From Candidatus Methanomethylophilaceae archaeon (GTDB lineage Archaea > Thermoplasmatota > Thermoplasmata > Methanomassiliicoccales > Methanomethylophilaceae), in assembly GCA_944320495.1 (NCBI GenBank), contig CALUHR010000013.1, positions 478,687 through 542,686 on the forward strand: a stretch of DNA of 64,000 nt, read 5' to 3'. Positions 1-64,000 of the stretch are shown piece after piece. Made by a program: the position numbers and the translations under genes. Numbering within the stretch: position 1 is the first letter of the stretch; the number at the start of each line of letters is the position of its first letter. The notes beneath the pieces are model-generated. The model was not told where the DNA came from. It did not search any database and saw only the letters and a program-made list of their open reading frames with translations.

Positions 1-646
1 TCATGTAATATGCGGACGCCCCGTCCGGGATGATCCTGTGCTCGATGCCCTCCTGCCACAGCTCCCAGGCGGTGAGCTGCATGCCCTGGAGGCGCGGTCT
101 CGTTTCGGACACGTAGACGAAGAAGTCCCTGCCGGCGTCGTGCGCGTACCTCATGGGGGCGAGCGCGGTGCCGACGTCGACGGTGGCGAGGGCCCCGGCG
201 TTGCAGTGGGTCATCAGCTTCATGCCGTCCTCTATGAGCTCGCCGCCGTACCTGCCGATACTCCTGCACTTCTCGACGGTGGTCTCCGCATAGGTGTCAG
301 CGGCCTTCACCGGGTCCTCGCCCTCGGCGAGCCTGGCGGACATCCAGTCCACGGCGTGGAAGAGGTCGTACGCGGTGGGGCGGGCGGCCTTGATGTCACT
401 GGCGGCCCGGGCGAGGTCGTCCCCGTTCAGGGCCGCGAGGCACATGCCGTAGGCGGCGGAGGCCCCGATGGACGGCGCCCCGCGGGTGGTCATGTTCCTG
501 ATGGCCTCGGCCACGTCGCGGTAGTCCCTGAACCCGACGATGCCGATCCTGGCCGGCAGCAGCCTCTGGTCGATCATGCGGACCTCACCGCCCTCGAACC
601 AGACGGCCCTGATGTCCTTCCTGATTCCGTCTACGACAGCCTTCAT
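1..646 (-). CDS. mtnA: S-methyl-5-thioribose-1-phosphate isomerase family, C-terminus cut off by the window
   Basis: Isomerase of the MtnA/eIF2B-alpha-like family, which converts 5-methylthioribose-1-phosphate to the ribulose form in methylthioadenosine salvage. The 214 visible residues carry the family signatures RGAPSIG (about residues 54-60), CNAG (about 146-149) and SETRPRLQG (about 175-183). The second half, with the catalytic Asp, lies beyond position 1. Start ATG at 644-646. The related ribose-1,5-bisphosphate isomerase of archaeal AMP metabolism has the same fold, so the substrate is not settled. The deoxyadenosine deaminase at 15568 belongs to a connected salvage route. Confidence 0.85.
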   Translation of the reverse strand, partial: MKAVVDGIRKDIRAVWFEGGEVRMIDQRLLPARIGIVGFRDYRDVAEAIRNMTTRGAPSIGASAAYGMCLAALNGDDLARAASDIKAARPTAYDLFHAVDWMSARLAEGEDPVKAADTYAETTVEKCRSIGRYGGELIEDGMKLMTHCNAGALATVDVGTALAPMRYAHDAGRDFFVYVSETRPRLQGMQLTAWELWQEGIEHRIIPDGASAYYM

Positions 647-731
647 GTTAACAACGGGGGAAGGTCGGGGACGTAGATAAGATGATGCCGATCCCCGTCC
701 GTGCGAATCTCCAGTTCCATGATGCGTACAG

Positions 732-737
732 TTTTTA
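732..737 (+). promoter_or_regulatory. TATA box of the V4R-type regulator
   Basis: TTTTAT-type element about 27 nt upstream of the ATG at 762. The transcript would start at or beside the ATG, so it would be leaderless. The same spacing recurs throughout the window. Confidence 0.5.
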
Positions 738-761
738 TCATTCGCAGGCATCACCCGGCTC

Positions 762-1508
762 ATGACCGACGGCCCACTCACAGACTTCGAGCTGTACTTC
801 ACCAAGAACGGACTGGTGCAGGTGTCGAACGACGTGAGGCGCCGCATCCTCCACGAGCTGGAGACGAAGGACCTGTCCCTCACAGACCTCTCCAAGATCC
901 TCGGCAAGGCGCAGTCTACCCTTTCGGTACATCTGGACAAGATGGTCGACGAGAGCCTCATCGCCGTACACGACGATCCGGAGGACAGCAGGAGGAAGGT
1001 GTACTCCCTCGTGTCCATCATGCTCGCGTACTCCAAGCCCCCGTCGGACGACGCCATGACCATGGCGATGAAGGTCCTCACGGAGGTCGCGGATGACCCC
1101 ATCGCGACGCGCAACGCCCTGACCAAGTTCCTCTTCCTGGGGTTCGACGGGATGGGTCTTTCGGTGGAGCCCATGGCCACGATCCTGGGGTCCATACACG
1201 CTATGGCGCTGGGAGGGTTCCTCACGGGACCCACCATCGAGGACACGGTCGCCAACGCCAGGGACTACTACAAGAAGATGGGGTTCGGTGACGCCAGTGT
1301 GTTCTCCCTGAAACCGCTGTCCATCACGATAAAGGACGACCTCTCGTTCTCGGCGGACGCCGCCAAGTCTCTCGGCAACTACGCCATCGGGTTCTTCAGC
1401 AAGGTCCTGGAGGACGCCACAGGGAAGACCTACTCCGTCACATCGAGCGAGGTCTTCGGTCTCGACGGCAACTACTTCCGCTTCACCATCGAGCCCGTGA
1501 GCCAGCGA
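762..1508 (+). CDS. ArsR-type winged-helix regulator with C-terminal V4R-like ligand domain
   Basis: Predicted transcription regulator of 248 residues. Residues about 15-85 form an ArsR-like winged helix (VRRRILHELE, then a recognition-helix region with STLSVHLDKM). The rest resembles a V4R small-molecule domain and ends with the typical glycine/Phe motif GNYFRFTIEP. There is no TAA, TAG or TGA at this point: the frame meets CGA at 1506-1508 and would otherwise run 663 nt antisense through arfC to 2171. I end it at CGA, where the fold is complete. The ligand is unknown. Confidence 0.75.
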
Positions 1509-2138
1509 TCGCCTCGACGGTTCGAACGTCAGGAGGGCGCCGTTGCCCAGGGTCTCGCAGGAGACGAGCGTGAGCCTCATGCCTCCGTCGGCCACCCATC
1601 CGTCGCCGTCGCAGGGCGTGGGGGCGTCGCGGCCGCCGATGACGAGGCCTCCGACGAACACGGTGTACCTGTCCACCATGCCTGCTCTGAAGAACGACGA
1701 TATCGTCTCGCCGCCGCCCTCCACGAGGACGTTCTCGACCCCCATGTCCGCGAGCTCCTTCATGACCTTCTCCAGGTCGATGCGGTCGGCGCCGGCGCGG
1801 ATTATCTCCTCGCAGTCCCACTCGCGGTCGCAGCCCTCCAGGGTGACCATTATTGTCGGTGCCCTCTCGTCCAGGATCTTCGCTTCGTCCGGGGTCCTCC
1901 CGTGGGGGTCCAGAACGATCCTGATGGGGTTGGTGTCGTAGTCCAGGTCCTTGAGCGTGAGATGCGGGTCGTCAGCGACGACGGTGCCGACGCCCACGAG
2001 TATGGCGTCGTATTTGCGCCTGAGCCCCTTGGCGCGGGCCTTGTCCTCCTCGGAGGAGATCGATACCTGGGTCCTGTCGTCCCCGGCGATCTTGCCGTCG
2101 GCGGACATGGCGCAGTTGACGTGTACGAAAGGTCTCAT
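1509..2138 (-). CDS. arfC: 2,5-diamino-6-ribosylamino-pyrimidinone 5'-phosphate reductase
   Basis: NADPH-dependent RibD-C/DHFR-like reductase of archaeal riboflavin and F420 precursor synthesis. The 209 residues show the family start (VNCAMSADGKIAG), a glycine motif (LVGVGTVVADDP) and the VLVEGGGETISSFF nucleotide-binding segment. The ATG overlaps the rtcA stop as ATGA, so the two are co-transcribed. The protein is complete at ...LLTFEPSR, where the frame has CGA (1511-1509) instead of a stop. Reading on would add about 257 codons antisense to the regulator. This CGA directly abuts the regulator's CGA. Confidence 0.85.
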
Positions 2139-3172
2139 CTCTTCGCCCCCGGCGTGACTGTGAAACGATAGACGTCGTTGGTCCTCTCCACCCCGAACTT
2201 CACATCAAGGAAGGACTCCAGCGTGTCCATCTGGCTCAGCAGGTGCCTGCTGATCCTGGAGACGTTGAACGAGCTCTCCCCGGTGGCCATGGCCATGTAC
2301 GGGAGGAGCTGGTCGGCGGTGTGGACGTCCATGGTCGCACCGCTCTGCATCTCGCTGATGAGGTCCCTAGCGGCGTCCTTGCCGCTCCTCTCGGGCGACT
2401 GGCCCCTGGCGGACAGGGCGTTGCTGCCGAGCATCCCGTTCTCGTACTCCGCGACGAGCACCAGTCCTGCTCCGCGGGAGTCCCCCTCGGTGCGTTGGAC
2501 CTCGATGTCCACGTCGATGTCGGGTTCGAAGGCCTGCCTGCAGCTCTTCACCATGGCCTCGGGTATCCAGTCCGCCAGGCGCTGGCAGAAGCAGATCCCG
2601 CGGACCTGGACGAGCTCCCCGAGGGAGTCCAGCGCCAGCGGGGTTATGTCGCCTATGGGGTCTAGGGTGGCGATGACGCGCCCCCCGCCCTGGGGGTAGA
2701 AGCCCCTGTCGATGATCTTGACGTCCGCGTTGATGCCCATGCGCCTCATCATAGGGAACAGCAGGGTCGAATAGGAGTCGATGGGCGGGGCCCACATGAC
2801 GTTGGTCCCCCCGCTTATGTCGACGGTGAGCCTGCGGGTGTGGTTCCTCGCGGCCAGGAGCATCGCCTGCAGGACCAGGCTGATGCTTCCGGCGGAGCTG
2901 ATGTTCACGTCGATGTCGTACTCCTGCTCGGTCCCGGGGTAGAACTTGAGGTCCCCGGAGCCCATGGTGCACCCCTCCACGGTGGATCCGGCCATCCTGG
3001 CGACGGCCTTGACCGCGGCGACGTGCTGTCTGGAGAGTCCGTTGGTCGGTCTGTTCTCCCTTATGCGGGTGAGGTGTAGCGGTATGCCCGTGACGGTGGA
3101 CATGGCTACCGACGTGCGGACCATCTGTCCCCCTCCCTCTCCGCGGGAGCCGTCTATCTCGAGCATATCCAT
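2135..3172 (-). CDS. rtcA: RNA 3'-terminal phosphate cyclase
   Basis: ATP-dependent enzyme that converts RNA 3'-phosphates to 2',3'-cyclic phosphates through a covalent adenylyl-histidine. Its 345 residues match the usual family length. It has the N-terminal signature DGSRGEGGGQMVRTS and the active-site region HTADQLLPYMA, whose His is the expected nucleophile. A CTAAAA-type TATA lies about 20-28 nt upstream of the start at 3172. It is the first gene of the rtcA-arfC pair, and its TGA overlaps the arfC ATG. Archease, which partners with the RtcB ligase, is encoded separately at 21820. Confidence 0.93.
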   Translation of the reverse strand: MDMLEIDGSRGEGGGQMVRTSVAMSTVTGIPLHLTRIRENRPTNGLSRQHVAAVKAVARMAGSTVEGCTMGSGDLKFYPGTEQEYDIDVNISSAGSISLVLQAMLLAARNHTRRLTVDISGGTNVMWAPPIDSYSTLLFPMMRRMGINADVKIIDRGFYPQGGGRVIATLDPIGDITPLALDSLGELVQVRGICFCQRLADWIPEAMVKSCRQAFEPDIDVDIEVQRTEGDSRGAGLVLVAEYENGMLGSNALSARGQSPERSGKDAARDLISEMQSGATMDVHTADQLLPYMAMATGESSFNVSRISRHLLSQMDTLESFLDVKFGVERTNDVYRFTVTPGAKR

Positions 3173-3240
3173 GCGACGGCGATTGGGGGCCGTTCTTTTA
3201 GGGGTTTCGATGGATTCGAAACGGTGCAGAATTGGAGAGA

Positions 3241-3315
3241 TGGTGCGATTGCCGGGAATCGAACCCGGGTCAGAGGCTTGGGAAGCCCCCGTCCTAACCG
3301 CTAGACTACAATCGC
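3241..3315 (-). tRNA. tRNA-Gly (CCC)
   Basis: Full cloverleaf on the minus strand. The acceptor is GCGATTG paired with CAATCGC, the anticodon loop TTCCCAA reads CCC, and the T-loop is GTTCGATTC. The discriminator is A and CCA is encoded (3241-3243). Confidence 0.95.
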
Positions 3316-3407
3316 GCAGAGGCTCGAATACAGTCTACATATTTAATTGAGGCTGATGGCCCGTCCTGTGTTCTCTTTAAATACCAAATCCATCTATCGG
3401 AATCTGC

Positions 3408-3483
3408 GGGCTCGTGGTCTAGTGGTTATGACGTCGCCCTTACAAGGCGAAGGTCGCCGGTTCAATCCCGGCCGGGCCCACCA
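3408..3483 (+). tRNA. tRNA-Val (TAC)
   Basis: Acceptor GGGCTCG pairs with CGGGCCC, and the anticodon loop CTTACAA gives TAC. CCA is encoded at 3481-3483. A TTTAAATA TATA box at 3376-3383 lies about 27 nt upstream. Confidence 0.95.
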
Positions 3484-3530
3484 CCTCATTCGTCACCAAT
3501 AAATAGGGCGACCTGTTGCCCTGTCCTAAC

Positions 3531-3604
3531 GGACTCATGGTCTAGTTGGTTATGACGTCGCCTTCACACGGCGGAGGTCGCCGGTTCGAATCCGGCTGGG
3601 TCCA
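3531..3604 (+). tRNA. tRNA-Val (CAC)
   Basis: Acceptor GGACTCA pairs with TGGGTCC, and the anticodon loop TTCACAC gives CAC. CCA is not encoded. An AATAAATA TATA box lies at 3498-3505. It closely resembles the neighbouring tRNA-Val and probably arose by tandem duplication. Confidence 0.95.
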
Positions 3605-3710
3605 CTCATGTTCTACTCCCGATGATTCCGTCCCTACTTCACGTTCATCGGTCTGCGTTATCAACCCTGGGTGATATGCCGCATATGCCGGGTCCAGAGG
3701 CCCGGATCCC

Positions 3711-4889
3711 ATGAGACAGTCGATCCTCGCCGCAACCGCATCGCTGATTCTAGCGATGTCCATCCTGTTCCCGTCCGTCTCGGCCGACGCATACCAGTCC
3801 GCCCAGGACCGGTATGAATCCGCGATGGGGGACCTGATCGCGACAGCTGTGCTCGTCGTGGTCCTCATCATCGTCATGGTCGCCGTGACCATCGTCTACA
3901 AGCGTCGCGTGCTCGATCCGATGAGGCCTGCATCGGGAGGCTTCATGGCCGGTGTCAACGACGACGTCCACGGAGGTCACGCCGAGGGCGGCGACATCGT
4001 CCTGTCCCGCAGTCTCGGAGGCGGCAGGTTCCCTGCTGTGGTGCTGGACGAGGCCTCGATCGGTGCCGTGCCCCCAGGATCGTTCAGGCTCGTCCTCCAG
4101 CCCGTCACGGTCGGAGGGAAACCTCGCGACGAGCCTCTGATCTCGTCATCCGACATATCCGCAGACCTGGTTCGCGACATCCTCTCGCTGGAGGGGGCCA
4201 GCGGGACGCTGAGCGTGTACACCCCCGACCGCGGGGACGCCCGCTCGGCCATGGAGGCCGCCATCGGATCGGAGCCGACAGAGTACGGTTTCTCGGCAGG
4301 CATGCTGTCGAAGGACCTCAGCAACTTCCGCAGATGCGGAGGGAAGGCCGTGTCAGGGCCGATGTGCCTCTTCGGACAGGTGCTGCCTGCAGAGGGCGAT
4401 GAGGCGAGGGGTCGCATGATGGACCAGTCCTTGGGTTTCCATGTAGTCGGTGACAAGGTCGTCAGACTCTCGGAGGATCTGGGAGGTATCGAAGCGGAGA
4501 TGCGCGACATCGGTGCCGATTCGTTCGATGGCGCGGTCCCGGGGTCGTTCTACCTGCTGGTGGACCTCAAGGGCGTCTCGAAGACCGTCGGCGAGGCGGT
4601 CGAGGGCGCGATGATGTCCGTCGATCCGGTCCCGTACCGCGTGGCCCTCGCGGTATGCTCCGACACGTCCCGTACGGGGGTCCTGTCGGTCTACACGCCG
4701 GAACGTGCGGATGCGGAGGGGATCATGAGGGAGGCGTCCGGAGGGGAGGACCCGTACGAGGCGAGGAGTCCGAGGAGGATGCTGAGCTTCGACGCCGCCT
4801 GTCTGGTGCGGAGGTCCGCCATGTCCGACTCCCCCAGGGCGGTCTACGGGCCCATGAGGGGCGATACGTCCGGTTACGACGACGCATAA
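3711..4889 (+). CDS. Membrane-anchored protein with a duplicated domain, function unknown
   Basis: 392 residues, family not recognised. An N-terminal signal-like helix (residues about 5-25) is followed by a strong transmembrane segment (about 43-63, LIATAVLVVVLIIVMVAVTI) and a basic KRR stop-transfer, so most of the protein is probably soluble. Two copies of one unit are visible. Each starts with VPPGSFRLVL or VPGSFYLLVD, continues to GTLSVYTPDRGDA or GVLSVYTPERADA, and ends with YGFSAGMLSKD or YEARSPRRMLSFD. The stop is TAA, one of two in the window. The next gene starts 31 nt later. Confidence 0.7.
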   Translation: MRQSILAATASLILAMSILFPSVSADAYQSAQDRYESAMGDLIATAVLVVVLIIVMVAVTIVYKRRVLDPMRPASGGFMAGVNDDVHGGHAEGGDIVLSRSLGGGRFPAVVLDEASIGAVPPGSFRLVLQPVTVGGKPRDEPLISSSDISADLVRDILSLEGASGTLSVYTPDRGDARSAMEAAIGSEPTEYGFSAGMLSKDLSNFRRCGGKAVSGPMCLFGQVLPAEGDEARGRMMDQSLGFHVVGDKVVRLSEDLGGIEAEMRDIGADSFDGAVPGSFYLLVDLKGVSKTVGEAVEGAMMSVDPVPYRVALAVCSDTSRTGVLSVYTPERADAEGIMREASGGEDPYEARSPRRMLSFDAACLVRRSAMSDSPRAVYGPMRGDTSGYDDA

Positions 4890-4920
4890 CGCTTAACCCC
4901 ACCTAGGCGATTCCCGCCCG

Positions 4921-6321
4921 ATGGCACAGATTTCGGAAGCGAAAATACCCGAGACCCAGAGGACCGAGGAGGGCAGGCTCTTCGAGAAGGAGTTCGACAC
5001 CGTCCTCGGCGGGGAGAAGAGGGACTACCCCTGCTACATCGGAGGGCTCAAGATCGGGTCCGGCAACCTGTTCTACCTGTGCAGCCCGGTCGACGAGTCG
5101 ATCCGCTACGGCTCATTCCAGGAGCCCGAGGCTGGCACCATGAGAGCCGCCGTCGCCGAGGCCGGCAAGAAGGTCTCCGAGTGGTCCCGTGTCCCGGCGG
5201 AGAAGCGCGCCTCGTACTTCGTCCCGTATCTGAACGGGCTGAAGGCCAGGAGGATGCACTACGCCGCGCTCGTCTCCGTGGCCTCCGGCATGGTCCGCGA
5301 GGACGCGCTGTTTGAGGTGGACTCGCTCATCTCCGCGCTGGAGAAGCTCATCGCGGACTCCCCCTCCTTCAAGGGGAGGAAGTCCGGGGTCTGGGCCGTG
5401 ATCACCCAGCACAACTCCCCGCTCGCGTCCCCCGTCGCGTATGCGGTCGGGGCGATGATCGCCGGGAACGCGGTCGTCATGAACCCGTCGAACACGTGCC
5501 CCATGCCGATATACGACTTCTACTCCACCACGGAGCGCAGCGGTCTCCCAGGAGGGGTCCTGAACCTCGTGGTCGACCGCAACGAGTACGAGTCGACCCA
5601 GGAGCTGGCCAACGACATGTCGCTCCGCGGCGTCGTGGCCTCCGGATCAGGCGACAGGATGGAGGACATGATGTTCCTCCAGATCGACGACGAGCTCCGC
5701 TTCGTCAACAACCTCAAGGGCATGAGCCCGTGCATCGTCTACCGTCCCGGGGACATGAAGGCGGCTGCCAGGATGATCCTGGAGTCCGCGTTCGCCTACA
5801 GCGGCCAGAGGATCCACTCCTGCTCCAAGGTCATCGTCACCATGGACGAGCAGAAGCAGCTGGTGGACGCCCTCGTGGAGAGGATGAAGGACCTCGTCGT
5901 GGGGGACCCCGTCCTCGACACGACCTTCACCGGCCCCGTCATAAGCATGGAGGCGGCCGAGAGGTTCTCCGAGCTCGCCCTGGAGAACGCAGCGTTCACG
6001 ATATCCAAGGCCCCCAGGTGCATGGAGCCCAACGCGGCCAACTACGTGTCCCCGTTCATCGTCTCCGGACTGGACGAGGAGAACGAGCTGGACTTCATGG
6101 ACTCCGGGCTCCCGATCCTGGACGTCAAGGTGGTCCCGGACCTGGAGGGCGCCTTCGAGGAGCTCTCCAACACCGAGTGCGGCATGTCCGCGGGGATCTT
6201 CTCGAAGAACGCCGAGGCCATCGCGAGGCTCAAGAGCGACTGCGATGCGCCGGTGAAATACGTAAACGAGAGCACGAGGCGCCTCAGTCCCGTGGTCGGT
6301 CTCGAGCTCGACAGGTTCTGA
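4921..6321 (+). CDS. Aldehyde-dehydrogenase-superfamily protein lacking catalytic residues
   Basis: 466 residues with an ALDH fold over its whole length: cofactor-domain motifs GVWAVITQHNSPL and GNAVVMNPSNTCP, then a catalytic-domain region. Where active ALDHs have ELGGK, this protein has NLKGM (residues about 264-268). Where they have GQxC, it has GQRI, so the nucleophilic Cys position is Ile298; the next Cys is three residues later. It is therefore probably not an ordinary NAD(P)-dependent aldehyde dehydrogenase. The coding sequence looks intact, which suggests a kept non-catalytic or altered role. Its TGA (6319-6321) abuts the end of a convergent operon of degenerate enzyme-like proteins. 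Confidence 0.8.
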   Translation: MAQISEAKIPETQRTEEGRLFEKEFDTVLGGEKRDYPCYIGGLKIGSGNLFYLCSPVDESIRYGSFQEPEAGTMRAAVAEAGKKVSEWSRVPAEKRASYFVPYLNGLKARRMHYAALVSVASGMVREDALFEVDSLISALEKLIADSPSFKGRKSGVWAVITQHNSPLASPVAYAVGAMIAGNAVVMNPSNTCPMPIYDFYSTTERSGLPGGVLNLVVDRNEYESTQELANDMSLRGVVASGSGDRMEDMMFLQIDDELRFVNNLKGMSPCIVYRPGDMKAAARMILESAFAYSGQRIHSCSKVIVTMDEQKQLVDALVERMKDLVVGDPVLDTTFTGPVISMEAAERFSELALENAAFTISKAPRCMEPNAANYVSPFIVSGLDEENELDFMDSGLPILDVKVVPDLEGAFEELSNTECGMSAGIFSKNAEAIARLKSDCDAPVKYVNESTRRLSPVVGLELDRF

Positions 6322-6900
6322 TCGGCCGACGCGGACGTTCCTGGCGCGTCCCCTCAGGGACTTCGCCAGGGCGTCCAACCTCTTCCTGTCGTACCCGGGG
6401 GCCGGTCTCGCCGGCATCCGGAGCAGGAACATCCCGTATCCCTCGACGGAATCCGCCGCCTCGAGGACCGTCTCCTCGGTCGTCCTCTCGTACAGGCGGA
6501 CGATGGCGTCGAAGGTCCCTCCGTTCTCCTCGGCGATGCGGATGCTCCTGCGCTGGTCTCCGTCGGCGGCCCCGTCCATCAGGAGGCCGATGCCGGTGGC
6601 GTATCCCGCGCCGATGAGGTCGTCCAGCTCGTCCGGATGCCTTCCGGACGTCTCGATGATGACGGGCAGCCCCCTGGGGCGGACGGTCTTGATGAGTCTG
6701 TGGATTCCGGGGAGCTCCTCAGGGTCCCCGTCGAGGCGGCGGACCACCATGGCGTCCACGATGTCGGTGTCGCGGGCTGTGACGGCGGCCACCGCATCCG
6801 GGTCCTCGCCCGGTCCGTCGGATCCATCGACTATGAGGACGCTCACCTGTCTGCCGGGCCATGCGACCATGTCGGTCCTGGAGAACGATGCTATGCGCAT
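6322..6900 (-). CDS. Radical-SAM activase-like (NrdG/PFL-activase type) protein without the cluster cysteines
   Basis: 192 residues. The order of segments follows NrdG or PFL-activase-like radical SAM proteins: an N-terminal TDMVAWPGR corresponds to the TSLIDWPG motif, GLPVIIETSGRHPDEL matches the strand carrying the DTNG motif, and further barrel strands follow. The expected CX3CX2C after the WPG motif is absent, and no cysteine is visible in the protein, so it should not bind a radical-SAM iron-sulfur cluster. It is the last gene of the ACT-CdhD-CdhE-like operon, 4 nt after its neighbour. It ends at CGA (6324-6322); otherwise it would run antisense through the ALDH-like gene to 5647. Confidence 0.6.
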
Positions 6901-6904
6901 GCCG

Positions 6905-7561
6905 TCACGCAGAGAAGTTGGAGATGAGCGAGTCCAGGACCTCGCACCCCTGCGGGTCCAGGTCGTCCAATACGGCCAGCCGTCCGCCGCGCATGACCGA
7001 TACCGAAGCCATCGCGAGGGCGTACTCTCCGGACCATGCACGGACCACGAGAGGTCTGTCCGCGGACGGGATGCGGGCGGCGAGCCTGCGCATTGCGACG
7101 GTGGACTCCAGGCACTGCTTCATGTTCCTGACCATGGGGTTGAGCATGATGTCCCGGCAACCTCCGGCCTCCGCGGCCGAGGAGAGCTCCATCAGGCCGT
7201 TCAGGCTCTCGCAGGACAGGATGACGGGTGCGCCGAGCGTCGAGGCCATCACCGCCAGGGCCATTTGGTCCCCGTTCTGGGAGCACAGGACGGGCTCGGA
7301 GCAGGGGATCGCCGATGCGGCCGCCGCAAGGTTGCCGACGTCATCTGACTCCAGCACTATCCCGAGCCCGGTTCCGGAGGCGGCGAGCGCGGCCGCGGTC
7401 AGCATCCCAGCGTCCATCGCGTCGTCCCTCACGCATATGAGTCCGAGGGACGGCGTAACGGAGGCGATCGTGGCTATGCGTGCCACGCGCTCCGCCATCG
7501 AGTCCTCGTCCATGGCATCGGACACCGACAGCGCGAAGGACGCCCTCTCGAAGGATGTCAT
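6905..7561 (-). CDS. CdhE-like TIM-barrel protein (acetyl-CoA decarbonylase/synthase gamma-type), truncated family member
   Basis: 218 residues resembling the TIM-barrel part of the CODH/ACS corrinoid protein gamma subunit. Recognisable features are the run GAPVILSCESLNGLMEL, the segment GGCRDIMLNPMVRNMKQCLE (compare GVEDIVLDPG...LKETL in CdhE) and a C-terminal ...VLDDLDPQ region. The N-terminal four-cysteine Fe-S domain and the corrinoid-binding C-terminus of true CdhE are missing. The ATG overlaps the stop of the CdhD-like gene (ATGA). No CdhA, CdhB or CdhC is in the window. The homology is inferred from motifs. Confidence 0.55.
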   Translation of the reverse strand: MTSFERASFALSVSDAMDEDSMAERVARIATIASVTPSLGLICVRDDAMDAGMLTAAALAASGTGLGIVLESDDVGNLAAAASAIPCSEPVLCSQNGDQMALAVMASTLGAPVILSCESLNGLMELSSAAEAGGCRDIMLNPMVRNMKQCLESTVAMRRLAARIPSADRPLVVRAWSGEYALAMASVSVMRGGRLAVLDDLDPQGCEVLDSLISNFSA

Positions 7562-8295
7562 AGGTCCGCCAGCTCCTCCCCGTACACGCGGGCCATGTCT
7601 GCCGCGCCGGGGCCTCTCACGATCATCAGGTCGGCGCCCGACAGCATCGCCGCGAGCGCGGCCTCTCCCTCGATCATGGACGCGGAGCGCTCGTCCGTGA
7701 AGCCGTCGTCCCACACAGGGGTGACGTCGAACGCGATGGGCGCGTCGCAGTACGCGTCCCCGTCCAGCGCGCGGTTCCTGATGGATGCGGCCTCCGAGAA
7801 CGCGTCAGGCTCCGGGAACCTCCCCGTCACCAGGTGCATCCTGTTCGGCCCCTCCGCGATCCCGGACCCGAACGTCATGGCGCGGACGTGCCCGTCATCC
7901 CCGGGGGACGCGTCCATGAGGATCAGGACGGTGCCGTCGATGTCCGCGCACGCGTCCACCGCCTCCCTGGGGCCGGATACGGCCACGGGGAGCCCGGTCC
8001 TGATGGCGACCGCCGCGACGACCATCGAGTCGTCGGGGTCCCGAACGCGAACGCACACGCCGTCCGCGCCGATCTCCCTCCACATCATCGCCCAGTCGCC
8101 CGGATTGGACGTCCTGCCCGAGAACATGGAGCGAACGAGGGGGTCCTCCGGCTCATGGCACAGGACCTCCCCCAGCACCATGGGCCTGCGCCTCCTGGCG
8201 CCGTCCTGCTCGAGGAACGGTTCGGTGCACGCCCCTCCGGCAGCGTAGTCGCCCCTGCCGAGGACGACCTCGGCCAGCTGTCTCCTCCTGCTCAT
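7558..8295 (-). CDS. CdhD-like TIM-barrel protein (acetyl-CoA decarbonylase/synthase delta-type)
   Basis: 245 residues. The order of features follows CdhD: MVLGEVLCHEPED near the start, NPGDWAMMWREIGADGVCV (like DPAAWAKK...GADMI), then a C-terminal EGEAALAAMLSGADLMIVRGP segment matching the EATTAMALLLAGADILVMRHP region. It is shorter than the roughly 390-430 residues of true CdhD. It overlaps ACT-gene and CdhE-like-gene starts by 4 nt each, so the four proteins are almost certainly made together. What the complex does without the catalytic CODH/ACS subunits is unknown. Confidence 0.6.
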   Translation of the reverse strand: MSRRRQLAEVVLGRGDYAAGGACTEPFLEQDGARRRRPMVLGEVLCHEPEDPLVRSMFSGRTSNPGDWAMMWREIGADGVCVRVRDPDDSMVVAAVAIRTGLPVAVSGPREAVDACADIDGTVLILMDASPGDDGHVRAMTFGSGIAEGPNRMHLVTGRFPEPDAFSEAASIRNRALDGDAYCDAPIAFDVTPVWDDGFTDERSASMIEGEAALAAMLSGADLMIVRGPGAADMARVYGEELADL

Positions 8296-9200
8296 CTGAA
8301 CTCGGAGAACTCCTTGAGGGTGTACACGCCGTTGAGCCCCTCGATGCTGCTCGGGAGGCGGTCACGGATCTCGTCGAACGTTAGGTCGCTCTTGCCGATG
8401 TCCATGACCAGCTCCAGGTACATGGTCTCGTAGCAGATCTTGACCTTGCTGAACACGGAGATGAGGTTGATGTTCCATCCCGCGATGACGTCCAGGACCT
8501 GTCCGATGCCTCCGGGGCAGTCGGGCATCTCCAGACCGGCCTTGACGAGCCTGGTCCCCTCCTTGAAGAACGTCACGGAGAGGATCCACGAGTCGGCGTC
8601 CATCGTGATCAGGACGTTCTTGCCGTCGATGTCCCTGAGGATGTCGCCGTACTGGTCGGCCACATTGAAGAGGCCGTCGCGGATGACGGTCGGGTAGCCC
8701 CTTTTGATCTCCTCCTTGCCTCCGTTGCCGGTGGCCCCCTTGAAGAGCCTGCCGATGTCCGCCGGCTTGATGTCGATGCGCCTGATCTTCGAGACGGACG
8801 GGTCCCCGGAGGCCTTGAGGTTCTCGAAGGTCTCCCTGAGGATGTCGGCCTCGCCGGCGAAGTTCATGTCGGCCATGAGCTTCCAGACGATGACCGTGTC
8901 GGATATCCCGTTGAGGGATACGGAGTTCAGGATGTTGATCTCGCGGGATGCCAGGAACTCGGACGCCTGGGCGCTGGAGCCCGGGACGTCGTCGAGGTAC
9001 ATCGTGATGTGCGTGAGCGTCCTGTAGTTCTCCTGCGGGAAGACCGAGAGGATGATCTCGTAGTCCTTGGGTCCCTCCGCCGGGTGCTTGAAAAGGGTGC
9101 TGTACACCACGCCGCCGTCGACGAGGCCCATGGTGTCCGACATCCAGCTGTCCATCCTGATGGACGAGCCCTCTGCCTTGGCGAACTCCCATATCTTCAT
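8292..9200 (-). CDS. ACT-domain protein, first gene of the Cdh-like operon
   Basis: 302 residues with at least two ACT-like regulatory modules: a central one (ENYRTLTHITMYLDD, then INILNSVSLNG) and a C-terminal one (MPDCPGGIGQVLDVIAGWNINLISVFSK), both with the usual glycine turn after the first strand. It probably senses a small molecule, often an amino acid in this fold. A CTTAATG TATA-like element lies about 25 nt upstream, between the CGA end of the previous gene and this ATG. The stop overlaps the start of the CdhD-like gene. Confidence 0.65.
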   Translation of the reverse strand: MKIWEFAKAEGSSIRMDSWMSDTMGLVDGGVVYSTLFKHPAEGPKDYEIILSVFPQENYRTLTHITMYLDDVPGSSAQASEFLASREINILNSVSLNGISDTVIVWKLMADMNFAGEADILRETFENLKASGDPSVSKIRRIDIKPADIGRLFKGATGNGGKEEIKRGYPTVIRDGLFNVADQYGDILRDIDGKNVLITMDADSWILSVTFFKEGTRLVKAGLEMPDCPGGIGQVLDVIAGWNINLISVFSKVKICYETMYLELVMDIGKSDLTFDEIRDRLPSSIEGLNGVYTLKEFSEFR

Positions 9201-9249
9201 TGGCTACGACCATCGCGGGTATCGACATTAAGGTTGCGCCGAGGCCCCT

Positions 9250-9903
9250 TCGGTCCTTCTCGAACATGTGCTTCGGGGAGGTCAGCGGACGGGTCCAGAG
9301 CGGGTCGTCCTCCAGCCTCTCCAGGTCGAGTGCCAGATTGCGGAGGCTCCCGCCGTACGACGGGTCCCCGGCAATCCTGCGGATGGTCTTCGAGTCATCG
9401 CCGGAGCGCGTCTCCAGGCCCGACATCCTCAGGGCGCCGTCCATGAGGTCCGCCGCGCGGAGGAGGAGCGTCTGCGCCTCGCGTAGCATGCCTATGCGGG
9501 TGTCCGGGTCGACCTTCGCCCTCCTGCCGATCTCGTACCGGGCGGGCTTGGTCTCCGTACCTTTGGCTATGTATCCGCATCTCCTGCAGGACCTGCTCAT
9601 CTCCACGGTCCCCCCGTCGAGGGTGCGGTTGCGGACCGATGTCATCGGGTTGCCGCACACGGGGCACAGGTCGCCGACGGGGCGGTCGCTGGACGCGTAG
9701 CTGATCTCCAGGTTGATGAGCCCCCTCTCGATCCCGATGCGCCTGACGCGGTCGGCCCCGACCCTGAAGAGCGGGTCGCGGTACGCCAGGTCGGCGGCGA
9801 CGGCGTCGCAGAGCTCCCTCTGGGAGCGCATGCGCGGACACCGGACGAGGCAGTCGTCGATGGACCTGGCCACCTCGTCGTCGCTGGGGATCCTGTAGGC
9901 CAT
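9250..9903 (-). CDS. Zinc-ribbon protein, possible regulator
   Basis: 217 residues, family not recognised. The N-terminal part is helical (DDEVARSIDDCLVRCPRMRS). Residues about 79-106 hold a four-cysteine ribbon, CPVCGNPM...CRRCGY, typical of a Zn-binding nucleic-acid or protein contact module. The C-terminus is helical. I prefer ATG 9903, about 25 nt from the shared TATA, over ATG 9945, which would overlap the promoter. The protein ends at CGA (9252-9250), just before the ACT-gene promoter. Reading through would continue out of frame inside that gene to 8362. All other Arg codons here are CGC, AGG, CGG, CGT or AGA. Confidence 0.65.
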
Positions 9904-9924
9904 GCGGCCTGGATGTGCATTCCC

Positions 9925-9936
9925 GTTTATATTCTC
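9925..9936. promoter_or_regulatory. Shared bidirectional TATA element
   Basis: The sequence around TTTATATT is AT-rich on both strands. It lies about 28 nt upstream of tRNA-Leu on the plus strand and about 25 nt upstream of the ATG at 9903 on the minus strand. Confidence 0.5.
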
Positions 9937-9956
9937 GGTGCGCATCGGTCAGACGA

Positions 9957-10039
9957 GCGGGGGTAGCCGAGTCGGACAAAGGCGCGGGACTTAAGATCCC
10001 GTCCGCAGAGGTTCAGGGGTTCGAATCCCCTTCCCCGCA
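9957..10039 (+). tRNA. tRNA-Leu (TAA)
   Basis: Class II tRNA with a long variable arm. Acceptor GCGGGGG pairs with TCCCCGC, and the anticodon loop CTTAAGA gives TAA. CCA is not encoded. Confidence 0.95.
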
Positions 10040-10083
10040 CCTTCTCAGAAAATAGTATACGGGCGTCGTCCGATACGAACCCC

Positions 10084-10356
10084 ATGTCTGAGAAAAGCGA
10101 CGAATTCAAGGTCCAGCTCCTGGAGACCTTCGCCTCCCTCATCACCGCCGCGTTCGGTCTCGTGGCCGCGCTGGCGTGGAACGAGGCGATCAAGCAGGCC
10201 GTGGCCGTGGTCTTCCAGTCATCTGACGACCTGGTCGGGCTCACCGTCTACGCGGTCATCGTGACCGTCCTGGCGGTCATCATGACCCTGCTCATCGCCC
10301 GTTCGCTGAGCAAGGCGAAGAAGGCCCTCCACCTCGCCAAGGAGGACAAGGAGTGA
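10084..10356 (+). CDS. Small two-helix membrane protein, DUF5654 type
   Basis: 90 residues with an amphipathic N-terminus, a first hydrophobic helix (about 20-38, with the motif FGLVAALAWNEAI) and a second transmembrane helix (about 56-75), followed by a lysine-rich tail. This matches small archaeal DUF5654 proteins of unknown role. A TAGTATAC TATA element lies about 25 nt upstream. Its TGA (10354-10356) is 2 nt from the CGA end of the convergent membrane protein. Confidence 0.75.
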   Translation: MSEKSDEFKVQLLETFASLITAAFGLVAALAWNEAIKQAVAVVFQSSDDLVGLTVYAVIVTVLAVIMTLLIARSLSKAKKALHLAKEDKE

Positions 10357-10358
10357 CC

Positions 10359-11531
10359 TCGGGTCCGGGTCCTGCGCCCGGGCCCGCGAAACATCTTTTT
10401 GAGCACTATCCCGCGGCTGGTCAGGTAGCTGAGCAGCGCGTTCCCGGTGAGCTCCTCGGTCTGGGGCCCCTTTCTGACATAGAATATCTCTATCTTCCCG
10501 TCCTTCAGGAACACCGGCTTGGGGCAGCTCTCGCAGTGCACGTGGATGACGGCCTTCCCGTCGATGTCCACGATCCTCGAGGTTATGAACGGCAGGAACC
10601 CCGACCCTATCTGGGACGAAATCAGGTTCCCGAGGTGGAGTCCCATCTTGTCCCTGCTCCCGTCGAACGAGTCCACGTCGGCGCCTATGACCGAGCCGTC
10701 GTCGGCGACCCCCACGAGGAGGTCCCCTCCGTCCGAGTTGAGGAAGGCCACGATGGTCTTCAACACGGCCTTCTCCATCCTCTTGTCGTTCTCGCCTGTG
10801 GCCAGGTTGGTCCTGAGGGTGGACTTGTACTCCGTCCATTCGGACTCGCCCTCCTCGATGATGCGGCGGATCGCCGCCTCCTCCGCGCCCTCCAGCCCTA
10901 TGGTCTCGGAGTTCTCCTCCAGGAACGTGTTGACGATGCCGTCGAACACGCTGTCCCTGCGCTGGAACGTGTGCAGGGCGGCCACCACGAGCGCTCCGAT
11001 CAGGATGTAGGTGAGGTCCTCCATGAAGACGCCCAGGCTCAGGCCGTCTCTGTAGGGCGCGATCTGCGCGATCCAGTACTGGAGCATCCTCGTGAGGGTG
11101 TACGCGGAGAGGGCGATGCAGATCGAGATGAACGACACGGTCGCACGGCTCCCGTCGCGGTCCTTCGGCAGCGTGCGCAGGACCGAGTAGACGAGGATCA
11201 TCCCCAGGAGGCCCAGGTTCATCCCCGTGACCAGGTTCGTCATGATCAGCAGGGCCCCGCCGTCGGCGGCCAGGCGTCCGAAGAACGCCAGGAAGAACGC
11301 CAGGACGACCAAGACGATGAGCTCCGGCGGGACGTGGATGGCCTTGCGGTCGGTGAACACGGCCAGCCCGAAGATGATGACCATAGGTATGCCGGTCAGG
11401 CCGGCGGTCATCTCCCCCACGGCGAAGCTGATCGCCGTGAACACGACGATTATCGCGAAGGAGATGCAGTAGAACGCATACGCGCCGCGCTTCAGCCTGT
11501 GCTGCCCGATTGGGCCACCGTGTTCGGCCAT
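10359..11531 (-). CDS. Multi-pass membrane protein with C-terminal AlbA_2 (Schlafen-type) domain
   Basis: 390 residues. The N-terminal half has about six to seven hydrophobic helices (residues about 18-215). The C-terminal half carries an AlbA_2/AAA_4 putative nucleic-acid-binding domain with SEWTEYKSTL, then VAFLNSDGGDLLVGVADDG and RDKMGLHLGNLI. The start ATG at 11531 has a GTTAAG element about 22 nt upstream. The family-like end ...SRGIVLKKMF and a short tail reach CGA (10361-10359). The frame continues antisense over the DUF5654 gene to 10248. I found no other CGA in the gene. A membrane-tethered regulator is possible. Confidence 0.7.
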
Positions 11532-11657
11532 GTCCGTAGAACGGAGTGGCCGACTTAACGGCTTCGGGGGTCCCCAGTCTCCCCCTACGTACGTATACAT
11601 ACGCCGTACCTCGGATACCGAGGACGGGTTTAAGCCACGTCCGCGCATCCACGTATC

Positions 11658-12284
11658 ATGGACAGGATCATCACAGTCACGGGTGCAGGCGTCGCGACGG
11701 CAAAGCCGGACCAGGTCAGGATAGACGGGACCATAAGCGGACACCGCACGGACTACGCCTCCGCCGTCGAGGCCTCCGCCTCGTCGGTCGCCGAGCTCAG
11801 GAAGATCATCGGGGAGGCCGGGTTCGACATGGACCTCCTCAAGACGACCGGGTTCTCGGTCTCCGCCTCGTACAAACAGGTGGAGAGGGACGGGGCCAGG
11901 GTCATGGCCTTCGACGGGTTCAGCTACAGCCACGGGGTCAGGATAACCGTCGACGCCGGGGAGGACGGCCTCGGGAGGCTCCTGGAAGCGATGCTCGGAT
12001 GCGCCAACGCGCCGGAGTTCCGCGTCTCCTACACGGTCAGCGATCCCACGGAGCCCATGGCCCGCGCCAGGGCGGAGGCCGTGAGGGACGCCAGGCACAG
12101 GGCCAAGGACCTGGCCGAGGCCGCCGGTGTCAGGCTCGGGTCGCTGGTGTCGATATCCTACGTCTCCAGCCCGTGCAACGTCGCCACCCCCAGGATGAGG
12201 GCGATGTCGATGGACATGGGGAGCATCGTCCCCGAGGACGCGGAGTTCCACGACTCGGTCACGATGGAGTGGGAGATCCTCTGA
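11658..12284 (+). CDS. SIMPL-domain (DUF541) protein
   Basis: 208 residues of the SIMPL/DUF541 (BP26-like) family: an N-terminal ITVTGAGVATAKPDQVRI strand and a C-terminal region with ARAEAVRDARHRAKDLAEAAGVRLG, both diagnostic. Unlike many bacterial members it has no signal peptide, so it is probably cytoplasmic. A TTTAAG TATA element lies about 28 nt upstream of the ATG. The molecular role of this family is unclear. Confidence 0.8.
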   Translation: MDRIITVTGAGVATAKPDQVRIDGTISGHRTDYASAVEASASSVAELRKIIGEAGFDMDLLKTTGFSVSASYKQVERDGARVMAFDGFSYSHGVRITVDAGEDGLGRLLEAMLGCANAPEFRVSYTVSDPTEPMARARAEAVRDARHRAKDLAEAAGVRLGSLVSISYVSSPCNVATPRMRAMSMDMGSIVPEDAEFHDSVTMEWEIL

Positions 12285-12336
12285 CGTCAGTCCCGGAAAC
12301 GCTTCAATCATAAGGGGGGACTCCATCCCCCATGCC

Positions 12337-13485
12337 ATGAAGGACCTCCTCGCCGGGATAGGGGCCAGGGAGCCCCGCGCGAAGATCGCGCTGATAGTTC
12401 TGATCATAGCGGTGGCATCCACGGCGGGGGTCCTGACATACTCCGTCCTCTCGTCGGACCATCCGGAGCTGGAGCTTGTCAGAGGGGACCTCACCGTGAA
12501 GGGGTCCATCGCACAGGAGGGCGTCGAGGCCGACGAGTACGCCGGCGTGGCCACGCTCACTTACGAGCTGTCCGGTTCGGATATAGAGTGGCGCGTACTG
12601 GACCTGGACGACACGGCCTTCGTCCGCGACATCGGAGGCGGGTACTCGGAGCGCGGGTACACGACGGCATCCAACGGCCGCACGCTGACCATCGACGAGC
12701 CCGGCCGCTACTCCGTCAGGCTCTATGTGGATGGGGACCTCGACCGCAGCGGCACCGCCGTTCTCGACGGACCGGTCGACAGGACGTTCTCATGGAAGCA
12801 GACGCTCGCCTCCGGGTCATCCCACAGCTACTCCGTGTCCGTCCGCTACATGTACTCCGACTACCTGGGCTATTGCCAGGACGATGTCGTCCGCCATCAG
12901 AACGAGGACTCGGATGCCAGGTTCGTCGTGATCGACGACACCATCAGGATGCTGGAGTCCGCCCTGGAGGCCGAGTACAGGGAGGTGCGCGGGAGCGCTG
13001 CCGTCATCGGCGGCCAGGACTACGCGGACTACTTGCTGTCCTTCGTCCAGTGCTGCATCTCGTACCCCGATCCGATATCGTCCGCGGACGGCGGATACGT
13101 CCTCGACACGGAGGAGGGCAGCGGGGACATGTTCCTCCACGGCGAGTGGGAACGCTGGTCGTATCCACTGGAGACGATCCACACGGGCTACGGGGACTGC
13201 GAGGACACCGCGTTCCTCGCCGCATCCCTGTTCTCCGCCGCCGGATACGGCGCGGCCATAGCAACGATCCCCAACCACATGGTGACGGCTGTGGTGCTCG
13301 CGGACTTCACCCCGCATTCCGCGGTCACAGGCCTGGAGCTGGCCGAGAAGAGGGTCACATCCACAGGGGAGAACCTGTTCTTCTGCGAGACGACGACGGA
13401 TCTGGCCGTCCCGTGCGGATACGTCACGAAGGAGGTCCTGGACGGCATCGATGCCCTGGACAGCGTCACGATGGTGGTGCCGTGA
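12337..13485 (+). CDS. Membrane-anchored transglutaminase-like protein
   Basis: 382 residues. An N-terminal transmembrane anchor (about residues 16-38) precedes a beta-rich region. The C-terminal transglutaminase-like domain has the catalytic Cys in YGDCEDTAFLAASLF and a His in IPNHMVTAVV. It is probably extracellular and may act on peptides or cell-surface proteins. Its stop overlaps the GTG start of a second gene with the same architecture, so the two are co-transcribed paralogues. Confidence 0.75.
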   Translation: MKDLLAGIGAREPRAKIALIVLIIAVASTAGVLTYSVLSSDHPELELVRGDLTVKGSIAQEGVEADEYAGVATLTYELSGSDIEWRVLDLDDTAFVRDIGGGYSERGYTTASNGRTLTIDEPGRYSVRLYVDGDLDRSGTAVLDGPVDRTFSWKQTLASGSSHSYSVSVRYMYSDYLGYCQDDVVRHQNEDSDARFVVIDDTIRMLESALEAEYREVRGSAAVIGGQDYADYLLSFVQCCISYPDPISSADGGYVLDTEEGSGDMFLHGEWERWSYPLETIHTGYGDCEDTAFLAASLFSAAGYGAAIATIPNHMVTAVVLADFTPHSAVTGLELAEKRVTSTGENLFFCETTTDLAVPCGYVTKEVLDGIDALDSVTMVVP

Positions 13486-14648
13486 GCCTCCGTGCGATGG
13501 GGCTCCTGGCCCTCATCGCGGCGATCGCCGTGGCGACCGTCGCGATCCTCAGCCTCGGGGGAGGCCAGACCGCCGACGAGCATCCGTCGTACGATTATCC
13601 GGACGGGGTCGCGGTCGACGGGGAGGCCGGGACGGTCTCCATGGAGGGCGCGGGCACCTGGTACGTCCTGGACCTGACCGCACCCTACGGCACCGCTACC
13701 GACGGGGGCCTGGAGGTCGCCGGATGGGAGACGATGCATGGGGACACGATACACCTGGACCCGGGGATCTACACGCTCAGGACCGGGGACCTCGAGTTCG
13801 ACGCCGTGATGGACGGCGAGATCCGCAGGGAGGCCTCCTGGCAGTACGACCTCGACGGGGCAGTCCTCACGGTCACGGTGGCCTACGGAATCGACCCCCA
13901 CGACCTCTACGCGGAGTACCTTGTAGCCGAGGCCTATAACGAGGGGAGCTCCGCGGGCGGAGAGGACACCCGCCGCTTCTCGGACCTGCCTGGTCTCGCG
14001 ATGGGGTCGGACACCGTCGATTCGCTGGTGGGTTCCCTGGTATCCGAGTTCTCCAGGATAGGAGGCGATGCCGGCGACCGTCAGGCCCTGGCCGACTTCC
14101 TGGCCTCGTTCCCGCAGCTCGCGATAGAGTATCCCGACCGTGTGTACGAGGACGGTTCGATGGCTGGAGAGGACATGGAGATCTATGGCGCCGACGAGTA
14201 CTGGGCGGCACCGCTCCAGACGCTGGCCATGATGAAGGGCGACTGCGAGGACACCGCCGTCCTCCTGGCCGCGATGTACGCCTCCGCAGGATACGACGCG
14301 GCGGTAGGAGGGACGAACGGGCACGTGTTCGCAGGGGTCGCGATCCCGGGTTTCGAGGAGGTCCCCGCCGATCGTCTGGACGATCTCGGATACGGGTACT
14401 TCCGCCTGGCCGCGTCCGTGCCGGTGGAGGGCACCTGCGAGGGCGGGACAGCGTCCACGGTGTTCTACGCGGCGGAGACGACGAGGGACCAGGTGCCGGT
14501 GGGCTACATGTCCGGCGGCTCCTCCCAGTTCGGACGCGGGACCCAGTGGGGCACCGCGGGCTTCTATCCTCTGGATGCGGCGGCTGGGCTTTCGTCCTCT
14601 CAGATGTCCGGGTCCGGCGCCGAGTCGGGGATCCACGGCTCGTCGTGA
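13482..14648 (+). CDS. Second membrane-anchored transglutaminase-like protein
   Basis: 388 residues from a GTG start that overlaps the preceding TGA (an ATG 15 nt on is an alternative). It has a short N-terminal transmembrane anchor, then a diverged beta-rich region. The transglutaminase-like core holds KGDCEDTAVLLAAMYASAGY and a His in TNGHVFAGVA. It is paralogous to the upstream gene. Its last 49 nt overlap antisense with the end of the metallo-hydrolase gene; both use TGA here. Confidence 0.75.
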   Translation: MSLRAMGLLALIAAIAVATVAILSLGGGQTADEHPSYDYPDGVAVDGEAGTVSMEGAGTWYVLDLTAPYGTATDGGLEVAGWETMHGDTIHLDPGIYTLRTGDLEFDAVMDGEIRREASWQYDLDGAVLTVTVAYGIDPHDLYAEYLVAEAYNEGSSAGGEDTRRFSDLPGLAMGSDTVDSLVGSLVSEFSRIGGDAGDRQALADFLASFPQLAIEYPDRVYEDGSMAGEDMEIYGADEYWAAPLQTLAMMKGDCEDTAVLLAAMYASAGYDAAVGGTNGHVFAGVAIPGFEEVPADRLDDLGYGYFRLAASVPVEGTCEGGTASTVFYAAETTRDQVPVGYMSGGSSQFGRGTQWGTAGFYPLDAAAGLSSSQMSGSGAESGIHGSS

Positions 14649-15445
14649 GCCTCGGCGTCCCCCACCGCGATCTCGTCGCCGACATCGATCGTCATGAGGT
14701 CCCTGGCCGCGATCGTCCTGATCCCGGTGGCCCTCTCGGCCATGCGGGCCTGGTCGTCCGCCCCCTTCCTGAGGATGACGATCCCCAGGTGGACGAACAC
14801 CGCGAGCTCCGGCCTGACGCGGTCTATGAACGTTATCGCGTCGTCGGTGCAGAGGTGGAAGTGGATGCGGTTCCCCATAGGGGTCGTGACCGGCAGGAGC
14901 AGCACCCTGCTTCCGACGTACTGGTCGGCTATCTCGTCGGAGTACGCCGTATCGCTGACGTAGGAGAGTATCCCGTGCCCGGTGTCGAACCTGAACCCGA
15001 CGTTGGTGGGGTCGCTGTGGTCCGCCCGGCAGACCTCGGTCCGCAAGCCGTCGATGTCGAGGACGTCCCCGGGATGGAACACGGACACGTGCTCCGGCCT
15101 GCTCAGGTGGTAGGCGGAAACCGCCGGTCCCAGCCCGTCCTTCCCGTCGATCACGGTCTCCGAGCCGTACAGGGACCCGCGCCTCTCCCATCCTCCGCGG
15201 GTCATGCCCTCGATGACGCTCTCCGCGTCGGAATAATGGTCGGGGTGGCAGTGCGAGATGACGACCGACTCGGTGCGGGTCAGGTCGTACCTGATCCTCT
15301 GCATGTTGGTCAGGGCCCCCGGTCCGGGGTCTATGTGCAGAAAGCGGCCGTCGTGCTCCACCAGGAACCCGCCGGTGCTGCGGGTCTGGTACATGGTGGT
15401 GTGACGCCCACCGCCGGTCCCCAGGAAGGTCATGCGGAAGCCCAT
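14600..15445 (-). CDS. Metallo-beta-lactamase-fold hydrolase
   Basis: 281 residues with the metallo-beta-lactamase signature SHCHPDHYSD (HxHxDH), a downstream metal Asp in LSYVSDTAYSD, and the N-terminal TFLGTGGGRHTT strand typical of RNase Z-like or PhnP-like members. The substrate is not known. ATG 15445 is about 26 nt from a GAAATAAG TATA-like element, so I prefer it to ATG 15460. Confidence 0.8.
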   Translation of the reverse strand: MGFRMTFLGTGGGRHTTMYQTRSTGGFLVEHDGRFLHIDPGPGALTNMQRIRYDLTRTESVVISHCHPDHYSDAESVIEGMTRGGWERRGSLYGSETVIDGKDGLGPAVSAYHLSRPEHVSVFHPGDVLDIDGLRTEVCRADHSDPTNVGFRFDTGHGILSYVSDTAYSDEIADQYVGSRVLLLPVTTPMGNRIHFHLCTDDAITFIDRVRPELAVFVHLGIVILRKGADDQARMAERATGIRTIAARDLMTIDVGDEIAVGDAEAHDEPWIPDSAPDPDI

Positions 15446-15567
15446 GCTTGCGGGAAGCACTTCGTCTTATTTCGTATTGGCGAACGACCCCTCCCCAGGA
15501 GACCTGGATGCATATGCCGACCTTCCGAACGAAACCTATTCACGATGCGTCCTGCATCCGCCCCCTC

Positions 15568-16857
15568 ATGATCACAGCCATCCGCAACGCCTGGATCGTC
15601 ACCCAGGACGCCCAGCGCAGGGTCCTGAAGGGGGACGTCGTCATAGACGGCGAGAGGATCGTCTCCGTGGGCCCGGCGTACGACGGCACCGCAGACAGGG
15701 AGATCGACGCCACCGGCGACATCGTGATGCCGGGGATGATCAACACCCACACCCACATCTCGATGTCCGTCATGAAGGGGGTCGTGGACGACCTGGCATT
15801 CCCGGACTTCCTGGACAGGACGTTCAAGATCGACTCCGACCGCACCGACGACGACCTCGAGGTCGGCACCAAGCTCGGATGCATGGAGATGATGCGCGGT
15901 GGCACGACCACGTTCATGGACCTCTACTACTCGGAGGACGTCATCGCGAAGGCCACGCAGGAAGCGGGCATCCGCGGAGTGCTCTGCTGGTGCGTCCTCG
16001 ACGAGGACAAGACCACCCAGAAGGGCAACCCCCTGGACAACTGCCGCAGGTTCATCGAGACCCACAGGGGCAGGAGGAAGATCGTCCCCGGCGTGGGGCT
16101 CCAGGGCGTGTACGTTTGCGATGAGGACACCTGCGTCGGCGCGAAGGCCCTCTCGGACGAGATGCAGGCGCCCATGAACTTCCACCTGTCGGAGACGCAG
16201 GGCGAGGTCAACGAGCACAAGCGCAAGACCGGCCAGCGTCCCGCCGAGTGGCTGTCGGGCATCGGGGTCCTCGGACCCAGAGGCGTCGCGGCGCATTCCG
16301 CCTACCTCACCATGAGGGAGGTCAGGCTCATGGGCGAGGCAGGGATGTCCATATCCAGCTGTCCCGCGTCCAACATGAAGCTCGCCACCTCCGGCCTCGC
16401 CCCCGTCCCGCAGTTCCAGCAGAGCGGGGTCAACGTGACCATCGGCACCGATGGGAGCACCACAAACAACACCCTCGACATGTTCGCCGAGATGAGGCTC
16501 CTGGGGCTCCTGCAGAAGTTCGGCAACTGGGACGCGACCGTCGCCCCCGCCCAGGATCTCCTGGACTTCGCCACCATCAACGGCGCGAAGGCGGTCGGCA
16601 TGGCCGACTCCATCGGATCCATCGAGCCCGGCAAGTACGCCGACCTTGTGATCCTGGACGGGAAGGCCCCCAACCTGAGGCCGCTGCTCCCCGAGAACAT
16701 CATCGCCAACATAGTCTACTCCGGCAACAGCCTGAACGTGAAGACCGTGATGTGCCAGGGCGACGTCGTCGTCGAGGACGGACGCATCACCACCCTGGAC
16801 ACCGAGGACGTCCTGGCCAGGTCCGAGGACGCCTGGCGCTACCTCTGCCTGAGATGA
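15568..16857 (+). CDS. dadD: 5'-deoxyadenosine / S-adenosylhomocysteine-type deaminase
   Basis: Metal-dependent amidohydrolase of the MtaD/DadD family, which deaminates 5'-deoxyadenosine, methylthioadenosine or SAH to the inosine forms in SAM by-product recycling. The 429 residues carry the metal motif NTHTHIS, a central NFHLSE, a His in AAHSAYL, and GTDGSTTNN with the catalytic Asp. ATG 15568 fits a CCTATTC element about 28 nt upstream. The stop overlaps the PHP gene as ATGA. It is consistent with the radical-SAM enzyme ThiH, which releases 5'-deoxyadenosine. Confidence 0.85.
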   Translation: MITAIRNAWIVTQDAQRRVLKGDVVIDGERIVSVGPAYDGTADREIDATGDIVMPGMINTHTHISMSVMKGVVDDLAFPDFLDRTFKIDSDRTDDDLEVGTKLGCMEMMRGGTTTFMDLYYSEDVIAKATQEAGIRGVLCWCVLDEDKTTQKGNPLDNCRRFIETHRGRRKIVPGVGLQGVYVCDEDTCVGAKALSDEMQAPMNFHLSETQGEVNEHKRKTGQRPAEWLSGIGVLGPRGVAAHSAYLTMREVRLMGEAGMSISSCPASNMKLATSGLAPVPQFQQSGVNVTIGTDGSTTNNTLDMFAEMRLLGLLQKFGNWDATVAPAQDLLDFATINGAKAVGMADSIGSIEPGKYADLVILDGKAPNLRPLLPENIIANIVYSGNSLNVKTVMCQGDVVVEDGRITTLDTEDVLARSEDAWRYLCLR

Positions 16858-17678
16858 GAGCGGAGTTCGAGGTGCCGGACATACCGGCGATCAGGTCCGA
16901 GGGCCTGACGCCGGTGGACATGCACTACCACACCAGCTGCTCGGACTCGGACACGGACCCCGTCGCCGCCCTCCGCCTGGCCGAGCGCATGGGCGTGGGG
17001 TTCGCGGTCACCGACCACAACCTGATCCAGTCGGTGCTGAGGCTGAAGGAGGTACGCTCCTCCGTCCCCGTCGTCCCGGGGATGGAGGTCAGCACCACCG
17101 ACGGCCCGCACATACTGGTCTACTTCCCCACCTCCAGGTCCCTGGAGAGGTTCTGGTACACGCGCATCCGCCCCCGCATCCAGGAGAACCCGTGGCTGGC
17201 CCTCAGGGACTGCACCACCGAGAGGCTCCTGGACATGTGCGAGATGGAGGACTGCGTCGTCTCCGCCGCCCACCCCTCGGGATACTTCAACACCAACAAG
17301 GGCGTCGAGATCTGCATCCGCAAGGGCATCCTCATGCCGTCGGTGGCAAGGCGTCTCGACGCATACGAGGTGATCTCCGGGGGAATGACCCGCGAGTCCA
17401 ACGAGAACTCCATAGCCGCCGCCAAGGAGTACGGGCTGGGGTTCACAGGGGGCACCGACTCCCACGTCCTCAACGGCCTCGGAGGCGTCGTCACCGTGTG
17501 CCAGTCGTCCACCGTGGAGGGGATCCTGGAGGACGTGAGGCACCATCGGGTGGACGTGATCGGACAGGAGAAGAACATCCGCGAGAAGGTCGTCACCGGC
17601 TCCGCCTCCGCCATGAAGTTCGCCCTCCACGTGCCCTCGACCGTATCGGTGAAGGCTCGCGGGATGGTCCGGAGACGA
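16854..17678 (+). CDS. PHP-domain phosphoesterase
   Basis: 274 residues of the PHP superfamily. The metal motif DMHYHTSCSDSD (HxH) is near the N-terminus, followed by TDHN, then VVSAAHPSG and GGTDSHV, which together form the multi-metal site of PHP phosphoesterases. The substrate may be a nucleotide or sugar phosphate. It is translationally coupled to the deaminase. The coding region ends at CGA (17676-17678) immediately opposite the antiporter's TGA. Without that end the frame would run 1.5 kb antisense through the antiporter gene to 19184. Confidence 0.8.
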
Positions 17679-19484
17679 TCACTGGTCGTCTTCCTGCTCC
17701 TGCTCCGCCATCTCGGCCCTTGTCTGGCGGCGCTTCCTCACGTAAAGGACGAGTATCGCCAGCGCGGCCACCGCTATGATCGCCGCATAGTACCACAGCT
17801 CCACCTCGACGGCGTTGGGGACGATCAGGATTATCAGGAAGTCGATCAGCACGATCAGGAGGTACGTGTTGATGTCCAGGAAGTTCAGGAACCTCTCGTA
17901 TATGGCGACGGGGTTCGAGTCGCGCCCCTCCCTGTTGGCGATGCGCTTGGCCCCGCCGATGATGATCTCGTCCAGGAACTTCACGTTGTTGATCATGTAG
18001 TACGTGGGGATCGTCAGGAACAGGAAGTTCATGCCGAGGATCATCAGGACCCATCCGGTCTGATTCCATCCGAAGGACTCCAGCAGCCATTCGCTCAGCG
18101 GAGGCGTGAGGAAGTAGAAGGCGATCTCTATCGCCGCGATGACCAGGATGTTGATGTACGCATGGGTCATGCTGCGGTAGACGGCCTTCTGGGACTTCTT
18201 CGAGGACGCGGAGAGGCGGTCGTAGGTCCTGGACCTGGCGTCGTTGAGCGAGCAGCATGCCGCGTAGATGGGGCGGGGGCACTTGGACACGACCCCGTCC
18301 CAGATGCTCCCCGCATAGCGCGACACGATCGGGAGGGTTATCATCGAGAGCAGGGCCGCGCCGATGACCGAGGTGTAGAACCCGTCGTCTATGACCCCGT
18401 CAGCCAGCGCCTCGGCGGCGATGATGAACGCGAACTCCCCCATGGCGCAGAGGTTGATCGCCGAAAGGAACCCGTTCCTGCAGGTCTCGTTCCCGATCCA
18501 GTACGCCAGGAACCCGTTGCAGGTCATCAGGACGAAGTAGATGACGAAGAAGATCAGGATGGTGCCGATGTTGTCCACCAGGATGGACGCTGGATAGACC
18601 TCCGCACCTATGCTGATGAAGAACACGGCCATGAACAGGTCCCTCATGGGGCCGATCTTGCTGTTCACGTCCTTGGCCTTCCTGCTGCTGGCCACCATCA
18701 TGCCCATCAGGAACGCTCCGATGGCCATGGACAGGCCGGCGTATGTGGCCAGCAGGGCCATGAGGAACGCCAGTCCGACGGATGCGACCGTGAGGATCTC
18801 GTCGGACACGTTGTCGGAGATCCAGTTGATGATCCTCGGCACGACCCTCAGGCCCACGACGATGCTGATGACCATGAACACGAGGATCTTGACGATCAGG
18901 ACGATGATCTCGTTGATGTCCATCCCGCCCATCTCCCCGGCGGAGTAGTTCGCCATCAGCGGCGTGATCATGGAAAGGATGATGACCTGGCCGATGTCCT
19001 CCATGATGGCGACGAGGATGAGCATGTCCACGTGGTCGCGGTCGAGCTTGTTCTGCGTCTTCAGCACGGCGAGCAGCACGGCGGACGAGGATCCGGAGAT
19101 TATGGCGCCCAGCACGAGGGACTGGGTCATGTCGTAGCCGAGGAGCGTCCCGGCCACGAATCCCCCTGTGAGCATGAGGGGTAGCAGGATGACCACCACG
19201 AGGATGGCGAAGGACCCCTGCTTGCGGATCTTCTTGATGTTGATCTCCAGCCCTATGCAGAACATCAGCAGGACCAGTCCGAAGTCCTTCAGGAAGGAGA
19301 TGATCTCCTCTTCGGCGAGGATCGTCCCCTTGTCCTGGAAGAGGAACATGACGTTGACCAGGACGATGCCCGCGATGATGTATCCGATGAGCGGGGGCAG
19401 CTTGAACTTGTTGAAGACGATGGAACAGACCGCGGCGAGCAGCGAGAACAGCGCCAGCGCCGTCAGCATCACCGTCTCTTCCAT
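17679..19484 (-). CDS. CPA2-type cation/proton antiporter with extra C-terminal membrane helices
   Basis: 601 residues. The first 400 form a KefB/NapA-like monovalent cation:proton antiporter with about 12 helices (PPLIGYIIAGIVL, then EINIKKIRKQG and SGSSSAVLLAVL). In place of a soluble TrkA-N domain it has a second membrane part (about four helices, residues 440-580) and an acidic tail. The ATG at 19484 follows a GGAGGG ribosome site and an ATTATATAA TATA box. An upstream in-frame ATG at 19610 would include the promoter. The TGA abuts the PHP gene's CGA. Confidence 0.8.
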   Translation of the reverse strand: MEETVMLTALALFSLLAAVCSIVFNKFKLPPLIGYIIAGIVLVNVMFLFQDKGTILAEEEIISFLKDFGLVLLMFCIGLEINIKKIRKQGSFAILVVVILLPLMLTGGFVAGTLLGYDMTQSLVLGAIISGSSSAVLLAVLKTQNKLDRDHVDMLILVAIMEDIGQVIILSMITPLMANYSAGEMGGMDINEIIVLIVKILVFMVISIVVGLRVVPRIINWISDNVSDEILTVASVGLAFLMALLATYAGLSMAIGAFLMGMMVASSRKAKDVNSKIGPMRDLFMAVFFISIGAEVYPASILVDNIGTILIFFVIYFVLMTCNGFLAYWIGNETCRNGFLSAINLCAMGEFAFIIAAEALADGVIDDGFYTSVIGAALLSMITLPIVSRYAGSIWDGVVSKCPRPIYAACCSLNDARSRTYDRLSASSKKSQKAVYRSMTHAYINILVIAAIEIAFYFLTPPLSEWLLESFGWNQTGWVLMILGMNFLFLTIPTYYMINNVKFLDEIIIGGAKRIANREGRDSNPVAIYERFLNFLDINTYLLIVLIDFLIILIVPNAVEVELWYYAAIIAVAALAILVLYVRKRRQTRAEMAEQEQEDDQ

Positions 19485-19588
19485 CTTCCCTCCGTGGCCG
19501 GTGATTTGGCGGTTATTTATATAATGTTTCGAGCCCCGGGTCTCCGTCGCAAGAGGGTTTATTAATGCGATTCCGATGGCCTTCCGAC

Positions 19589-19664
19589 GCTCCGGTAGTG
19601 TAGCGGCCAATCATTCGGCCCTTTCGAGGCCGACACACGGGTTCGAATCCCGTCCGGAGCACCA
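19589..19664 (+). tRNA. tRNA-Glu (TTC)
   Basis: Acceptor GCTCCGG pairs with CCGGAGC, and the anticodon loop CTTTCGA gives TTC. CCA is encoded (19662-19664). A TTTATTAA TATA box lies about 28 nt upstream. Confidence 0.95.
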
Positions 19665-19684
19665 TTTCCTCAATCACGACCGCA

Positions 19685-20797
19685 TCGGCGGCCGAGCATC
19701 ATCTTCCTTCTGAACTCGGCGCTCCTCTTCGCGACCTCGTCCACGTTGTGCCTGTCCACCACCTGAACCTCCGGCAGCCTGCGCGGGTTGGCCGCGAGCA
19801 TCCTGTCCAGGAGGTTCCTGTCGGAGAACTCGCACTTCTTCAGGTACGGCCTCTCCCAGTTCGACGCCAGGTCCATCATGGCCTCGATCCCGCGGTCGTA
19901 GAACAGCGAGGCGAACACGGCGCCGACGGTGGACTCCTTGGACATGATGGCGATGTTGCACCCGCGCACGGCGAAGTCGGTCCCGTTGAACGAGACCGCC
20001 GCCCCGCCCGCGTCTCTCACGAGGTCCAGGCACTGGTAGTCCGTGTCGTCCCCTCCGATGTACATGGTGCAGTCCAGGTCGATGTTGGTCTGCTTCCTGA
20101 TGTCCAGGAGCTGGTACGCCTTGCGGTGGGACGTCACAGGCACCGAGGACTCCATGAGGCTCATGGCCGGGAGCTCGGGTATCTGGTTCTGGAGGATGTC
20201 GTCCAGGGTCCTGATGATCTTGACGTCCCACTCGTCGATCTCCATGGGGACGTTGAGCTCGTACTCCACCTTCGGGATGCGCAGGGACGTCACCGTCTCG
20301 CACATCTCGCGCATCCTGCGGGCGTCCGCGCGACCGAACTGCATGTGGTCGAGGTCGGTCTGGGAGCAGAACACCTCGCACAGCGGCACGTCGATCCTGT
20401 CGGCGACGGTCATCCATCCGTGATTGTAGATTGAGGTGGACACGAAGGTGGGGAGCATCCGGGATATGAAGCGGAGCGCGTCCTCGGAGCCGGGCATGAA
20501 CCTGAGCGTCTCCTCGTACGCCTTCTTCAGGAGATGGTCGGTGGCGCCGTTGGCCTTCAGGAAAGGGATGACCCATTTGGCGGTGTTGCCGGCCGTGGCC
20601 TCCTCCCTGCCCAGCACATAGGCGGTGAGATGGTCGTACCTCCTCACCACGTCGTAGAAGTGGGCGCCGTTGCGGATGAAGCGGGCGCAGACGTCGCGGA
20701 GGGGGTCGTTCTGAAGGACGAAGCCGCAGAGGTTCGTCACGAGGATCCTGTCGGGGAAGAGCCCGAGCTCCTCCGCGGGGTCGTACTCTCCCGGCAT
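19685..20797 (-). CDS. HAD-like protein of the methanogen EhaR type, nucleophile motif altered
   Basis: 370 residues resembling archaeal HAD-superfamily proteins annotated as EhaR. The start TNLCGFVLQNDPLRDVCARF aligns with SDCEGPxxxNDxAxELxxxF of that group, but the two acidic residues of the HAD nucleophile motif are lost. The distal GGDDTDYQCLDLV motif is kept. The ATG overlaps the upstream CGA as CGATG. The frame has a CGA at 19687-19685, four codons before a TGA (19672-19670); I end the gene at CGA and record the TGA as the alternative. Phosphatase activity is doubtful. Confidence 0.6.
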
Positions 20798-21624
20798 CGC
20801 TGGTCCTCCAGCGCCCTGTCGACCATCTCGGAGAGGTCCACGGGTCCGCGGACGGTTCCGTCCGAGGTCACAGGCCTCTTGTCCTCTATCCTGACCCTGC
20901 CGTCGGCGAAGGCCCTGATGGTCTCGGTTATGAGGGGGAGCTCGCGCTTGGCACCATCCTCCCTGATCCTCTTGAACAGGGGCTCCTCCAGCCCCTCGGA
21001 TGCCTTGATCTGGTCGAGGGTGGACGATTCCAGCTTCCTCGCCATCTGCTCCCACAGGGCGTCGTAGTTGCCTCCGCGGATGGGGAACCCGCAGTATGTG
21101 ATGGCCGCCCCGCGGTCCCACTCCTTGGTGCACACGTGCATCATGGCGCCCTGTCTCTCCGCGTTCTCGGAGATGAGCTGCCAGATGACCTCCTGCCAGG
21201 TGCCTTTTGGTCCGTCCGGCAGAGCGGGGTGGAGGTTGAGCATGTCGAACTCGTCGCAGGTCTCGTCGTCCATCCAGAGCATGTATCCGGCGAGGATCCC
21301 CAGGTCGAACTCGTACGGGGAGACGGCCTCGCGGAGCACCTTGCCGTACTCCACGCGCCATGCGGCCTCGTCGGCCTCCCTCAGCTCGGGCATGAACTCC
21401 TTCCAGGATGCGGTTACGAGCGGGATGCCGTAGCCCTCGACCATGTCGAAGAACATCTGCCGCTGTTCGCGCTTGGGGTTGTCGGTCTCCTCGTTGGACC
21501 AGTTGCAGAAGACGAATGCAATCTCGACGTCCAGGTCGCCCGCGAGCTTTCTGTCCATGACAGCCTTCAGGAGGTTGCGGGACCCCGGGCCCCTTCCGGT
21601 GGAGAACCAGCCGAGTCTGAGCAT
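20797..21624 (-). CDS. Formyltransferase-like (PurN/GART fold) protein
   Basis: 275 residues with a formyl-transferase core: N-terminal LGWFSTGRGPGSRNLL, the catalytic Asn-His pair in MLNLHPALPDGPKGTW, and the Asp in TKEWDRGAAITYC. It lacks the second domain of methionyl-tRNA formyltransferase. The formyl acceptor is unknown; glycinamide ribotide is only one possibility. It is co-transcribed with the HAD-like gene. The reading frame ends in CGA (20799-20797), whose last base is the first of the next ATG (CGATG). Reading on gives 20 codons out of frame inside that gene. Confidence 0.7.
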
Positions 21625-21819
21625 GGGTCGCGCCTATGCGCGCGCTCGTTAATTAAGGGTTCTTCGAGAACCGGGGGGCTGACGGACGGATGCGTTTTGG
21701 ACGCATAATCGCATGTCGATTTTACCGAGATGCTGTTTTCGATAATAGTCGGGGATAGAATGAAACTATCATTTTGACAATGTTGTGATCAACCCACATG
21801 GGCTTGTACGGAATCCCCT

Positions 21820-22227
21820 TCAGACGTCGAACAGGACCGTGACCGACGGAGCGTCCCTGTCGATCTGCATCATGTGGTATGTCACGGCCTTGACCTCCGA
21901 TCTCACACGGTGCTTCGAGCGGTCCAGCCTCTCGCCCCTCGCTGTGCAGACCACGTCGTTCCCCTCGAAGCGGACGTCGAACTCCCTCAGGATGAGGTTG
22001 TCGGCGTCCTCGATGAACAGCATCTCGGAGAGGAACGAGAACAGCCTGTCCTCGTCGTCGATGCCGGTGACGCGGATGTCGACGGACTCGGACGTCCCGA
22101 CGTTGGAGAGGTCCACGGTCTGGTCGAACAGCGCATAGGCGGCGTTGCCGAAGCATTCCTCAAGAGTGGAGCCGAAGGCGCGGACCATCATGTCGGCTGT
22201 GTGGTCGATGAGGACGTATCTCTCCAT
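21820..22227 (-). CDS. Archease, activator of the RtcB RNA ligase
   Basis: 135 residues, a complete archease: N-terminal DHTADMMVRAFG with the metal-binding Asp, central LFSFLSEMLFIED, and the C-terminal KAVTYHMMQI. Archease promotes guanylylation of RtcB during tRNA splicing and RNA repair. ATG 22227 gives the family's usual short N-terminus; ATG 22245 would add six residues. It ends with TGA. It is divergent from the thi operon. Confidence 0.9.
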   Translation of the reverse strand: MERYVLIDHTADMMVRAFGSTLEECFGNAAYALFDQTVDLSNVGTSESVDIRVTGIDDEDRLFSFLSEMLFIEDADNLILREFDVRFEGNDVVCTARGERLDRSKHRVRSEVKAVTYHMMQIDRDAPSVTVLFDV

Positions 22228-22297
22228 GTGGCGGGCATCGGGCACGGTCGATAACTACGTTCCGTTGGGATTCGATAGAAATTAACGGGAGCTCATC

Positions 22298-22525
22298 ATG
22301 CGGATGGTCATGGAATCCCCCTGCGTCGCGGTCACCGTCAACGGGAAGGTCATCGAGGTCCCTGAGGGGACGACGCTGGCGGATCTGCTGGGTTCCGAGG
22401 GGTACGACCGGTCCCGCATCGCGGTGGAGGTCGACGGGGACATCTGTCCCCGCGCGGATCTCGGCTCCCGTGTCATCAGAGGCGGTGAGACGGTCGAGGT
22501 CGTCTCCTTCGTCGGAGGCGGATGA
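22298..22525 (+). CDS. thiS: Sulfur carrier protein for thiazole synthesis
   Basis: 75 residues with a ubiquitin-like ThiS/MoaD fold (VAVTVNGKVIEVPEGTTLADLL) and a C-terminal GGG. ThiF-type enzymes adenylylate this glycine end, and the resulting thiocarboxylate gives sulfur to ThiG. A GAAATTAAC TATA-like element lies about 22-28 nt upstream. It is the first gene of the overlapping thiSFGHE run. ATGs at 22304 and 22310 are alternative starts. Confidence 0.88.
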   Translation: MRMVMESPCVAVTVNGKVIEVPEGTTLADLLGSEGYDRSRIAVEVDGDICPRADLGSRVIRGGETVEVVSFVGGG

Positions 22526-23106
22526 TGGGCCGCGGCGTGCGCATAGGGATCGCCGGGCTGGGTGGCATGGGCTCCAACGTGGCCGTTATGCTGGTCCGCT
22601 CCGGGTTCCGCGACCTCGTGGTGGCGGACTTCGACACGGTGGACGAATCGAACATAGCCAGACAGGCGTATCTGCCGTGCCATCTGGGCATGTCCAAGAC
22701 GGACGCTCTGGCATCCGTCCTGCACGACATCGATCCCGGGGCATCGGTGGAGGTCCACGATACGAGGCTCGACGCCTCCAACGCCGCCGGGATATTCTCC
22801 GCATGCGACGTGGTGTGCGAGGCCCTGGACGACCCGGAGTCGAAGGCGATGCTCGTCGAGACCCTGCTGGAGGCCGGGTTCACGGTGGTCGCATGCTCCG
22901 GGATGGCCGGCGACGGGGATGCCAACTCCATAGTCACGCGCAGGGCGATGGGGCGTCTCTGGGTCTGCGGCGACGGGGTGTCCGACGTTGCGTCCGAGGG
23001 GAGGCTGAACGCCGCCCGCGTGTCCGTGTGCGCGGGTCACATGGCGCTTGCGGCCATGCATCTGGCACAGGGGGAGGAACCCCGATTTTGCATTCAAGGT
23101 GATTGA
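22522..23106 (+). CDS. thiF: ThiF-type adenylyltransferase
   Basis: 194 residues of the E1-like ThiF/MoeB superfamily: nucleotide motif [37 protein letters not shown], then [17 protein letters not shown]. It should adenylylate the ThiS C-terminus. It is the short form without a rhodanese domain or an obvious zinc site, as in anaerobic bacteria. Two overlapping ATGs (22522 and 22525) follow the thiS stop. It precedes thiG by one base. Confidence 0.85.
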
Positions 23107-23107
23107 T

Positions 23108-23881
23108 ATGAGTGATGAGCTGGTTCTGGGAGGTCGCAGGTTCAACTCGAGGTTCATCCTCGGGTCCGGGAAGTTCTCGCTGGAGATGACCCGCAGGGTC
23201 ATCGAGGAGGGGGGCGTGGAGATGGCGACCCTCGCCGTGAGGAGGGCCAACGCCGCCGGGGAGGGGAACGTCCTGGACAGCATGCCCGAGGGCATAACGC
23301 TGCTCCCGAACACCTCCGGTGCCCGCACCGCCGAGGAGGCCGTGAGGATAGCCAGGCTCGCCCGCGAGCTCGGGTGCGGGGACTTCGTCAAGGTGGAGAT
23401 CATCCGCGACACCAAGTACCTCCTGCCGGACAACCGCGAGACGGTCAGGGCCGTCGGGATGCTCGCCGACGAGGGATTCATCCCGATGCCGTACATGATG
23501 CCGGACCTGACCGCCGCAAGGGACATGGCGGACGCCGGCGCCGCGGCCGTCATGCCGCTCGGCGCCCCGATAGGGTCCAACAGGGGGCTCCTGACGAGGG
23601 ACTTCGTCCGCATGATGGTGGAGGAGCTCGACGTCCCCGTCATCGTGGACGCGGGCATCGGGAAGCCGTCCCAGGCCTGCGAGGCGATGGAGCTGGGATG
23701 CGCTGCCGTAATGGCGAACACGGCCATCGCCACCGCCCGTGACGTCCCGATGATGGCCCGCGCCTTCCGCACAGCCATAGAGGCGGGCCGCATGGCCTAT
23801 CTGGCGGGGACCGGCAGGGTCCTCGAGGGGCGCGCGGAGGCCTCCAGCCCGCTGACCGGGTTCCTGGGGGGATCCGATTGA
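23108..23881 (+). CDS. thiG: Thiazole synthase
   Basis: 257 residues, a typical Thi[20 protein letters not shown] at the start, the Schiff-base Lys in DFVKVEII, and the glycine-rich phosphate site with [17 protein letters not shown]. It joins deoxyxylulose phosphate, dehydroglycine and ThiS-borne sulfur. ATG 23108 lies just after the thiF stop. The TGA overlaps the TTG start proposed for thiH. Confidence 0.92.
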
Positions 23882-25014
23882 GGGACCCCCTCCCATGGAT
23901 GGAGGACATAGGAACAGACATCATGGACCGCGTCCTCGCCGCCCGCGAGGCTTACGATCCCTCATCGTACACCGAGTCGGACGTCCGCAGGGCGATGTGC
24001 GCCGAGCCGTCCGTCGAGGGATTCGCAGCGCTCCTGTCGCCGGCCGCGGAGCCTCTCCTCGAGGAGATCGCCGCACGTGCGAGGGAGGTCACCCGCGCGC
24101 ACTTCGGGAACTCCGTCTGCATGTTCACCCCGCTGTACGTCTCCAACTACTGCATCAACGGATGCGTCTACTGCGGGTTCCACAAGGGGAACAGGATCGA
24201 GCGTCTCAAGCTCGGTCTGGACGACGTCGCCCGCGAGCTCGACGCCATCGCCGCCACCGGTCTGGAGGACATCCTCCTGCTCACAGGGGAGACCCACTCC
24301 GAGGAGGATGTGAGGTACGTCTGCGACTGTGTCTCCCTCGCCGCCGAGTGCTTCGCCGAGGTGGGCATCGAGGTCTTCCCGATGAACTCGGGAGACTACG
24401 CGAGGGTCCAGGCGGCAGGCGCCGACTACGTCACGGTGTTCCAGGAGACATATGACACCGGGAGGTACGACGAGCTCCATCCGTTCGGTCCCAAGTCCGT
24501 GTTCTCGTACAGGTTCAACGCCCAGGAGAGGGCGCTCATGGGAGGCATGCGCGGGGTGGCCTTCGGCGCCCTGCTGGGTCTGGCCGATTTCAGGAGGGAC
24601 GCGTTCGCCTGCGGGCTCCACGCGATGGAGATACAGCGCAGATATCCCGCCGCGGAGATCTCCATGTCGCTCCCGAGGCTGAGGCCGGCCGCTCACATGG
24701 ACCAGTCCTCCGGCGTGAGCGAGGCCCAGCTCCTCCAGGTCTCCATGGCGTACCGCCTGTTCCTGCCATATGCGGGGCAGACCATCTCCACCAGGGAGCG
24801 CCCCGGGTTCAGGGACGGGATCGTCGGGATATCGGCCACCAAGATCTCGGCCGGGGTCAGCGTCGGCATCGGGGAGCACAGCGGGACGGGCCACGGCGAG
24901 GGCCAGTTCGTGATATCGGACCCGAGGGGCGTGGACGACGTGGTCTCGGCGCTGAGGTCCAACGGCCTCCAGCCCGTCATGGCCGACTATGTCCGCACGG
25001 GGCCCAGGGAATGA
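23878..25014 (+). CDS. thiH: Tyrosine lyase, radical SAM (anaerobic dehydroglycine formation)
   Basis: 378 residues from a TTG that overlaps the thiG stop; an ATG at 23896 is the first standard alternative. The radical-SAM cluster motif CINGCVYC is intact, with HKGNRI after it, and the biotin/thiamin-synthase-associated C-terminal region is present ([15 protein letters not shown]). ThiH cleaves tyrosine to p-cresol and dehydroglycine, and is the oxygen-independent counterpart of ThiO. The stop overlaps thiE by ATGA. Confidence 0.92.
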
Positions 25015-25610
25015 TCGCCGTCACGTCCCGCTCGCTGTGCGGGGAGCCGTTCCTGACGAGGGTCGCCAGGCTGGCCGAGGCCCGTCCGGAGATGATCATC
25101 CTGAGGGAGAAGGACCTCACGGAGGGCGAGTACCTGGCACTGGCGGCTGGATGCAAGCGCATCTGCGACCCTCTAGGCGTGCCTCTGGTCGTCAACCACT
25201 TCGTGTGGGTGGCCGGCATGCTGGGGATCAGAAGGATCCACCTGCCGATGCCGGACCTCCGCGAGGAGGACGTGTCGGGGTTCGACCTCGTGGGCGCGTC
25301 CGTGCACTCCGTGGAGGAGGCCAGGGAGGCCGTGTCGCTCGGGGCGGATTATCTCATAGCGGGGCACGTTTTCGGAACCGCCTGCAAGCCTACCGAGCCG
25401 AGGGGGCTCGGATTTCTTCGCGACGTCTGCTCGGCCGTGGACGTCCCCGTGTACGCCATCGGGGGCGTGGGCCCCGACAACTACCGGAGCGTCCTCGAGG
25501 CCGGTGCGCACGGCGCCGCGGTGATGTCGTCGGCCATGACCTGCGACGATCCCGAGGCTCTCGTTGACGCGATGCCCTCTCGCAAAGGTCGATATCCCCC
25601 GAGCCGTTGA
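25011..25610 (+). CDS. thiE: Thiamine-phosphate synthase family
   Basis: 199 residues with a ThiE/TenI barrel: MIILREKDLTEGEYLALA holds the pyrophosphate-binding Arg, and GASVHSVEEAREA, GHVFGTACKP and YAIGGVGPDNY follow the family order. It should couple thiazole phosphate to the pyrimidine. TenI-type aminotransferases without synthase activity look similar, but its place as last gene of thiSFGH favours synthesis. It ends with TGA 6 nt before the HD-domain gene. Confidence 0.82.
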   Translation: MIAVTSRSLCGEPFLTRVARLAEARPEMIILREKDLTEGEYLALAAGCKRICDPLGVPLVVNHFVWVAGMLGIRRIHLPMPDLREEDVSGFDLVGASVHSVEEAREAVSLGADYLIAGHVFGTACKPTEPRGLGFLRDVCSAVDVPVYAIGGVGPDNYRSVLEAGAHGAAVMSSAMTCDDPEALVDAMPSRKGRYPPSR

Positions 25611-25616
25611 CCCCGC

Positions 25617-26252
25617 ATGGACGAGGCGACCTTCGACCGCGCCAAGGCATTCATCCGCGACCTCTTCGAGGGCGACAGCGGCGGTCACGACTACTGGCAT
25701 TCGATTCGCGTCCACGACCTCGCCGTCTCCATCTGCGGCAGGGAGGGAGGCGACATGGACGTCGTCCGTCTGGCGGCGCTCCTGCACGATGCGGACGACC
25801 GCAAGCTCTTCGGACAGGGGAGCCGCAACGCCAGGGGATTCATGGACTCCGAGGGCATACCCTCAGACGTCCAGGACGAGGTCGTGGAGATCATATCGAA
25901 GATATCGTTCAAGGGAGCCGACACCGAGGTGCCCGCATCGCTGGAGGGGAGGATAGTCCAGGACGCCGACAGGCTGGACGCCATAGGTGCCGTCGGCATA
26001 GCCAGGGCCTTCGCCTACGGCGGGAGCAGGGGCCGTCCGATGCACGATCCGGAGGTCCCGCCGTGCGAGGGCATGGGCGAGGCCGCCTACTTCGCCAATC
26101 GCGGGACGACGGTCAACCACTTCCACGAGAAGCTGCTCCTGCTGAAGGACATGATGAACACCCCGACCGCCCGCGCCATGGCGGAGTCCCGCCACCGCTA
26201 CATGGAGGGCTTCCTGGAGGAGTTCCTGGACGAGTGGGAGGGCCGCAGGCGA
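25617..26252 (+). CDS. HD-domain metal-dependent phosphohydrolase
   Basis: 211 residues of the HD superfamily (YedJ-like): HDYWHSIRVHDLA, the LAALLHDADDRK doublet, and VQDADRLDAIGAVGIARAFAYGG. The substrate is unknown; such proteins often hydrolyse nucleotides or phosphate esters. The end EEFLDEWEGRR is the usual C-terminus of the family, and CGA stands there at 26250-26252. The frame would otherwise run 300 nt antisense into the regulator. No other CGA occurs in its 211 codons. Confidence 0.82.
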
Positions 26253-26912
26253 TCGCAGGAGCTCGAACCGGTTCTTGGAGAACTTCAGGACGCCGTCGGC
26301 CTGCATCCTTCCGAGCTCGGCCGACAGGGCGCTCCTGTCCACGCCCAGGTGGTCGGCCATCTGCTGCCTGTTCAGCGGTATGGAGAACTCGTTGCTCCCC
26401 GCGATCCTGGCCTGGTCGGACAGATAGGCGCACACCTTCTCGCGGATGCTCCGCTTCGACATCTGCCCCAGCCTCCTGTCGCGCTCCACGGTGCTGCGGG
26501 CGAGGGCCTGGACCAGATTTCTGACGACTCTCGAATGGAACTGGCATGATGACGGGCAGGTCGTCGTCACCCTGGAGATCTCGAAGAACATGATCTCGGA
26601 CCGATCGCTGGTGACGAAGCTCGTGTCCGCCCGCTCGCCCATCGAGCACGCGTACTCTGCGAAGATCACATCGCCCGGTCCGTGAGAGGAGACCAGGGTC
26701 CTGTTCCCCCACCAATCCTGTTTTATGACGTCGACGCGGCCGTCGAGGACGACACCCAGGCAGTCGACGGGGTCCCCGCTGCGAAGCACGAACTCCCCCT
26801 TGGGATACTTCTCCCTGCGGGCGTTCAGGCATTCGCACATCGCTGTAATCTCATCATCAGACGTCCCCAGGAAGATCCCGGTGTTCCTGAGGATGGGGAT
26901 TGGGCTTCTCAT
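26253..26912 (-). CDS. CRP/FNR-family transcription regulator, probable HcpR-type
   Basis: 219 residues: a cyclic-nucleotide-binding beta barrel (GDPVDCLGVVLDGRVDVI and GPGDVIFAEYACS), a dimer helix, and a Crp-type helix-turn-helix (NRQQMADHLGVDRSALSAELGRM). The end KNRFELL is where CRP proteins normally stop, and the codon there is CGA (26255-26253). It is divergent from hcp with a palindrome between them, so it probably controls hcp and itself in response to nitrosative or redox stress. A bacterial origin is likely. Confidence 0.85.
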
Positions 26913-26917
26913 AGAAT

Positions 26918-26933
26918 CGTTGTGATAACAACG
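26918..26933. promoter_or_regulatory. Palindromic operator between the CRP-family gene and hcp
   Basis: CGTTGT-GATA-ACAACG is a perfect inverted repeat of 6 bp arms and a 4-bp spacer. Its core, TTGTGATAACAA, resembles the CRP/HcpR consensus. It lies 5 nt before the regulator's ATG and just upstream of the hcp TATA box (about 26940-26948). Confidence 0.7.
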
Positions 26934-26989
26934 TTTCCGATTTATATCCTACGTAACCTCGATCGACCGAAGAACAGAGGTGACTCGAA

Positions 26990-28519
26990 ATGTCGGAAGA
27001 GATGTTCTGCTATCAGTGCGAGCAGACCGCCGGAGGCCGCGCATGCGTGGGCAGGTCAGGGGTCTGCGGCAAGACCTCCGAGGTGGCCATGCTCCAGGAC
27101 GAGCTCACGGGCGCCCTCGTGGGCCTCGCCGATACCGTGGAAACCCCCACGCCCGGAATCGACTCCCTCGTCAGGAGGGCGCTCTTCGCCACCCTGACCA
27201 ACGTGGACTTTGATGCCGACAGCATCAGGGCTCTGACGGACGGGGTCAGGAAGGCGTCCGGAGGGGAGGGCGAGATACAGATGTCGTCGGTCTGGTGCGC
27301 CCAGGAGGACGTTCGCTCGCTGAAGTCCCTGATCCTGTTCGGGGTCCGTGGCATGGCGGCCTACGCGTACCACGCCGAGGTCCTGGGCGAGACCGACCCC
27401 GAGGTCGATTCGATGATGTACGAGGCCCTCCGCGCCGTGGGGTCGGACATGGGCGCCGACGGTCTCCTTGACGTCGCCCTGAGGCTGGGGAAGGCGAATC
27501 TCGCCTGCATGGCGATGCTGGACTGTGCGAACACCGCCAGATTCGGCATGCCCTCCCCTGCCACCGTATCCCGCGACGTGGCCGCCGGACCTGCGATCAT
27601 CGTCACCGGGCACGACCTGGAGGACCTCCGTTTGATCCTCGAGCAGACCGAGGGCAAGGGGATCAACGTCTACACCCACGGGGAGATGCTCCCGGCCTTC
27701 GGATATCCCGAGCTCAGGAAGTACACACATCTGAAGGGCAACTTCGGAACAGCCTGGCAGAACCAGAGGGACGAGTTCGACGGGGTCCCCGCGGCTATCG
27801 TGTACACGACAAACTGCCTCATGCCGCCCAAGGATTCGTACAGGGACAGGGTGTTCACCACCGGACCCGTGGCCTTCCCAGGAACGGTCCACATCGGGGA
27901 CGGTAAGGACTTCGCGCCCGTCATCGAGAAGGCCCTGGAGTTGGGAGGCTTCGCCGAGCCCACGAGCACCGGAGCGACGCTCACTACCGGGTTCGGACAC
28001 GGGTTCGTGCTCTCCGTCGCCGACAAGGTCGTCGAGGCCGTCAAGTCGGGCCAGATCAACCACTTCTTCCTCGTGGGCGGATGCGACGGCGCCAAGCCCG
28101 GACGCGGATACTTCAGGGAGTTCGTCGAGAAGACCCCGGAGGATTCGGTCGTCCTCACGCTGGCCTGTGGGAAGTACAGGTTCAACGACCTGGACCTGGG
28201 GACGGTCGCCGGACTCCCCCGTCTCATGGACATGGGCCAGTGCAACGATGCCTACGGAGCGGTGCAGGTGGCCGTGGCGCTGGCCGACGCGTTCGGATGC
28301 GGGGTCAACGACCTGCCCCTGTCGATGGTCATCTCGTGGTACGAGCAGAAGGCGGTGTGCATCCTCCTGACGCTGCTCCATCTGGGGATCAGGGGCATAT
28401 ACCTCGGACCATCGCTCCCGGCGTTCGTGTCCCCTGCCGTGCTCGACATCCTGGTACGGGAGTTCGACGTCCACGCCATCTCGGACGTCGATTCCGACAT
28501 GGCCGCGATGCTCCGCTGA
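26990..28519 (+). CDS. hcp: Hydroxylamine reductase / hybrid-cluster protein
   Basis: 509 residues. The N-terminal cysteine motif MFCYQCEQTAGGRACVGRSGVCGK binds the first Fe-S cluster. Downstream, VVLTLACGKYRFND, MDMGQCNDAYGA and WYEQKAV carry ligands of the hybrid Fe-S-O cluster. The protein reduces hydroxylamine or nitric oxide in anaerobes. A TTTATATCC TATA box and a GAGGTG ribosome site precede the ATG. It is regulated from the divergent CRP-type gene, by inference from the shared palindrome. Confidence 0.95.
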   Translation: MSEEMFCYQCEQTAGGRACVGRSGVCGKTSEVAMLQDELTGALVGLADTVETPTPGIDSLVRRALFATLTNVDFDADSIRALTDGVRKASGGEGEIQMSSVWCAQEDVRSLKSLILFGVRGMAAYAYHAEVLGETDPEVDSMMYEALRAVGSDMGADGLLDVALRLGKANLACMAMLDCANTARFGMPSPATVSRDVAAGPAIIVTGHDLEDLRLILEQTEGKGINVYTHGEMLPAFGYPELRKYTHLKGNFGTAWQNQRDEFDGVPAAIVYTTNCLMPPKDSYRDRVFTTGPVAFPGTVHIGDGKDFAPVIEKALELGGFAEPTSTGATLTTGFGHGFVLSVADKVVEAVKSGQINHFFLVGGCDGAKPGRGYFREFVEKTPEDSVVLTLACGKYRFNDLDLGTVAGLPRLMDMGQCNDAYGAVQVAVALADAFGCGVNDLPLSMVISWYEQKAVCILLTLLHLGIRGIYLGPSLPAFVSPAVLDILVREFDVHAISDVDSDMAAMLR

Positions 28520-28526
28520 GCATCCA

Positions 28527-28554
28527 CCCGACGGGTTCTACGGAATCCGTCGGG
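28527..28554 (+). terminator. Hairpin after hcp
   Basis: CCCGACGG and CCGTCGGG form an 8-bp perfect stem around a 12-nt loop, starting 8 nt after the hcp stop. There is no long T-run. Confidence 0.5.
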
Positions 28555-28658
28555 AAACATTCGGATACCGCAATTATTCCGCGAAATCCGAACGATTACC
28601 AGCGGGATTCCTGCAAAGTCTGCAAACCTTATTATCCGAAGCCGTCGGTCGGCCATCC

Positions 28659-29465
28659 ATGCGCATAACGATAGTGGGCTGCGGGTCCATCGGTTCCAAG
28701 CTGGCCAGCGCCGCCGATGAGATGCCCGAGGTCAAGAGGATCTACCTCGTCGACATGGAGAGGCATCTCGCCGAGGATCTCGCCGCCAGGCTCAAGAAGG
28801 CAATCGTTGTCGACAGCGTGGAGGAGGAGCTCTACCACTGCGACCTCGTCATCGAGGCCGCCTCCCAGGCAGCCGCCAGGGACATCGCCCCCCGCGTCGT
28901 GTCCCGCGGTGTCGACATGATGATAATGTCCGTCGGAGCCCTCGTGGACGACGACTTCCGTATGATGGTCAAGGACAAGGCCAAGAACTCCGAGGCCAAG
29001 ATCTTCATCCCCTCCGGTGCGATCTGTGGCACCGACGGCCTGAGGGCGTCCGCCGTGGGTAGGCTCGACGAGGTCGAGCTCATCACCACCAAGGGCCCCA
29101 AGAGCCTGGAGGGGGTCCCGTACATCATCGACCACGGGATCGACGTGGACAAGGTGAAGGAGCCCACGGTCATCTTCTCCGGAACGGCCAGGGACGCGGT
29201 CAGGTTCTTCCCCAGGAACATCAACGTGGCCGCCACCGTCTCGCTCCTCGGAGTCGGGTTCGACAGGACCAAGGTCAAGATCGTCCTCGACCCGGGCAGC
29301 CACAGCAACTCCCACGAGCTCAGGATCAAGGGCGAGTTCGGGGAGATGACCTGTCACACCTACAACGTGCCGTCCCCGGACAACCCGAAGACGTCCTATC
29401 TCGCATCCCTCTCCGCCATCGCCGCCCTCCACAGGATCGTCGGCAACGAGTGGATCGGGATCTGA
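28659..29465 (+). CDS. nadX: L-aspartate dehydrogenase
   Basis: 268 residues. NAD(P)-binding GCGSIGSKLASAA opens the protein. The SGAICGTDGLRAS segment with catalytic Cys/His-type residues and the HSNSHEL motif near the end are typical of NadX. It oxidises aspartate to iminoaspartate for quinolinate and NAD synthesis in archaea. A CTTATTAT TATA box lies about 30 nt upstream. No nadA or nadC is adjacent. Confidence 0.9.
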   Translation: MRITIVGCGSIGSKLASAADEMPEVKRIYLVDMERHLAEDLAARLKKAIVVDSVEEELYHCDLVIEAASQAAARDIAPRVVSRGVDMMIMSVGALVDDDFRMMVKDKAKNSEAKIFIPSGAICGTDGLRASAVGRLDEVELITTKGPKSLEGVPYIIDHGIDVDKVKEPTVIFSGTARDAVRFFPRNINVAATVSLLGVGFDRTKVKIVLDPGSHSNSHELRIKGEFGEMTCHTYNVPSPDNPKTSYLASLSAIAALHRIVGNEWIGI

Positions 29466-29477
29466 TAATCAAACCCT

Positions 29478-29515
29478 GGCGGGCGCATGCCCGCCGACCT
29501 CCGGGATTCCGGAGG
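29478..29515 (+). terminator. Two consecutive hairpins after nadX
   Basis: GGCGGGC-GCAT-GCCCGCC (29478-29495) is followed at once by CCTCCGG-GATT-CCGGAGG (29498-29515). Each has a perfect 7-bp stem and a 4-nt loop. Confidence 0.5.
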
Positions 29516-29553
29516 ACATTCCATTATCATTACTGTACGCGTTCCGTCTCCGC

Positions 29554-30102
29554 ATGGAAGAGCGTCGGCATCTCGGCATGGAGGACATCCTCGGCCTGCT
29601 AAGGTCCAGAGGCATAGCATTCGAGGAGGCGCATCACCCTCCGGTGTTCACCATCGAGGAGATGCTGGAGCAGGATCTCCCGCATCCCGAGCTAATCGCC
29701 AAGAACCTGTTCCTGAGGGACGACAAGAAGCGCAGGTACTATCTCGTGGTCGCCAGGGAGGATCAGAGGGTGGACCTGAAGGCCCTCCGCACGGTCATCG
29801 GTTCCAGGCCCCTCAGCATGGCCTCCGAGGAGGACCTGATGTCGCACCTCGGGCTAACGCGCGGGTCCGTCACGCCGTTCGGCATACTCAACGACCCGGA
29901 CCGTTCGGTGGACGTGGTGGTCGACTCCAGCTTCCGCGGGTCCCGCATGGGCGTCCATCCCAACGACAACATGTGCACCGTCTGGGTCGGCACGGAGGAC
30001 CTGGAGTCGCTCATCTCGGACGGATGCGCGTCCTTCGCCTACGCGGACCTGCCCACATCCGACCGATGGGTCCATCGCCATTCCTATCTATGGCATCCCT
30101 AA
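29554..30102 (+). CDS. YbaK/ProX-type aminoacyl-tRNA deacylase
   Basis: 182 residues of the YbaK/prolyl-tRNA-associated-domain family: VFTIEEMLEQDLPHPELIAKNLFLRDDKKRRYYLVV, then LTRGSVTPFGILND. Such proteins clear mischarged Ala- or Cys-tRNA-Pro. The length fits the free-standing ProX form. It ends with TAA, one of two in the window. An ATG at 29578 is an alternative start closer to the family's first helix. Confidence 0.85.
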   Translation: MEERRHLGMEDILGLLRSRGIAFEEAHHPPVFTIEEMLEQDLPHPELIAKNLFLRDDKKRRYYLVVAREDQRVDLKALRTVIGSRPLSMASEEDLMSHLGLTRGSVTPFGILNDPDRSVDVVVDSSFRGSRMGVHPNDNMCTVWVGTEDLESLISDGCASFAYADLPTSDRWVHRHSYLWHP

Positions 30103-30111
30103 TACGGGGGC

Positions 30112-31200
30112 ATGCAGAAATCAAGGGCCGAGAGGCTCATGGAGAACGCCGAGGGCATGGACGCCGTCGTCATCGCGAACGACGGCGAGCCGTTCCTCGA
30201 TTCGGCATTCTGGTACCTCACCGAGCAGACCTCCGGGACGTTCGAGGGTAGCTTCGCCATCGCCGGACCCGGCGGGAAGCTGGACGTCATCGTCAGCATC
30301 CTCGAGGAGGAGGGCGCCCGCCAGGGGGCGGGGGATGTGCACGTCTACCACACCGGGAAGGAGCGCGACGAGTTCATCCGCGAGGCGCTGAAGGGCTGCA
30401 CCAAGGTCGGGTTCAACGTGAACAACGCCACGTACGCGGCCGTCGAGTACGTGAAGAAGGTCGCGGAGGGGATCGAGGTTGTCAACGCATCCGACGCCAT
30501 CGGGGACACCGTCTCCGTGAAGGACGAGAAGGAGATCGCCGCCACCCGCGAGGCTTGCAGGATATCGTCCATCGTCGCCGGGGAGATCCCGGACATGCTG
30601 TCCGAGGGCGTCACCGAGAAGCAGGTGGCCGCCAGGATGGACAACAGGATGCGCGAGCTCGGCGGGACCGGGAACGCCTTCGACACCATCGCCGCGTTCG
30701 GCCCCTGGTCCTCTCAGCCCCACCACATGCCCTGCGACTACTCCCTGAGGAAGGGGGACACAGCCCTATTCGACTTCGGCACCAAGTACGACAGGTACTG
30801 CTCCGACATGACGAGGACCGTGTTCCTCGGAAGGCCCCCGGAAGTCCTCGAGAGGGCCTACGAGGTCGTCCTGGAGGCGCAGAGGGCCGGGATCGAGGCG
30901 TACCGCGCCGGGATCAAGGCGTGCGAACCGGACCTCGCGGCCAGGAAGGTCATCGACGAGTCCGAGTTCAAGGGGAAGTTCATCCACTCGTTCGGGCACG
31001 GCATCGGCATGGACGTGCACCAGCACATCTCCGTGTCTCCGAGGTCCGAGCAGATACTCAAGGCCGGCAACATCGTATCCGCCGAGCCCGGCGTGTACAT
31101 ACCCGGGGTCGGAGGCATAAGGATCGAGGACACGATACTCGTGACCGAGGACGGATGCGAGGTGCTCACGTCCTTCGACCACTCGTTCACGGTGGTATGA
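30112..31200 (+). CDS. M24-family metallopeptidase (Xaa-Pro aminopeptidase type)
   Basis: 362 residues. A creatinase-like N-terminal domain (about 1-125) is followed by a pita-bread catalytic domain with the five metal ligands: Asp residues in ALFDFGTKYDRYCSDMTRT, His in SFGHGIGMDVHQH, and Glu residues in SAEPGVYIPGVGGIRIED. It probably removes N-terminal residues before proline. The stop overlaps the tldD start (ATGATG), making a peptide-processing operon with tldD and tldE. Confidence 0.88.
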   Translation: MQKSRAERLMENAEGMDAVVIANDGEPFLDSAFWYLTEQTSGTFEGSFAIAGPGGKLDVIVSILEEEGARQGAGDVHVYHTGKERDEFIREALKGCTKVGFNVNNATYAAVEYVKKVAEGIEVVNASDAIGDTVSVKDEKEIAATREACRISSIVAGEIPDMLSEGVTEKQVAARMDNRMRELGGTGNAFDTIAAFGPWSSQPHHMPCDYSLRKGDTALFDFGTKYDRYCSDMTRTVFLGRPPEVLERAYEVVLEAQRAGIEAYRAGIKACEPDLAARKVIDESEFKGKFIHSFGHGIGMDVHQHISVSPRSEQILKAGNIVSAEPGVYIPGVGGIRIEDTILVTEDGCEVLTSFDHSFTVV

Positions 31201-32606
31201 TGGAGGCGGTTCTGATGAGGGCCGAGGAGGCCCAGGACGTCCTCCACCAGGCCGTGGACCGTATGCGCGACCTCGGCGCCGTGTTCGCGGATGCCAGGTC
31301 CCAGACGGTCCGCGTCGCCGGGGCCACCACGATCAACGGCAACCTGAAGCAGCTGGTGGAGAAGAGCACGGGCGGCGTGTGCCTCAGGGCATGGGGAGGC
31401 TCCCGCTGGGGCTACGGAACCGCCACCTCCTTCGACAGGGACGCGGTCCTGAGGGCCGCAGAGGAGGCCGTCTCCAACTCGAGGGACGACTCCGCCGTCA
31501 GGCTGGACCTGGAGCCCGCGGTCTCCCGCGGGGACCACCGCGCGGACGTGAGGGTCCATCCCGACTCAGTCGACCTGGACGAGAAGATCCAGGCCGCGCT
31601 CGACCTGGACAGGGCCCAGGCGATCGACGACAGGGTCATCAACCGCACCGGGGCCTACTCCGAGGAGGTCAAGACCAACGCCCTCGTGAACTCCGCCGGC
31701 TCCGACGTGAGCTGGGAGGAGGTCCGCACCATCTGCCGCGCCATGTCCATCGCGGCCGACGGCCAGAGGATGGAGCAGTACTACGACGGTCCGGACAGCA
31801 CCCGCGGGTTCGAGGTCGTGAGGGACGCGGACCTGGAGGAGATAGGCAGGAACGCCGCCCGCGAGGCCATCGTCACGCTCTCCGCGGACCGCGCCCCGTC
31901 CGGCAACATGACCGTCATCTCCGACCCCATGGTCTCCGGCCTCCTGGCCCACGAGGCCATGGGACACGCGTCGGAGGGCGACGAGATCACCAAGAGGCGC
32001 TCGTTCCTTACGGACGCCGTCGGCAGGAAGGTCGCCTCCGATCTGATAACGATGTACGACGACGGCACGGTCCCCGGGGCGCACGGGTCCATACGCTTCG
32101 ATGACGAGGGGACACCGGCGTCCAAGGTCACGATAATCGACCACGGGGTCTACCAGGGCTACATGCACAGCCTCGAGACCGCCTCCCGCCTGGGGGTCCA
32201 CCCAACCGGCAACGGCAGGGCGGAGAACGCCGGCAAGAGGGTCTGGGTCAGGATGACCAACACGTTCTTCGGACCGGGCGACTGGGACAGAGACGAGCTC
32301 ATCGCCGACACGAAGGAGGGCATCCTCTGCGACAAGATGCTCAACGGCATGGAGGACCCCGTGGGCGGATGCTTCGAGGCCAAGTGCCTGCGCGGATACC
32401 TGGTGAGGAACGGGGAGATAGTGAAGCCGGTGCAGTCGTTCACGCTCACGGGCAAGTCGATAGACATCCTGTCCTCGGTGGACGCCCTGTCCAAGGAGGT
32501 CCTCTTGGACGGGGGGATGTGCGGCAAGGGCATAGAGGACTGGGTCCGCGTATCGACGGGAGGCCCTTACATGCGCGCCAGGATGATCGTGGGGGGAGGC
32601 CAGTGA
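31200..32606 (+). CDS. tldD: TldD-type metalloprotease subunit
   Basis: 468 residues of the TldD/PmbA family. The zinc motif HEAMGHASEGD (HExxxH) marks this as the catalytic subunit, followed by the GTPASKVTIIDHGVYQGYMHSL segment. TldD/TldE complexes degrade small unfolded peptides and mature peptide products in bacteria. Start ATG 31200 (or 31197) overlaps the M24 stop. The TGA overlaps the GTG of tldE. I read the whole gene for in-frame CGA and found none. Confidence 0.9.
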   Translation: MEAVLMRAEEAQDVLHQAVDRMRDLGAVFADARSQTVRVAGATTINGNLKQLVEKSTGGVCLRAWGGSRWGYGTATSFDRDAVLRAAEEAVSNSRDDSAVRLDLEPAVSRGDHRADVRVHPDSVDLDEKIQAALDLDRAQAIDDRVINRTGAYSEEVKTNALVNSAGSDVSWEEVRTICRAMSIAADGQRMEQYYDGPDSTRGFEVVRDADLEEIGRNAAREAIVTLSADRAPSGNMTVISDPMVSGLLAHEAMGHASEGDEITKRRSFLTDAVGRKVASDLITMYDDGTVPGAHGSIRFDDEGTPASKVTIIDHGVYQGYMHSLETASRLGVHPTGNGRAENAGKRVWVRMTNTFFGPGDWDRDELIADTKEGILCDKMLNGMEDPVGGCFEAKCLRGYLVRNGEIVKPVQSFTLTGKSIDILSSVDALSKEVLLDGGMCGKGIEDWVRVSTGGPYMRARMIVGGGQ

Positions 32607-33925
32607 GCGACCTCGAAGTCAACGTGGAGAGCGCGCTCCGCGCCCTCGAGGGATACGGCCAGGCGGAGGCCTACGGTCTGGAGTCCGTGATCCACACCGT
32701 CTACGTGGACGGCACCCGCATCAGCAACATAGAGACCAAGCGCGAGTCCGGCCTCATGGTCAGGATGGCCGACGGCGGCCGCCAGGGCAAGTCCTCGGTC
32801 ACCATCGGCGGCGACAGCTCCGTCAAGGAGTGCGTGAGGATGGCCGAGGCGGTCATCAGGCACTCTCCGGAGGGTCCCGCGGTCAGGTACGCCGAACCGG
32901 GCAGCGCCAGGATATCCGATCCCGGGGTCTGGGACGGGAGGGTCGAGGACGTGACCCCCGACGTCCTGAGGGAGATGGCCCAGCGCCTCATAGATTCATG
33001 CGGTGTGGACATCCCCAGGGCGCAGATACGTGTGTCGACTAACGTCAGCAGGGTGATGAACTCCAACGGCGTCGACGTCGGCCACAGGAGCACCCTGGTG
33101 TACGGTCACTTCACGTCGATGTTCAGGGGCGAGCAGCCGGGCGAGGGCGTGGAGACCTTCCACGGCACCCATCTGGACATCCCGATCGAGGACATCGGTG
33201 CATCCCTTGCCAGGCAGGCGAGGGACTCTGCGTCGGCGAAGGGGTTCGAGGGCCACGAGTCGCTCTCGATGATCCTTCCGCCGGGCCAGCTCGGGGACAT
33301 GCTCATGTCCTCCGTCGGGGCCGCGGTCAACGGCGAGAACGTGAAGTACGGCAGGAGCCTCTGGAAGGACTCCGTCGGACAGGAGGTCGCGTCGGATTGC
33401 GTGAGCATGACCGATGATCCGACCGTTCCCGCCCCGCTCTCATGCGTGTTCGACGACGAGGGCACCCCGGCCTGCAGGAAGCCCGTCATAGAGGGAGGCG
33501 TCCTCCGCACGTTCCTGAGGGATTCGTTCTGCGGCGACAGCACCGGCAACGGCATGCGCAGGTCCAGCGTCGAGGCTATGGGCGCCTACGAGAGGACGCC
33601 CATCGTCAAGCCGCTCAACCTGGTGGTCTCCCCCGGGAACCTGACGAGGGAGCGGATGATCGAGCAGACCGACAGGGGGATCCTCGTGGAGAGGTTCGCC
33701 AATCCGGAGGCCGACGAGCTGTCCGGCAGGTTCGGTCTGAACGTCAGGTGTGGTTACCTGATCAGGAACGGCGAGGTCGTCGGAGTGGTGAACAACTCGC
33801 TCCTCATGGGCAACATGTTCGACGCGATCCGCTCGGTCGAGATGATCGGGTCCGACCTCACGCAGACGGGCGTGATCAGCACGCCCACCATGTCGTTCTC
33901 CGGCGCCGAGCTCGTCGGGAATTGA
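32603..33925 (+). CDS. tldE: TldE/PmbA-type non-catalytic subunit
   Basis: 440 residues from a GTG that overlaps the tldD stop. It has the TldE architecture: GLMVRMADGGRQGKSSVT, FEGHESLSMILPPGQLGDML, then DEGTPACRKPVIEGG. The HExxxH of TldD is absent, as expected for the partner. About 200 nt without a gene follow, to the rubredoxin fusion at 34123. Confidence 0.88.
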   Translation: MSDLEVNVESALRALEGYGQAEAYGLESVIHTVYVDGTRISNIETKRESGLMVRMADGGRQGKSSVTIGGDSSVKECVRMAEAVIRHSPEGPAVRYAEPGSARISDPGVWDGRVEDVTPDVLREMAQRLIDSCGVDIPRAQIRVSTNVSRVMNSNGVDVGHRSTLVYGHFTSMFRGEQPGEGVETFHGTHLDIPIEDIGASLARQARDSASAKGFEGHESLSMILPPGQLGDMLMSSVGAAVNGENVKYGRSLWKDSVGQEVASDCVSMTDDPTVPAPLSCVFDDEGTPACRKPVIEGGVLRTFLRDSFCGDSTGNGMRRSSVEAMGAYERTPIVKPLNLVVSPGNLTRERMIEQTDRGILVERFANPEADELSGRFGLNVRCGYLIRNGEVVGVVNNSLLMGNMFDAIRSVEMIGSDLTQTGVISTPTMSFSGAELVGN

Positions 33926-34122
33926 AACCCCGGGCCCCTCCGGACTCTCAACAGCGGGTCGGGCATGTCCCGGCCCGCGAATCCGGCCATATGGTACGGG
34001 AGTGCGCCACCGCCGGGTGACCGCAGGGGTCTTACCGTCATGTCGGCCGTGAGGGGAGACCGCTGACGAGCCCCGCGGCCAAGGGCGTTCGCTGATATAT
34101 CCCGCAGGACGATACAGCCCCC

Positions 34123-35553
34123 ATGGCCAAGTACCGCTGCAGCCTCTGCGGAGAGATCTACGACGAGGAATACGAGGGAGTGAAGTTCGCCGACCTCCCG
34201 GACGATTGGGTCTGCCCAATGTGCCATTCGCCGAAATCCGCGTTCTTCCTCATGGAAGAGGACGGGAGCGCTATCCAGTCGACCGTTATCAGGGAGGCTG
34301 CAAGCGCGGAAGTCCCCTCCGAGGAGCGTTCGGAGGACATCAGGGTCGATCCCGCTCTCGTGAGACGCGACGGCGGTGTCATGGACGACATCCACGCCAT
34401 GGCCGAGACCGGCAGGAGCGTGGACGGCGCGATGGAGACCCTCGAGCCCGTGCCGGATTTCCGGGACATACTCTTCCTCGGGGCCCAGCTGGCCCCAATG
34501 CCCTGCGACACCGATGCGGACGTCAGCATCAGGACCGTCATCGGGAAGGGAGCGAAGCGTCCGATGGAGCTGGAATCCCCCGTTTTCGTCAGCCACATGA
34601 GCTTCGGTGCGCTGTCCGGAAGGGCGAAGATCGCCCTCGCGAAGGGCAGTGCCATGGCCGGTACCGCCATGTGCAGCGGGGAGGGCGGGGCGCTGTGGGA
34701 CGAGATGGTCGCATCCCATCGCTACATCTTCGAGTTCATTCCCAACAGGTACAGCTTCAACGACCTCACGCTGGAGCACTGCAGCGCCATAGAGATCAAG
34801 ATCGGCCAGGGCACGAAGCCCGGCATGGGCGGTCACCTGCCCGGCGAGAAGGTCACGGACATCATCGCCGTCATGAGGGGGAAGGATCGCGGGCAGGACA
34901 TCCAGAGCCCCTCGAGGTTCCCAGGCATCGATTCACCCGAGGACCTGAGGGCGATGGTGGAGATGCTCCGCGAGAGGAGCAGGGGCCTGCCCATAGGTGT
35001 CAAGATCGCGGCCGGACACATCGAGGAGGACCTCGAGTTCATCTCCCGCTCCGGTTGCGACTTCATAACCATCGACGGGCGTGGAGGTGCCACGGGGTCC
35101 TCGCCCAAGTTCCTGAGGGACGCCTCGTCCGTCCCCACGGTCTATGCGCTCTCCCGTGCCAGGAGGTACATGGACGGGCACGGCATGACCCAGGACCTCA
35201 TCATAACCGGAGGGTTCCGCACCAGTGGGGACTGTATCAAGGCCCTCGCGATGGGGGCGGACGCCGTGGCGATGGCATCCGCACCGCTGATGGCTCTTGG
35301 GTGCCAGAGGTACAGGATATGCAACTCGGGGATGTGCCCGATGGGCATCGCGACCCAGAACCCGGAGCTGGAGCGCCGTCTCGACCAGGAGGCGGGTGCG
35401 AAGCGCGTTGGGAACTTCCTCAACGCGTTGAATTTCGAGCTCAGGACTTTCCTGAGGATCTCAGGTCACACGGACCTCGCCCAGCTGTCGCTGGACGACC
35501 TCTGCACCACGAGCTCCGAGATCTCGGAGCACACAGGCATCAGGCACGCCTGA
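34123..35553 (+). CDS. Rubredoxin domain fused to an FMN/Fe-S glutamate-synthase-like domain
   Basis: 476 residues. Residues 1-46 are a rubredoxin with both CxxC knuckles ([11 protein letters not shown] and WVCPMCHSP). After a linker comes a GltB-type central/FMN domain: [15 protein letters not shown], then the FMN-binding [14 protein letters not shown] and the [3Fe-4S] motif [20 protein letters not shown]. There is no glutaminase domain, so electrons may enter through rubredoxin and ammonia may be used directly. Stand-alone archaeal GltB-like proteins are known, but true substrates are uncertain. A TGATATATCC TATA lies about 25 nt upstream. Confidence 0.85.
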
Positions 35554-35561
35554 GACCTGGC

Positions 35562-35581
35562 GGGGGCGGTCTTCCGCCCCC
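35562..35581. terminator. Bidirectional hairpin between convergent genes
   Basis: GGGGGCGG-TCTT-CCGCCCCC is an 8-bp GC stem with a 4-nt loop. It lies between the ends of the rubredoxin fusion gene and the marker 8 gene. Confidence 0.6.
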
Positions 35582-35591
35582 GATGAAAACC

Positions 35592-36419
35592 TCAGATCAG
35601 GGGCTGCGGCGGCTCCTCAGGCACCGAGGGGTCCCAGGCCTTCCTTCCGAGCTCGTCGAGCTTCGCCTGGACCATGGCCCTGCCGATCTCGGAGACGCCG
35701 TAGACGGGGACCTTGTTGCCAGCAACCAGCGTCTCCGGACGCCTGCGGCATTCCTCCCTCAGATGCTTGGACGCGCAGGCGGTTATGATGTCGAAGACGT
35801 CGAACGCGTTCTTCGCATCGTCCTCGGACATGCCTGTGGTGTGGACCCCGATCAGGACCACGGAATCGCCGTACCTTGCGCGGAGTCTTCTCGCCACATC
35901 GACGGATGGGGTGGTCAGGGCGAACCTGCGGTATCCCCTGGAATGCGCCAGGTCGGCACCGGCCTCCATGTCTATGCGGGCGGTGTCCGGATCCACCATG
36001 TTCTCAGCCCCGACGGCCTTCACGACCTTCGGTATGGGCTCGGTCTCGATGATCCCCGAGATCCTCCCCCCGAGGCCTTGCACTATCCTTGGATCGGTCA
36101 CAACGGCGGTGCCGCAGCCGTCCGCGGCCAGCACGACTGCGTCGATCCTGCCGTCGCGGAGTGCGCGGCTCATGGTCTCGGATATCCCGAACGACAGGAC
36201 GTCGTCCATCTCGGTCTCGCGGTCTTCGCTGCACATCCCGAACGAATCGATGCGGAACTCGATGTTCTCGCGGATGGCGTCCTCATCGAGCTCCTCTATC
36301 CCGCGAAGCTTCGCGAACAGGGGGCAGAACCTCACACGGGGCTCGGTGACCTCCGTGACCTTGCCATCCTCGATCGTCACACGGCTCATCCCGAGGCATT
36401 CCATGACATGTCTGGACAT
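35592..36419 (-). CDS. Methanogenesis marker protein 8 (DUF2099)
   Basis: 275 residues of the marker 8 family: VTIEDGKVTEVTEPRVRFCPLFAKLRGIEE near the start, RIDSFGMCSEDRETEMDDVLSFG, then VVLAADGCGTAVVTDPRIVQGLGGRISG and IGVHTTGMSEDDA. The family is nearly restricted to methanogens, which makes this the best organism marker here. Its role is not established. ATG 36419 is preferred to the GTG at 36428. The two visible conserved Cys regions may bind metal or cofactor. Confidence 0.85.
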   Translation of the reverse strand: MSRHVMECLGMSRVTIEDGKVTEVTEPRVRFCPLFAKLRGIEELDEDAIRENIEFRIDSFGMCSEDRETEMDDVLSFGISETMSRALRDGRIDAVVLAADGCGTAVVTDPRIVQGLGGRISGIIETEPIPKVVKAVGAENMVDPDTARIDMEAGADLAHSRGYRRFALTTPSVDVARRLRARYGDSVVLIGVHTTGMSEDDAKNAFDVFDIITACASKHLREECRRRPETLVAGNKVPVYGVSEIGRAMVQAKLDELGRKAWDPSVPEEPPQPLI

Positions 36420-36467
36420 ATGTCGCACCAGTCGAAGGTATGGGCGGGGCCGAGATAACGGTTCGGT

Positions 36468-36848
36468 TCAGTACGGGGGCAGGAGGACGATCCTCTGTCT
36501 GTCGCCGGTGCCGTCCAGCTCGGAGCAGTCGCCGGTGAACATGCCTATCCTTATGACCGGGTACGGTGAGACCGGTTTACCGTCTTCGCCGCTGAGGGGC
36601 GTCGGCCCGAAGAAGAAGCACAGTGCGCCCGGGCCAGGCCAGTACGCGATGTCGCCGACCTCGAGCTCGGTGACCCTGCCCTCCTTGGGCATGACCGCGC
36701 TCAGGGGGCACTCGCAGTAGATCATCCCCCCGAGCATGTTGGAGGTGAGCTCGAGGGGAAGTGAGAGCCAGATGGCGTTCGAGATGTCCGAGTCGTCCAG
36801 CTCCGCCGGGAACACTCCCGACCTCGTCCTGACGCTCAGACCGCTCAT
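36468..36848 (-). CDS. Cyclophilin-like fold protein (DUF369 type)
   Basis: 126 residues of the archaeal/bacterial cyclophilin-like family, with GDIAYWPGPGALCFFFGPTP as the core motif and PYPVIRIGMFTGD near the end. The known structures of this family have a cyclophilin fold without proven prolyl-isomerase activity. It lies 23 nt downstream of ilvC and may be co-transcribed, but no functional link is known. Confidence 0.75.
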   Translation of the reverse strand: MSGLSVRTRSGVFPAELDDSDISNAIWLSLPLELTSNMLGGMIYCECPLSAVMPKEGRVTELEVGDIAYWPGPGALCFFFGPTPLSGEDGKPVSPYPVIRIGMFTGDCSELDGTGDRQRIVLLPPY

Positions 36849-36871
36849 GACGCCACCCGACCCGTGAAGTT

Positions 36872-37861
36872 TCAGTTCTTCCTCTGGAAGAGGGAGCGGA
36901 TCTCCTTTCCGACGGCCTCGAGCTGGAGGGCCTTCTCGTCGGCCTCCATCTCGTGGAGTCTCTTCAGACCGGCGTCGTAGTCGGCCCTCCACTCGTTCTT
37001 GAAGGTGCCGTCGTGGATGTCGTCCAGGATGGACTGCATGCCCTTCTTGGACTCCTCGGTGATGACCCTGTCCCTCCTGGTCAGTCCACCGAACTCGGCG
37101 GTGTTGGAGACGACGTGCCACATGAGCTCGAATCCGCCCGCGTAGAGCAGGTCGTCGATGAGCTTGGTCTCGTGGAAGACCTCGAAGTAGGCCATCTGCG
37201 GGGGGTAGCCGGCGTCGACGAGGGTCTGGAACCCGGCCTTGATCATGGCGGTCATTCCACCGCAGAGGACGGCTTGCTCGCCGAAGAGGTCGGTGTAGGT
37301 CTCGTTGTCGAAGGTGGTCTCGAAGACGCCGGCGCGGGTGGATCCGAGTCCCTTGGCGAGGGCCAGGGCGACGTTCTTGGCGTTGCCGGTGTAGTCCTGG
37401 TAGACGCAGATGAGGGCGGGGACACCGAATCCTGCGACGAACTCGTCCCTCTCTTTGTCTCCGGGGGACTTGGGGGCCATCATGATGACGTCGACGTCCT
37501 CCGGGGGAACGATGAGCTTGTAGGTGATGTTGAACCCGTGGGCGAACTCGAGGGCGGCACCCTTCTTGAGGTTGGGCTTGACGTACTGCTCGTAGATCTC
37601 GGGCTGGATCTCGTCGGGGAGCAGGATCATGACGACGTCCGCGTCCTTGACGGCATCGGCGAACTCGGCGACCTTGAGTCCGTCCTCCTTCGCCTTGTTC
37701 CAGGATTTTCCGTCCTTCCTGACACCGACGGTGACGTCGATCCCGGAGTCGTGGAAGCAGAGGGCCTGGGCCCTTCCCTGGGCGCCGTATCCGAGGACGG
37801 CGACCTTCTTTCCGTCGAGGACCTTCAGGTCCACATCGTTGTCGTGGTAAAGCTGCATCAT
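36872..37861 (-). CDS. ilvC: Ketol-acid reductoisomerase
   Basis: 329 residues, class I length. It has the NADPH motif VAVLGYGAQGRAQALC, the metal ligands in EVFHETKLIDDLLY and the C-terminal knotted domain. It converts acetolactate to dihydroxy-isovalerate in valine and leucine synthesis (and the isoleucine counterpart). ATG 37861 follows an AAGTATAAACG TATA box by about 35 nt. The matching acetolactate synthase genes lie far off at 60827-64000. No in-frame CGA was found. Confidence 0.95.
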   Translation of the reverse strand: MMQLYHDNDVDLKVLDGKKVAVLGYGAQGRAQALCFHDSGIDVTVGVRKDGKSWNKAKEDGLKVAEFADAVKDADVVMILLPDEIQPEIYEQYVKPNLKKGAALEFAHGFNITYKLIVPPEDVDVIMMAPKSPGDKERDEFVAGFGVPALICVYQDYTGNAKNVALALAKGLGSTRAGVFETTFDNETYTDLFGEQAVLCGGMTAMIKAGFQTLVDAGYPPQMAYFEVFHETKLIDDLLYAGGFELMWHVVSNTAEFGGLTRRDRVITEESKKGMQSILDDIHDGTFKNEWRADYDAGLKRLHEMEADEKALQLEAVGKEIRSLFQRKN

Positions 37862-38011
37862 AGTTTGCACCTTGACTGATGCGGCCCATCGAATCGTTCC
37901 GTTTATACTTTATTAGGGAGGTGCGCGCGTGAGCACGGGGCGTCCGGACCGGTCGGGAAGGCCTTCCGGGACCCATATCCAATTATATGGCGTAACGTCT
38001 GGGCGGTCCTT

Positions 38012-39382
38012 ATGGAGACCGCCGAGACCCGTGGCGGGTTCTCGAGCAGGCTGGGGTTCATCCTGGCCACCGCCGGCGCCGCCGTCGGACTCGGTAACCT
38101 GTGGCGCTTCCCGTATCTTGCAGAGGAGTACGGAGGGGGAATCTTCCTTCTGGTTTACCTCATCCTCGTGGTGACGTTCGGAGTCGCCATGCTCATCACC
38201 GAGCTGGCGGTCGGGAGGCGCACGGGGAAGTCGTGCTTCGACGCCCTGATGGAGCTGGCAGGCAAGCACCCGATAATCGGATGGGTCGCAACCCTGGTCC
38301 CGCTGATCATCGTGTCATACTACTGCGTCATCGGCGGCTGGGTCACCAAGTACTTCGCCGACTACGTCGTCGGATCCGGGTCCGATCTGGCCAGTTCGGG
38401 CTTCTTCGGCGATTTCTCCGCCGCGGCCCTGCCCGGACTCTTCGACAGTCCCGTCCCCTGGTTCCTGATCTATGCCGGACTGACCATCGTGGTCGTCCTG
38501 TTCGGGGTCGAGAAGGGGATCGAGAGGATCAGCAAGATCCTCATGCCGGCGCTGTTCGTCATCCTCATTGCGATCTGCGCCTACGTCCTGACGCTGCCCG
38601 GCATCTCCGAGGGTCTGTCGTACTATCTGACGCCTGATTTCGACAAGCTGTCGTTCAAGACCATCGCCGGGGCCATGGGCCAGCTGTTCTACTCCCTGTC
38701 CATCGCTATGGGCATAACCATCGCCTACGGGTCGTACATGCGCAAGCAGGAGAACATCGAGAAGTCCGCCTACACCATCGCTCTGACGGACACTTCCGTC
38801 GCGTTCCTCGCCGGCCTGATGGTCGTGCCGACCGTCGTCGTGTTCGGCGGAGGGAACATAACAAGCGGACCAGGCCTGATGTTCCAGACAATGCCGATAG
38901 TGTTCGAGAGCATGCCCGCCGGGGACGCCGTCGGGGCCGCGTTCTTCCTGCTGACGTTCATCGCCGCGCTGACGTCCTCGATAGCCCTGCTGGAGGCGGT
39001 CGTCGCCGTCCTGAAGGACCGCTGGAACATCCAGCGCGTGAGGGCCTGTCTAATCGTGGGGCTGCTCATAATCGCCCTGGGCATGCTGTCCTGCCTCGGC
39101 TACGGTCCGCTGGACATGATCCAGATCCTCGGCATGCCGTTCCTCGACTTCTTCGACTTCATCACCAACTCCGTGATGATGCCGCTGGTCGCGCTGATAA
39201 CCTGCATCCTGGTGGGATGGGTGGTCAAGACGCGTTATGTCACCGAGGAGGTCGAATCGTCCGGGTGCAGGTTCAGGACCAAGCCCCTGTACCACATCAT
39301 GGTCAGGTACGTGTGCCCGATCTTCATGGTGCTGATCCTGATCGTCGGTGTCACCGGGGCCTTCGGGATATACACGATATGA
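38012..39382 (+). CDS. Sodium-dependent transporter of the neurotransmitter:sodium symporter (NSS) family
   Basis: 456 residues with about 11-12 hydrophobic helices. The N-terminal signature GFILATAGAAVGLGNLWRFPYL is the Na+/substrate site of NSS transporters, and GGGIFLLVYLILV follows. It probably imports an amino acid with Na+. An AATTATAT TATA box lies about 25 nt upstream of the ATG. The next gene is a close paralogue. Confidence 0.92.
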   Translation: METAETRGGFSSRLGFILATAGAAVGLGNLWRFPYLAEEYGGGIFLLVYLILVVTFGVAMLITELAVGRRTGKSCFDALMELAGKHPIIGWVATLVPLIIVSYYCVIGGWVTKYFADYVVGSGSDLASSGFFGDFSAAALPGLFDSPVPWFLIYAGLTIVVVLFGVEKGIERISKILMPALFVILIAICAYVLTLPGISEGLSYYLTPDFDKLSFKTIAGAMGQLFYSLSIAMGITIAYGSYMRKQENIEKSAYTIALTDTSVAFLAGLMVVPTVVVFGGGNITSGPGLMFQTMPIVFESMPAGDAVGAAFFLLTFIAALTSSIALLEAVVAVLKDRWNIQRVRACLIVGLLIIALGMLSCLGYGPLDMIQILGMPFLDFFDFITNSVMMPLVALITCILVGWVVKTRYVTEEVESSGCRFRTKPLYHIMVRYVCPIFMVLILIVGVTGAFGIYTI

Positions 39383-39475
39383 TGCGGGAGGCCGGCGGGA
39401 CGGCATGTCCCGACGCCCCGCATCCATCCCTATTTAGACCCAATCCATATATAGCCACCAATCCTGGGCCAGCGC

Positions 39476-40846
39476 ATGGAACACGCAGCATCGCGCGGCG
39501 GGTTCTCGGGGAAGATGGGATTCATCCTCGCCGCCGCCGGTTCGGCGGTGGGCCTCGGGAATCTGTGGCGCTTCCCCTATCTCGCAGAACAGTACGGCGG
39601 AGGAATCTTCCTCCTCGTATACCTCATACTGGTGATCGTATGCGGCGTATCCCTGATGATCACGGAGCTGGCCATAGGGAGGCGCACGGGCAAGTCATGC
39701 ATCGATGCGTTCCTGGACCTCGGTGAGAGGAACAAGTATGTCGGATGGTTCATCGCCCTGATCCCGATCATCATCCTCCCGTACTACTGCGTCATCGGAG
39801 GCTGGGTCACCAAGTACTTCGTGGAGTACGCCATCGGTGCCGGTTCCGATCTCGCCAGCGGCTCCTACTTCAACGACTTCATGTCCGCGTCCATGGGCGG
39901 CGTGTTCGACAGCCCGCTGACATGGTTCCTGATCTATGCGCTCCTGACGATCCTCGTCGTCGCATTCAGCGTCGAGAAGGGTGTGGAGAGGGTCAGCAAG
40001 TTCATGATGCCCGCCCTGCTCATCCTGCTCGTCGGCATGTGCGTCTATATGCTCACCCTGCCTGGCATCATGGACGGGCTCGGATTCTACCTAGTCCCCA
40101 ACTTCGATGACTTCTCCATGAAGACCGTTCTAGGTGCGATGGGCCAGCTGTTCTACTCGCTCTCGCTCGCCATGGGGATCATGATCACATACGGTTCGTA
40201 CATGAGGAAGCACGTCAACATCGAGCGCTCGTCGCAGACCATCTGTCTGATGGACACCTCCGTGGCGTTCCTCTCCGGTCTCATGATCGTCCCGGCCGTC
40301 GTCATCTTCAGCGACGTCGGGCTCTCCAGCGGGCCCGGCCTGATGTTCAACACCATGCCCCTGGTCTTCGACAGCATGCCAGCCGGGCACATCATCGGCG
40401 CGGCGTTCTTCCTGCTGGCCATGTTCGCGGCACTCACGTCGTCGATATCCCTGGCGGAGACCGTCGTGTCCATCTTCAAGGACAGATGGAAGTGGAAGCG
40501 CCTGATCGCGTGCGGCGCATGCTTCGCCATCATGATCTGCCTCGGGGTGCTCTCGGTGTTCGGATACGGTCCGCTCAGCGGCATCCAGCCCCTCGGCATG
40601 GCGTTCCTGGACTTCTTCGACTTCATCACCAACTCCGTGATGATGCCGATATCCGCCCTGGCGATCTGCCTGATCGTCGGATACATCATCAAGCCCCGGT
40701 TCATCATCGAGGAGATCGAGGCTGAGGGCAACAGGTTCCAGATGGCGAGAATCTATCCAGTGATGGTGAAGGTCGTCTGCCCGATATTCATGGCCGTGGT
40801 CCTGGTCACGGGGCTGCTGTCGTACTTCGGCATCTACTCCATCTGA
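39476..40846 (+). CDS. Second NSS-family sodium symporter
   Basis: 456 residues, the same length as its upstream neighbour, with the same signature (GFILAAAGSAVGLGNLWRFPYL) and matching helices throughout. They are tandem duplicates. Its own CATATATAG TATA box lies about 24 nt upstream, so it can be expressed separately. The MarR gene starts 10 nt after its stop and may be carried on the same transcript. Confidence 0.92.
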   Translation: MEHAASRGGFSGKMGFILAAAGSAVGLGNLWRFPYLAEQYGGGIFLLVYLILVIVCGVSLMITELAIGRRTGKSCIDAFLDLGERNKYVGWFIALIPIIILPYYCVIGGWVTKYFVEYAIGAGSDLASGSYFNDFMSASMGGVFDSPLTWFLIYALLTILVVAFSVEKGVERVSKFMMPALLILLVGMCVYMLTLPGIMDGLGFYLVPNFDDFSMKTVLGAMGQLFYSLSLAMGIMITYGSYMRKHVNIERSSQTICLMDTSVAFLSGLMIVPAVVIFSDVGLSSGPGLMFNTMPLVFDSMPAGHIIGAAFFLLAMFAALTSSISLAETVVSIFKDRWKWKRLIACGACFAIMICLGVLSVFGYGPLSGIQPLGMAFLDFFDFITNSVMMPISALAICLIVGYIIKPRFIIEEIEAEGNRFQMARIYPVMVKVVCPIFMAVVLVTGLLSYFGIYSI

Positions 40847-40856
40847 GGTCGGTGGA

Positions 40857-41318
40857 ATGGGCGGTATCGACAACGAGGCCCTGGCGAAGACGCTGGTATC
40901 GTTCCCGCGCAAGGTGAACCAGTGCATGAGGCTCATGACCGCCAGGTACCTGAAGGACACCAGGATCCGCCCCCACTACCTAGTCTTCATATCCACGATC
41001 GGATGCAACGACGGGATATCACAGAAGGAGCTCAACGAGCACATCGCGTACGACAAGTCGTTCGTCTCCACCGTGGTCAGGGAGCTGATCGAGCTCGGGT
41101 TCGTCACCAACGACGGCTCGGGCAAGACCCACTCCCTCCATCTCACGGACAGCGGGAGGGACGTCTTCGCCATGAGCGGGATGATGTTCGCCCTGCTGGA
41201 CAAGAGCCTCTTCGATGCGCTGACCGAAGAGGAGAAGGAGGTCCTCAGCAGGATCATGGAGAAGATAGACACCCGTATCGACGAGATCATCGCGGAATAC
41301 TCCAAGGAAGATAGTTGA
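40857..41318 (+). CDS. MarR-family transcription regulator
   Basis: 153 residues with a MarR winged helix: GISQKELNEHIAYDKSFVSTVVRELIELGFV, then the wing with KTHSLHLTDSGRDVF and a C-terminal dimer helix. A purine-rich stretch 5 nt before the ATG can act as ribosome site. It lies between the symporters and a DHA2 drug exporter, which fits a repressor of that exporter. The palindrome at 41395-41407 is a candidate operator. Confidence 0.88.
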   Translation: MGGIDNEALAKTLVSFPRKVNQCMRLMTARYLKDTRIRPHYLVFISTIGCNDGISQKELNEHIAYDKSFVSTVVRELIELGFVTNDGSGKTHSLHLTDSGRDVFAMSGMMFALLDKSLFDALTEEEKEVLSRIMEKIDTRIDEIIAEYSKEDS

Positions 41319-41365
41319 GTACAGAACTATCGTCAAACGAGGCCTATTTCATCGGTCTCTTCTAA

Positions 41366-41407
41366 ACTATTTATAAATTATTTCGAATAATGTATAGAAT
41401 TATTCTA
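41366..41407 (+). promoter_or_regulatory. Exporter promoter with candidate MarR operator
   Basis: AT-rich stretch in the roughly 200 nt between the marR-like and exporter genes. It holds a TTTATAAATTA TATA box (about 41370-41380). About 15-25 nt downstream is the perfect 13-bp palindrome TAGAAT-T-ATTCTA (41395-41407), placed where a bound repressor would cover the transcription start. Confidence 0.55.
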
Positions 41408-41554
41408 CTACATGAACTCCATCTGATTCTGTTTAGTTGATTAGGCAAACCCGAAATTTGATATACAACATCTTTCTCAAGGGAGTTTTTGTAAAGAATC
41501 CTGGGAGGGATTCACATAGCTGAACAGATAACCTACAAGAACATCGATCCGAGG

Positions 41555-43120
41555 GTGCGCAACACCATCATGATCGGTCTGTGCGTCGCCATGCTGGGCG
41601 CATGCTTCGACGGGACCATCGTGGGCACCATCGGAACCAAACTCGCCGAGGACCTCGGAGGCCTCAGCCTCTACGCGTGGATGACCACCGCGTACCTTCT
41701 CTGCGAGACCATCATGATCCCCATCGCGGGGAAGCTCTCCGACATCTACGGTAGGAAGCCCCTGTTCCTTATCGGTCTCGGGCTGTTCGCCATCGGTTCG
41801 GTATGTGCCGGTCTATCCACCAACATGGAGATGTTCATCGCCTGCCGTGCCGTCCAGGGTATCGGCGGAGGTATTCTGATCCCGGTCGCCACCGCGGCCG
41901 TCGCCGACCTGTACTCGCCCCGTGAGAGGGCCAGGATGCAGGGCATCCTCGGTGCGATCTTCGGTGTCGGGAGCGGAATCGGACCTCTCATAGGCGGATA
42001 CATCGAGGGGGCCATCAGCTGGCACTGGTGCTTCTACATCAACATCCCGCTGGCGCTCATCGCCTTCATCCTCACGATCAAGAAGTTCCCCACGCCCATC
42101 AGCGACGACGAGAAGCACATCGACGTCAAGGGCATAGCCTTCCTGTCCCTGCTCCTCCTGGACGTCCTGCTCCTCATCGAGTTCGGCGGCAAGGAGTTCG
42201 AGTGGGTCAGCGTCGAGTCCATCGCCATGATCGTCATCGCGATCGTCCTGGCCGCGGTGTTCGTCAAGATCGAGCACAAGGCCATCGATCCCATCCTGGC
42301 GCCTCATCTGATCCACAACAAGACCGTCGTCATGGCGGCGATCTTCATGGCCATCTTCGGAATCGGAATGATCGGGGCCATGATGTTCACCAACATGCTG
42401 GCCGTCGGAGTCTTCGGACTGACGACCCTCGAGGCGGGACTCTGGTCCCTGGCCATGGTCGCCGGAATGATGATCACATCAATCTCCTCCGGAGCACTCG
42501 TCGAGAGGACCGGATACAAGGCATGGCTGATCGCTGGTCCGATCCTGTGCTTCCTCGGACTGTTCTACCTGTCCGGAATGACCGTCACCCCCGACATGGT
42601 CACGCAGATGGCCATCAATCCGGCCTACCTGCAGGAGACGTTCATGATGAGGTACCTGTCCGGAACCTTCGTCCTCGGCCTCGGCCTCGGATGCATGATG
42701 TCCGTCGTCATGTCCGCGGTCCAGAACAGCTCCAAGCCGACCGAGATGGGAATGACCACATCCTCGGTCAACCTGATCAGGTCCATCGGAACCACGATGG
42801 GTACCGCGATCTTCACCATGATCATCAACGGGCGTATCGCCGGCGAGCTGCAGAGCTTCGTTCCCGAATCCCTGCCGCAGTGGGTCTTCGATGCCATCCC
42901 GCACGACACCGGGGTCATCGGAGCCCTGGCGGACCCCAATTTCATGATCTATGCGCCCCAGATCATGACGGCGTTCAGCAACAGCGTCGACTTCTCCTTC
43001 CTGGCAGGAGGATGCATCATCCTCATCCTCGTCGTCGTCGGGATCTTCTTCAAGGCTCAGAGGCCCGAGGAGGACGAGGAGCTCAAGGCCGTCATCGAGA
43101 GGATCGAGCACGGCGAGTGA
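41555..43120 (+). CDS. DHA2-type (14-TM) MFS drug exporter
   Basis: 521 residues from the GTG used here, with about 14 hydrophobic helices. It has motif A-like GKLSDIYGRKPLF and the motif C-type region GAIFGVGSGIGPLIGGYI, as in the EmrB/QacA family of proton-coupled exporters. The true start is probably upstream. A strong GGGAGGG site (41503-41509) faces an in-frame ATA at 41516, and the intervening codons (AEQITYKNIDPR) look coding, but no ATG, GTG or TTG is placed there. It ends with TGA before a bidirectional hairpin. Confidence 0.88.
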   Translation: MRNTIMIGLCVAMLGACFDGTIVGTIGTKLAEDLGGLSLYAWMTTAYLLCETIMIPIAGKLSDIYGRKPLFLIGLGLFAIGSVCAGLSTNMEMFIACRAVQGIGGGILIPVATAAVADLYSPRERARMQGILGAIFGVGSGIGPLIGGYIEGAISWHWCFYINIPLALIAFILTIKKFPTPISDDEKHIDVKGIAFLSLLLLDVLLLIEFGGKEFEWVSVESIAMIVIAIVLAAVFVKIEHKAIDPILAPHLIHNKTVVMAAIFMAIFGIGMIGAMMFTNMLAVGVFGLTTLEAGLWSLAMVAGMMITSISSGALVERTGYKAWLIAGPILCFLGLFYLSGMTVTPDMVTQMAINPAYLQETFMMRYLSGTFVLGLGLGCMMSVVMSAVQNSSKPTEMGMTTSSVNLIRSIGTTMGTAIFTMIINGRIAGELQSFVPESLPQWVFDAIPHDTGVIGALADPNFMIYAPQIMTAFSNSVDFSFLAGGCIILILVVVGIFFKAQRPEEDEELKAVIERIEHGE

Positions 43121-43144
43121 GTCCCTCCGAATGAAACGGTTTAC

Positions 43145-43169
43145 GGCCCGCGGTCCAGTGCCGCGGGCC
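43145..43169. terminator. Bidirectional hairpin between exporter and flavodoxin
   Basis: GGCCCGCGG and CCGCGGGCC form a 9-bp perfect stem around a 7-nt loop, between two convergent gene ends. Confidence 0.6.
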
Positions 43170-43181
43170 GGTTCTCGAAGA

Positions 43182-43607
43182 TCAGGATGCTACGAGCCTT
43201 CCGAGGCTCCTGCAGTTCTCCGCGTCCTCGTTGCCCGGCGACAGGTTGGCGATGACGCCCTCGTTCACCAGATCCATGCCGTCCGCCCTGCAGCGGTCGG
43301 CCCACTCCCTCATCCACTGCCCGTCGCCCCAGTCGTAGGAGCCGAAGATCCCGACCCTCCTTCCGGACAGGCTCTTCTCCACGGATTCGAACATGGGCTC
43401 GAAGACGTCCTCCTCGAGGATCTCGTCCCCCATCGCGGGGCATCCGAACGCGAAGGCGTCGTAGCCGGTGATGTCCTCCGGTCCGAAGTCCGAGGCCTCG
43501 ATGATGCTCACATCTGCTCCGGCGCCCTTCGCGCCCTCGGCCACATAGCCGGCCATCTCCTTCGTGTTCCCGGTGTCGCTCCAATACACAACAGCGATTC
43601 TCGCCAT
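43182..43607 (-). CDS. Flavodoxin
   Basis: 141 residues. The FMN phosphate loop WSDTGNTKEMA and the flavin-contact regions AFGCPAMGDEILEE and GIFGSYDWGDGQWM are typical of short-chain flavodoxins. It carries electrons in place of ferredoxin. The start lies about 25 nt from a symmetric TATATAATATA element. A TTAGGGATTCCTAA palindrome sits between the two, suggesting repression, possibly by an iron-dependent DtxR-type regulator. Confidence 0.92.
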   Translation of the reverse strand: MARIAVVYWSDTGNTKEMAGYVAEGAKGAGADVSIIEASDFGPEDITGYDAFAFGCPAMGDEILEEDVFEPMFESVEKSLSGRRVGIFGSYDWGDGQWMREWADRCRADGMDLVNEGVIANLSPGNEDAENCRSLGRLVAS

Positions 43608-43611
43608 GATA

Positions 43612-43654
43612 TTAGGGATTCCTAAAATCGTATATAATATTTAGGAATGCCTAA
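43612..43654. promoter_or_regulatory. Divergent promoter with two TTAGG-N4-CCTAA operators
   Basis: TTAGGGATTCCTAA (43612-43625) and TTAGGAATGCCTAA (43641-43654) flank a shared TATATAATAT element (43631-43640), with centres 29 bp apart. One operator faces flavodoxin and the other faces the acetyltransferase. The same design recurs at 45284-45325. Confidence 0.7.
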
Positions 43655-43691
43655 TAATAAGGATAAACAGGGTTCAGGCATACGGCTTAGC

Positions 43692-44243
43692 ATGGGATTC
43701 TTGGACAGGAGCCGTGCGGGCGTACCGACCAGCACCGAGGATGAGGACATCGACGAGTTCATCGGGGCGATGTCGCGTGCGGATTCCCTCTGCTGTCGCA
43801 TCAACAGGGAGGACGACCCGGTGGTCCGCAGGGCCCTTTTGGAGGAGCTCTTCCGCAGCGACCTCGATCCCGGGACAGACGTCAGGCCGTCCTTCAGATG
43901 CGACATCGGCCAGAACATCCATCTCGGCAAGGGTGTGACGGTCAACTACGACTGCGTCTTCCTGGATTCCGCGGAGATCTGGATCGGGGACCACACCCTC
44001 ATCGGCCCCAAGGTCTGCATAGCGACGCCGAGCCACGACTTCCCCGTGGAGGAGCGCAGGAAGGTGAGGACGGTCGCCAGGCCGGTCCGCATAGGCAATG
44101 ATGTATGGATCGGGGCTTCCGCGACCATACTGCCGGGGGTCACCGTCGGCGACGGCGCCGTGATCGGTGCTGGCGCAGTGGTCACGCACGACGTCCCGGC
44201 CGGGGAGAGATGGGCCGGGGTCCCCGCCAGGAGGATGCTCCGA
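43692..44243 (+). CDS. Maltose/galactoside O-acetyltransferase family protein
   Basis: 183 residues of the left-handed beta-helix (hexapeptide) acetyltransferase family: [30 protein letters not shown], the catalytic His in ATPSHDF, and ...[37 protein letters not shown] 43692 is preferred because ATG 43647 lies inside the operator, upstream of the expected transcript start. The usual end GVPARRML meets CGA (44241-44243), whose final A begins the nitrilase ATG (CGATG). Readthrough would go to 44309. Confidence 0.8.
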
Positions 44244-45052
44244 TGGAGCCCCTCAGGGTCACGATGGTCCCGTTGCACTCCCGCGTCGGGGACATCGAGG
44301 GGAATCTAGCAAAGATGCTGAGCCGCTGCGACGAGGCCGAGGGGAACGGGGCGGATCTGGTCTGCTTCCCGGAGCTGTCGCTCACGGGGTACGCCATGCC
44401 CCACAGCAGGAGCCTGGCGATGCCCGACGATCATCCGGCCCTGGTATCGATGTCGGAGAGGACCGAGGGCTCGGACCTCTCGATCTGCTTCGGCTACGTG
44501 GATGCGGAGGGGCACATAGTCCAGGCCGTGGCGTCGAAGGGCCGCATCATGGGGAGGTACGGCAAGACGCACCTCGGCGAGAGGGAGCAGGGCGTCATGA
44601 CGCCCGGGGATTCCTTCCCTATCATGGACATCGGGAAGGCGAAGGTCGGGATCTCGATCTGCTGGGAGGCACATTTCCCGGAGATCGCGGGAATGTACGC
44701 GCTGGACGGGGCAGACATCATCCTCATGCCGTTCGCATCCGGGCTCGGCGGGGCAAGGAGACAGTCCTCATGGGACCGGTTCCTCCCGGCCCGCGCATAT
44801 GACAACACGGTGTTCGTCGCCGCGGTGAACGCGTTCGGCGACACCACCGCGGGAACGATGATGGGCGGAGGGGCGGTGGCCTACAACGTCCGCGGGGAGA
44901 CGATCGGCTACTCATACGGCTCCCAGGTTCTGACGGTAGATCTAGATCCGGAGCAGATGGACCGCATACGCGCGGGGCACTACGAATCGATGAGGGATGT
45001 GTACTTCCTCGACAAGAGACGTCCGGGGCTTTACGGACGCATAACAGAATGA
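44243..45052 (+). CDS. Carbon-nitrogen hydrolase (nitrilase superfamily)
   Basis: 269 residues with the full catalytic triad in order: Glu in [12 protein letters not shown], Lys in [10 protein letters not shown] and Cys in [10 protein letters not shown]. It hydrolyses an amide, carbamoyl or nitrile group; the substrate is not evident. It is translationally coupled to the acetyltransferase through the CGATG overlap. It ends with TGA. Confidence 0.85.
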
Positions 45053-45129
45053 TGAGGTAGGCACCCGGCCGCGGATACTATGGATACGGCAGCTACCGGC
45101 CGGGCTGAGTGACTTGAGCTGTGTGGCTT

Positions 45130-45237
45130 TCAGACGAGTTCCCTGATATCGACCCCCTCGTCCGCTTCGTCCAGGTCCAGCATCGCCGGGTCGTCGTACG
45201 CGCTCCCGAGCCTTCCCACGAGCCTCCTGATGTCCAT
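45130..45237 (-). CDS. Small protein of 35 residues behind an operator-flanked promoter
   Basis: A short reading frame, ATG at 45237 and TGA at 45132-45130. A GGAAGG ribosome site is close to the ATG. The product starts MDIRRLVGRLG, is acidic in its second half (DLDEADEGVDIRELV), and has no recognisable family. Support comes from the ribosome site, and from the upstream TATA and the TTAGG-type operators at 45284-45325 pointing at it. It may be a small adaptor or regulator, or a chance frame. Confidence 0.45.
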   Translation of the reverse strand: MDIRRLVGRLGSAYDDPAMLDLDEADEGVDIRELV

Positions 45238-45283
45238 CCTTCCACTCCCTGATATCCGGTCCCCTGCTTTGCAAGGGATTGAT

Positions 45284-45325
45284 TTAGGATATCCTAAAGA
45301 GTATATAAAAATTAGGAATGACTAA
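45284..45325. promoter_or_regulatory. Second operator pair of the TTAGG-N4-CCTAA type
   Basis: TTAGGATATCCTAA (45284-45297, perfect) and TTAGGAATGACTAA (45312-45325, one mismatch) flank a GTATATAAAA element, with centres 28 bp apart. This repeats the flavodoxin promoter layout. The minus-strand target is the 35-residue frame at 45237; no plus-strand gene is evident. Confidence 0.6.
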
Positions 45326-45329
45326 ATAA

Positions 45330-45361
45330 AAAATGGGTAAGGCGAGGGGGCTGATCCCCCC
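45330..45361 (-). terminator. Terminator of the ech operon
   Basis: Read on the minus strand, a G-run/C-run hairpin (GGGGG...CCCCC around ATCAG) lies just after the echF stop and is followed by TTACCC and an ATTTTTTATTT run. Confidence 0.6.
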
Positions 45362-45366
45362 GTTTG

Positions 45367-45738
45367 TCATTCGGCCTTCTTCTCGGCCGGTTTCTCCCTT
45401 TCGGGGACGGTGAAGGTGTCGACGGTCTTCGTCGAATCCGGTGCCGTGTATCCAGGCGCCATGGACAGGCAGCTCTTGGGGCAGGAGTCGGCGCAGTAGG
45501 AGCACTGGATGCAGTCCATCCTGTCTATCGTCACCGTCCTCGAGGCCTTGTCGGCGCGGATGGCGCCCGTCGGACACTTCTTCCCGCAGATGTTGCACAG
45601 GATGCAGTCCGACGGATCGAACTCCAGGTGGCCGCGGCTCGCCGAGGGATATTCCCTCGGGGCGGCTGGGTAGGCCTCCGTCGCAGGCTTGTGGAACAGG
45701 TTGGACCACAGCTTCCCGCTCGCTTTGAGGACGCCCAT
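45367..45738 (-). CDS. echF: Ech hydrogenase, two-[4Fe-4S] ferredoxin subunit
   Basis: 123 residues. Two consecutive cluster motifs, CILCNICGKKCP and CIQCSYCADSCP, are present in the middle, as in EchF/HycF/NuoI. It passes electrons between ferredoxin and the small subunit. It is the last gene of the operon, four bases after echE. The lysine/glutamate-rich tail (EREKPAEKKAE) is extra. Confidence 0.9.
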   Translation of the reverse strand: MGVLKASGKLWSNLFHKPATEAYPAAPREYPSASRGHLEFDPSDCILCNICGKKCPTGAIRADKASRTVTIDRMDCIQCSYCADSCPKSCLSMAPGYTAPDSTKTVDTFTVPEREKPAEKKAE

Positions 45739-45742
45739 GATA

Positions 45743-46822
45743 TCACCGCTCCGTGCAGCTGATGCAGGGGTCGATGGTGATGATGATCATCGATACATCC
45801 TGCATGCCGCATCCCTGCAGCATCCTGGTCATCGTCGGGATGTTGATGTTCGTCGGGGTCCTGACCCTGGCGCGGTCAAGGAACTTGGTCCCGTTGCCCT
45901 TCACATAGTAGTACGCCTCGCCGCGAGGCTGCTCCACCCTGAAGGCGAACTGTCCCGCGGGCGGATTGCCCTTGACTGGGACGCGCCACTCGCCCTCCGG
46001 CAGGTCACCGAGGGCCTTCCTGATCAGCTCTATGGACTGGGAGACCTCGTCCACGCGGACCTTGCACCGGGCGTAGCAGTCACCCTCATCATAGAGGATG
46101 GGTTCGAACCCGAGGGCCTGATAGGCCTCGTCCGCGCTGCGGGCGTCGTTGTCCACGCCGGATCCGCGGGCGGTCGGTCCGACCCCGCAGAGCTCCACCA
46201 TCTCGTCCTTGGAGATCTGACCGACCCCGATGAGCCTGTTCCTGACCGACGAGTCCAGGAAGAACACCCTGCGGACCCAGTCCATCTCCTTCTCCACCTC
46301 GTCGCACACCTTCAGGATCATGGAGATGTGCTCGGGGGTGAGGTCGCAGGCGACGCCGCCGATCCTGCAGTAGGAGACGATGACCCTGCCGCCTGTGACG
46401 GTCTCGAAGACGTCGAGGACCTTCTCGCGGATCCTCCAGCACTGCATGAACAGGCTGTCGAAGCCCATGCCGTCGGCGAGGAGGCCGAGCCACAGCAGAT
46501 GGCTGTGGACCCTGGAGAGCTCGTGGAACACCACCCTCAGGACCTTGGCCCTGTCCGGCACCTCCACGCCCATCAGCCCCTCGACGGCGTTGACGTAGCC
46601 GTAACCGTGGCCCATGCTGCAGATTCCGCAGACCCTCTCCATGATGTAGGTCATCTGCTGGTAGTCGCGAGTCTCCACGAGCTTCTCCAGACCGCGATGG
46701 ACGTACCCGATGGACGGCACCGCTCTGACCACGGTCTCGCCGTCGAGCTCCAGGTCCAGATGCACCGGCTCCGGGAGGGCGGGATGCTGTGGGCCGAACG
46801 GGACTATCGTTCTCTTTCCCAT
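45743..46822 (-). CDS. echE: Ech [NiFe]-hydrogenase large (catalytic) subunit
   Basis: 359 residues. Both nickel-binding CxxC pairs are intact: RVCGICS near residues 65-71 and DPCISCTER at the C-terminus. This distinguishes a true group 4 hydrogenase from NuoD/FpoD, which has lost them. The protein ends at the CxxCxxR motif without the cleavable tail of other NiFe hydrogenases, as in Ech. It exchanges electrons between ferredoxin and H2, coupled to ion transport. I read the gene for CGA and found none; it ends with TGA. Its ATG is embedded in CGATG after echD. Confidence 0.93.
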   Translation of the reverse strand: MGKRTIVPFGPQHPALPEPVHLDLELDGETVVRAVPSIGYVHRGLEKLVETRDYQQMTYIMERVCGICSMGHGYGYVNAVEGLMGVEVPDRAKVLRVVFHELSRVHSHLLWLGLLADGMGFDSLFMQCWRIREKVLDVFETVTGGRVIVSYCRIGGVACDLTPEHISMILKVCDEVEKEMDWVRRVFFLDSSVRNRLIGVGQISKDEMVELCGVGPTARGSGVDNDARSADEAYQALGFEPILYDEGDCYARCKVRVDEVSQSIELIRKALGDLPEGEWRVPVKGNPPAGQFAFRVEQPRGEAYYYVKGNGTKFLDRARVRTPTNINIPTMTRMLQGCGMQDVSMIIITIDPCISCTER

Positions 46823-47184
46823 CGCTCCGCCTCCTTCGCCTCAGGCCCCTTCCAAGGGGTTTTGGTGCTGGTCCTGAAGAAGTTACCCTTGTAGTCGAGT
46901 TGACTGTCCTCGAACTCCACGTCGAACAGGTCGTGGATCTCGTTCTCGTAGACGAACGCCGCCCAGTATGTCGGCGTGATGCTCTTGACCACCGTGCCGA
47001 ACGGGACGGTCACGTTGTAGTTCACCAAGGAATGGTCCTTGTCGAAGCTGTACACGAGCTCGGTGGACCCCTCGCCCGTTATCCCGCAGATCTGCACCAT
47101 GCGGTAGCCCTCGGCCTTCAGCTCCTCGGCCTTGCCGGGGACGGCCTCGGGGCTCAGCTTCTTGAACCTCTGCTCCTGGAACAT
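46822..47184 (-). CDS. echD: Ech hydrogenase NuoC-like subunit
   Basis: 120 residues resembling the 30-kDa NuoC/EchD proteins: YRMVQICGITGEGSTELVYSFD, then the C-terminal FVYENEIHDLFDVEFEG-like region (here DLFDVEFEDSQLD) that contacts the large subunit. It ends in CGA (46824-46822) overlapping the echE ATG. Four codons later there is a second in-frame CGA followed by TAG (46806-46804), inside echE in another frame. Confidence 0.88.
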
Positions 47185-47618
47185 CGCTTCTCCCCCTCCA
47201 TCTTGGCGCGCTTCTCCTCGAGGACGGCGACGCCCTTCACTATGCCGTCTATTATCGATTCCGGCCGGGCGGCGCATCCGGGGACGTAGACGTCCACCGG
47301 GATGACCTTGTCCGCCCCGCCCAGTATGTTGTAGCAGTCGCGGAAGATCCCGCCGCTGCAGGCGCATATGCCCACGGCGACGACGACCTTCGGCTCTGGC
47401 ATCTGGTCGTATAGCTGCCTCACGACCTCCTTGTTCTGGTCGTTGACGGCTCCGGTGATCAGGAAGATGTCCGCCTGCTTCGGGTCCCCAGTGTTGATGA
47501 CCCCGAACCGCTCGGCGTCATAGATCGGGGTGAGACAGGCCAGCACTTCTATGTCGCACCCGTTGCAGCTGGATGCGTCGTAATGCAGTATCCACGGTGA
47601 CTTCGATGTGCAGCTCAT
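47184..47618 (-). CDS. echC: Ech hydrogenase small subunit (NuoB-like)
   Basis: 144 residues. The proximal [4Fe-4S] ligands are present: CNGCDIEVLAC near residues 18-28, then GICACSGGIF and YVPGCAARPE. The ATG overlaps the echB stop as ATGA. The protein is complete at ...KMEGEK, where CGA (47186-47184) overlaps the echD ATG. Readthrough would only add 10 codons to 47154. Confidence 0.9.
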
Positions 47619-48502
47619 GCTATCACCAGCAGCGCGATGATGTTGCCCATGCCGAGGACCAGGGAGACGATCCATCCGCTCTTCAGGGCGGTCTGCCACT
47701 TCATGCGGGCGAATCCGTTGTCGATCCAGATCTCCAGGATGTAGGCGAGGACCGCCACGACGGCGCCGATCACGACACCCGTCCATTCACCGTTCTGGAA
47801 AAACAGCGCCACCATGCCCAGGAGCATGATATTCTCGTACCAGTGAGAGACCTCCATCATCGCATAGGTGCGACCGGAGAACTCGGTGGCGACCCCGCGG
47901 ACTATGTCCTGATGGGCGTGATGGGACATGCTGAGGTCGAACGGCGACTTCCTGAGCTTCATGGTGAGGATGAACAGGAATCCGAGGAAGATCCCAAGCA
48001 TGGGGAGGATCGCCATGTCGCCGAATCCAGCTATGTCCCTGACGGCGAACGAGCCGCCGTCCTCCCCTCCGGTGAACAGGTAGTAGGCAACGGCCATAAT
48101 CAGAATCATCGGCTCGTAGGCCATGGCGACGTAGATCTCCCTCTGGGCCCCGACCTGTGCGAACGGGGATCCGGAGCAGTACGCCGCCAGGACCAGGAAC
48201 GTCTCGCCCAGCGTCAGGGTGAAGACGATCAGCAGCAGGTCCATGCCCGCGAAGAACATGGCCCCAGTGACGACTATCCAGAACAGGTAGCACGCCACAT
48301 AGAAGTCCTGGACGCGGTTGGACGTCCTGCGCTCCTTGGCGAGCAGCTTGCGGACGTCGTACAGGGGCTGCATGACGGGCGGTCCCTGCCTGCCCTGCAT
48401 CCTGGCGGAGATCTTCCTGTCGATACCGGCGAGGATGCATCCGGCGACAGGCGCCAGAGCAACGAAGATCACGGCGAACAGCAGGAGTGTCCAGTTGCTC
48501 AT
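47615..48502 (-). CDS. echB: Ech hydrogenase membrane subunit (NuoH-like)
   Basis: 295 residues with about eight hydrophobic helices. It has the NuoH/EchB signatures GIDRKISARMQGRQGPPVMQPLYDVRKLL-type loop near residues 27-55 and the acidic loop RKSPFDLSMSHHAHQDIVRG. It anchors the hydrogenase arm and links electron transfer to ion movement. Start ATG 48502 is shared with the echA CGA/TGA end. It ends with TGA. Confidence 0.92.
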   Translation of the reverse strand: MSNWTLLLFAVIFVALAPVAGCILAGIDRKISARMQGRQGPPVMQPLYDVRKLLAKERRTSNRVQDFYVACYLFWIVVTGAMFFAGMDLLLIVFTLTLGETFLVLAAYCSGSPFAQVGAQREIYVAMAYEPMILIMAVAYYLFTGGEDGGSFAVRDIAGFGDMAILPMLGIFLGFLFILTMKLRKSPFDLSMSHHAHQDIVRGVATEFSGRTYAMMEVSHWYENIMLLGMVALFFQNGEWTGVVIGAVVAVLAYILEIWIDNGFARMKWQTALKSGWIVSLVLGMGNIIALLVIA

Positions 48503-50418
48503 CGCAGCCACCCCCCGCAGGCCAGGACGATGCAGGCGACGATGACGACCGCGGTCACGGCCTCCCCGACCTTCCTTATCCTGTCCTCGCCGAACCAGTC
48601 CTCCATGTACCAGTTCCTGAGAGTCACGTTCACCGGTGCCCCCATGGACCCGGTGTAGCTCAGGTCGTCGATGTTGACTCCGGACATGTAGTTGGGCACC
48701 TCCTTTGTTTTGGATCTGCCGAAGAACGGCACGAAGATCAGCACCAGCGCGACCAGCATTATCAGCAGGAGGTACAGGTTGTTGGTCTCCATCAGGGCCA
48801 GGTCCGCGTGCTCGGGGAAGAATGCGATGTCCATCCACGGCACCACGAGCCAGTCGGAGAGCAGCGGATAGCCAAGGCAGACGATGACCACGAGGGCGGC
48901 CAGCGATCCGAGCACGGTCCACTCCTGAGGCCTGACGGTGTCCTCGATGTCCTTCGCATCCCTGACCACGCACGCGAGCTTGCCGAGCCACTTGGTCCAG
49001 TAGAACCCGGTGACGGCGCTCCCGAACGCGATGCACGCGACGAGGATGACGCTCATGGCCTCCTCGGTGTCGACGAAGGCAGTCAGGGCGGCCCACTTGG
49101 ATATCAGCATGCCGAACGGCACCAGGAACATGGCCGCTATGCCGAGCATCATGATCAAGGCGAGCTTGGGCATGCGGGCGAACAGCCCGTCCATGTCCTC
49201 TATGTTCCTGCTGCCTATGTGATGCTCCGCGGTCCCGACGCAGAGGAAGAGCAGGGACTTGGTGATCGCGTGGAACACCATCAGCATGACGCCTGCCCAG
49301 GCGGCCTCCGGTGTGCCGACCCCGGCGCACGCGACGATGAGGCCCAGGTTGGCTATGGTCGAATAGGCCAGCACGCGCTTGGCGTTGCTCTGGGATATGG
49401 CGGCCATCGATGCCAGGAGGAATGTCAGTCCTCCGACGGCCATGACCATGTCGCCTCCGATGTTCCCGTAGAGCAGGGGCGACAGCTTGAGCAGCATGAA
49501 CACCCCGGCCTTGACCATGGTGGACGAGTGCAGCAGCGCGGATGTGGGCGTAGGCGCGACCATCGCTCCGAGCAGCCACGTGTGGAACGGCATCTGGGCG
49601 GACTTCACGATGCCCGCCAGGGCCATCAGCATGACCGCCACGAGCAGCCAGTCCGCGACGAGGGCGTCGGGTGTCGCCAGGAGCCTGTCCAGGGCGAGGA
49701 AGCCTTCCTGGTCGGCCAGGAGGATCAGCGCCGCGAGGAACGCTATGCCTCCGATCAGGTTCAGGATCAGCTGGCGGAACGAGTTGTTGACCGCCTCCTC
49801 CGTCCTGGTGAATCCGATGAGGGCGAAGGAGCACAGTGTCGTTATCTCCCAGAAGAAGAACATCCATACGAGGTTGTTCGACAGGACGACGCCGTACATG
49901 GCGCTGAGGAAGACGAACAGCAGGAAGAAGAACCAGCGCCTGCGGTCCTTCTCGTCGGCGTGATGCTCCTGGAAGTCCCTCATGTAGCCCACGGCGTACA
50001 CGCAGATCAGGCTACCGATGATTCCGATGATCAGGATCATCACGATGCTCAGGTCATCGATGTAGAGCCCGTTCTCGACCTCGATGCCTTCCTTGAAGAC
50101 GAATTCGAAGCAGACGGACATCACCAGCTGCACCAGTCCGAGGACCGATGCGATCGGCTTCTTGTGTTTGATACCTAGATAGATGATGACCAGGCCCAGG
50201 ATCGCCTCTATGGCGAACATGAGCAGGTCGATGGACTCCCCCGAGACCTCGAACGTCTGAGGATCGCCGTGATAGTTCCAAGCCACCCAGATGGAGGTTG
50301 CGATGATCAGGGCGGCGCCGATATAGGATATCGGACCCCTGGCCCTGTCGTTCTTCACCACCAGGAGGATGCATGCGACGATGAATGGGATGACCATCAT
50401 CAGCAGTATGTCGTTCAT
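48502..50418 (-). CDS. echA: Ech hydrogenase antiporter-like membrane subunit (NuoL-like)
   Basis: 638 residues with about 14-16 transmembrane helices. The ion-channel core has conserved charged helices (WMFFFWEITTLCSFALIGFTRTEEAVNN; LLHSSTMVKAGVFMLLKLSP). This subunit pumps H+ or Na+. ATG 50418 is preceded by a GGAGAGGT ribosome site; a TTTTTTTAATAC TATA element lies further up. At the end, CGA (48504-48502) comes directly before TGA (48501-48499) and overlaps the echB ATG, so both signals are present in tandem. It is the first gene of echABCDEF, in the Methanosarcina order. Confidence 0.92.
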
Positions 50419-50457
50419 GAGCACCTCTCCGTACCCTTCCGAGAGGGTATCTGAGGT

Positions 50458-50708
50458 GTGCCTCGGGAATCCGTATTAAAAAAATTTGTCAAAACCGCCT
50501 CAAAGAGGAGCGAAACTTCACTGCGGGCGGGGCGTTTTCAAGATGCATGATTACACATCATAACGAGATGACATTCGTTTGGAATGGATTCGATACGAAA
50601 TCAGGCGTCCAAGCGACTTATATATCAAGTTATCGAGTTGTTTTATAAATCGACGAATTTATCTATCTGTTTTAACAGCCGTTCCGCCAAACCACCGATA
50701 TTTGTAGT
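50458..50708. other. AT-rich stretch without a gene
   Basis: About 250 nt, clearly richer in A and T than its surroundings, between echA and the HTH gene. It holds the probable echA promoter near 50475-50490 and several TATA-like runs (CTTATATATC, TTTTATAAATC). I see no convincing reading frame. It may be a remnant of the mobile element suggested by the next gene. Confidence 0.4.
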
Positions 50709-51215
50709 TCACCTGGTCCATCTCTTCACTGAGGAGTTGCTGAGCACCGCCGACTCCTCCTCTTCCGAATCGAACTCCAGCTCGTATGGGCGGACTTGCC
50801 TGAGCCCAAGCGATCTCAGGCGGACCGCCACCTGCTTCGAGGAGTAGTCCACGCCGTACTTCCGCCTGATGTACTCCCTGGCCTCGGCGGTGGTCATCCT
50901 CTCGGAGGCTATCACCTCCCCCGCCTTTGCCATGTCGTCCTGGCTCAGCAGGTACCTCCTTCCGCCGCCGTATCTGGGGAACACGGAGTCCATGCCGTCC
51001 CTTTCCCAGGCATCCTTCCAGGTGTAGCCGGTCGGCAGCGATATGTCGACCATGCGGCACGACTCCCTCATGTCGTATCCGAGCATCAGGAGGCGTATGA
51101 AGAGCAGCCTCTCGACGGCACGGATCTCGGTCTTCTCAGAGAAGCGTGCCCTGAGGCTGTAGAGCATGGCCTCAACCTCCTCGAGCGAGGGTTTCGGGAT
51201 CCTGTCCGAGGTCAT
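50709..51215 (-). CDS. Orphan helix-turn-helix protein of transposase (IS630-type) N-terminal kind
   Basis: 168 residues made of two helix-turn-helix units, RRLLMLGYDMRESCRMVDISLPTGYTWKDAW-like at residues about 42-72 and TTAEAREYIRRKYGVDYSSKQVAVRLRSLG at about 107-137. This is the usual DNA-binding half of IS630/Tc1 transposases, but no DDE catalytic domain follows. It is either a truncated transposase or a domesticated DNA-binding protein. An ATATATATCC TATA box lies about 25 nt upstream, so it may be expressed. Confidence 0.65.
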   Translation of the reverse strand: MTSDRIPKPSLEEVEAMLYSLRARFSEKTEIRAVERLLFIRLLMLGYDMRESCRMVDISLPTGYTWKDAWERDGMDSVFPRYGGGRRYLLSQDDMAKAGEVIASERMTTAEAREYIRRKYGVDYSSKQVAVRLRSLGLRQVRPYELEFDSEEEESAVLSNSSVKRWTR

Positions 51216-51319
51216 GGGACGACATGATGCCGGGGATATATATCGAGAGGAGGGTAACCTTCGGTAAGAATCCGAGCATCTGGCACATTCGTTTTTATCC
51301 CGTACTTCGATACGCTTCT

Positions 51320-52651
51320 ATGGATGTCTGTGTCGGCCGCGAGGAGGAGCTCTGCTATCTGAACGACCTGTGGGAGAAGGTCCCCGTGTCGTGTGCGGTG
51401 TGCGGGCGCCGCCATCTGGGCAAGACAACCCTGCTGAAGGAGTTCACCAAGGACAAGCCCTTCATCTACATCACCGGCACCGAAGGCCTCCGTTCCGACA
51501 ATCTCGAGGAGATCAACCGCGCCCTCTCGAAGTTCAGCGGTGAGCAGGAGAGGATAACGGACGTCATCGACCTGTTCCCCCGCATCAAGAAGATCTGCGG
51601 CAAGCGCAAGGCCGTCGTGATAATCGACAGGCTCAGCGACCTGGTGGACAACTTCGACGAGATAAACGCGTACATCCGCGGCTTCATGAGCAGGGAGCTC
51701 GGGAACACCAGGATCATGCTGGTGGTCTGCGACAACGACAGCTCCGTCTTCGGGCGCTTCTACTACACCCTGGAGCTGAAGCCTATGAGCTACATCGACT
51801 GCAAGGGATTCCATCCGAGCTACACCCCGATCCAGCACCTGAAGGCGTACGCCATGGTCGGGGGCACCCCGGCGTACCAGCACCTGTTCGGCGACATGGA
51901 TCCCGATGAGGTGATCCGCAAGCAGATGTTCTACCACATGTCGGTGTTCTCCCTCGAGGCGGAGGGCATGGTCGCATCCGAGACGATAGCCCCCAACAGC
52001 TGTACGAAGGTCCTGTCCGCGATAGCCGGCGGGGCAGAGAGCATTCGCGAGATCTCGTCGCGCACGGGAATGAGCTCGTCTTTCTGCACCAAGGTCGTGG
52101 AGGACATGGAGCACAAGGGGATCCTCCAGAAGGAGGTCTCGTCAGGCATGTCCCGCAGGGCGGTGTACTCGATCAACAGCAACATCATCCGCTTCTACTA
52201 CCAGGTGGTCCATCGTTACACCCACATGGTCGAGTTCGAATCCCCCCAGAAGGCCTACGAGGAGGCGAGGGAGGACATAGACCGCTACATGGAGAACGCG
52301 TTCAAGACGGTCTGCATGGAGTACGTGACCCGGAGCTTCGACTACAAGTTCGTGGGCAGACTCAGGAAGTGGGACGACAGCGTCGACAAGGTCATCGACT
52401 TCCTGGCGTCGGTGAACGTCAACAGGTCCGAGAAGGTCCTCATCGCCAGGTGCAGGCTCTACGGCGCCCCGTTCGGGGAGAGGGAGCTGGAGGAGCTCAT
52501 GGAGAGGGCGAAGAAGGTGGAGGGGTCCTCGCACAAGGTCTACCTGATGTTCTCAGGCACCGGATTCACGCCGGAGCTCGTCAAGGCCGCCCACAACATG
52601 GGCGAGAGGGTGAGGCTGCTCACGCTGGCCGACATCTACGGTGACCGTTGA
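51320..52651 (+). CDS. Archaeal AAA-type ATPase with DUF234-like C-terminus
   Basis: 443 residues. Walker A is GRRHLGKTTLL near residue 30, Walker B-like VVIIDRLSDL near 100, followed by a winged helix (REISSRTGMSSSFCTKVVEDMEHKGIL) and a C-terminal nuclease-like DUF234 region. Such archaeal ATPases are numerous and often linked to mobile elements or defence; no function is proven. ATG 51320 is about 27 nt from a GTTTTTATCC TATA box. The TGA overlaps the glpK ATG (TGATG). Confidence 0.75.
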   Translation: MDVCVGREEELCYLNDLWEKVPVSCAVCGRRHLGKTTLLKEFTKDKPFIYITGTEGLRSDNLEEINRALSKFSGEQERITDVIDLFPRIKKICGKRKAVVIIDRLSDLVDNFDEINAYIRGFMSRELGNTRIMLVVCDNDSSVFGRFYYTLELKPMSYIDCKGFHPSYTPIQHLKAYAMVGGTPAYQHLFGDMDPDEVIRKQMFYHMSVFSLEAEGMVASETIAPNSCTKVLSAIAGGAESIREISSRTGMSSSFCTKVVEDMEHKGILQKEVSSGMSRRAVYSINSNIIRFYYQVVHRYTHMVEFESPQKAYEEAREDIDRYMENAFKTVCMEYVTRSFDYKFVGRLRKWDDSVDKVIDFLASVNVNRSEKVLIARCRLYGAPFGERELEELMERAKKVEGSSHKVYLMFSGTGFTPELVKAAHNMGERVRLLTLADIYGDR

Positions 52652-54150
52652 TGAGGACGGTCCTCGCCATAGACGCGGGAACCACCAGCATCCGCGCCAT
52701 GCTGTTCGGCACAGGCGGGGAGGTCCTCGCCGTGTCCCAGAGGCCGCTCAGGCAGATCTACCCCGAGCCGGGCATGGTGGAGCACGATCCGTCGGAGATA
52801 TGGGTGCTGTGCCGTGAGACCGTGAGGGATGTCCTGTCCAGGCCGGGAGTGGAACCCTCGTCGTGTGCCGCGTTCGCGGTGACGAACCAGAGGGAGACGG
52901 CGGTCGCCTGGGACCGCGACACCGGGTCCCCGCTGTGCAACGCCATCGTTTGGCAGGACAGGAGGACGTCGGGATTCTGCGACGGCCTCTCCTCGAAGGG
53001 GCTGGATGGCGAGATATACCGCAGGACGGGGCTCCATGTGGATCCCTACTTCTCCGGGACCAAGTTCCGCTGGATGCTCGACCATGTGCCTGCGGTGCGC
53101 GAGAGGGCGGCGTCAGGGAGGCTCGCCCTGGGCACCGTGGACTCGTGGATCGTCTGGAAGCTCACAGGGGGCCGCGTGCACGCGACGGATCATTCGAACG
53201 CGTCCCGCACCATGCTCATGGACATCCGTGCCCTCGAATGGGATCCCGATTTTGCGGAGATCCTGGGGGTTCCGATGGATGCCCTGCCCGAGATCCGCCC
53301 CACGGGGTGCTTGTTCGGGACCACCGATCCCGCCGAGGTGGGCGTGTCGGTGCCCATAGCCGGGTCCATCGGGGACCAGCAGGCCGCCCTGTTCGGCCAG
53401 CAGTGCACATCCGACGGAGATGTGAAGGTCACGTTCGGCACCGGCGGGTTCATGCTGATGAACGCAGGGGCCATGGCCCCAGTGTCCTCGAACGGGCTCC
53501 TCACCACCGTGGCATGGACCCACGGGGGCAGACCGGTCTATGCGGTCGAGGGCTCGGTGTACATAGCGGGGGCGGCGATCCAGTGGCTCAGGGACGAGCT
53601 CCAGATCGTGGAGGCCTCCGCGGAGACGGAGAGGATGGCGACGAGCGTCCAGGACACGGGAGGATGCACCCTGGTGCCCGCCTTCACCGGGCTCGGCGCG
53701 CCGCACTGGGATCCAGGTGCCCGCGGAATGATAATGGGGCTGACCAGGGGGACCAACAGGAACCATCTGGCCAGGGCTGCTCTCGAATCGATAGCGTTCC
53801 AGGCGTGCGACGTGGTCCGTGCCATGTCCTCTGACACGGGGAAACGCGTGGCCGAGGTGAAGGTCGACGGAGGGGCCAGCGCCAACGGTTTCCTCTGCCA
53901 GTTCATGGCGGACATATCGGGCACCAGGGTCCTGAGGCCGAAGGTCATAGAGTCCACCGCTCTCGGCGCCGCCTATCAGGCCGGGCTGACCGTGGGGCTG
54001 TGGTCGTCGGAGGACGATCTGAGAGGCAACTGGGTCCTGGATCGGGAGTTCGTGCCTTCGATGTCCGAGGACGAGCGCCTCCGTCGCCTGGATTCCTGGT
54101 CCAAGGCCGTGGAATGCGCCAAGGCCTGGTCCCGCATCTGCGGAGACTGA
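52651..54150 (+). CDS. glpK: Glycerol kinase
   Basis: 499 residues of the FGGY family: LAIDAGTTSIRAMLF, the substrate region VTNQRETAVAWDRDTG and VWQDRRTSGFC, GSIGDQQAALFGQQC, and FTGLGAPHWDPGARGMIMG. It phosphorylates glycerol with ATP. In archaea this feeds or draws on glycerol phosphate pools. It is coupled to the upstream ATPase by overlapping stop and start. I read the gene for in-frame CGA and found none; it ends with TGA. Confidence 0.93.
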   Translation: MRTVLAIDAGTTSIRAMLFGTGGEVLAVSQRPLRQIYPEPGMVEHDPSEIWVLCRETVRDVLSRPGVEPSSCAAFAVTNQRETAVAWDRDTGSPLCNAIVWQDRRTSGFCDGLSSKGLDGEIYRRTGLHVDPYFSGTKFRWMLDHVPAVRERAASGRLALGTVDSWIVWKLTGGRVHATDHSNASRTMLMDIRALEWDPDFAEILGVPMDALPEIRPTGCLFGTTDPAEVGVSVPIAGSIGDQQAALFGQQCTSDGDVKVTFGTGGFMLMNAGAMAPVSSNGLLTTVAWTHGGRPVYAVEGSVYIAGAAIQWLRDELQIVEASAETERMATSVQDTGGCTLVPAFTGLGAPHWDPGARGMIMGLTRGTNRNHLARAALESIAFQACDVVRAMSSDTGKRVAEVKVDGGASANGFLCQFMADISGTRVLRPKVIESTALGAAYQAGLTVGLWSSEDDLRGNWVLDREFVPSMSEDERLRRLDSWSKAVECAKAWSRICGD

Positions 54151-54183
54151 ACCGTTATTACAGCATCCCCGGATACCCTGACC

Positions 54184-55872
54184 ATGAAGGTCATCATCGT
54201 CGGAGGAGTCGCTGGAGGCGCCTCCACCGCAGCCAGGCTGAGGAGGCTCGATGAGAGCGCCGAGATCGTGATGTTCGAGCGCACGGGGTACGTGTCGTAC
54301 GCCAACTGCGGCCTCCCGTACTATGTCGGAGGCGTGATCACCGACAAAGCTAAGCTCACCCTCCAGACCCCCGCGTCATTCGGATCCAGGTTCGATGTGG
54401 ACGCCCGCGTGAACAGCGAGGTCGTGTCCATAGACCGTGTTACCAAGAGCGTGAGGGTCAGGAGCACCATCACCGGGGACGAGTACGACGAGCCGTACGA
54501 TGTGCTGGTCCTCTCGCCGGGCGCCAAGGCAATCCGTCCCGACATCCCAGGCATCGACGACCCCCGCGTCATGTCCATGCGCACCGTGGAGGACACGCTG
54601 GCCATGCGCAGGTTCGTGGAGGAGGAGAGGCCGAAGCGCGCTGTGGTCTGCGGTGCCGGATACATAGGTCTGGAGATCGCGGAGAACCTCATCGGACTGG
54701 GCATCGAGGTCACCGTGGTGCAGAGGCCGGACCATGTCCTGCCTCCTCTGGACAGGGACATGGCCGCCGACGTGCATCACTGCCTCAGGGCCAACGGTGT
54801 CAGGCTGGTCCTGTCCGACGCGCTCGCGTCCTTCGAGACAGACGGGCCGCTCCGCGCCGTTCTCAGGGACGGCGAGGTGATTGAGACCGACATGGCCGTC
54901 GTCGCGCTCGGTGTCACCCCCGATACGCATCTGGCGAAGGATGCGGGGCTCGAGCTCGGCGTGAAGGGCACGATCGTCGTGGACTCGCACATGAGGACGT
55001 CCGATCCGAGCATATACGCTGTCGGCGACGCGGTCCAGGTCCAGAACTACGTGACCGGTCAGCCGGCGAACATCGCCCTCGCCGGTCCCGCCAACAGGCA
55101 GGGCAGGATCGCAGCCGAGAACATCGCCGGAGGGGACTCCGAGTACCGCGGGTCTCTGGGATCCTCGGTGATCAAGGTGTTCGACATGACCGTCGCCACC
55201 ACCGGGATCAACGAGAGGCAGGCCAAGGACGCCGGCATCCCCTACGACAAGGTCTACACCTTCTCGGCGCCGCACGCCACGTACTATCCCGGCGGGAGGA
55301 ACATGTCAGTCAAGACCCTGTTCGACCCCGTGACCGGCACCGTGCTCGGCGCCCAGATCGTCGGATACGAGGGTGTGGAGAAGCGTGCGGACGTGATCGC
55401 CACGGCGATACACGCGGGGATGACCGTCGAGGACCTGGCCGAGCTGGACCTGACGTATGCGCCGCCGTACTCGTCCGCCAAGGACCCTGTGAACTACGTC
55501 GGATTCGTGGCCACCAACGTCATGAACGGCCTGGTCAGGCAGTTCTTCTGGGACGAGGTGGACTCCGTCAGGGAGGACCCCTCCTCGTACCTGGTGGACG
55601 TCCGCACCCCGGAGGAGTTCGCCAGAGGGCACATAGAGGGATCCGTCAACATCCCCGTGGACGAGCTCAGGGACAGGTTGGACGAGGTCCCGAGTGACAG
55701 GCACATCCGCCTGATCTGCCAGAGCGCGCTCAGGAGCTACATAGCCGCAAGGATCCTGGAGCAGCGCGGATACGAGTGCAGCCATCTCGCCGGAGGGTAC
55801 AGGCTGTACGCCTCGGTCATGAGGGACACCCCGGGGCCCGCGGATGCCATGCCCTGCGGGGTCAGTCGCTGA
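54184..55872 (+). CDS. CoA-disulfide reductase / NADH oxidase-like flavoprotein with C-terminal rhodanese domain
   Basis: 562 residues. The FAD site GGVAGGASTAARLRRLD opens a pyridine nucleotide-disulfide oxidoreductase. The single redox Cys is in YANCGLPYY, and the NAD site is CGAGYIGLEIAENLI. From about residue 465 a rhodanese domain has its active Cys in LICQSALRSY. Such fusions reduce CoA disulfide or CoA/protein persulfides. It has its own CGTTATTA TATA element after glpK and ends with TGA. Confidence 0.9.
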   Translation: MKVIIVGGVAGGASTAARLRRLDESAEIVMFERTGYVSYANCGLPYYVGGVITDKAKLTLQTPASFGSRFDVDARVNSEVVSIDRVTKSVRVRSTITGDEYDEPYDVLVLSPGAKAIRPDIPGIDDPRVMSMRTVEDTLAMRRFVEEERPKRAVVCGAGYIGLEIAENLIGLGIEVTVVQRPDHVLPPLDRDMAADVHHCLRANGVRLVLSDALASFETDGPLRAVLRDGEVIETDMAVVALGVTPDTHLAKDAGLELGVKGTIVVDSHMRTSDPSIYAVGDAVQVQNYVTGQPANIALAGPANRQGRIAAENIAGGDSEYRGSLGSSVIKVFDMTVATTGINERQAKDAGIPYDKVYTFSAPHATYYPGGRNMSVKTLFDPVTGTVLGAQIVGYEGVEKRADVIATAIHAGMTVEDLAELDLTYAPPYSSAKDPVNYVGFVATNVMNGLVRQFFWDEVDSVREDPSSYLVDVRTPEEFARGHIEGSVNIPVDELRDRLDEVPSDRHIRLICQSALRSYIAARILEQRGYECSHLAGGYRLYASVMRDTPGPADAMPCGVSR

Positions 55873-56347
55873 GAAACCGTCGGCGGAGTCCCCGTCCATC
55901 GCGGCGAGGGCCTCTGCTATCCTTATGCCGAGGGACGTGAGCGTAAGCGTCACGGCTCTCGTGAATCCGTCCGCGTCTGTATGATGGATCCCGTACATCG
56001 AGGATGGACGATCCCGCTGATGGCGGGGCTCAGAGAGGTGGTATGGGTGTCAGCCTTGGGGCCGTCGGATGGATTCACGCATCCAGGTGGACACTTGTCA
56101 CGGCGGTGTTCCTGACAATCAGCTGTTCCTCGTTTCGAAGGCATCGGACCGTGGACTCCCTGTGGGCGGTGCGTATCCGTCTAGGTGGGCACAGGGGCGC
56201 TCAGGACGGTTATGGTAAGCGCCATTCTGAGGATGGAGCATTTCACGCTGTCGGACTCATGGCCTTCGTGCTGATTGTCGTGTAGGGGTTATAGGTCTAA
56301 AGGCCACGGGCAAGGAACACGGAGGAGGGGGCGAAGGTCGCATGTCA
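55873..56347. other. Region without a confident gene, possible winged-helix remnant
   Basis: About 475 nt after the flavoprotein. On the minus strand, 55998 down to about 55870 encodes a stretch like the C-terminal end of a winged-helix regulator (TRAVTLTLTSLGIRIAEALAAMDGD), but I see no intact upstream part; the preceding sequence is open in a different frame. Base composition is less GC-biased than in neighbouring genes. It looks like decayed DNA. Confidence 0.35.
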
Positions 56348-56393
56348 GAAAAATCCTCAATGAAACATCCGAAAAATCCTCAATGAAACATCC
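56348..56393. repeat. 23-bp tandem direct repeat, two perfect copies
   Basis: The unit GAAAAATCCTCAATGAAACATCC occupies 56348-56370 and 56371-56393 in perfect tandem, followed by GAAAAAA. It lies just before the TATA box (AAATATAAG) of the DUF4143 ATPase gene. It may bind a regulator, or record a small duplication. A partial inverted motif (ATGAAACAT) is within each unit. Confidence 0.85.
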
Positions 56394-56473
56394 GAAAAAA
56401 TATAAGTGCTGTAACGTATACGATATGTTGAGGTGAAAATCATCTGACCCCCGCCGGTTACAGACCGCGTGCT

Positions 56474-57754
56474 ATGGATTCGGAGATGGAGGCCATGCTG
56501 AGGTCATTCGGGGCTGTATGCGTCGAGGGTCCCAAAGCCTGCGGTAAGACATGGATGTCAATGAGGCATGCTAACAGCGCATTCTTCGTATCGGATCCGA
56601 AGAACAACTTCAACAACAGGGCGGTGGCGGCCATGAATCCGGAGTTCTCACTCAGGGGCGAGGCACCGCATCTGGTAGATGAATGGCAGGAGGTGCCGGA
56701 GATATGGGATGCCGTTCGTTTTCAGGTGGACTGCGATCAGGCGGTCGGACGGTTGATTCTGACTGGTTCATCGACCCCTCAGTTCAAAGGGGTGCTTCAT
56801 AGCGGCACCGGACGCATCGGGAAGCTTCGTATGCGTCCGATGTCCCTTTTCGAGTCAGGAGATTCCACCGGTGAGGTCACGCTGTCCTCGATGTTCGATG
56901 GAACGATGGGTACAGTGGAGGTGGAAGGTCCTGATCTGGAGGGACTAATTGGGATGACAGTGCGCGGCGGATGGCCGATGGTGCAGGGTCGTGGCATCCA
57001 GGAAGCCATCAGATTCAACCGCGGATATCTGAAAAGCATACTCGATGATGACCTGCCTCGTTTGGACAGGGTCGATCGCAACAGGGGGAAGATGGAGGCC
57101 CTGATAAGATCGCTCGCCCGCAACGAGAGCACGATGGCCAGCAATTCGAAGCTGATGGATGACATGAAGGAGTTCGACAACGAGACTGTGTCGGAGAACA
57201 CTTTCGGAATCTACATGGACGTGCTGAACCGCATGTTCATTCTGGATCCGCAGAAGGCGTTCGATCCCAATGTCCGTTCCTCTATCCGTGTGGGCAAGAA
57301 GCCTAAGAGGCATCTGGCGGATCCTTCGCTGGCGATTGCAGCCATGGGGCTCACGCCACGTATGCTCCTGGAGGACCTGAACACCTATGGGTTCATGTTC
57401 GAGTCCATGTGTATGAGGGATCTCCGCGTGTACGCACAGGCATCCGGAGGGGAGGTCTACCACTACCGTGACGACAGCGGCATGGAGGTCGATGCTATAG
57501 TCGAGATGCCAGACGGTCAATGGGGGGCCTTCGAGATAAAACTGGGGCAAAACCAGGTAGATGCCGCTGCCGAGGGCCTCTTGGCATTCAGGGACAAGAT
57601 GGCCGCCCGGACGGCCAGGGGCGCTCCGAGCGTCCTATGCGTGATCGTGGGGATGGCGTCATACGCATACCGCCGCACGGATGGGGTGTTCGTGGTTCCG
57701 ATCACAGCCCTCGGTTGCAGGGATTCGATGATGGATGTCGAGGCTTCCGAATGA
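56474..57754 (+). CDS. ATPase with C-terminal DUF4143 domain
   Basis: 426 residues from ATG 56474. It has Walker A (EGPKACGKTWMS) and Walker B-like LVDEWQEVPEIWD, then a DUF4143 nuclease-like end (YHYRDDSGMEVDAIVEM, WGAFEIKLGQ). These ATPases are common on mobile DNA. The family's usual N-terminal YxPR motif appears just upstream in frame (GYRPRA). A GAGGTG site (56430-56435) points to an in-frame CTG at 56444 as the likely real start. Codon and base use are less GC-rich than in neighbours, which suggests transfer. No CGA was found among its Arg codons. Confidence 0.82.
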   Translation: MDSEMEAMLRSFGAVCVEGPKACGKTWMSMRHANSAFFVSDPKNNFNNRAVAAMNPEFSLRGEAPHLVDEWQEVPEIWDAVRFQVDCDQAVGRLILTGSSTPQFKGVLHSGTGRIGKLRMRPMSLFESGDSTGEVTLSSMFDGTMGTVEVEGPDLEGLIGMTVRGGWPMVQGRGIQEAIRFNRGYLKSILDDDLPRLDRVDRNRGKMEALIRSLARNESTMASNSKLMDDMKEFDNETVSENTFGIYMDVLNRMFILDPQKAFDPNVRSSIRVGKKPKRHLADPSLAIAAMGLTPRMLLEDLNTYGFMFESMCMRDLRVYAQASGGEVYHYRDDSGMEVDAIVEMPDGQWGAFEIKLGQNQVDAAAEGLLAFRDKMAARTARGAPSVLCVIVGMASYAYRRTDGVFVVPITALGCRDSMMDVEASE

Positions 57755-57802
57755 CCGTGTGGCGAGGCAGGTTTCCAATACACGTTGTATCATGTGATAT
57801 GG

Positions 57803-58087
57803 ATGAGGTTCGCATTCATCTTCATGAACACCGCCCTGCCGGGCATCGAGAGGACCACCGTGAGAGGAGGCGACAGCGAGTTCGTAGGCGTCCGCTCGCT
57901 CGATGAGGCATGCTCCGTCGCATCATCCCTCGTCGGCGAGGGCGTCGGATGCATCGAGCTCTGCGGGGCGTTCGGGGAGGACGGTGCCAGGGCGGTGATG
58001 GAGGCCACGGGCAGGAGCGTCCCCGTCGGCTATGTGGTGCACCTGCCCGAGATGGACGACGTCTACGCCAGGACGTTCGGCGGCTAG
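57803..58087 (+). CDS. Small DUF6506-like protein
   Basis: 94 residues: RFAFIFMNTALPGIERTTVRGG at the start and EGVGCIELCGAFGEDGARAVMEAT in the middle, resembling small DUF6506-type proteins. The ATG at 57803 gives the family's usual beginning; the ATG at 57785 would add six residues. It ends with TAG (58085-58087), the only TAG I can assign to a gene end here, and the next codon is CGA. If TAG were sense in this organism, the CGA would close the gene. Confidence 0.65.
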   Translation: MRFAFIFMNTALPGIERTTVRGGDSEFVGVRSLDEACSVASSLVGEGVGCIELCGAFGEDGARAVMEATGRSVPVGYVVHLPEMDDVYARTFGG

Positions 58088-58153
58088 CGAGGGCATCCTC
58101 GAGGAGGGCGGTCAGCGGACCGCCCCTTCCATGAGGGGAGGGTCGTTCCGCAG

Positions 58154-58500
58154 ATGACACTGCCGGTACTGGACGGTTTTTCGGCTGTATGGCCCATGGT
58201 CGAGATAGCAGTCCTTCCTCGACATCGTTTCAATCCACCTGGGAAACGTTCGGCAGTAATCGGAGGGGCACCATCAGTTCGATTGGCCGATTCTTCTCCT
58301 ACGGTTTTTCTGTTCCTGTTGAACGGGTCCGATACGTCGATCCCGAACAAATCCAGTATCCTGGACGACTTCATCCCTATCGAGGATCTGAACGTCTTGT
58401 CCCATATGACTGCGATGGAATATGACGATGCGATGTTCAGGGCCATGTCAACGGTGTACTTCGACCAGAGCCCACGTCTCGATCAGCGGATTGGACTTCC
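58154..58500 (+). pseudogene. Degenerate sequence, no recognisable product
   Basis: A frame open from 58154 encodes stretches such as SILDDFIPIEDLNVL and MEYDDAMFRAMSTVYF that look protein-like, then loses sense and runs out of frame across the next segment. I see no family. Arg and Ser codon use is unlike neighbouring genes. It is probably the remains of a gene inside the accessory island. Confidence 0.3.
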
Positions 58501-58898
58501 TGCTGGACGACGGCCCCTCGGAGATCGTGGACGGGTCGTTCATCCCTGCCGCTATGGTGGTTCTGGGCATCATCTCCCTGGGCGTCTGCATATTCGCCCG
58601 CTATCACAGGAACGTCGTCGGAACCGTCGTGATATTCATCGTTCTGGCGGGTGGTGCACTGGTTCTGTCCGATCTGGTCGGAAGCGGTGCCGTGATAACG
58701 AACGTGGAGAACCCTCCGTTCGAGGGCATGACGGAAGTCACCCTCTGGCTTCAAGGCCTGTTCCCTCTGGAGATCCTCCATGGGAACATCACGGGCGGGG
58801 CCGGGAGACTGGTTGCGACCGCGGGACTGATCATCGCATTCCTCGGAGCAGCGATCATGCAATACCATAATCCGAACAGGGCAGCCGGTCCGCAATGA
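58488..58898 (+). CDS. Possible small membrane protein, start uncertain
   Basis: An open frame with three strong hydrophobic helices (FIPAAMVVLGIISLGVCIFA, VVGTVVIFIVLAGGALVLS, LVATAGLIIAFLGAAIMQY) and a TGA at 58896-58898. The frame reaches up to ATG 58422 but has a CGA shortly after that ATG; TTG 58488, GTG about 58531 and ATG about 58556 are later options. The preceding sequence may be its frameshifted N-terminus. No family is recognised. Confidence 0.4.
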   Translation, partial: GLDFLLDDGPSEIVDGSFIPAAMVVLGIISLGVCIFARYHRNVVGTVVIFIVLAGGALVLSDLVGSGAVITNVENPPFEGMTEVTLWLQGLFPLEILHGNITGGAGRLVATAGLIIAFLGAAIMQYHNPNRAAGPQ

Positions 58899-58938
58899 AG
58901 TGATTCCAGAACATCCGATGTCGGAAACAAACCCTACA

Positions 58939-58979
58939 GTGGCCACCGGCCTCCATCGACGATGGAGGCCGGTGGCCAC
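58939..58979. repeat. 41-bp perfect palindrome (20-bp arms, 1-nt centre)
   Basis: Arms 58939-58958 and 58960-58979 are exact reverse complements around a single A (centre CATCG-A-CGATG). On RNA this folds as a very stable hairpin after relief of the loop. It lies 40 nt after the membrane-protein stop and may be a terminator or a mobile-element end. Confidence 0.95.
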
Positions 58980-58999
58980 AAACCAGTTTTGTGATTCCT

Positions 59000-59185
59000 A
59001 TCTCAGTCAGATTGCCCCCATCACGAGCAGGTGTTGCGACGATGTCTGAATCTACGAGCACTACGATCGACTCATTGTTCTCGATCTGGGCGAAGATGCG
59101 GTAGCCAATCGCTATGTGGCCTTATATTCCCGTGAATCTCCTTTGGGAGCTTTGCCCGTGCATCCCACGTCGTATCAGTCGTGGA
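59000..59185 (-). pseudogene. RelE/ParE-type toxin remnant
   Basis: On the minus strand, one frame reads WDARAKLPKEIHGNI and another, slightly further on, reads IAIGYRIFAQIENNESIVVLVDSD. These resemble the N-terminal helix and the C-terminal YRI...VVLVVDVGHR strands of RelE/ParE toxins. They are out of frame with each other and the middle is missing, so no full toxin can be made. No antitoxin gene is evident. Confidence 0.45.
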
Positions 59186-59275
59186 ACGGAGCCATCTGAG
59201 AGGTCTCGACGAGAATCGCCCCATCCGAACGTGAGGTGAACAGAGGGATCACAGAACATCGCCGGCCGAGGGAGG

Positions 59276-59351
59276 TGGTGGGCCTGCCCGGATTTGAACC
59301 GGGGTCAATGGCTCCCAAAGCCACAAGTATACCAAGCTAGCCCACAGGCCC
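59276..59351 (-). tRNA. tRNA-Pro (TGG)
   Basis: Acceptor GGGCCTG pairs with CAGGCCC, and the anticodon loop TTTGGGA gives TGG. CCA is encoded (59276-59278). A TTTAACTA TATA-like element lies about 27 nt upstream, just after the CGA end of cca. Its 3' end faces the accessory island. Confidence 0.95.
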
Positions 59352-59393
59352 ACTGGGACGTCCGATTGCTTGACGATAGTTAAAGGTTCGCCG

Positions 59394-60713
59394 TCGGTTC
59401 TCCCACGGCATCCTCGGGTCGAGGAGCTCCGTCAGGAGCAGTGGGTCGACGGTGTCTATCGTCGCTTCGGAGTCCAGGATCTCCATGGTTTTCGTGTCCA
59501 GCTCCTTCCCGATCCCGGAGATCGGCCCCTCGCGCTCCAACATGGCGGCGGCGGTTGCGTACTGTCTGTCCGCGACGACCACCCAGTGCCCGTTTTCGAT
59601 GAACGGCTCGCCGTGAGGATTCCCCTTCCATCTCTCGAGGAACGGCGCGGAGTCCACCCATACGGGCGGGCCGATGTGCCTGTGCGTCGCCGGCAGGACG
59701 TCGCACTCCAGCTCGAAGGCCACGGTCATGTGCGTGTCGTCCATCGCGTGCTCCGCCCTGAGGACGCTGAACCCGAAGGAGTCCAGCCTCTTGGCGAGGG
59801 CGTTCTGGGTCTTCCACAGCTGGGACTGCAGGTTGTCTTCGATCGCATCCGGTCTCGGGAAGCGTACGGCGGTCAGCCTGGAACCGTGCGATGCGATCCT
59901 GGCCTCCAGCACCCCGCGGTCCATGGGGGCCCTCGCATTGGGGAAGAAGAACTCCATCCTCGGCTCCCTCAGGTACTCCCTGGCGGCCTGGATGAACAGG
60001 CACATGGTGTCCAGGTGGACAGCCGATGCGACGTTGCGCCTGTTGTCCACCGGGTCGTACACCACCAGCGGGGCATCCATCTTCGGACCTCTGCCGCGGA
60101 CCTCGATGACGTTGTGCTCGCGCCATCTCGACGCGGCCTCCAGCACCCCGCGGAAGCTTCCGAACCTCACTACGAGGACCTCGCACAGGTACCCGGAGAA
60201 ACCCCTGGAGTCCTGCTCCGCGCCGTAGGTGCCGATGCCCTTCATGAACTTCTTGAGCAGGCGGACCTGGTTGCATCCGGCCTCATCCAGGCTGGATTTG
60301 ATGAATGCGGTGTGGAACGGGGTGCGGTCGACGGCGCTCTTCAGATGCTCGGTGCTGTCGATGCGGAAGCACGGCACCATGTCCACCTCGATGCCCTCGA
60401 AGACCCCCCTGGTGTAGGGGTGGTCGGAGAACATCCTCTCGCCGTGCAGTATGTCCTCGCCGGCCTGCAGCCCGATCCTCCTGAGGTCCTCGGGGCTGAC
60501 CTCCGGAGGAAACATCAGGAACAGGTCGAGGTCCGGATCGGCCAGGAACGTGTTCTTGGAGAAGGACCCGGCGAACCTGGCCTCGGCAGTGATGCCGTGG
60601 GAGGCGACGTAATCCTCCACGAGGGCCTTCAGGCGGTCCGCGCGCTCCCGTATCGATGCGACGGTCTCCGGCGAAGGAACGATCCTCTCAAGCACCACAT
60701 CCTCGAGTTCCAT
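59394..60713 (-). CDS. cca: CCA-adding enzyme (archaeal tRNA nucleotidyltransferase)
   Basis: 439 residues of the class I archaeal enzyme. The nucleotidyltransferase motif is FAGSFSKNTFLADPDLDLFLMFP, with the third carboxylate in GIEVDMVPCF. It adds or repairs CCA on tRNA, which several tRNA genes here lack. ATG 60713 follows a TTTTATATT TATA box by 27 nt. The family-like end ...DPRMPWEN reaches CGA (59396-59394), with a second CGA six bases on. Readthrough to the TAG at 59337 would cross the tRNA-Pro promoter and overlap that tRNA, which argues for the CGA end. Confidence 0.88.
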
Positions 60714-60794
60714 GGCCTCACGGATGCGGATGTGTAATATAAAACTGGGTCGGGTAAACCCGGAGCGGACGGGGGATCGAACCACCATGGGTAC

Positions 60795-60817
60795 AATGAG
60801 GGGCGTCGCCCCTCATT
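60795..60817 (-). terminator. Terminator after the first acetolactate synthase gene
   Basis: AATGAGGGGC-GTC-GCCCCTCATT is a perfect 10-bp stem with a 3-nt loop, 9 nt after the ilvB stop. Confidence 0.65.
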
Positions 60818-60826
60818 GAAACGGTT

Positions 60827-62494
60827 TCAGCACCTGTAGGCGCAACGGCCCATGACCATGGCCGCGTTGGGGTCCGCGGGGACCATCGGGAGCACGTGCT
60901 CGTTCGGGTCGCACATGATCTCGACGATGCAGCTCCTTCCGCAGTCCCTCGCGTGGAGCAGGGCGTCCCGGATCTCGCCGGGCCTCTCCACGCGGATCCC
61001 CTCGGCCCCGAAGGCCTCGGCCATCTTCACGAAGTCGGGATCGCACTTCAGGGTGGTGGCGGAGTATCTCTCGTTCCAGAAGAGCTTCTGCCACTGCCTG
61101 ACCATGCCCAGGGTGCCGTTGTTCAGCAGGACGACGGTGACGGGCAGGTCCTCGGCCATGGTTGTGGCCATCTCCTGCATGACCATCTGGAACCCTCCGT
61201 CGCCGGTGATGGCGATGACGTGCTTGTCGGGCTTGGCGGCCTTGGCGCCGATGGCGGCGGGGAGGCCGTACCCCATGGTCCCGAAGGTACCGGAGGAGAG
61301 CAGCTGACGGGGGCGCTCGATGTCGAGGAAGTGCATCGCCCACATCTGGTTCTGTCCGACGTCGGTGGTGACGATGGTGTCCTCGTCGATGATGGAGTTC
61401 AGCTCGTGCATCACGGTCTGGGGCTTGATGGGCGTCCCGTCGATCACGGGGTCGCAGCAGCACCTGACCTTCGCATCCCTGGCCCTCTGGGTCCAGTCGT
61501 CGGCGACGCTGTTGGAGCCGAGGCGCTCGAGGATCATGCGCAGAGCCCTGCCGCAATCGCTCAGGAGGTTGACGCACGGGTGCTTGTGCTTGCCGAACTC
61601 GACCGGGTCGACGTCGATGTGGACGACGCGTCCGTTCGGGTTCTGCATCCTGCATCTCTTGCCGTAGGTCCTGTCGGAGAACCTGCTGCCTACGGAGATG
61701 ATAAGGTCCGCGTCGTTCATCATCTCGAGGGCGGCCATCCTCCCGTGCATCCCCAGGGGGCCCATGCAGAGCTCGTAGGATGACGGGACGATCCCCATGC
61801 CCATGAGGGTGGTGTCAACCGGTGCGCCGAGGCGTCTGGAGAGGGCCATGACCTCGTCGGAGGCGTTGACAGCCCCTCCGCCGCAGAGTATGACGGGGTT
61901 CTTGGCGTCCCTGATCCACTGGACCGCCTCGTCGAGGCCGCTGAGGTCCTCGACTATCGGCTTGATGCCGTACTCCTCGTCCAGGAGCGCTGGGTCGATG
62001 GAGGCGTTCATCTGGTCCACGGGCAGGTCGATGTGGACTGGTCCGGGGCGGCCGGTCTGGCAGATCTCCCATGCCTCCTTGATGGCATGGGGGAGCCTGT
62101 TCACGTCCAGGACCCTGAAGTTGTGCTTGGTGATGGGCATCAGCAGGCTGTACGCGTCGACCTCCTGGAAGGCTCCGAGCCCGAGGGACCCGACGCCGAC
62201 CTGTCCGGTCAGGGCGATCATCGGGACCGAGTCGGCGTAGGCGGTGGCGACGCCGGTGACCAGGTTGGTGGCACCGGGTCCGCTGGTGGCGATGCAGACG
62301 CCCGGCCTTCCGCTGGCGCGGGCGTACCCGTCCGCCATGTGGGCGGCGCACTGTTCGTGCCTCACGAGGATGTGCCTGAGGTTCGCATCGTAGATCTCGT
62401 CGTAGATGGGGATGACGCTTCCGCCCGGATATCCGAAGATGGTGTCCACGCCCTTGCGCTCGAGCATCGTGACCAGTGCCTTCGTGCCCTTCAT
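60827..62494 (-). CDS. ilvB: Acetolactate synthase, large (catalytic) subunit
   Basis: 555 residues. The N-terminal ThDP-activating Glu lies in VRHEQCAAHMADGYARASG, and the ThDP motif is GDGGFQMVMQEMAT...VVLLNN. It makes acetolactate or acetohydroxybutyrate for branched-chain amino acids. ATG 62494 is about 28 nt from a TTTTATCC TATA. It has its own terminator and promoter, so it is a separate unit from the paralogue upstream. It carries no in-frame CGA and ends with TGA. No small regulatory subunit is adjacent. Confidence 0.92.
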   Translation of the reverse strand: MKGTKALVTMLERKGVDTIFGYPGGSVIPIYDEIYDANLRHILVRHEQCAAHMADGYARASGRPGVCIATSGPGATNLVTGVATAYADSVPMIALTGQVGVGSLGLGAFQEVDAYSLLMPITKHNFRVLDVNRLPHAIKEAWEICQTGRPGPVHIDLPVDQMNASIDPALLDEEYGIKPIVEDLSGLDEAVQWIRDAKNPVILCGGGAVNASDEVMALSRRLGAPVDTTLMGMGIVPSSYELCMGPLGMHGRMAALEMMNDADLIISVGSRFSDRTYGKRCRMQNPNGRVVHIDVDPVEFGKHKHPCVNLLSDCGRALRMILERLGSNSVADDWTQRARDAKVRCCCDPVIDGTPIKPQTVMHELNSIIDEDTIVTTDVGQNQMWAMHFLDIERPRQLLSSGTFGTMGYGLPAAIGAKAAKPDKHVIAITGDGGFQMVMQEMATTMAEDLPVTVVLLNNGTLGMVRQWQKLFWNERYSATTLKCDPDFVKMAEAFGAEGIRVERPGEIRDALLHARDCGRSCIVEIMCDPNEHVLPMVPADPNAAMVMGRCAYRC

Positions 62495-62552
62495 CGTAAT
62501 CGTGTGTCGGAAAGTGGGATAGGATAAAAGGGGTTGCACGGGGGTGTGGGGC

Positions 62553-62570
62553 GGCGGGGTCTCCCCCGCC
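62553..62570 (-). terminator. Terminator after the second acetolactate synthase gene
   Basis: GGCGGGG and CCCCGCC arms around a 3- to 4-nt loop (62553-62570), 7 nt after the gene's stop. Confidence 0.55.
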
Positions 62571-62576
62571 TTGGTT

Positions 62577-64000
62577 TCAGAAGTGGCAGTCTCCCTTGAT
62601 GATCGGGATCTTGGGGTCGTTGGGCAACATCGGGAGGATGTCCTCCTCGGGGTCGATCATGATCTCGACGATGGTCGTGACATCGGACTCCATCGCGTCC
62701 TTGAGGGCGTCGTATATCTCTCCGGGCCTCTCGACCCTGATGCCCTTCGCGCGGTAGCCCTTGGCGATGGTGACGAAGTCGGGGTCGTCTCCGAGCTCCT
62801 GGGCGGAGTACCTCTTGCCCCAGTAGTGCTTCTGCATCTGCCTGATCATGCCGAGGCATCCGTTGTTCAGCAGGACGATGGTGACCGGCAGGTCCTCCGC
62901 GACCGACGTGGCGAGCTCCTGGATGACCATCTGGAGTCCGCCGTCCCCTGTGACGGTGACGACCTTCTTGTCCTTCATGGCGGCCTTCGCGCCGATGGCG
63001 GAAGGGAGGCCGAACCCCATGGTGCCGAACGTCCCGGACGATATGAACTGGCGCGGGTGCTCGATGTTCAGGTAGTGCATCGCCCACATCTGGTTCTGTC
63101 CGACGTCGGTGGTGATGATGGTGTCGTCATCGATGAGCCTGTTGAGCTCCTGCATGATCCTCTGGGGCTTGATCGGGACGGCGTCGTTGTCGGGGGTGAT
63201 GTACGAGTCCGCCTTCAGCTGCCTGGCGTGGCTGTTCCAGGACTCCCATCTCAGCGGGGCGGAGCCGAGGGCGCAGATGAGGCCGCGGATCGCCTTGCGG
63301 GCATCGGCCTGCAGATTGACGCACTGGTGCCCGTGCTTCCTGAACTCGGTGGGGTCGACGTCGATGTGGATGACCCTCCCCTGGGACATGCGGTCGTGGG
63401 GGCTGTAGGTCCTGTCCGAGAACCTGCTGCCTATCGATATGATGAGATCGGCCTCGGCCGAGAGCTGGATGGCTGCGAGTCTCCCATGGAGGCCCAGTGG
63501 TCCCATGTTCATCTCGTACGAGGACGGGACGACGCCCATGCCCATCAGCGTGTTGACGACAGGGGCGCCCATGAGCCTCGCGAGCTCCATGACCTCCGCG
63601 GAGGCGTTCATCGCCCCTCCGCCGACGAGGATCAGCGGCCTCTGGCTCTCGCGTATCCACTGGACGGCCTCGTGCATACCGGAGAGGTCCTCGGTCAGTG
63701 GCTTGACCCCGTACTCCTCGTGTAGCAGCGCCGGGTCCAGGTCCTTCCCCATCTGGTCGACGGGGAGGTCGATGTGGACCGGTCCCCTCCTGCCCATCTG
63801 GCATATGTCCCAGGCCTCGCTGATCGCGTGGGGGAGCCTCTCGACGTCCAGGACCCTGAAGCTGTGCTTGGTGATCGGCATCAGCAGGCTGTAGGCGTCG
63901 ACCTCCTGGAACGCCCCCTGTCCGAGGGATCCGGCGGCGACCTGCCCGGTGAGCGCTATCATCGGCACGGAGTCCGCGTAAGCCGTGGCGATTCCGGTGA
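62577..64000 (-). CDS. ilvB: Acetolactate synthase large subunit, second paralogue, N-terminus beyond the window
   Basis: The 474 visible residues start within ...GIATAYADSVPMIALTGQV and run to the TGA at 62577. The ThDP motif GDGGLQMVIQELAT...IVLLNNGCLG and the FAD-domain region SRFSDRTYSP are intact. It is strongly similar to the downstream gene but differs enough (for example a SAPLRWESW segment) to be an old duplicate. It precedes ilvB in the same direction, with hairpins between. The 5' end is not in the window. Confidence 0.92.
   Translation of the reverse strand, partial: TGIATAYADSVPMIALTGQVAAGSLGQGAFQEVDAYSLLMPITKHSFRVLDVERLPHAISEAWDICQMGRRGPVHIDLPVDQMGKDLDPALLHEEYGVKPLTEDLSGMHEAVQWIRESQRPLILVGGGAMNASAEVMELARLMGAPVVNTLMGMGVVPSSYEMNMGPLGLHGRLAAIQLSAEADLIISIGSRFSDRTYSPHDRMSQGRVIHIDVDPTEFRKHGHQCVNLQADARKAIRGLICALGSAPLRWESWNSHARQLKADSYITPDNDAVPIKPQRIMQELNRLIDDDTIITTDVGQNQMWAMHYLNIEHPRQFISSGTFGTMGFGLPSAIGAKAAMKDKKVVTVTGDGGLQMVIQELATSVAEDLPVTIVLLNNGCLGMIRQMQKHYWGKRYSAQELGDDPDFVTIAKGYRAKGIRVERPGEIYDALKDAMESDVTTIVEIMIDPEEDILPMLPNDPKIPIIKGDCHF

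What the first reader, a model, noticed from the sequence alone, without database searches (positions are those of the whole stretch)
762..60713. In-frame CGA stands at the ends of 15 genes that lack TAA, TAG and TGA, and was not seen inside genes
Seen: CGA is in frame exactly where the protein family ends at 1506 (+), 1511 (-), 6324 (-), 9252 (-), 10361 (-), 17676 (+), 19687 (-), 20799 (-), 26250 (+), 26255 (-), 44241 (+), 46824 (-), 47186 (-), 48504 (-) and 59396 (-). Without it, most of these frames run for hundreds of bases antisense or out of frame through real neighbours. I read GlpK, both ALDH-like and duplicated membrane proteins, the first symporter, IlvC, the first IlvB, EchE, TldD, the DUF4143 ATPase and the CGA-ended genes at 762, 9250, 10359, 16854, 25617 and 26253 for CGA. 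More than 5,000 codons gave no internal CGA, although CGC, CGT, CGG, AGG and AGA are all used. Knowledge: CGA normally means Arg. Reassignments of CGA/CGG to other amino acids are known in a few bacteria, and I know of none to stop. Inference: CGA is a fourth terminator, or TGA is restored by C-to-U editing, or TGA was changed to CGA by mutation or error. Forty-four genes here still end in TGA.
Basis: partly seen in the sequence, partly recalled or inferred. Interest (0 to 1): 0.95.

Follow-up and report, generated by a model that had tools for sequence, protein, structure and literature searches.

The report
Archaea with CGA as stop codon
In gut methane-forming archaea the codon CGA, which means arginine in nearly all life, stands at the ends of about a fifth to a quarter of the genes of this species and almost never inside them, so it is likely a fourth stop codon; one CGA kept inside the gene of the stop-reading protein would let that protein limit its own production.

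Summary
Confirmed, and larger than the finding. All 15 CGA sites are in frame at gene ends. In 856 kb of this 1.77-Mb archaeal genome CGA ends 128 of 537 ORFs of 200 aa or more and lies inside coding sequence at about 3 places, against 3,732 for CGC; a control archaeon has 112 in 400 kb. In a related MAG, SIG8, CGA ends 115 of 273 long ORFs.

Three unexpected facts suggest a mechanism. (1) The release-factor gene aRF1 holds one in-frame CGA, at Arg78, in 24 of 25 genus sequences; 21 other Arg columns counted never use CGA there. (2) All 27 tRNA-Arg(UCG) genes found in 31 genus genomes have a damaged anticodon arm; those read outside the genus do not. (3) SIG8 shows neither that tRNA (87% complete) nor a CGA at Arg78.

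Most likely aRF1 reads CGA as stop, a weakened tRNA-Arg competes, and CGA78 is a feedback brake on aRF1. In the papers searched, sense-to-stop changes are known only from organelles. There are no RNA or protein data here, so termination at CGA is inferred; in some genus members (G030) CGA is a rare sense codon and not seen as a stop.

The parts
762..1508 (+). MsvR-like/ArsR-type regulator gene ending in CGA (1506-1508)
   Evidence: read-through would run 221 codons over the gene at 1509-2138
1509..2138 (-). RibD C-terminal-type reductase gene ending in CGA (1511-1509), abutting its convergent neighbour as CGATCG
   Evidence: profile matched to 215/216; 257 codons
6322..6900 (-). ORF ending in CGA, no family
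   Evidence: 225 codons over a gene of the other strand
9250..9945 (-). ORF ending in CGA, no family
   Evidence: 296 codons, 22 further CGA
10359..11744 (-). Schlafen/AlbA_2-type gene ending in CGA; start uncertain
   Evidence: 37 codons
16854..17678 (+). PHP/metallohydrolase-like gene ending in CGA
   Evidence: 502 codons over a gene of the other strand
19685..20797 (-). ORF ending in CGA, no family; hard stop 5 codons on, so the exact end is not settled by read-through length
20797..21624 (-). Formyltransferase-like gene ending in CGA, overlapping the next start as CGATG
25617..26252 (+). HD-domain phosphohydrolase gene ending in CGA
   Evidence: 99 codons
26253..26912 (-). Crp/Fnr-like regulator gene ending in CGA, abutting its convergent neighbour as CGATCG
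   Evidence: 130 codons
43647..44243 (+). Hexapeptide acetyltransferase gene ending in CGA
   Evidence: 22 codons
46822..47184 (-). Complex I 30-kDa-like subunit gene ending in CGA, overlapping the next start as CGATG; hard stop 6 codons on
47184..47786 (-). NuoB-like subunit gene ending in CGA, overlapping the next start as CGATG; hard stop 10 codons on
48502..49866 (-). Proton-antiporter-type subunit gene ending in CGA; TGA follows at once
59394..60713 (-). CCA-adding tRNA nucleotidyltransferase gene ending in CGA
   Evidence: 19 codons
22522..23085 (+).
   Evidence: (profile matched to 212/215)
25011..25592 (+).
29554..30066 (+).

Best explanation
CGA ends about a fifth to a quarter of the genes of this archaeon and is almost absent inside them, so it is likely read as a fourth stop codon by the release factor aRF1, while a tRNA-Arg(UCG) with a damaged anticodon arm is predicted to read it as arginine only weakly, chiefly at codon 78 of the aRF1 gene, which would make aRF1 limit its own synthesis. 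Shown: the distribution of CGA; its place at family ends in several assemblies; CGA at Arg78 as the only CGA of aRF1 in 24 of 25 genus sequences, in a frozen context (NCT CGA CTN); a 31-39 mismatch or C33 in all 27 tRNA-Arg(UCG) genes found in the genus; in SIG8 no such tRNA found and CGC at aRF1 codon 78. Inferred: that aRF1 releases the chain at CGA; that the arm damage slows the tRNA; that high aRF1 ends its own translation at codon 78 and low aRF1 lets the tRNA read through; that TGA stops drifted to CGA in GC-rich lineages once aRF1 accepted both.
For: CGA at ends and not inside genes: with control G047. Homologous ends: CGA 13 of 46 and 15 of 82 called ends in G000, 15 of 32 and 19 of 46 in SIG8/G028 ('none' rows 3, 5, 4, 2 not counted); exact offset 0 where the next hard stop is far: 6 genes in SIG8, 2 in G001, 2 in G026, 1 in G000, 2 in COG_1. 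aRF1: only one aRF1 locus besides a pelota-like one; R78 CGA 24 of 25, other 21 Arg columns 0 CGA; frozen context 24 of 24, with C after CGA. tRNA: only 31-39 mismatch among 43 distinct tRNAs of G000, 19 genomes with the mismatch and 8 with C33. SIG8: 35 of 44 tRNA hits read, no Arg(TCG). A second clade keeps a sole CGA at aRF1 codon 25, 11 of 11.
Against: No RNA, ribosome or peptide data. aRF1 keeps the usual NIKS and YxCxxxF motifs (G001 has NIRS), so no change that admits C in the first position is identified. tRNA-Arg(UCG) is present in most species. In G030 CGA is not seen as a stop and occurs inside a gene that reads as ribosomal protein L18e; G003, G005, G007 and G009 have an internal CGA in a fast-evolving gene. 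G000 has two further internal CGA. SIG8 is 87% complete and sister to the rest of the genus, so tRNA and aRF1 site may be unassembled or never gained there.
Confidence: 0.78

Rival explanations
1. C-to-U RNA editing turns CGA into UGA in the mRNA, so the genetic code is unchanged and aRF1 sees ordinary UGA.
Against: It does not predict a damaged tRNA-Arg(UCG) in all 27 genes found or a sole CGA kept in aRF1. The base before CGA ends varies (C 62, G 37, A 15, T 14 of 128), so no editing motif is evident.
Confidence: 0.07
2. CGA is an unassigned or very slow codon: ribosomes stall there and are released by rescue factors, not by aRF1 reading a stop.
For: The tRNA is damaged genus-wide and not found in SIG8; aRF1's codon-reading motifs look ordinary; in G030 CGA is nearly absent without serving as an end.
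Against: In SIG8 CGA ends 115 of 273 long ORFs, beside 135 TGA, heavy use for a stalling signal; and aRF1, not a rescue factor, holds the conserved CGA. A pelota-like gene of G000 itself ends in CGA.
Confidence: 0.1
3. CGA ends genes as described, but CGA78 in aRF1 is not a feedback brake: it is a slow Arg codon kept for folding or an RNA element that happens to include CGA.
For: CGA78 is kept in species where CGA is not seen at gene ends, such as the G030 group; flanking bases are frozen too.
Against: A related clade keeps one sole CGA at another place, codon 25 (11 of 11), which suits a stop-sensing role better than folding at one place; the base after CGA78 is C in 24 of 24, as in the bacterial RF2 feedback site (PMC5009743, passages), though it is G after codon 25.
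Confidence: 0.2
4. Assembly or sequencing error, or chance: TGA miscalled as CGA, or ordinary Arg codons near gene ends.
For: Single-base T-to-C would give the pattern at any one site; four of the 15 sites have a hard stop within 10 codons.
Against: Same pattern in separate assemblies; CGA missing inside genes cannot come from errors at stops; all three of aRF1, tRNA and ends change together.
Confidence: 0.02

Closest known systems
Sense-to-stop reassignments of organelles: UCA and UCG in Sphaeropleales mitochondria (PMC6821328), UUA/UUG in Marsupiomonadales mitochondria and UUA/UCA in peDinoflagellate plastids (PMC12574857); passages read
   Same: A sense codon found only at gene ends, the cognate tRNA missing, homologous proteins ending there.
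   Different: Those are small organelle genomes with bacterial-type release factors that carry matching mutations. Here it is an archaeal chromosome with an eRF1-type factor without an evident change, another codon (CGA), and a tRNA that is damaged but mostly kept.
Autoregulation of bacterial RF2 by an in-frame UGA (PMC5009743, passages read)
   Same: A stop codon of the factor's own specificity early in its own gene (codon 26 in E. coli), followed by C, conserved across a clade.
   Different: RF2 is made by +1 frameshift; here the frame continues unshifted, so readthrough by a tRNA is needed. The paper states that the same-frame form was unknown in bacterial RF1/RF2 genes and mentions a giant-virus release factor with stop readthrough.
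Pyrrolysine (UAG) decoding in Methanomassiliicoccales (PMC8211752, passages on Pyl)
   Same: Related lineage; tRNA and release factor are thought to compete at one codon; PylS is present in this genome.
   Different: There a stop codon gains a sense reading; here a sense codon gains a stop reading.
Arg codon reassignments to other amino acids found by Codetta (PMC8629427, passages read)
   Same: CGA among the codons affected; loss of tRNA(UCG) in some cases.
   Different: Those are bacteria of low GC and the new meaning is an amino acid. The screen reports no other amino acid for any archaeal sense codon (2,309 species) and chooses among 20 amino acids, so a change to stop would not show.

Membership tests
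Sense-to-stop codon reassignment | Codon occurs at gene ends and not inside genes | tested here: met
   (about 3 internal in 856 kb of G000; none clear in 420 kb of G028)
Sense-to-stop codon reassignment | Codon stands where homologous proteins end | tested here: met
   rows that do not fit are told in the full report
Sense-to-stop codon reassignment | Cognate tRNA lost or disabled | tested here: inconclusive
   Not found in G028 (35 of 44 hits read, 87% complete); present with damaged arm in G000
Sense-to-stop codon reassignment | Release factor altered so as to read the codon | tested here: inconclusive
   Motifs NIKS and YxCxxxF intact; activity not testable here
Sense-to-stop codon reassignment | Proteins shown to end at the codon | not testable with these tools
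   needs peptides
Release-factor autoregulation (bacterial RF2 type) | In-frame codon read by the factor, early in its own gene, conserved | tested here: met
   for the conserved CGA; that aRF1 reads it is inferred
Release-factor autoregulation (bacterial RF2 type) | +1 frameshift restores the frame | tested here: not met
   The frame continues unshifted after CGA78; so it may work like RF2 control but is not that system
Release-factor autoregulation (bacterial RF2 type) | Weak-stop base C after the codon | tested here: met
   C in 24 of 24 in the genus; G at codon 25 in the other clade
C-to-U mRNA editing | U in the mature RNA at the site | not testable with these tools
   no transcript data

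The most novel reading that the evidence does not exclude
An archaeal chromosome uses an ambiguous code in which CGA means Stop nearly everywhere and Arg at one programmed place, and that place is the gene of the release factor itself. aRF1 reads CGA, a crippled tRNA-Arg(UCG) is kept to let ribosomes through, and the two set the level of aRF1. The circuit arose in Methanomethylophilaceae before CGA became a common stop, sits at codon 25 or 78 of aRF1 in different genera, and is gone in SIG8, where CGA became a near-dominant stop and neither tRNA nor site is found.
Probability: 0.6. Interest if true: 0.98.

Novelty: new variant of a known kind. Interest (0 to 1): 0.95.

Why it matters
In the papers found, sense-to-stop change is described for organelles only; PMC12574857 calls its plastid case the first outside mitochondria. 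A case in a cell's main chromosome with an eRF1-type release factor raises how such a factor comes to accept C in the first codon position. The genus shows possible stages side by side: CGA rare, tRNA damaged, CGA as a minor stop, CGA as a co-dominant stop without detected tRNA, so codon-capture and ambiguous-intermediate models become testable. The in-frame CGA in aRF1 has the same-frame readthrough layout that PMC5009743 says was once considered for RF2 but is unknown in bacterial release-factor genes. In practice, table-11 gene callers would mis-end many genes of these gut and rumen methanogens.

Tried and rejected
A codon-level search for CGA aligned to CGA between genomes was swamped by shadow ORFs of the other strand and dropped (its output was also cut). 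An apparent conserved internal CGA in L039/L297 lies in such a shadow frame (judged from its sequence; antisense to what reads as ribosomal protein L1, name from recall). The first homology count had the same fault (Gly aligned to CGA about as often as Arg) and was replaced by a frame-competition version and by the offset analysis.

The first tRNA searches suggested that a whole sub-clade had lost tRNA-Arg(TCG). Reading G030's tRNAs showed a C33 form that the patterns had missed; one search found it in 8 genomes. I had also thought that the damaged tRNA of G000 was a lone relic; the same damage across the genus rejects that.

The excess of T after CGA ends (71 of 128, against 108 of 378 after TGA) is partly due to CGATG and CGATCG overlaps and is not used as proof. 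What I say is not in print rests on searches in an open-access library without preprints.
Full report
WHAT WAS CHECKED. The window is G000:C13:478687-542686 of an unnamed archaeal genome (1,768,794 bases, 14 contigs, 90.6% complete). All 15 listed positions hold CGA in frame. CGA and TCG are common words (1,768 and 1,889) near the dinucleotide expectation. With CGA as a fourth stop there are 64 ORFs of at least 60 aa, ending TGA 40, CGA 21, TAG 2, TAA 1; of 58 codons tried as a fourth stop (ORFs of 100 aa or more), CGA keeps the largest coverage. Two convergent gene pairs abut as CGATCG, and six of the 15 sites read CGATG. Reading through would run 99-502 codons in 7 of 15 cases, 37 in one, 19-22 in three, 1-10 in four. 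Of 20 proteins cut at CGA, 15 match a Pfam or NCBIfam family, several to the end of the profile, and 5 match none.

GENOME SAMPLE. In 856 kb of G000 (window plus 40 stretches) ORFs of 200 aa or more end TGA 378, CGA 128, TAA 21, TAG 10. In 400 kb of G030, same genus: TGA 196, TAA 23, TAG 10, CGA 6. In the control G047, same order, taking CGA as a stop cuts ORF coverage from 0.904 to 0.814; in G000 from 0.928 to 0.893 and in G028 from 0.926 to 0.905. A coding-signal test asks for in-frame codon bias 50 codons up and down of each codon (trained on four-stop ORFs). CGA with signal on both sides: G000 25, of which 4 without hard stops in the flanks (CGC 3,732; CGG 294); G028 17 and 9; G030 8 and 2; G047 135 and 112. 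The 4 of G000 are aRF1, a flavodoxin-like gene, a membrane protein, and one gene junction. The 9 of G028 read as gene junctions, an end followed by a new start (my reading). 'Signal only upstream' minus 'only downstream' is +139 for CGA and +588 for TGA in G000, +144 and +213 in G028, -24 for CGA in G030 and -7 in G047.

HOMOLOGY-ANCHORED ENDS. References from G047: G000 ends TGA 33, CGA 13, none 3; G028 TGA 16, CGA 15, TAA 1, none 4; G030 TGA 23, TAA 1, CGA 0, none 3. References from G030: G000 TGA 59, CGA 15, TAA 7, TAG 1, none 5; G028 TGA 26, CGA 19, TAG 1, none 2. The same runs aligned 25,355 and 33,622 codons of G000 with 17 and 10 CGA, and 15,945 and 19,339 of G028 with 9 and 4; I read these CGA as shadow frames or alignment edges from the listed sequences; the G028 rows of the second run were counted but not printed. 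In the neighbourhood of aRF1, rows where the next hard stop lies more than 12 codons past the family end have CGA at exactly offset 0 in 6 genes of SIG8, 2 of G001, 2 of G026, 1 of G000 and 2 of COG_1; offsets -3 (G008), +1 (G029), +3 and +4 (G025). Rows that do not fit: five without CGA, all outside the genus (L148, L161, L167, L168 at 17925, L178); L170 -2, L155 +4 and L158 +7 on 3-6 references; and rows of 26-31% identity near 7,000-7,120 in L134, L137, L144, L198, L202, L203, read as shadow frames.

THE RELEASE FACTOR. The genome has two PF03463 loci, aRF1 and a pelota-like gene (pelota named from recall and the PDB listing). aRF1 (L034, minus, 679-1911; G000:C2) ends in TGA and has one in-frame CGA, codon 78, in '...SAIDSIAA-Arg-LKTY...'. 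A scan of named genomes gave 71 loci. For the column count I dropped 15 duplicate rows and rows of 300 aa or less: R78 is CGA in 24 of 25 genus sequences, and the other 21 Arg columns listed have no CGA in the genus. Outside the genus (49 sequences) R78 is CGA in 7 of 47 and R25 in 23 of 39. The genus exception, SIG8, has CGC at R78 and its aRF1 gene ends in CGA. A clade of 11 Methanomethylophilus-like rows (SH-aLRT 99) has exactly one CGA in aRF1 in each, always at the R25 column. In the genus the codon before CGA78 is GCT or TCT and the codon after is CTN in 24 of 24 sequences printed. On the aRF1 tree the genus is one group (SH-aLRT 97) with SIG8 sister to the other 24 (89), so SIG8 may have lost the site or never had it.

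THE tRNA. ARAGORN finds 43 distinct tRNA genes in the sampled DNA of G000 (44 Rfam hits in the genome), among them tRNA-Arg(TCG). It is the only one with a 31-39 mismatch (A.A); tRNA-Arg(GCG) has one at 27-43. The sister G008 has the identical gene. Of the 31 genus genomes (G000-G030), 19 have a tRNA-Arg(TCG) with A.A or C.A at 31-39, 8 have one with C instead of U at position 33 (G030 read in full, the others from the matched strings), and in 4 (G013, G016, G017, G028; 66-88% complete) none was found. In G028, 35 of 44 Rfam hits were read; 9 hits over 80 nt were not fetched and are taken as Leu, Ser or intron-bearing tRNAs; the Arg tRNAs are TCT, CCT, GCG, CCG. Outside the genus, 11 genomes and 3 have U33 and a paired 31-39, and so do, by eye, the 24 matched strings that are not of the genus (some are the same genomes; in 5 of 30 nothing matched).

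INTERPRETATION. Shown: distribution, homologous ends, the aRF1 site, the tRNA damage. Inferred: aRF1 ends translation at CGA, helped by a tRNA too weak to compete; CGA78 is a feedback brake. High aRF1 would end its own translation after 77 residues; low aRF1 would let tRNA-Arg(UCG) read on. The tRNA would be kept mainly for this site. Because CGA78 is conserved where CGA is not seen at gene ends (the G030 group), the feedback probably came first and GC-rich lineages then let TGA stops drift to CGA. NIKS and YxCxxxF are intact, so what lets aRF1 accept C in the first position is unknown; this is the weakest step.

RESULTS AGAINST. tRNA-Arg(UCG) is present in most species. G030 has CGA inside a gene that reads as ribosomal protein L18e (name from recall; no homologue of it lay in the other sampled stretches). 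G003, G005, G007 and G009 each have an internal CGA in a fast-evolving gene near aRF1. There CGA is a very rare sense codon and not seen as a stop. The reassignment is well supported for G000 and SIG8, likely for the sister G008, and rests on a few genes each in G001, G026, G025 and COG_1.

NAMES. That the genus is GTDB's UBA71 in Methanomethylophilaceae is recalled.

LITERATURE. Codetta (PMC8629427, passages): no other amino acid for archaeal sense codons in 2,309 species; it chooses among 20 amino acids. Sense-to-stop: PMC6821328 and PMC12574857 (passages), organelles. RF2 control, the same-frame form unknown in bacterial factors, a giant-virus factor with readthrough: PMC5009743 (passages). 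Archaeal recoding: PMC8211752 (passages), no mention of CGA. Anticodon-stem shortening at 27-43 that changes decoding: PMC13092985 (passages). +4U as a stop signal: PMC5289835 (start of abstract in a listing). That U33 is universal and that position 31-39 matters for decoding is recalled.

Noticed in passing
G000:C9:67854-68522 (outside the window): The genome encodes a pyrrolysyl-tRNA synthetase C-terminal domain (TIGR02367, 260.8 bits, cut-off 178.15), so TAG may mean pyrrolysine here; TAG and TAA are rare gene ends. The same genome would then have one stop turned to sense and one sense turned to stop.
   Followed up: partly
L168 (JAQQTI01, Methanomassiliicoccaceae archaeon COG_1), 9254 (-) and 18604 (+): Two genes outside the genus have CGA at exactly the family end with the next hard stop 32 and 49 codons on; its aRF1 has its only CGA at codon 25.
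   Followed up: partly
L289:15792 (-), genome G030: An in-frame CGA at about codon 30 of a gene that reads as ribosomal protein L18e, in a genome where CGA is nearly absent.
   Followed up: partly
L281:15685 (+) and L273:18733 (+), own genome: Two further internal CGA, in a flavodoxin-like gene and in a membrane protein; they may be rare Arg sites, programmed sites or decaying genes.
   Followed up: no
L090 (G001), aRF1: aRF1 of G001 reads NIRS instead of NIKS in the codon-reading motif; G001 is one of the species with CGA at gene ends.
   Followed up: no
window 1506-1511 and 26250-26255: Two convergent gene pairs share the palindrome CGATCG as back-to-back stops.
   Followed up: partly
window 9957-10041, 3241-3605, 19589-19664, 59276-59351: Six tRNA genes (Gly-CCC, Val-TAC, Val-CAC, Leu-TAA, Glu-TTC, Pro-TGG) lie in the window.
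   Followed up: no
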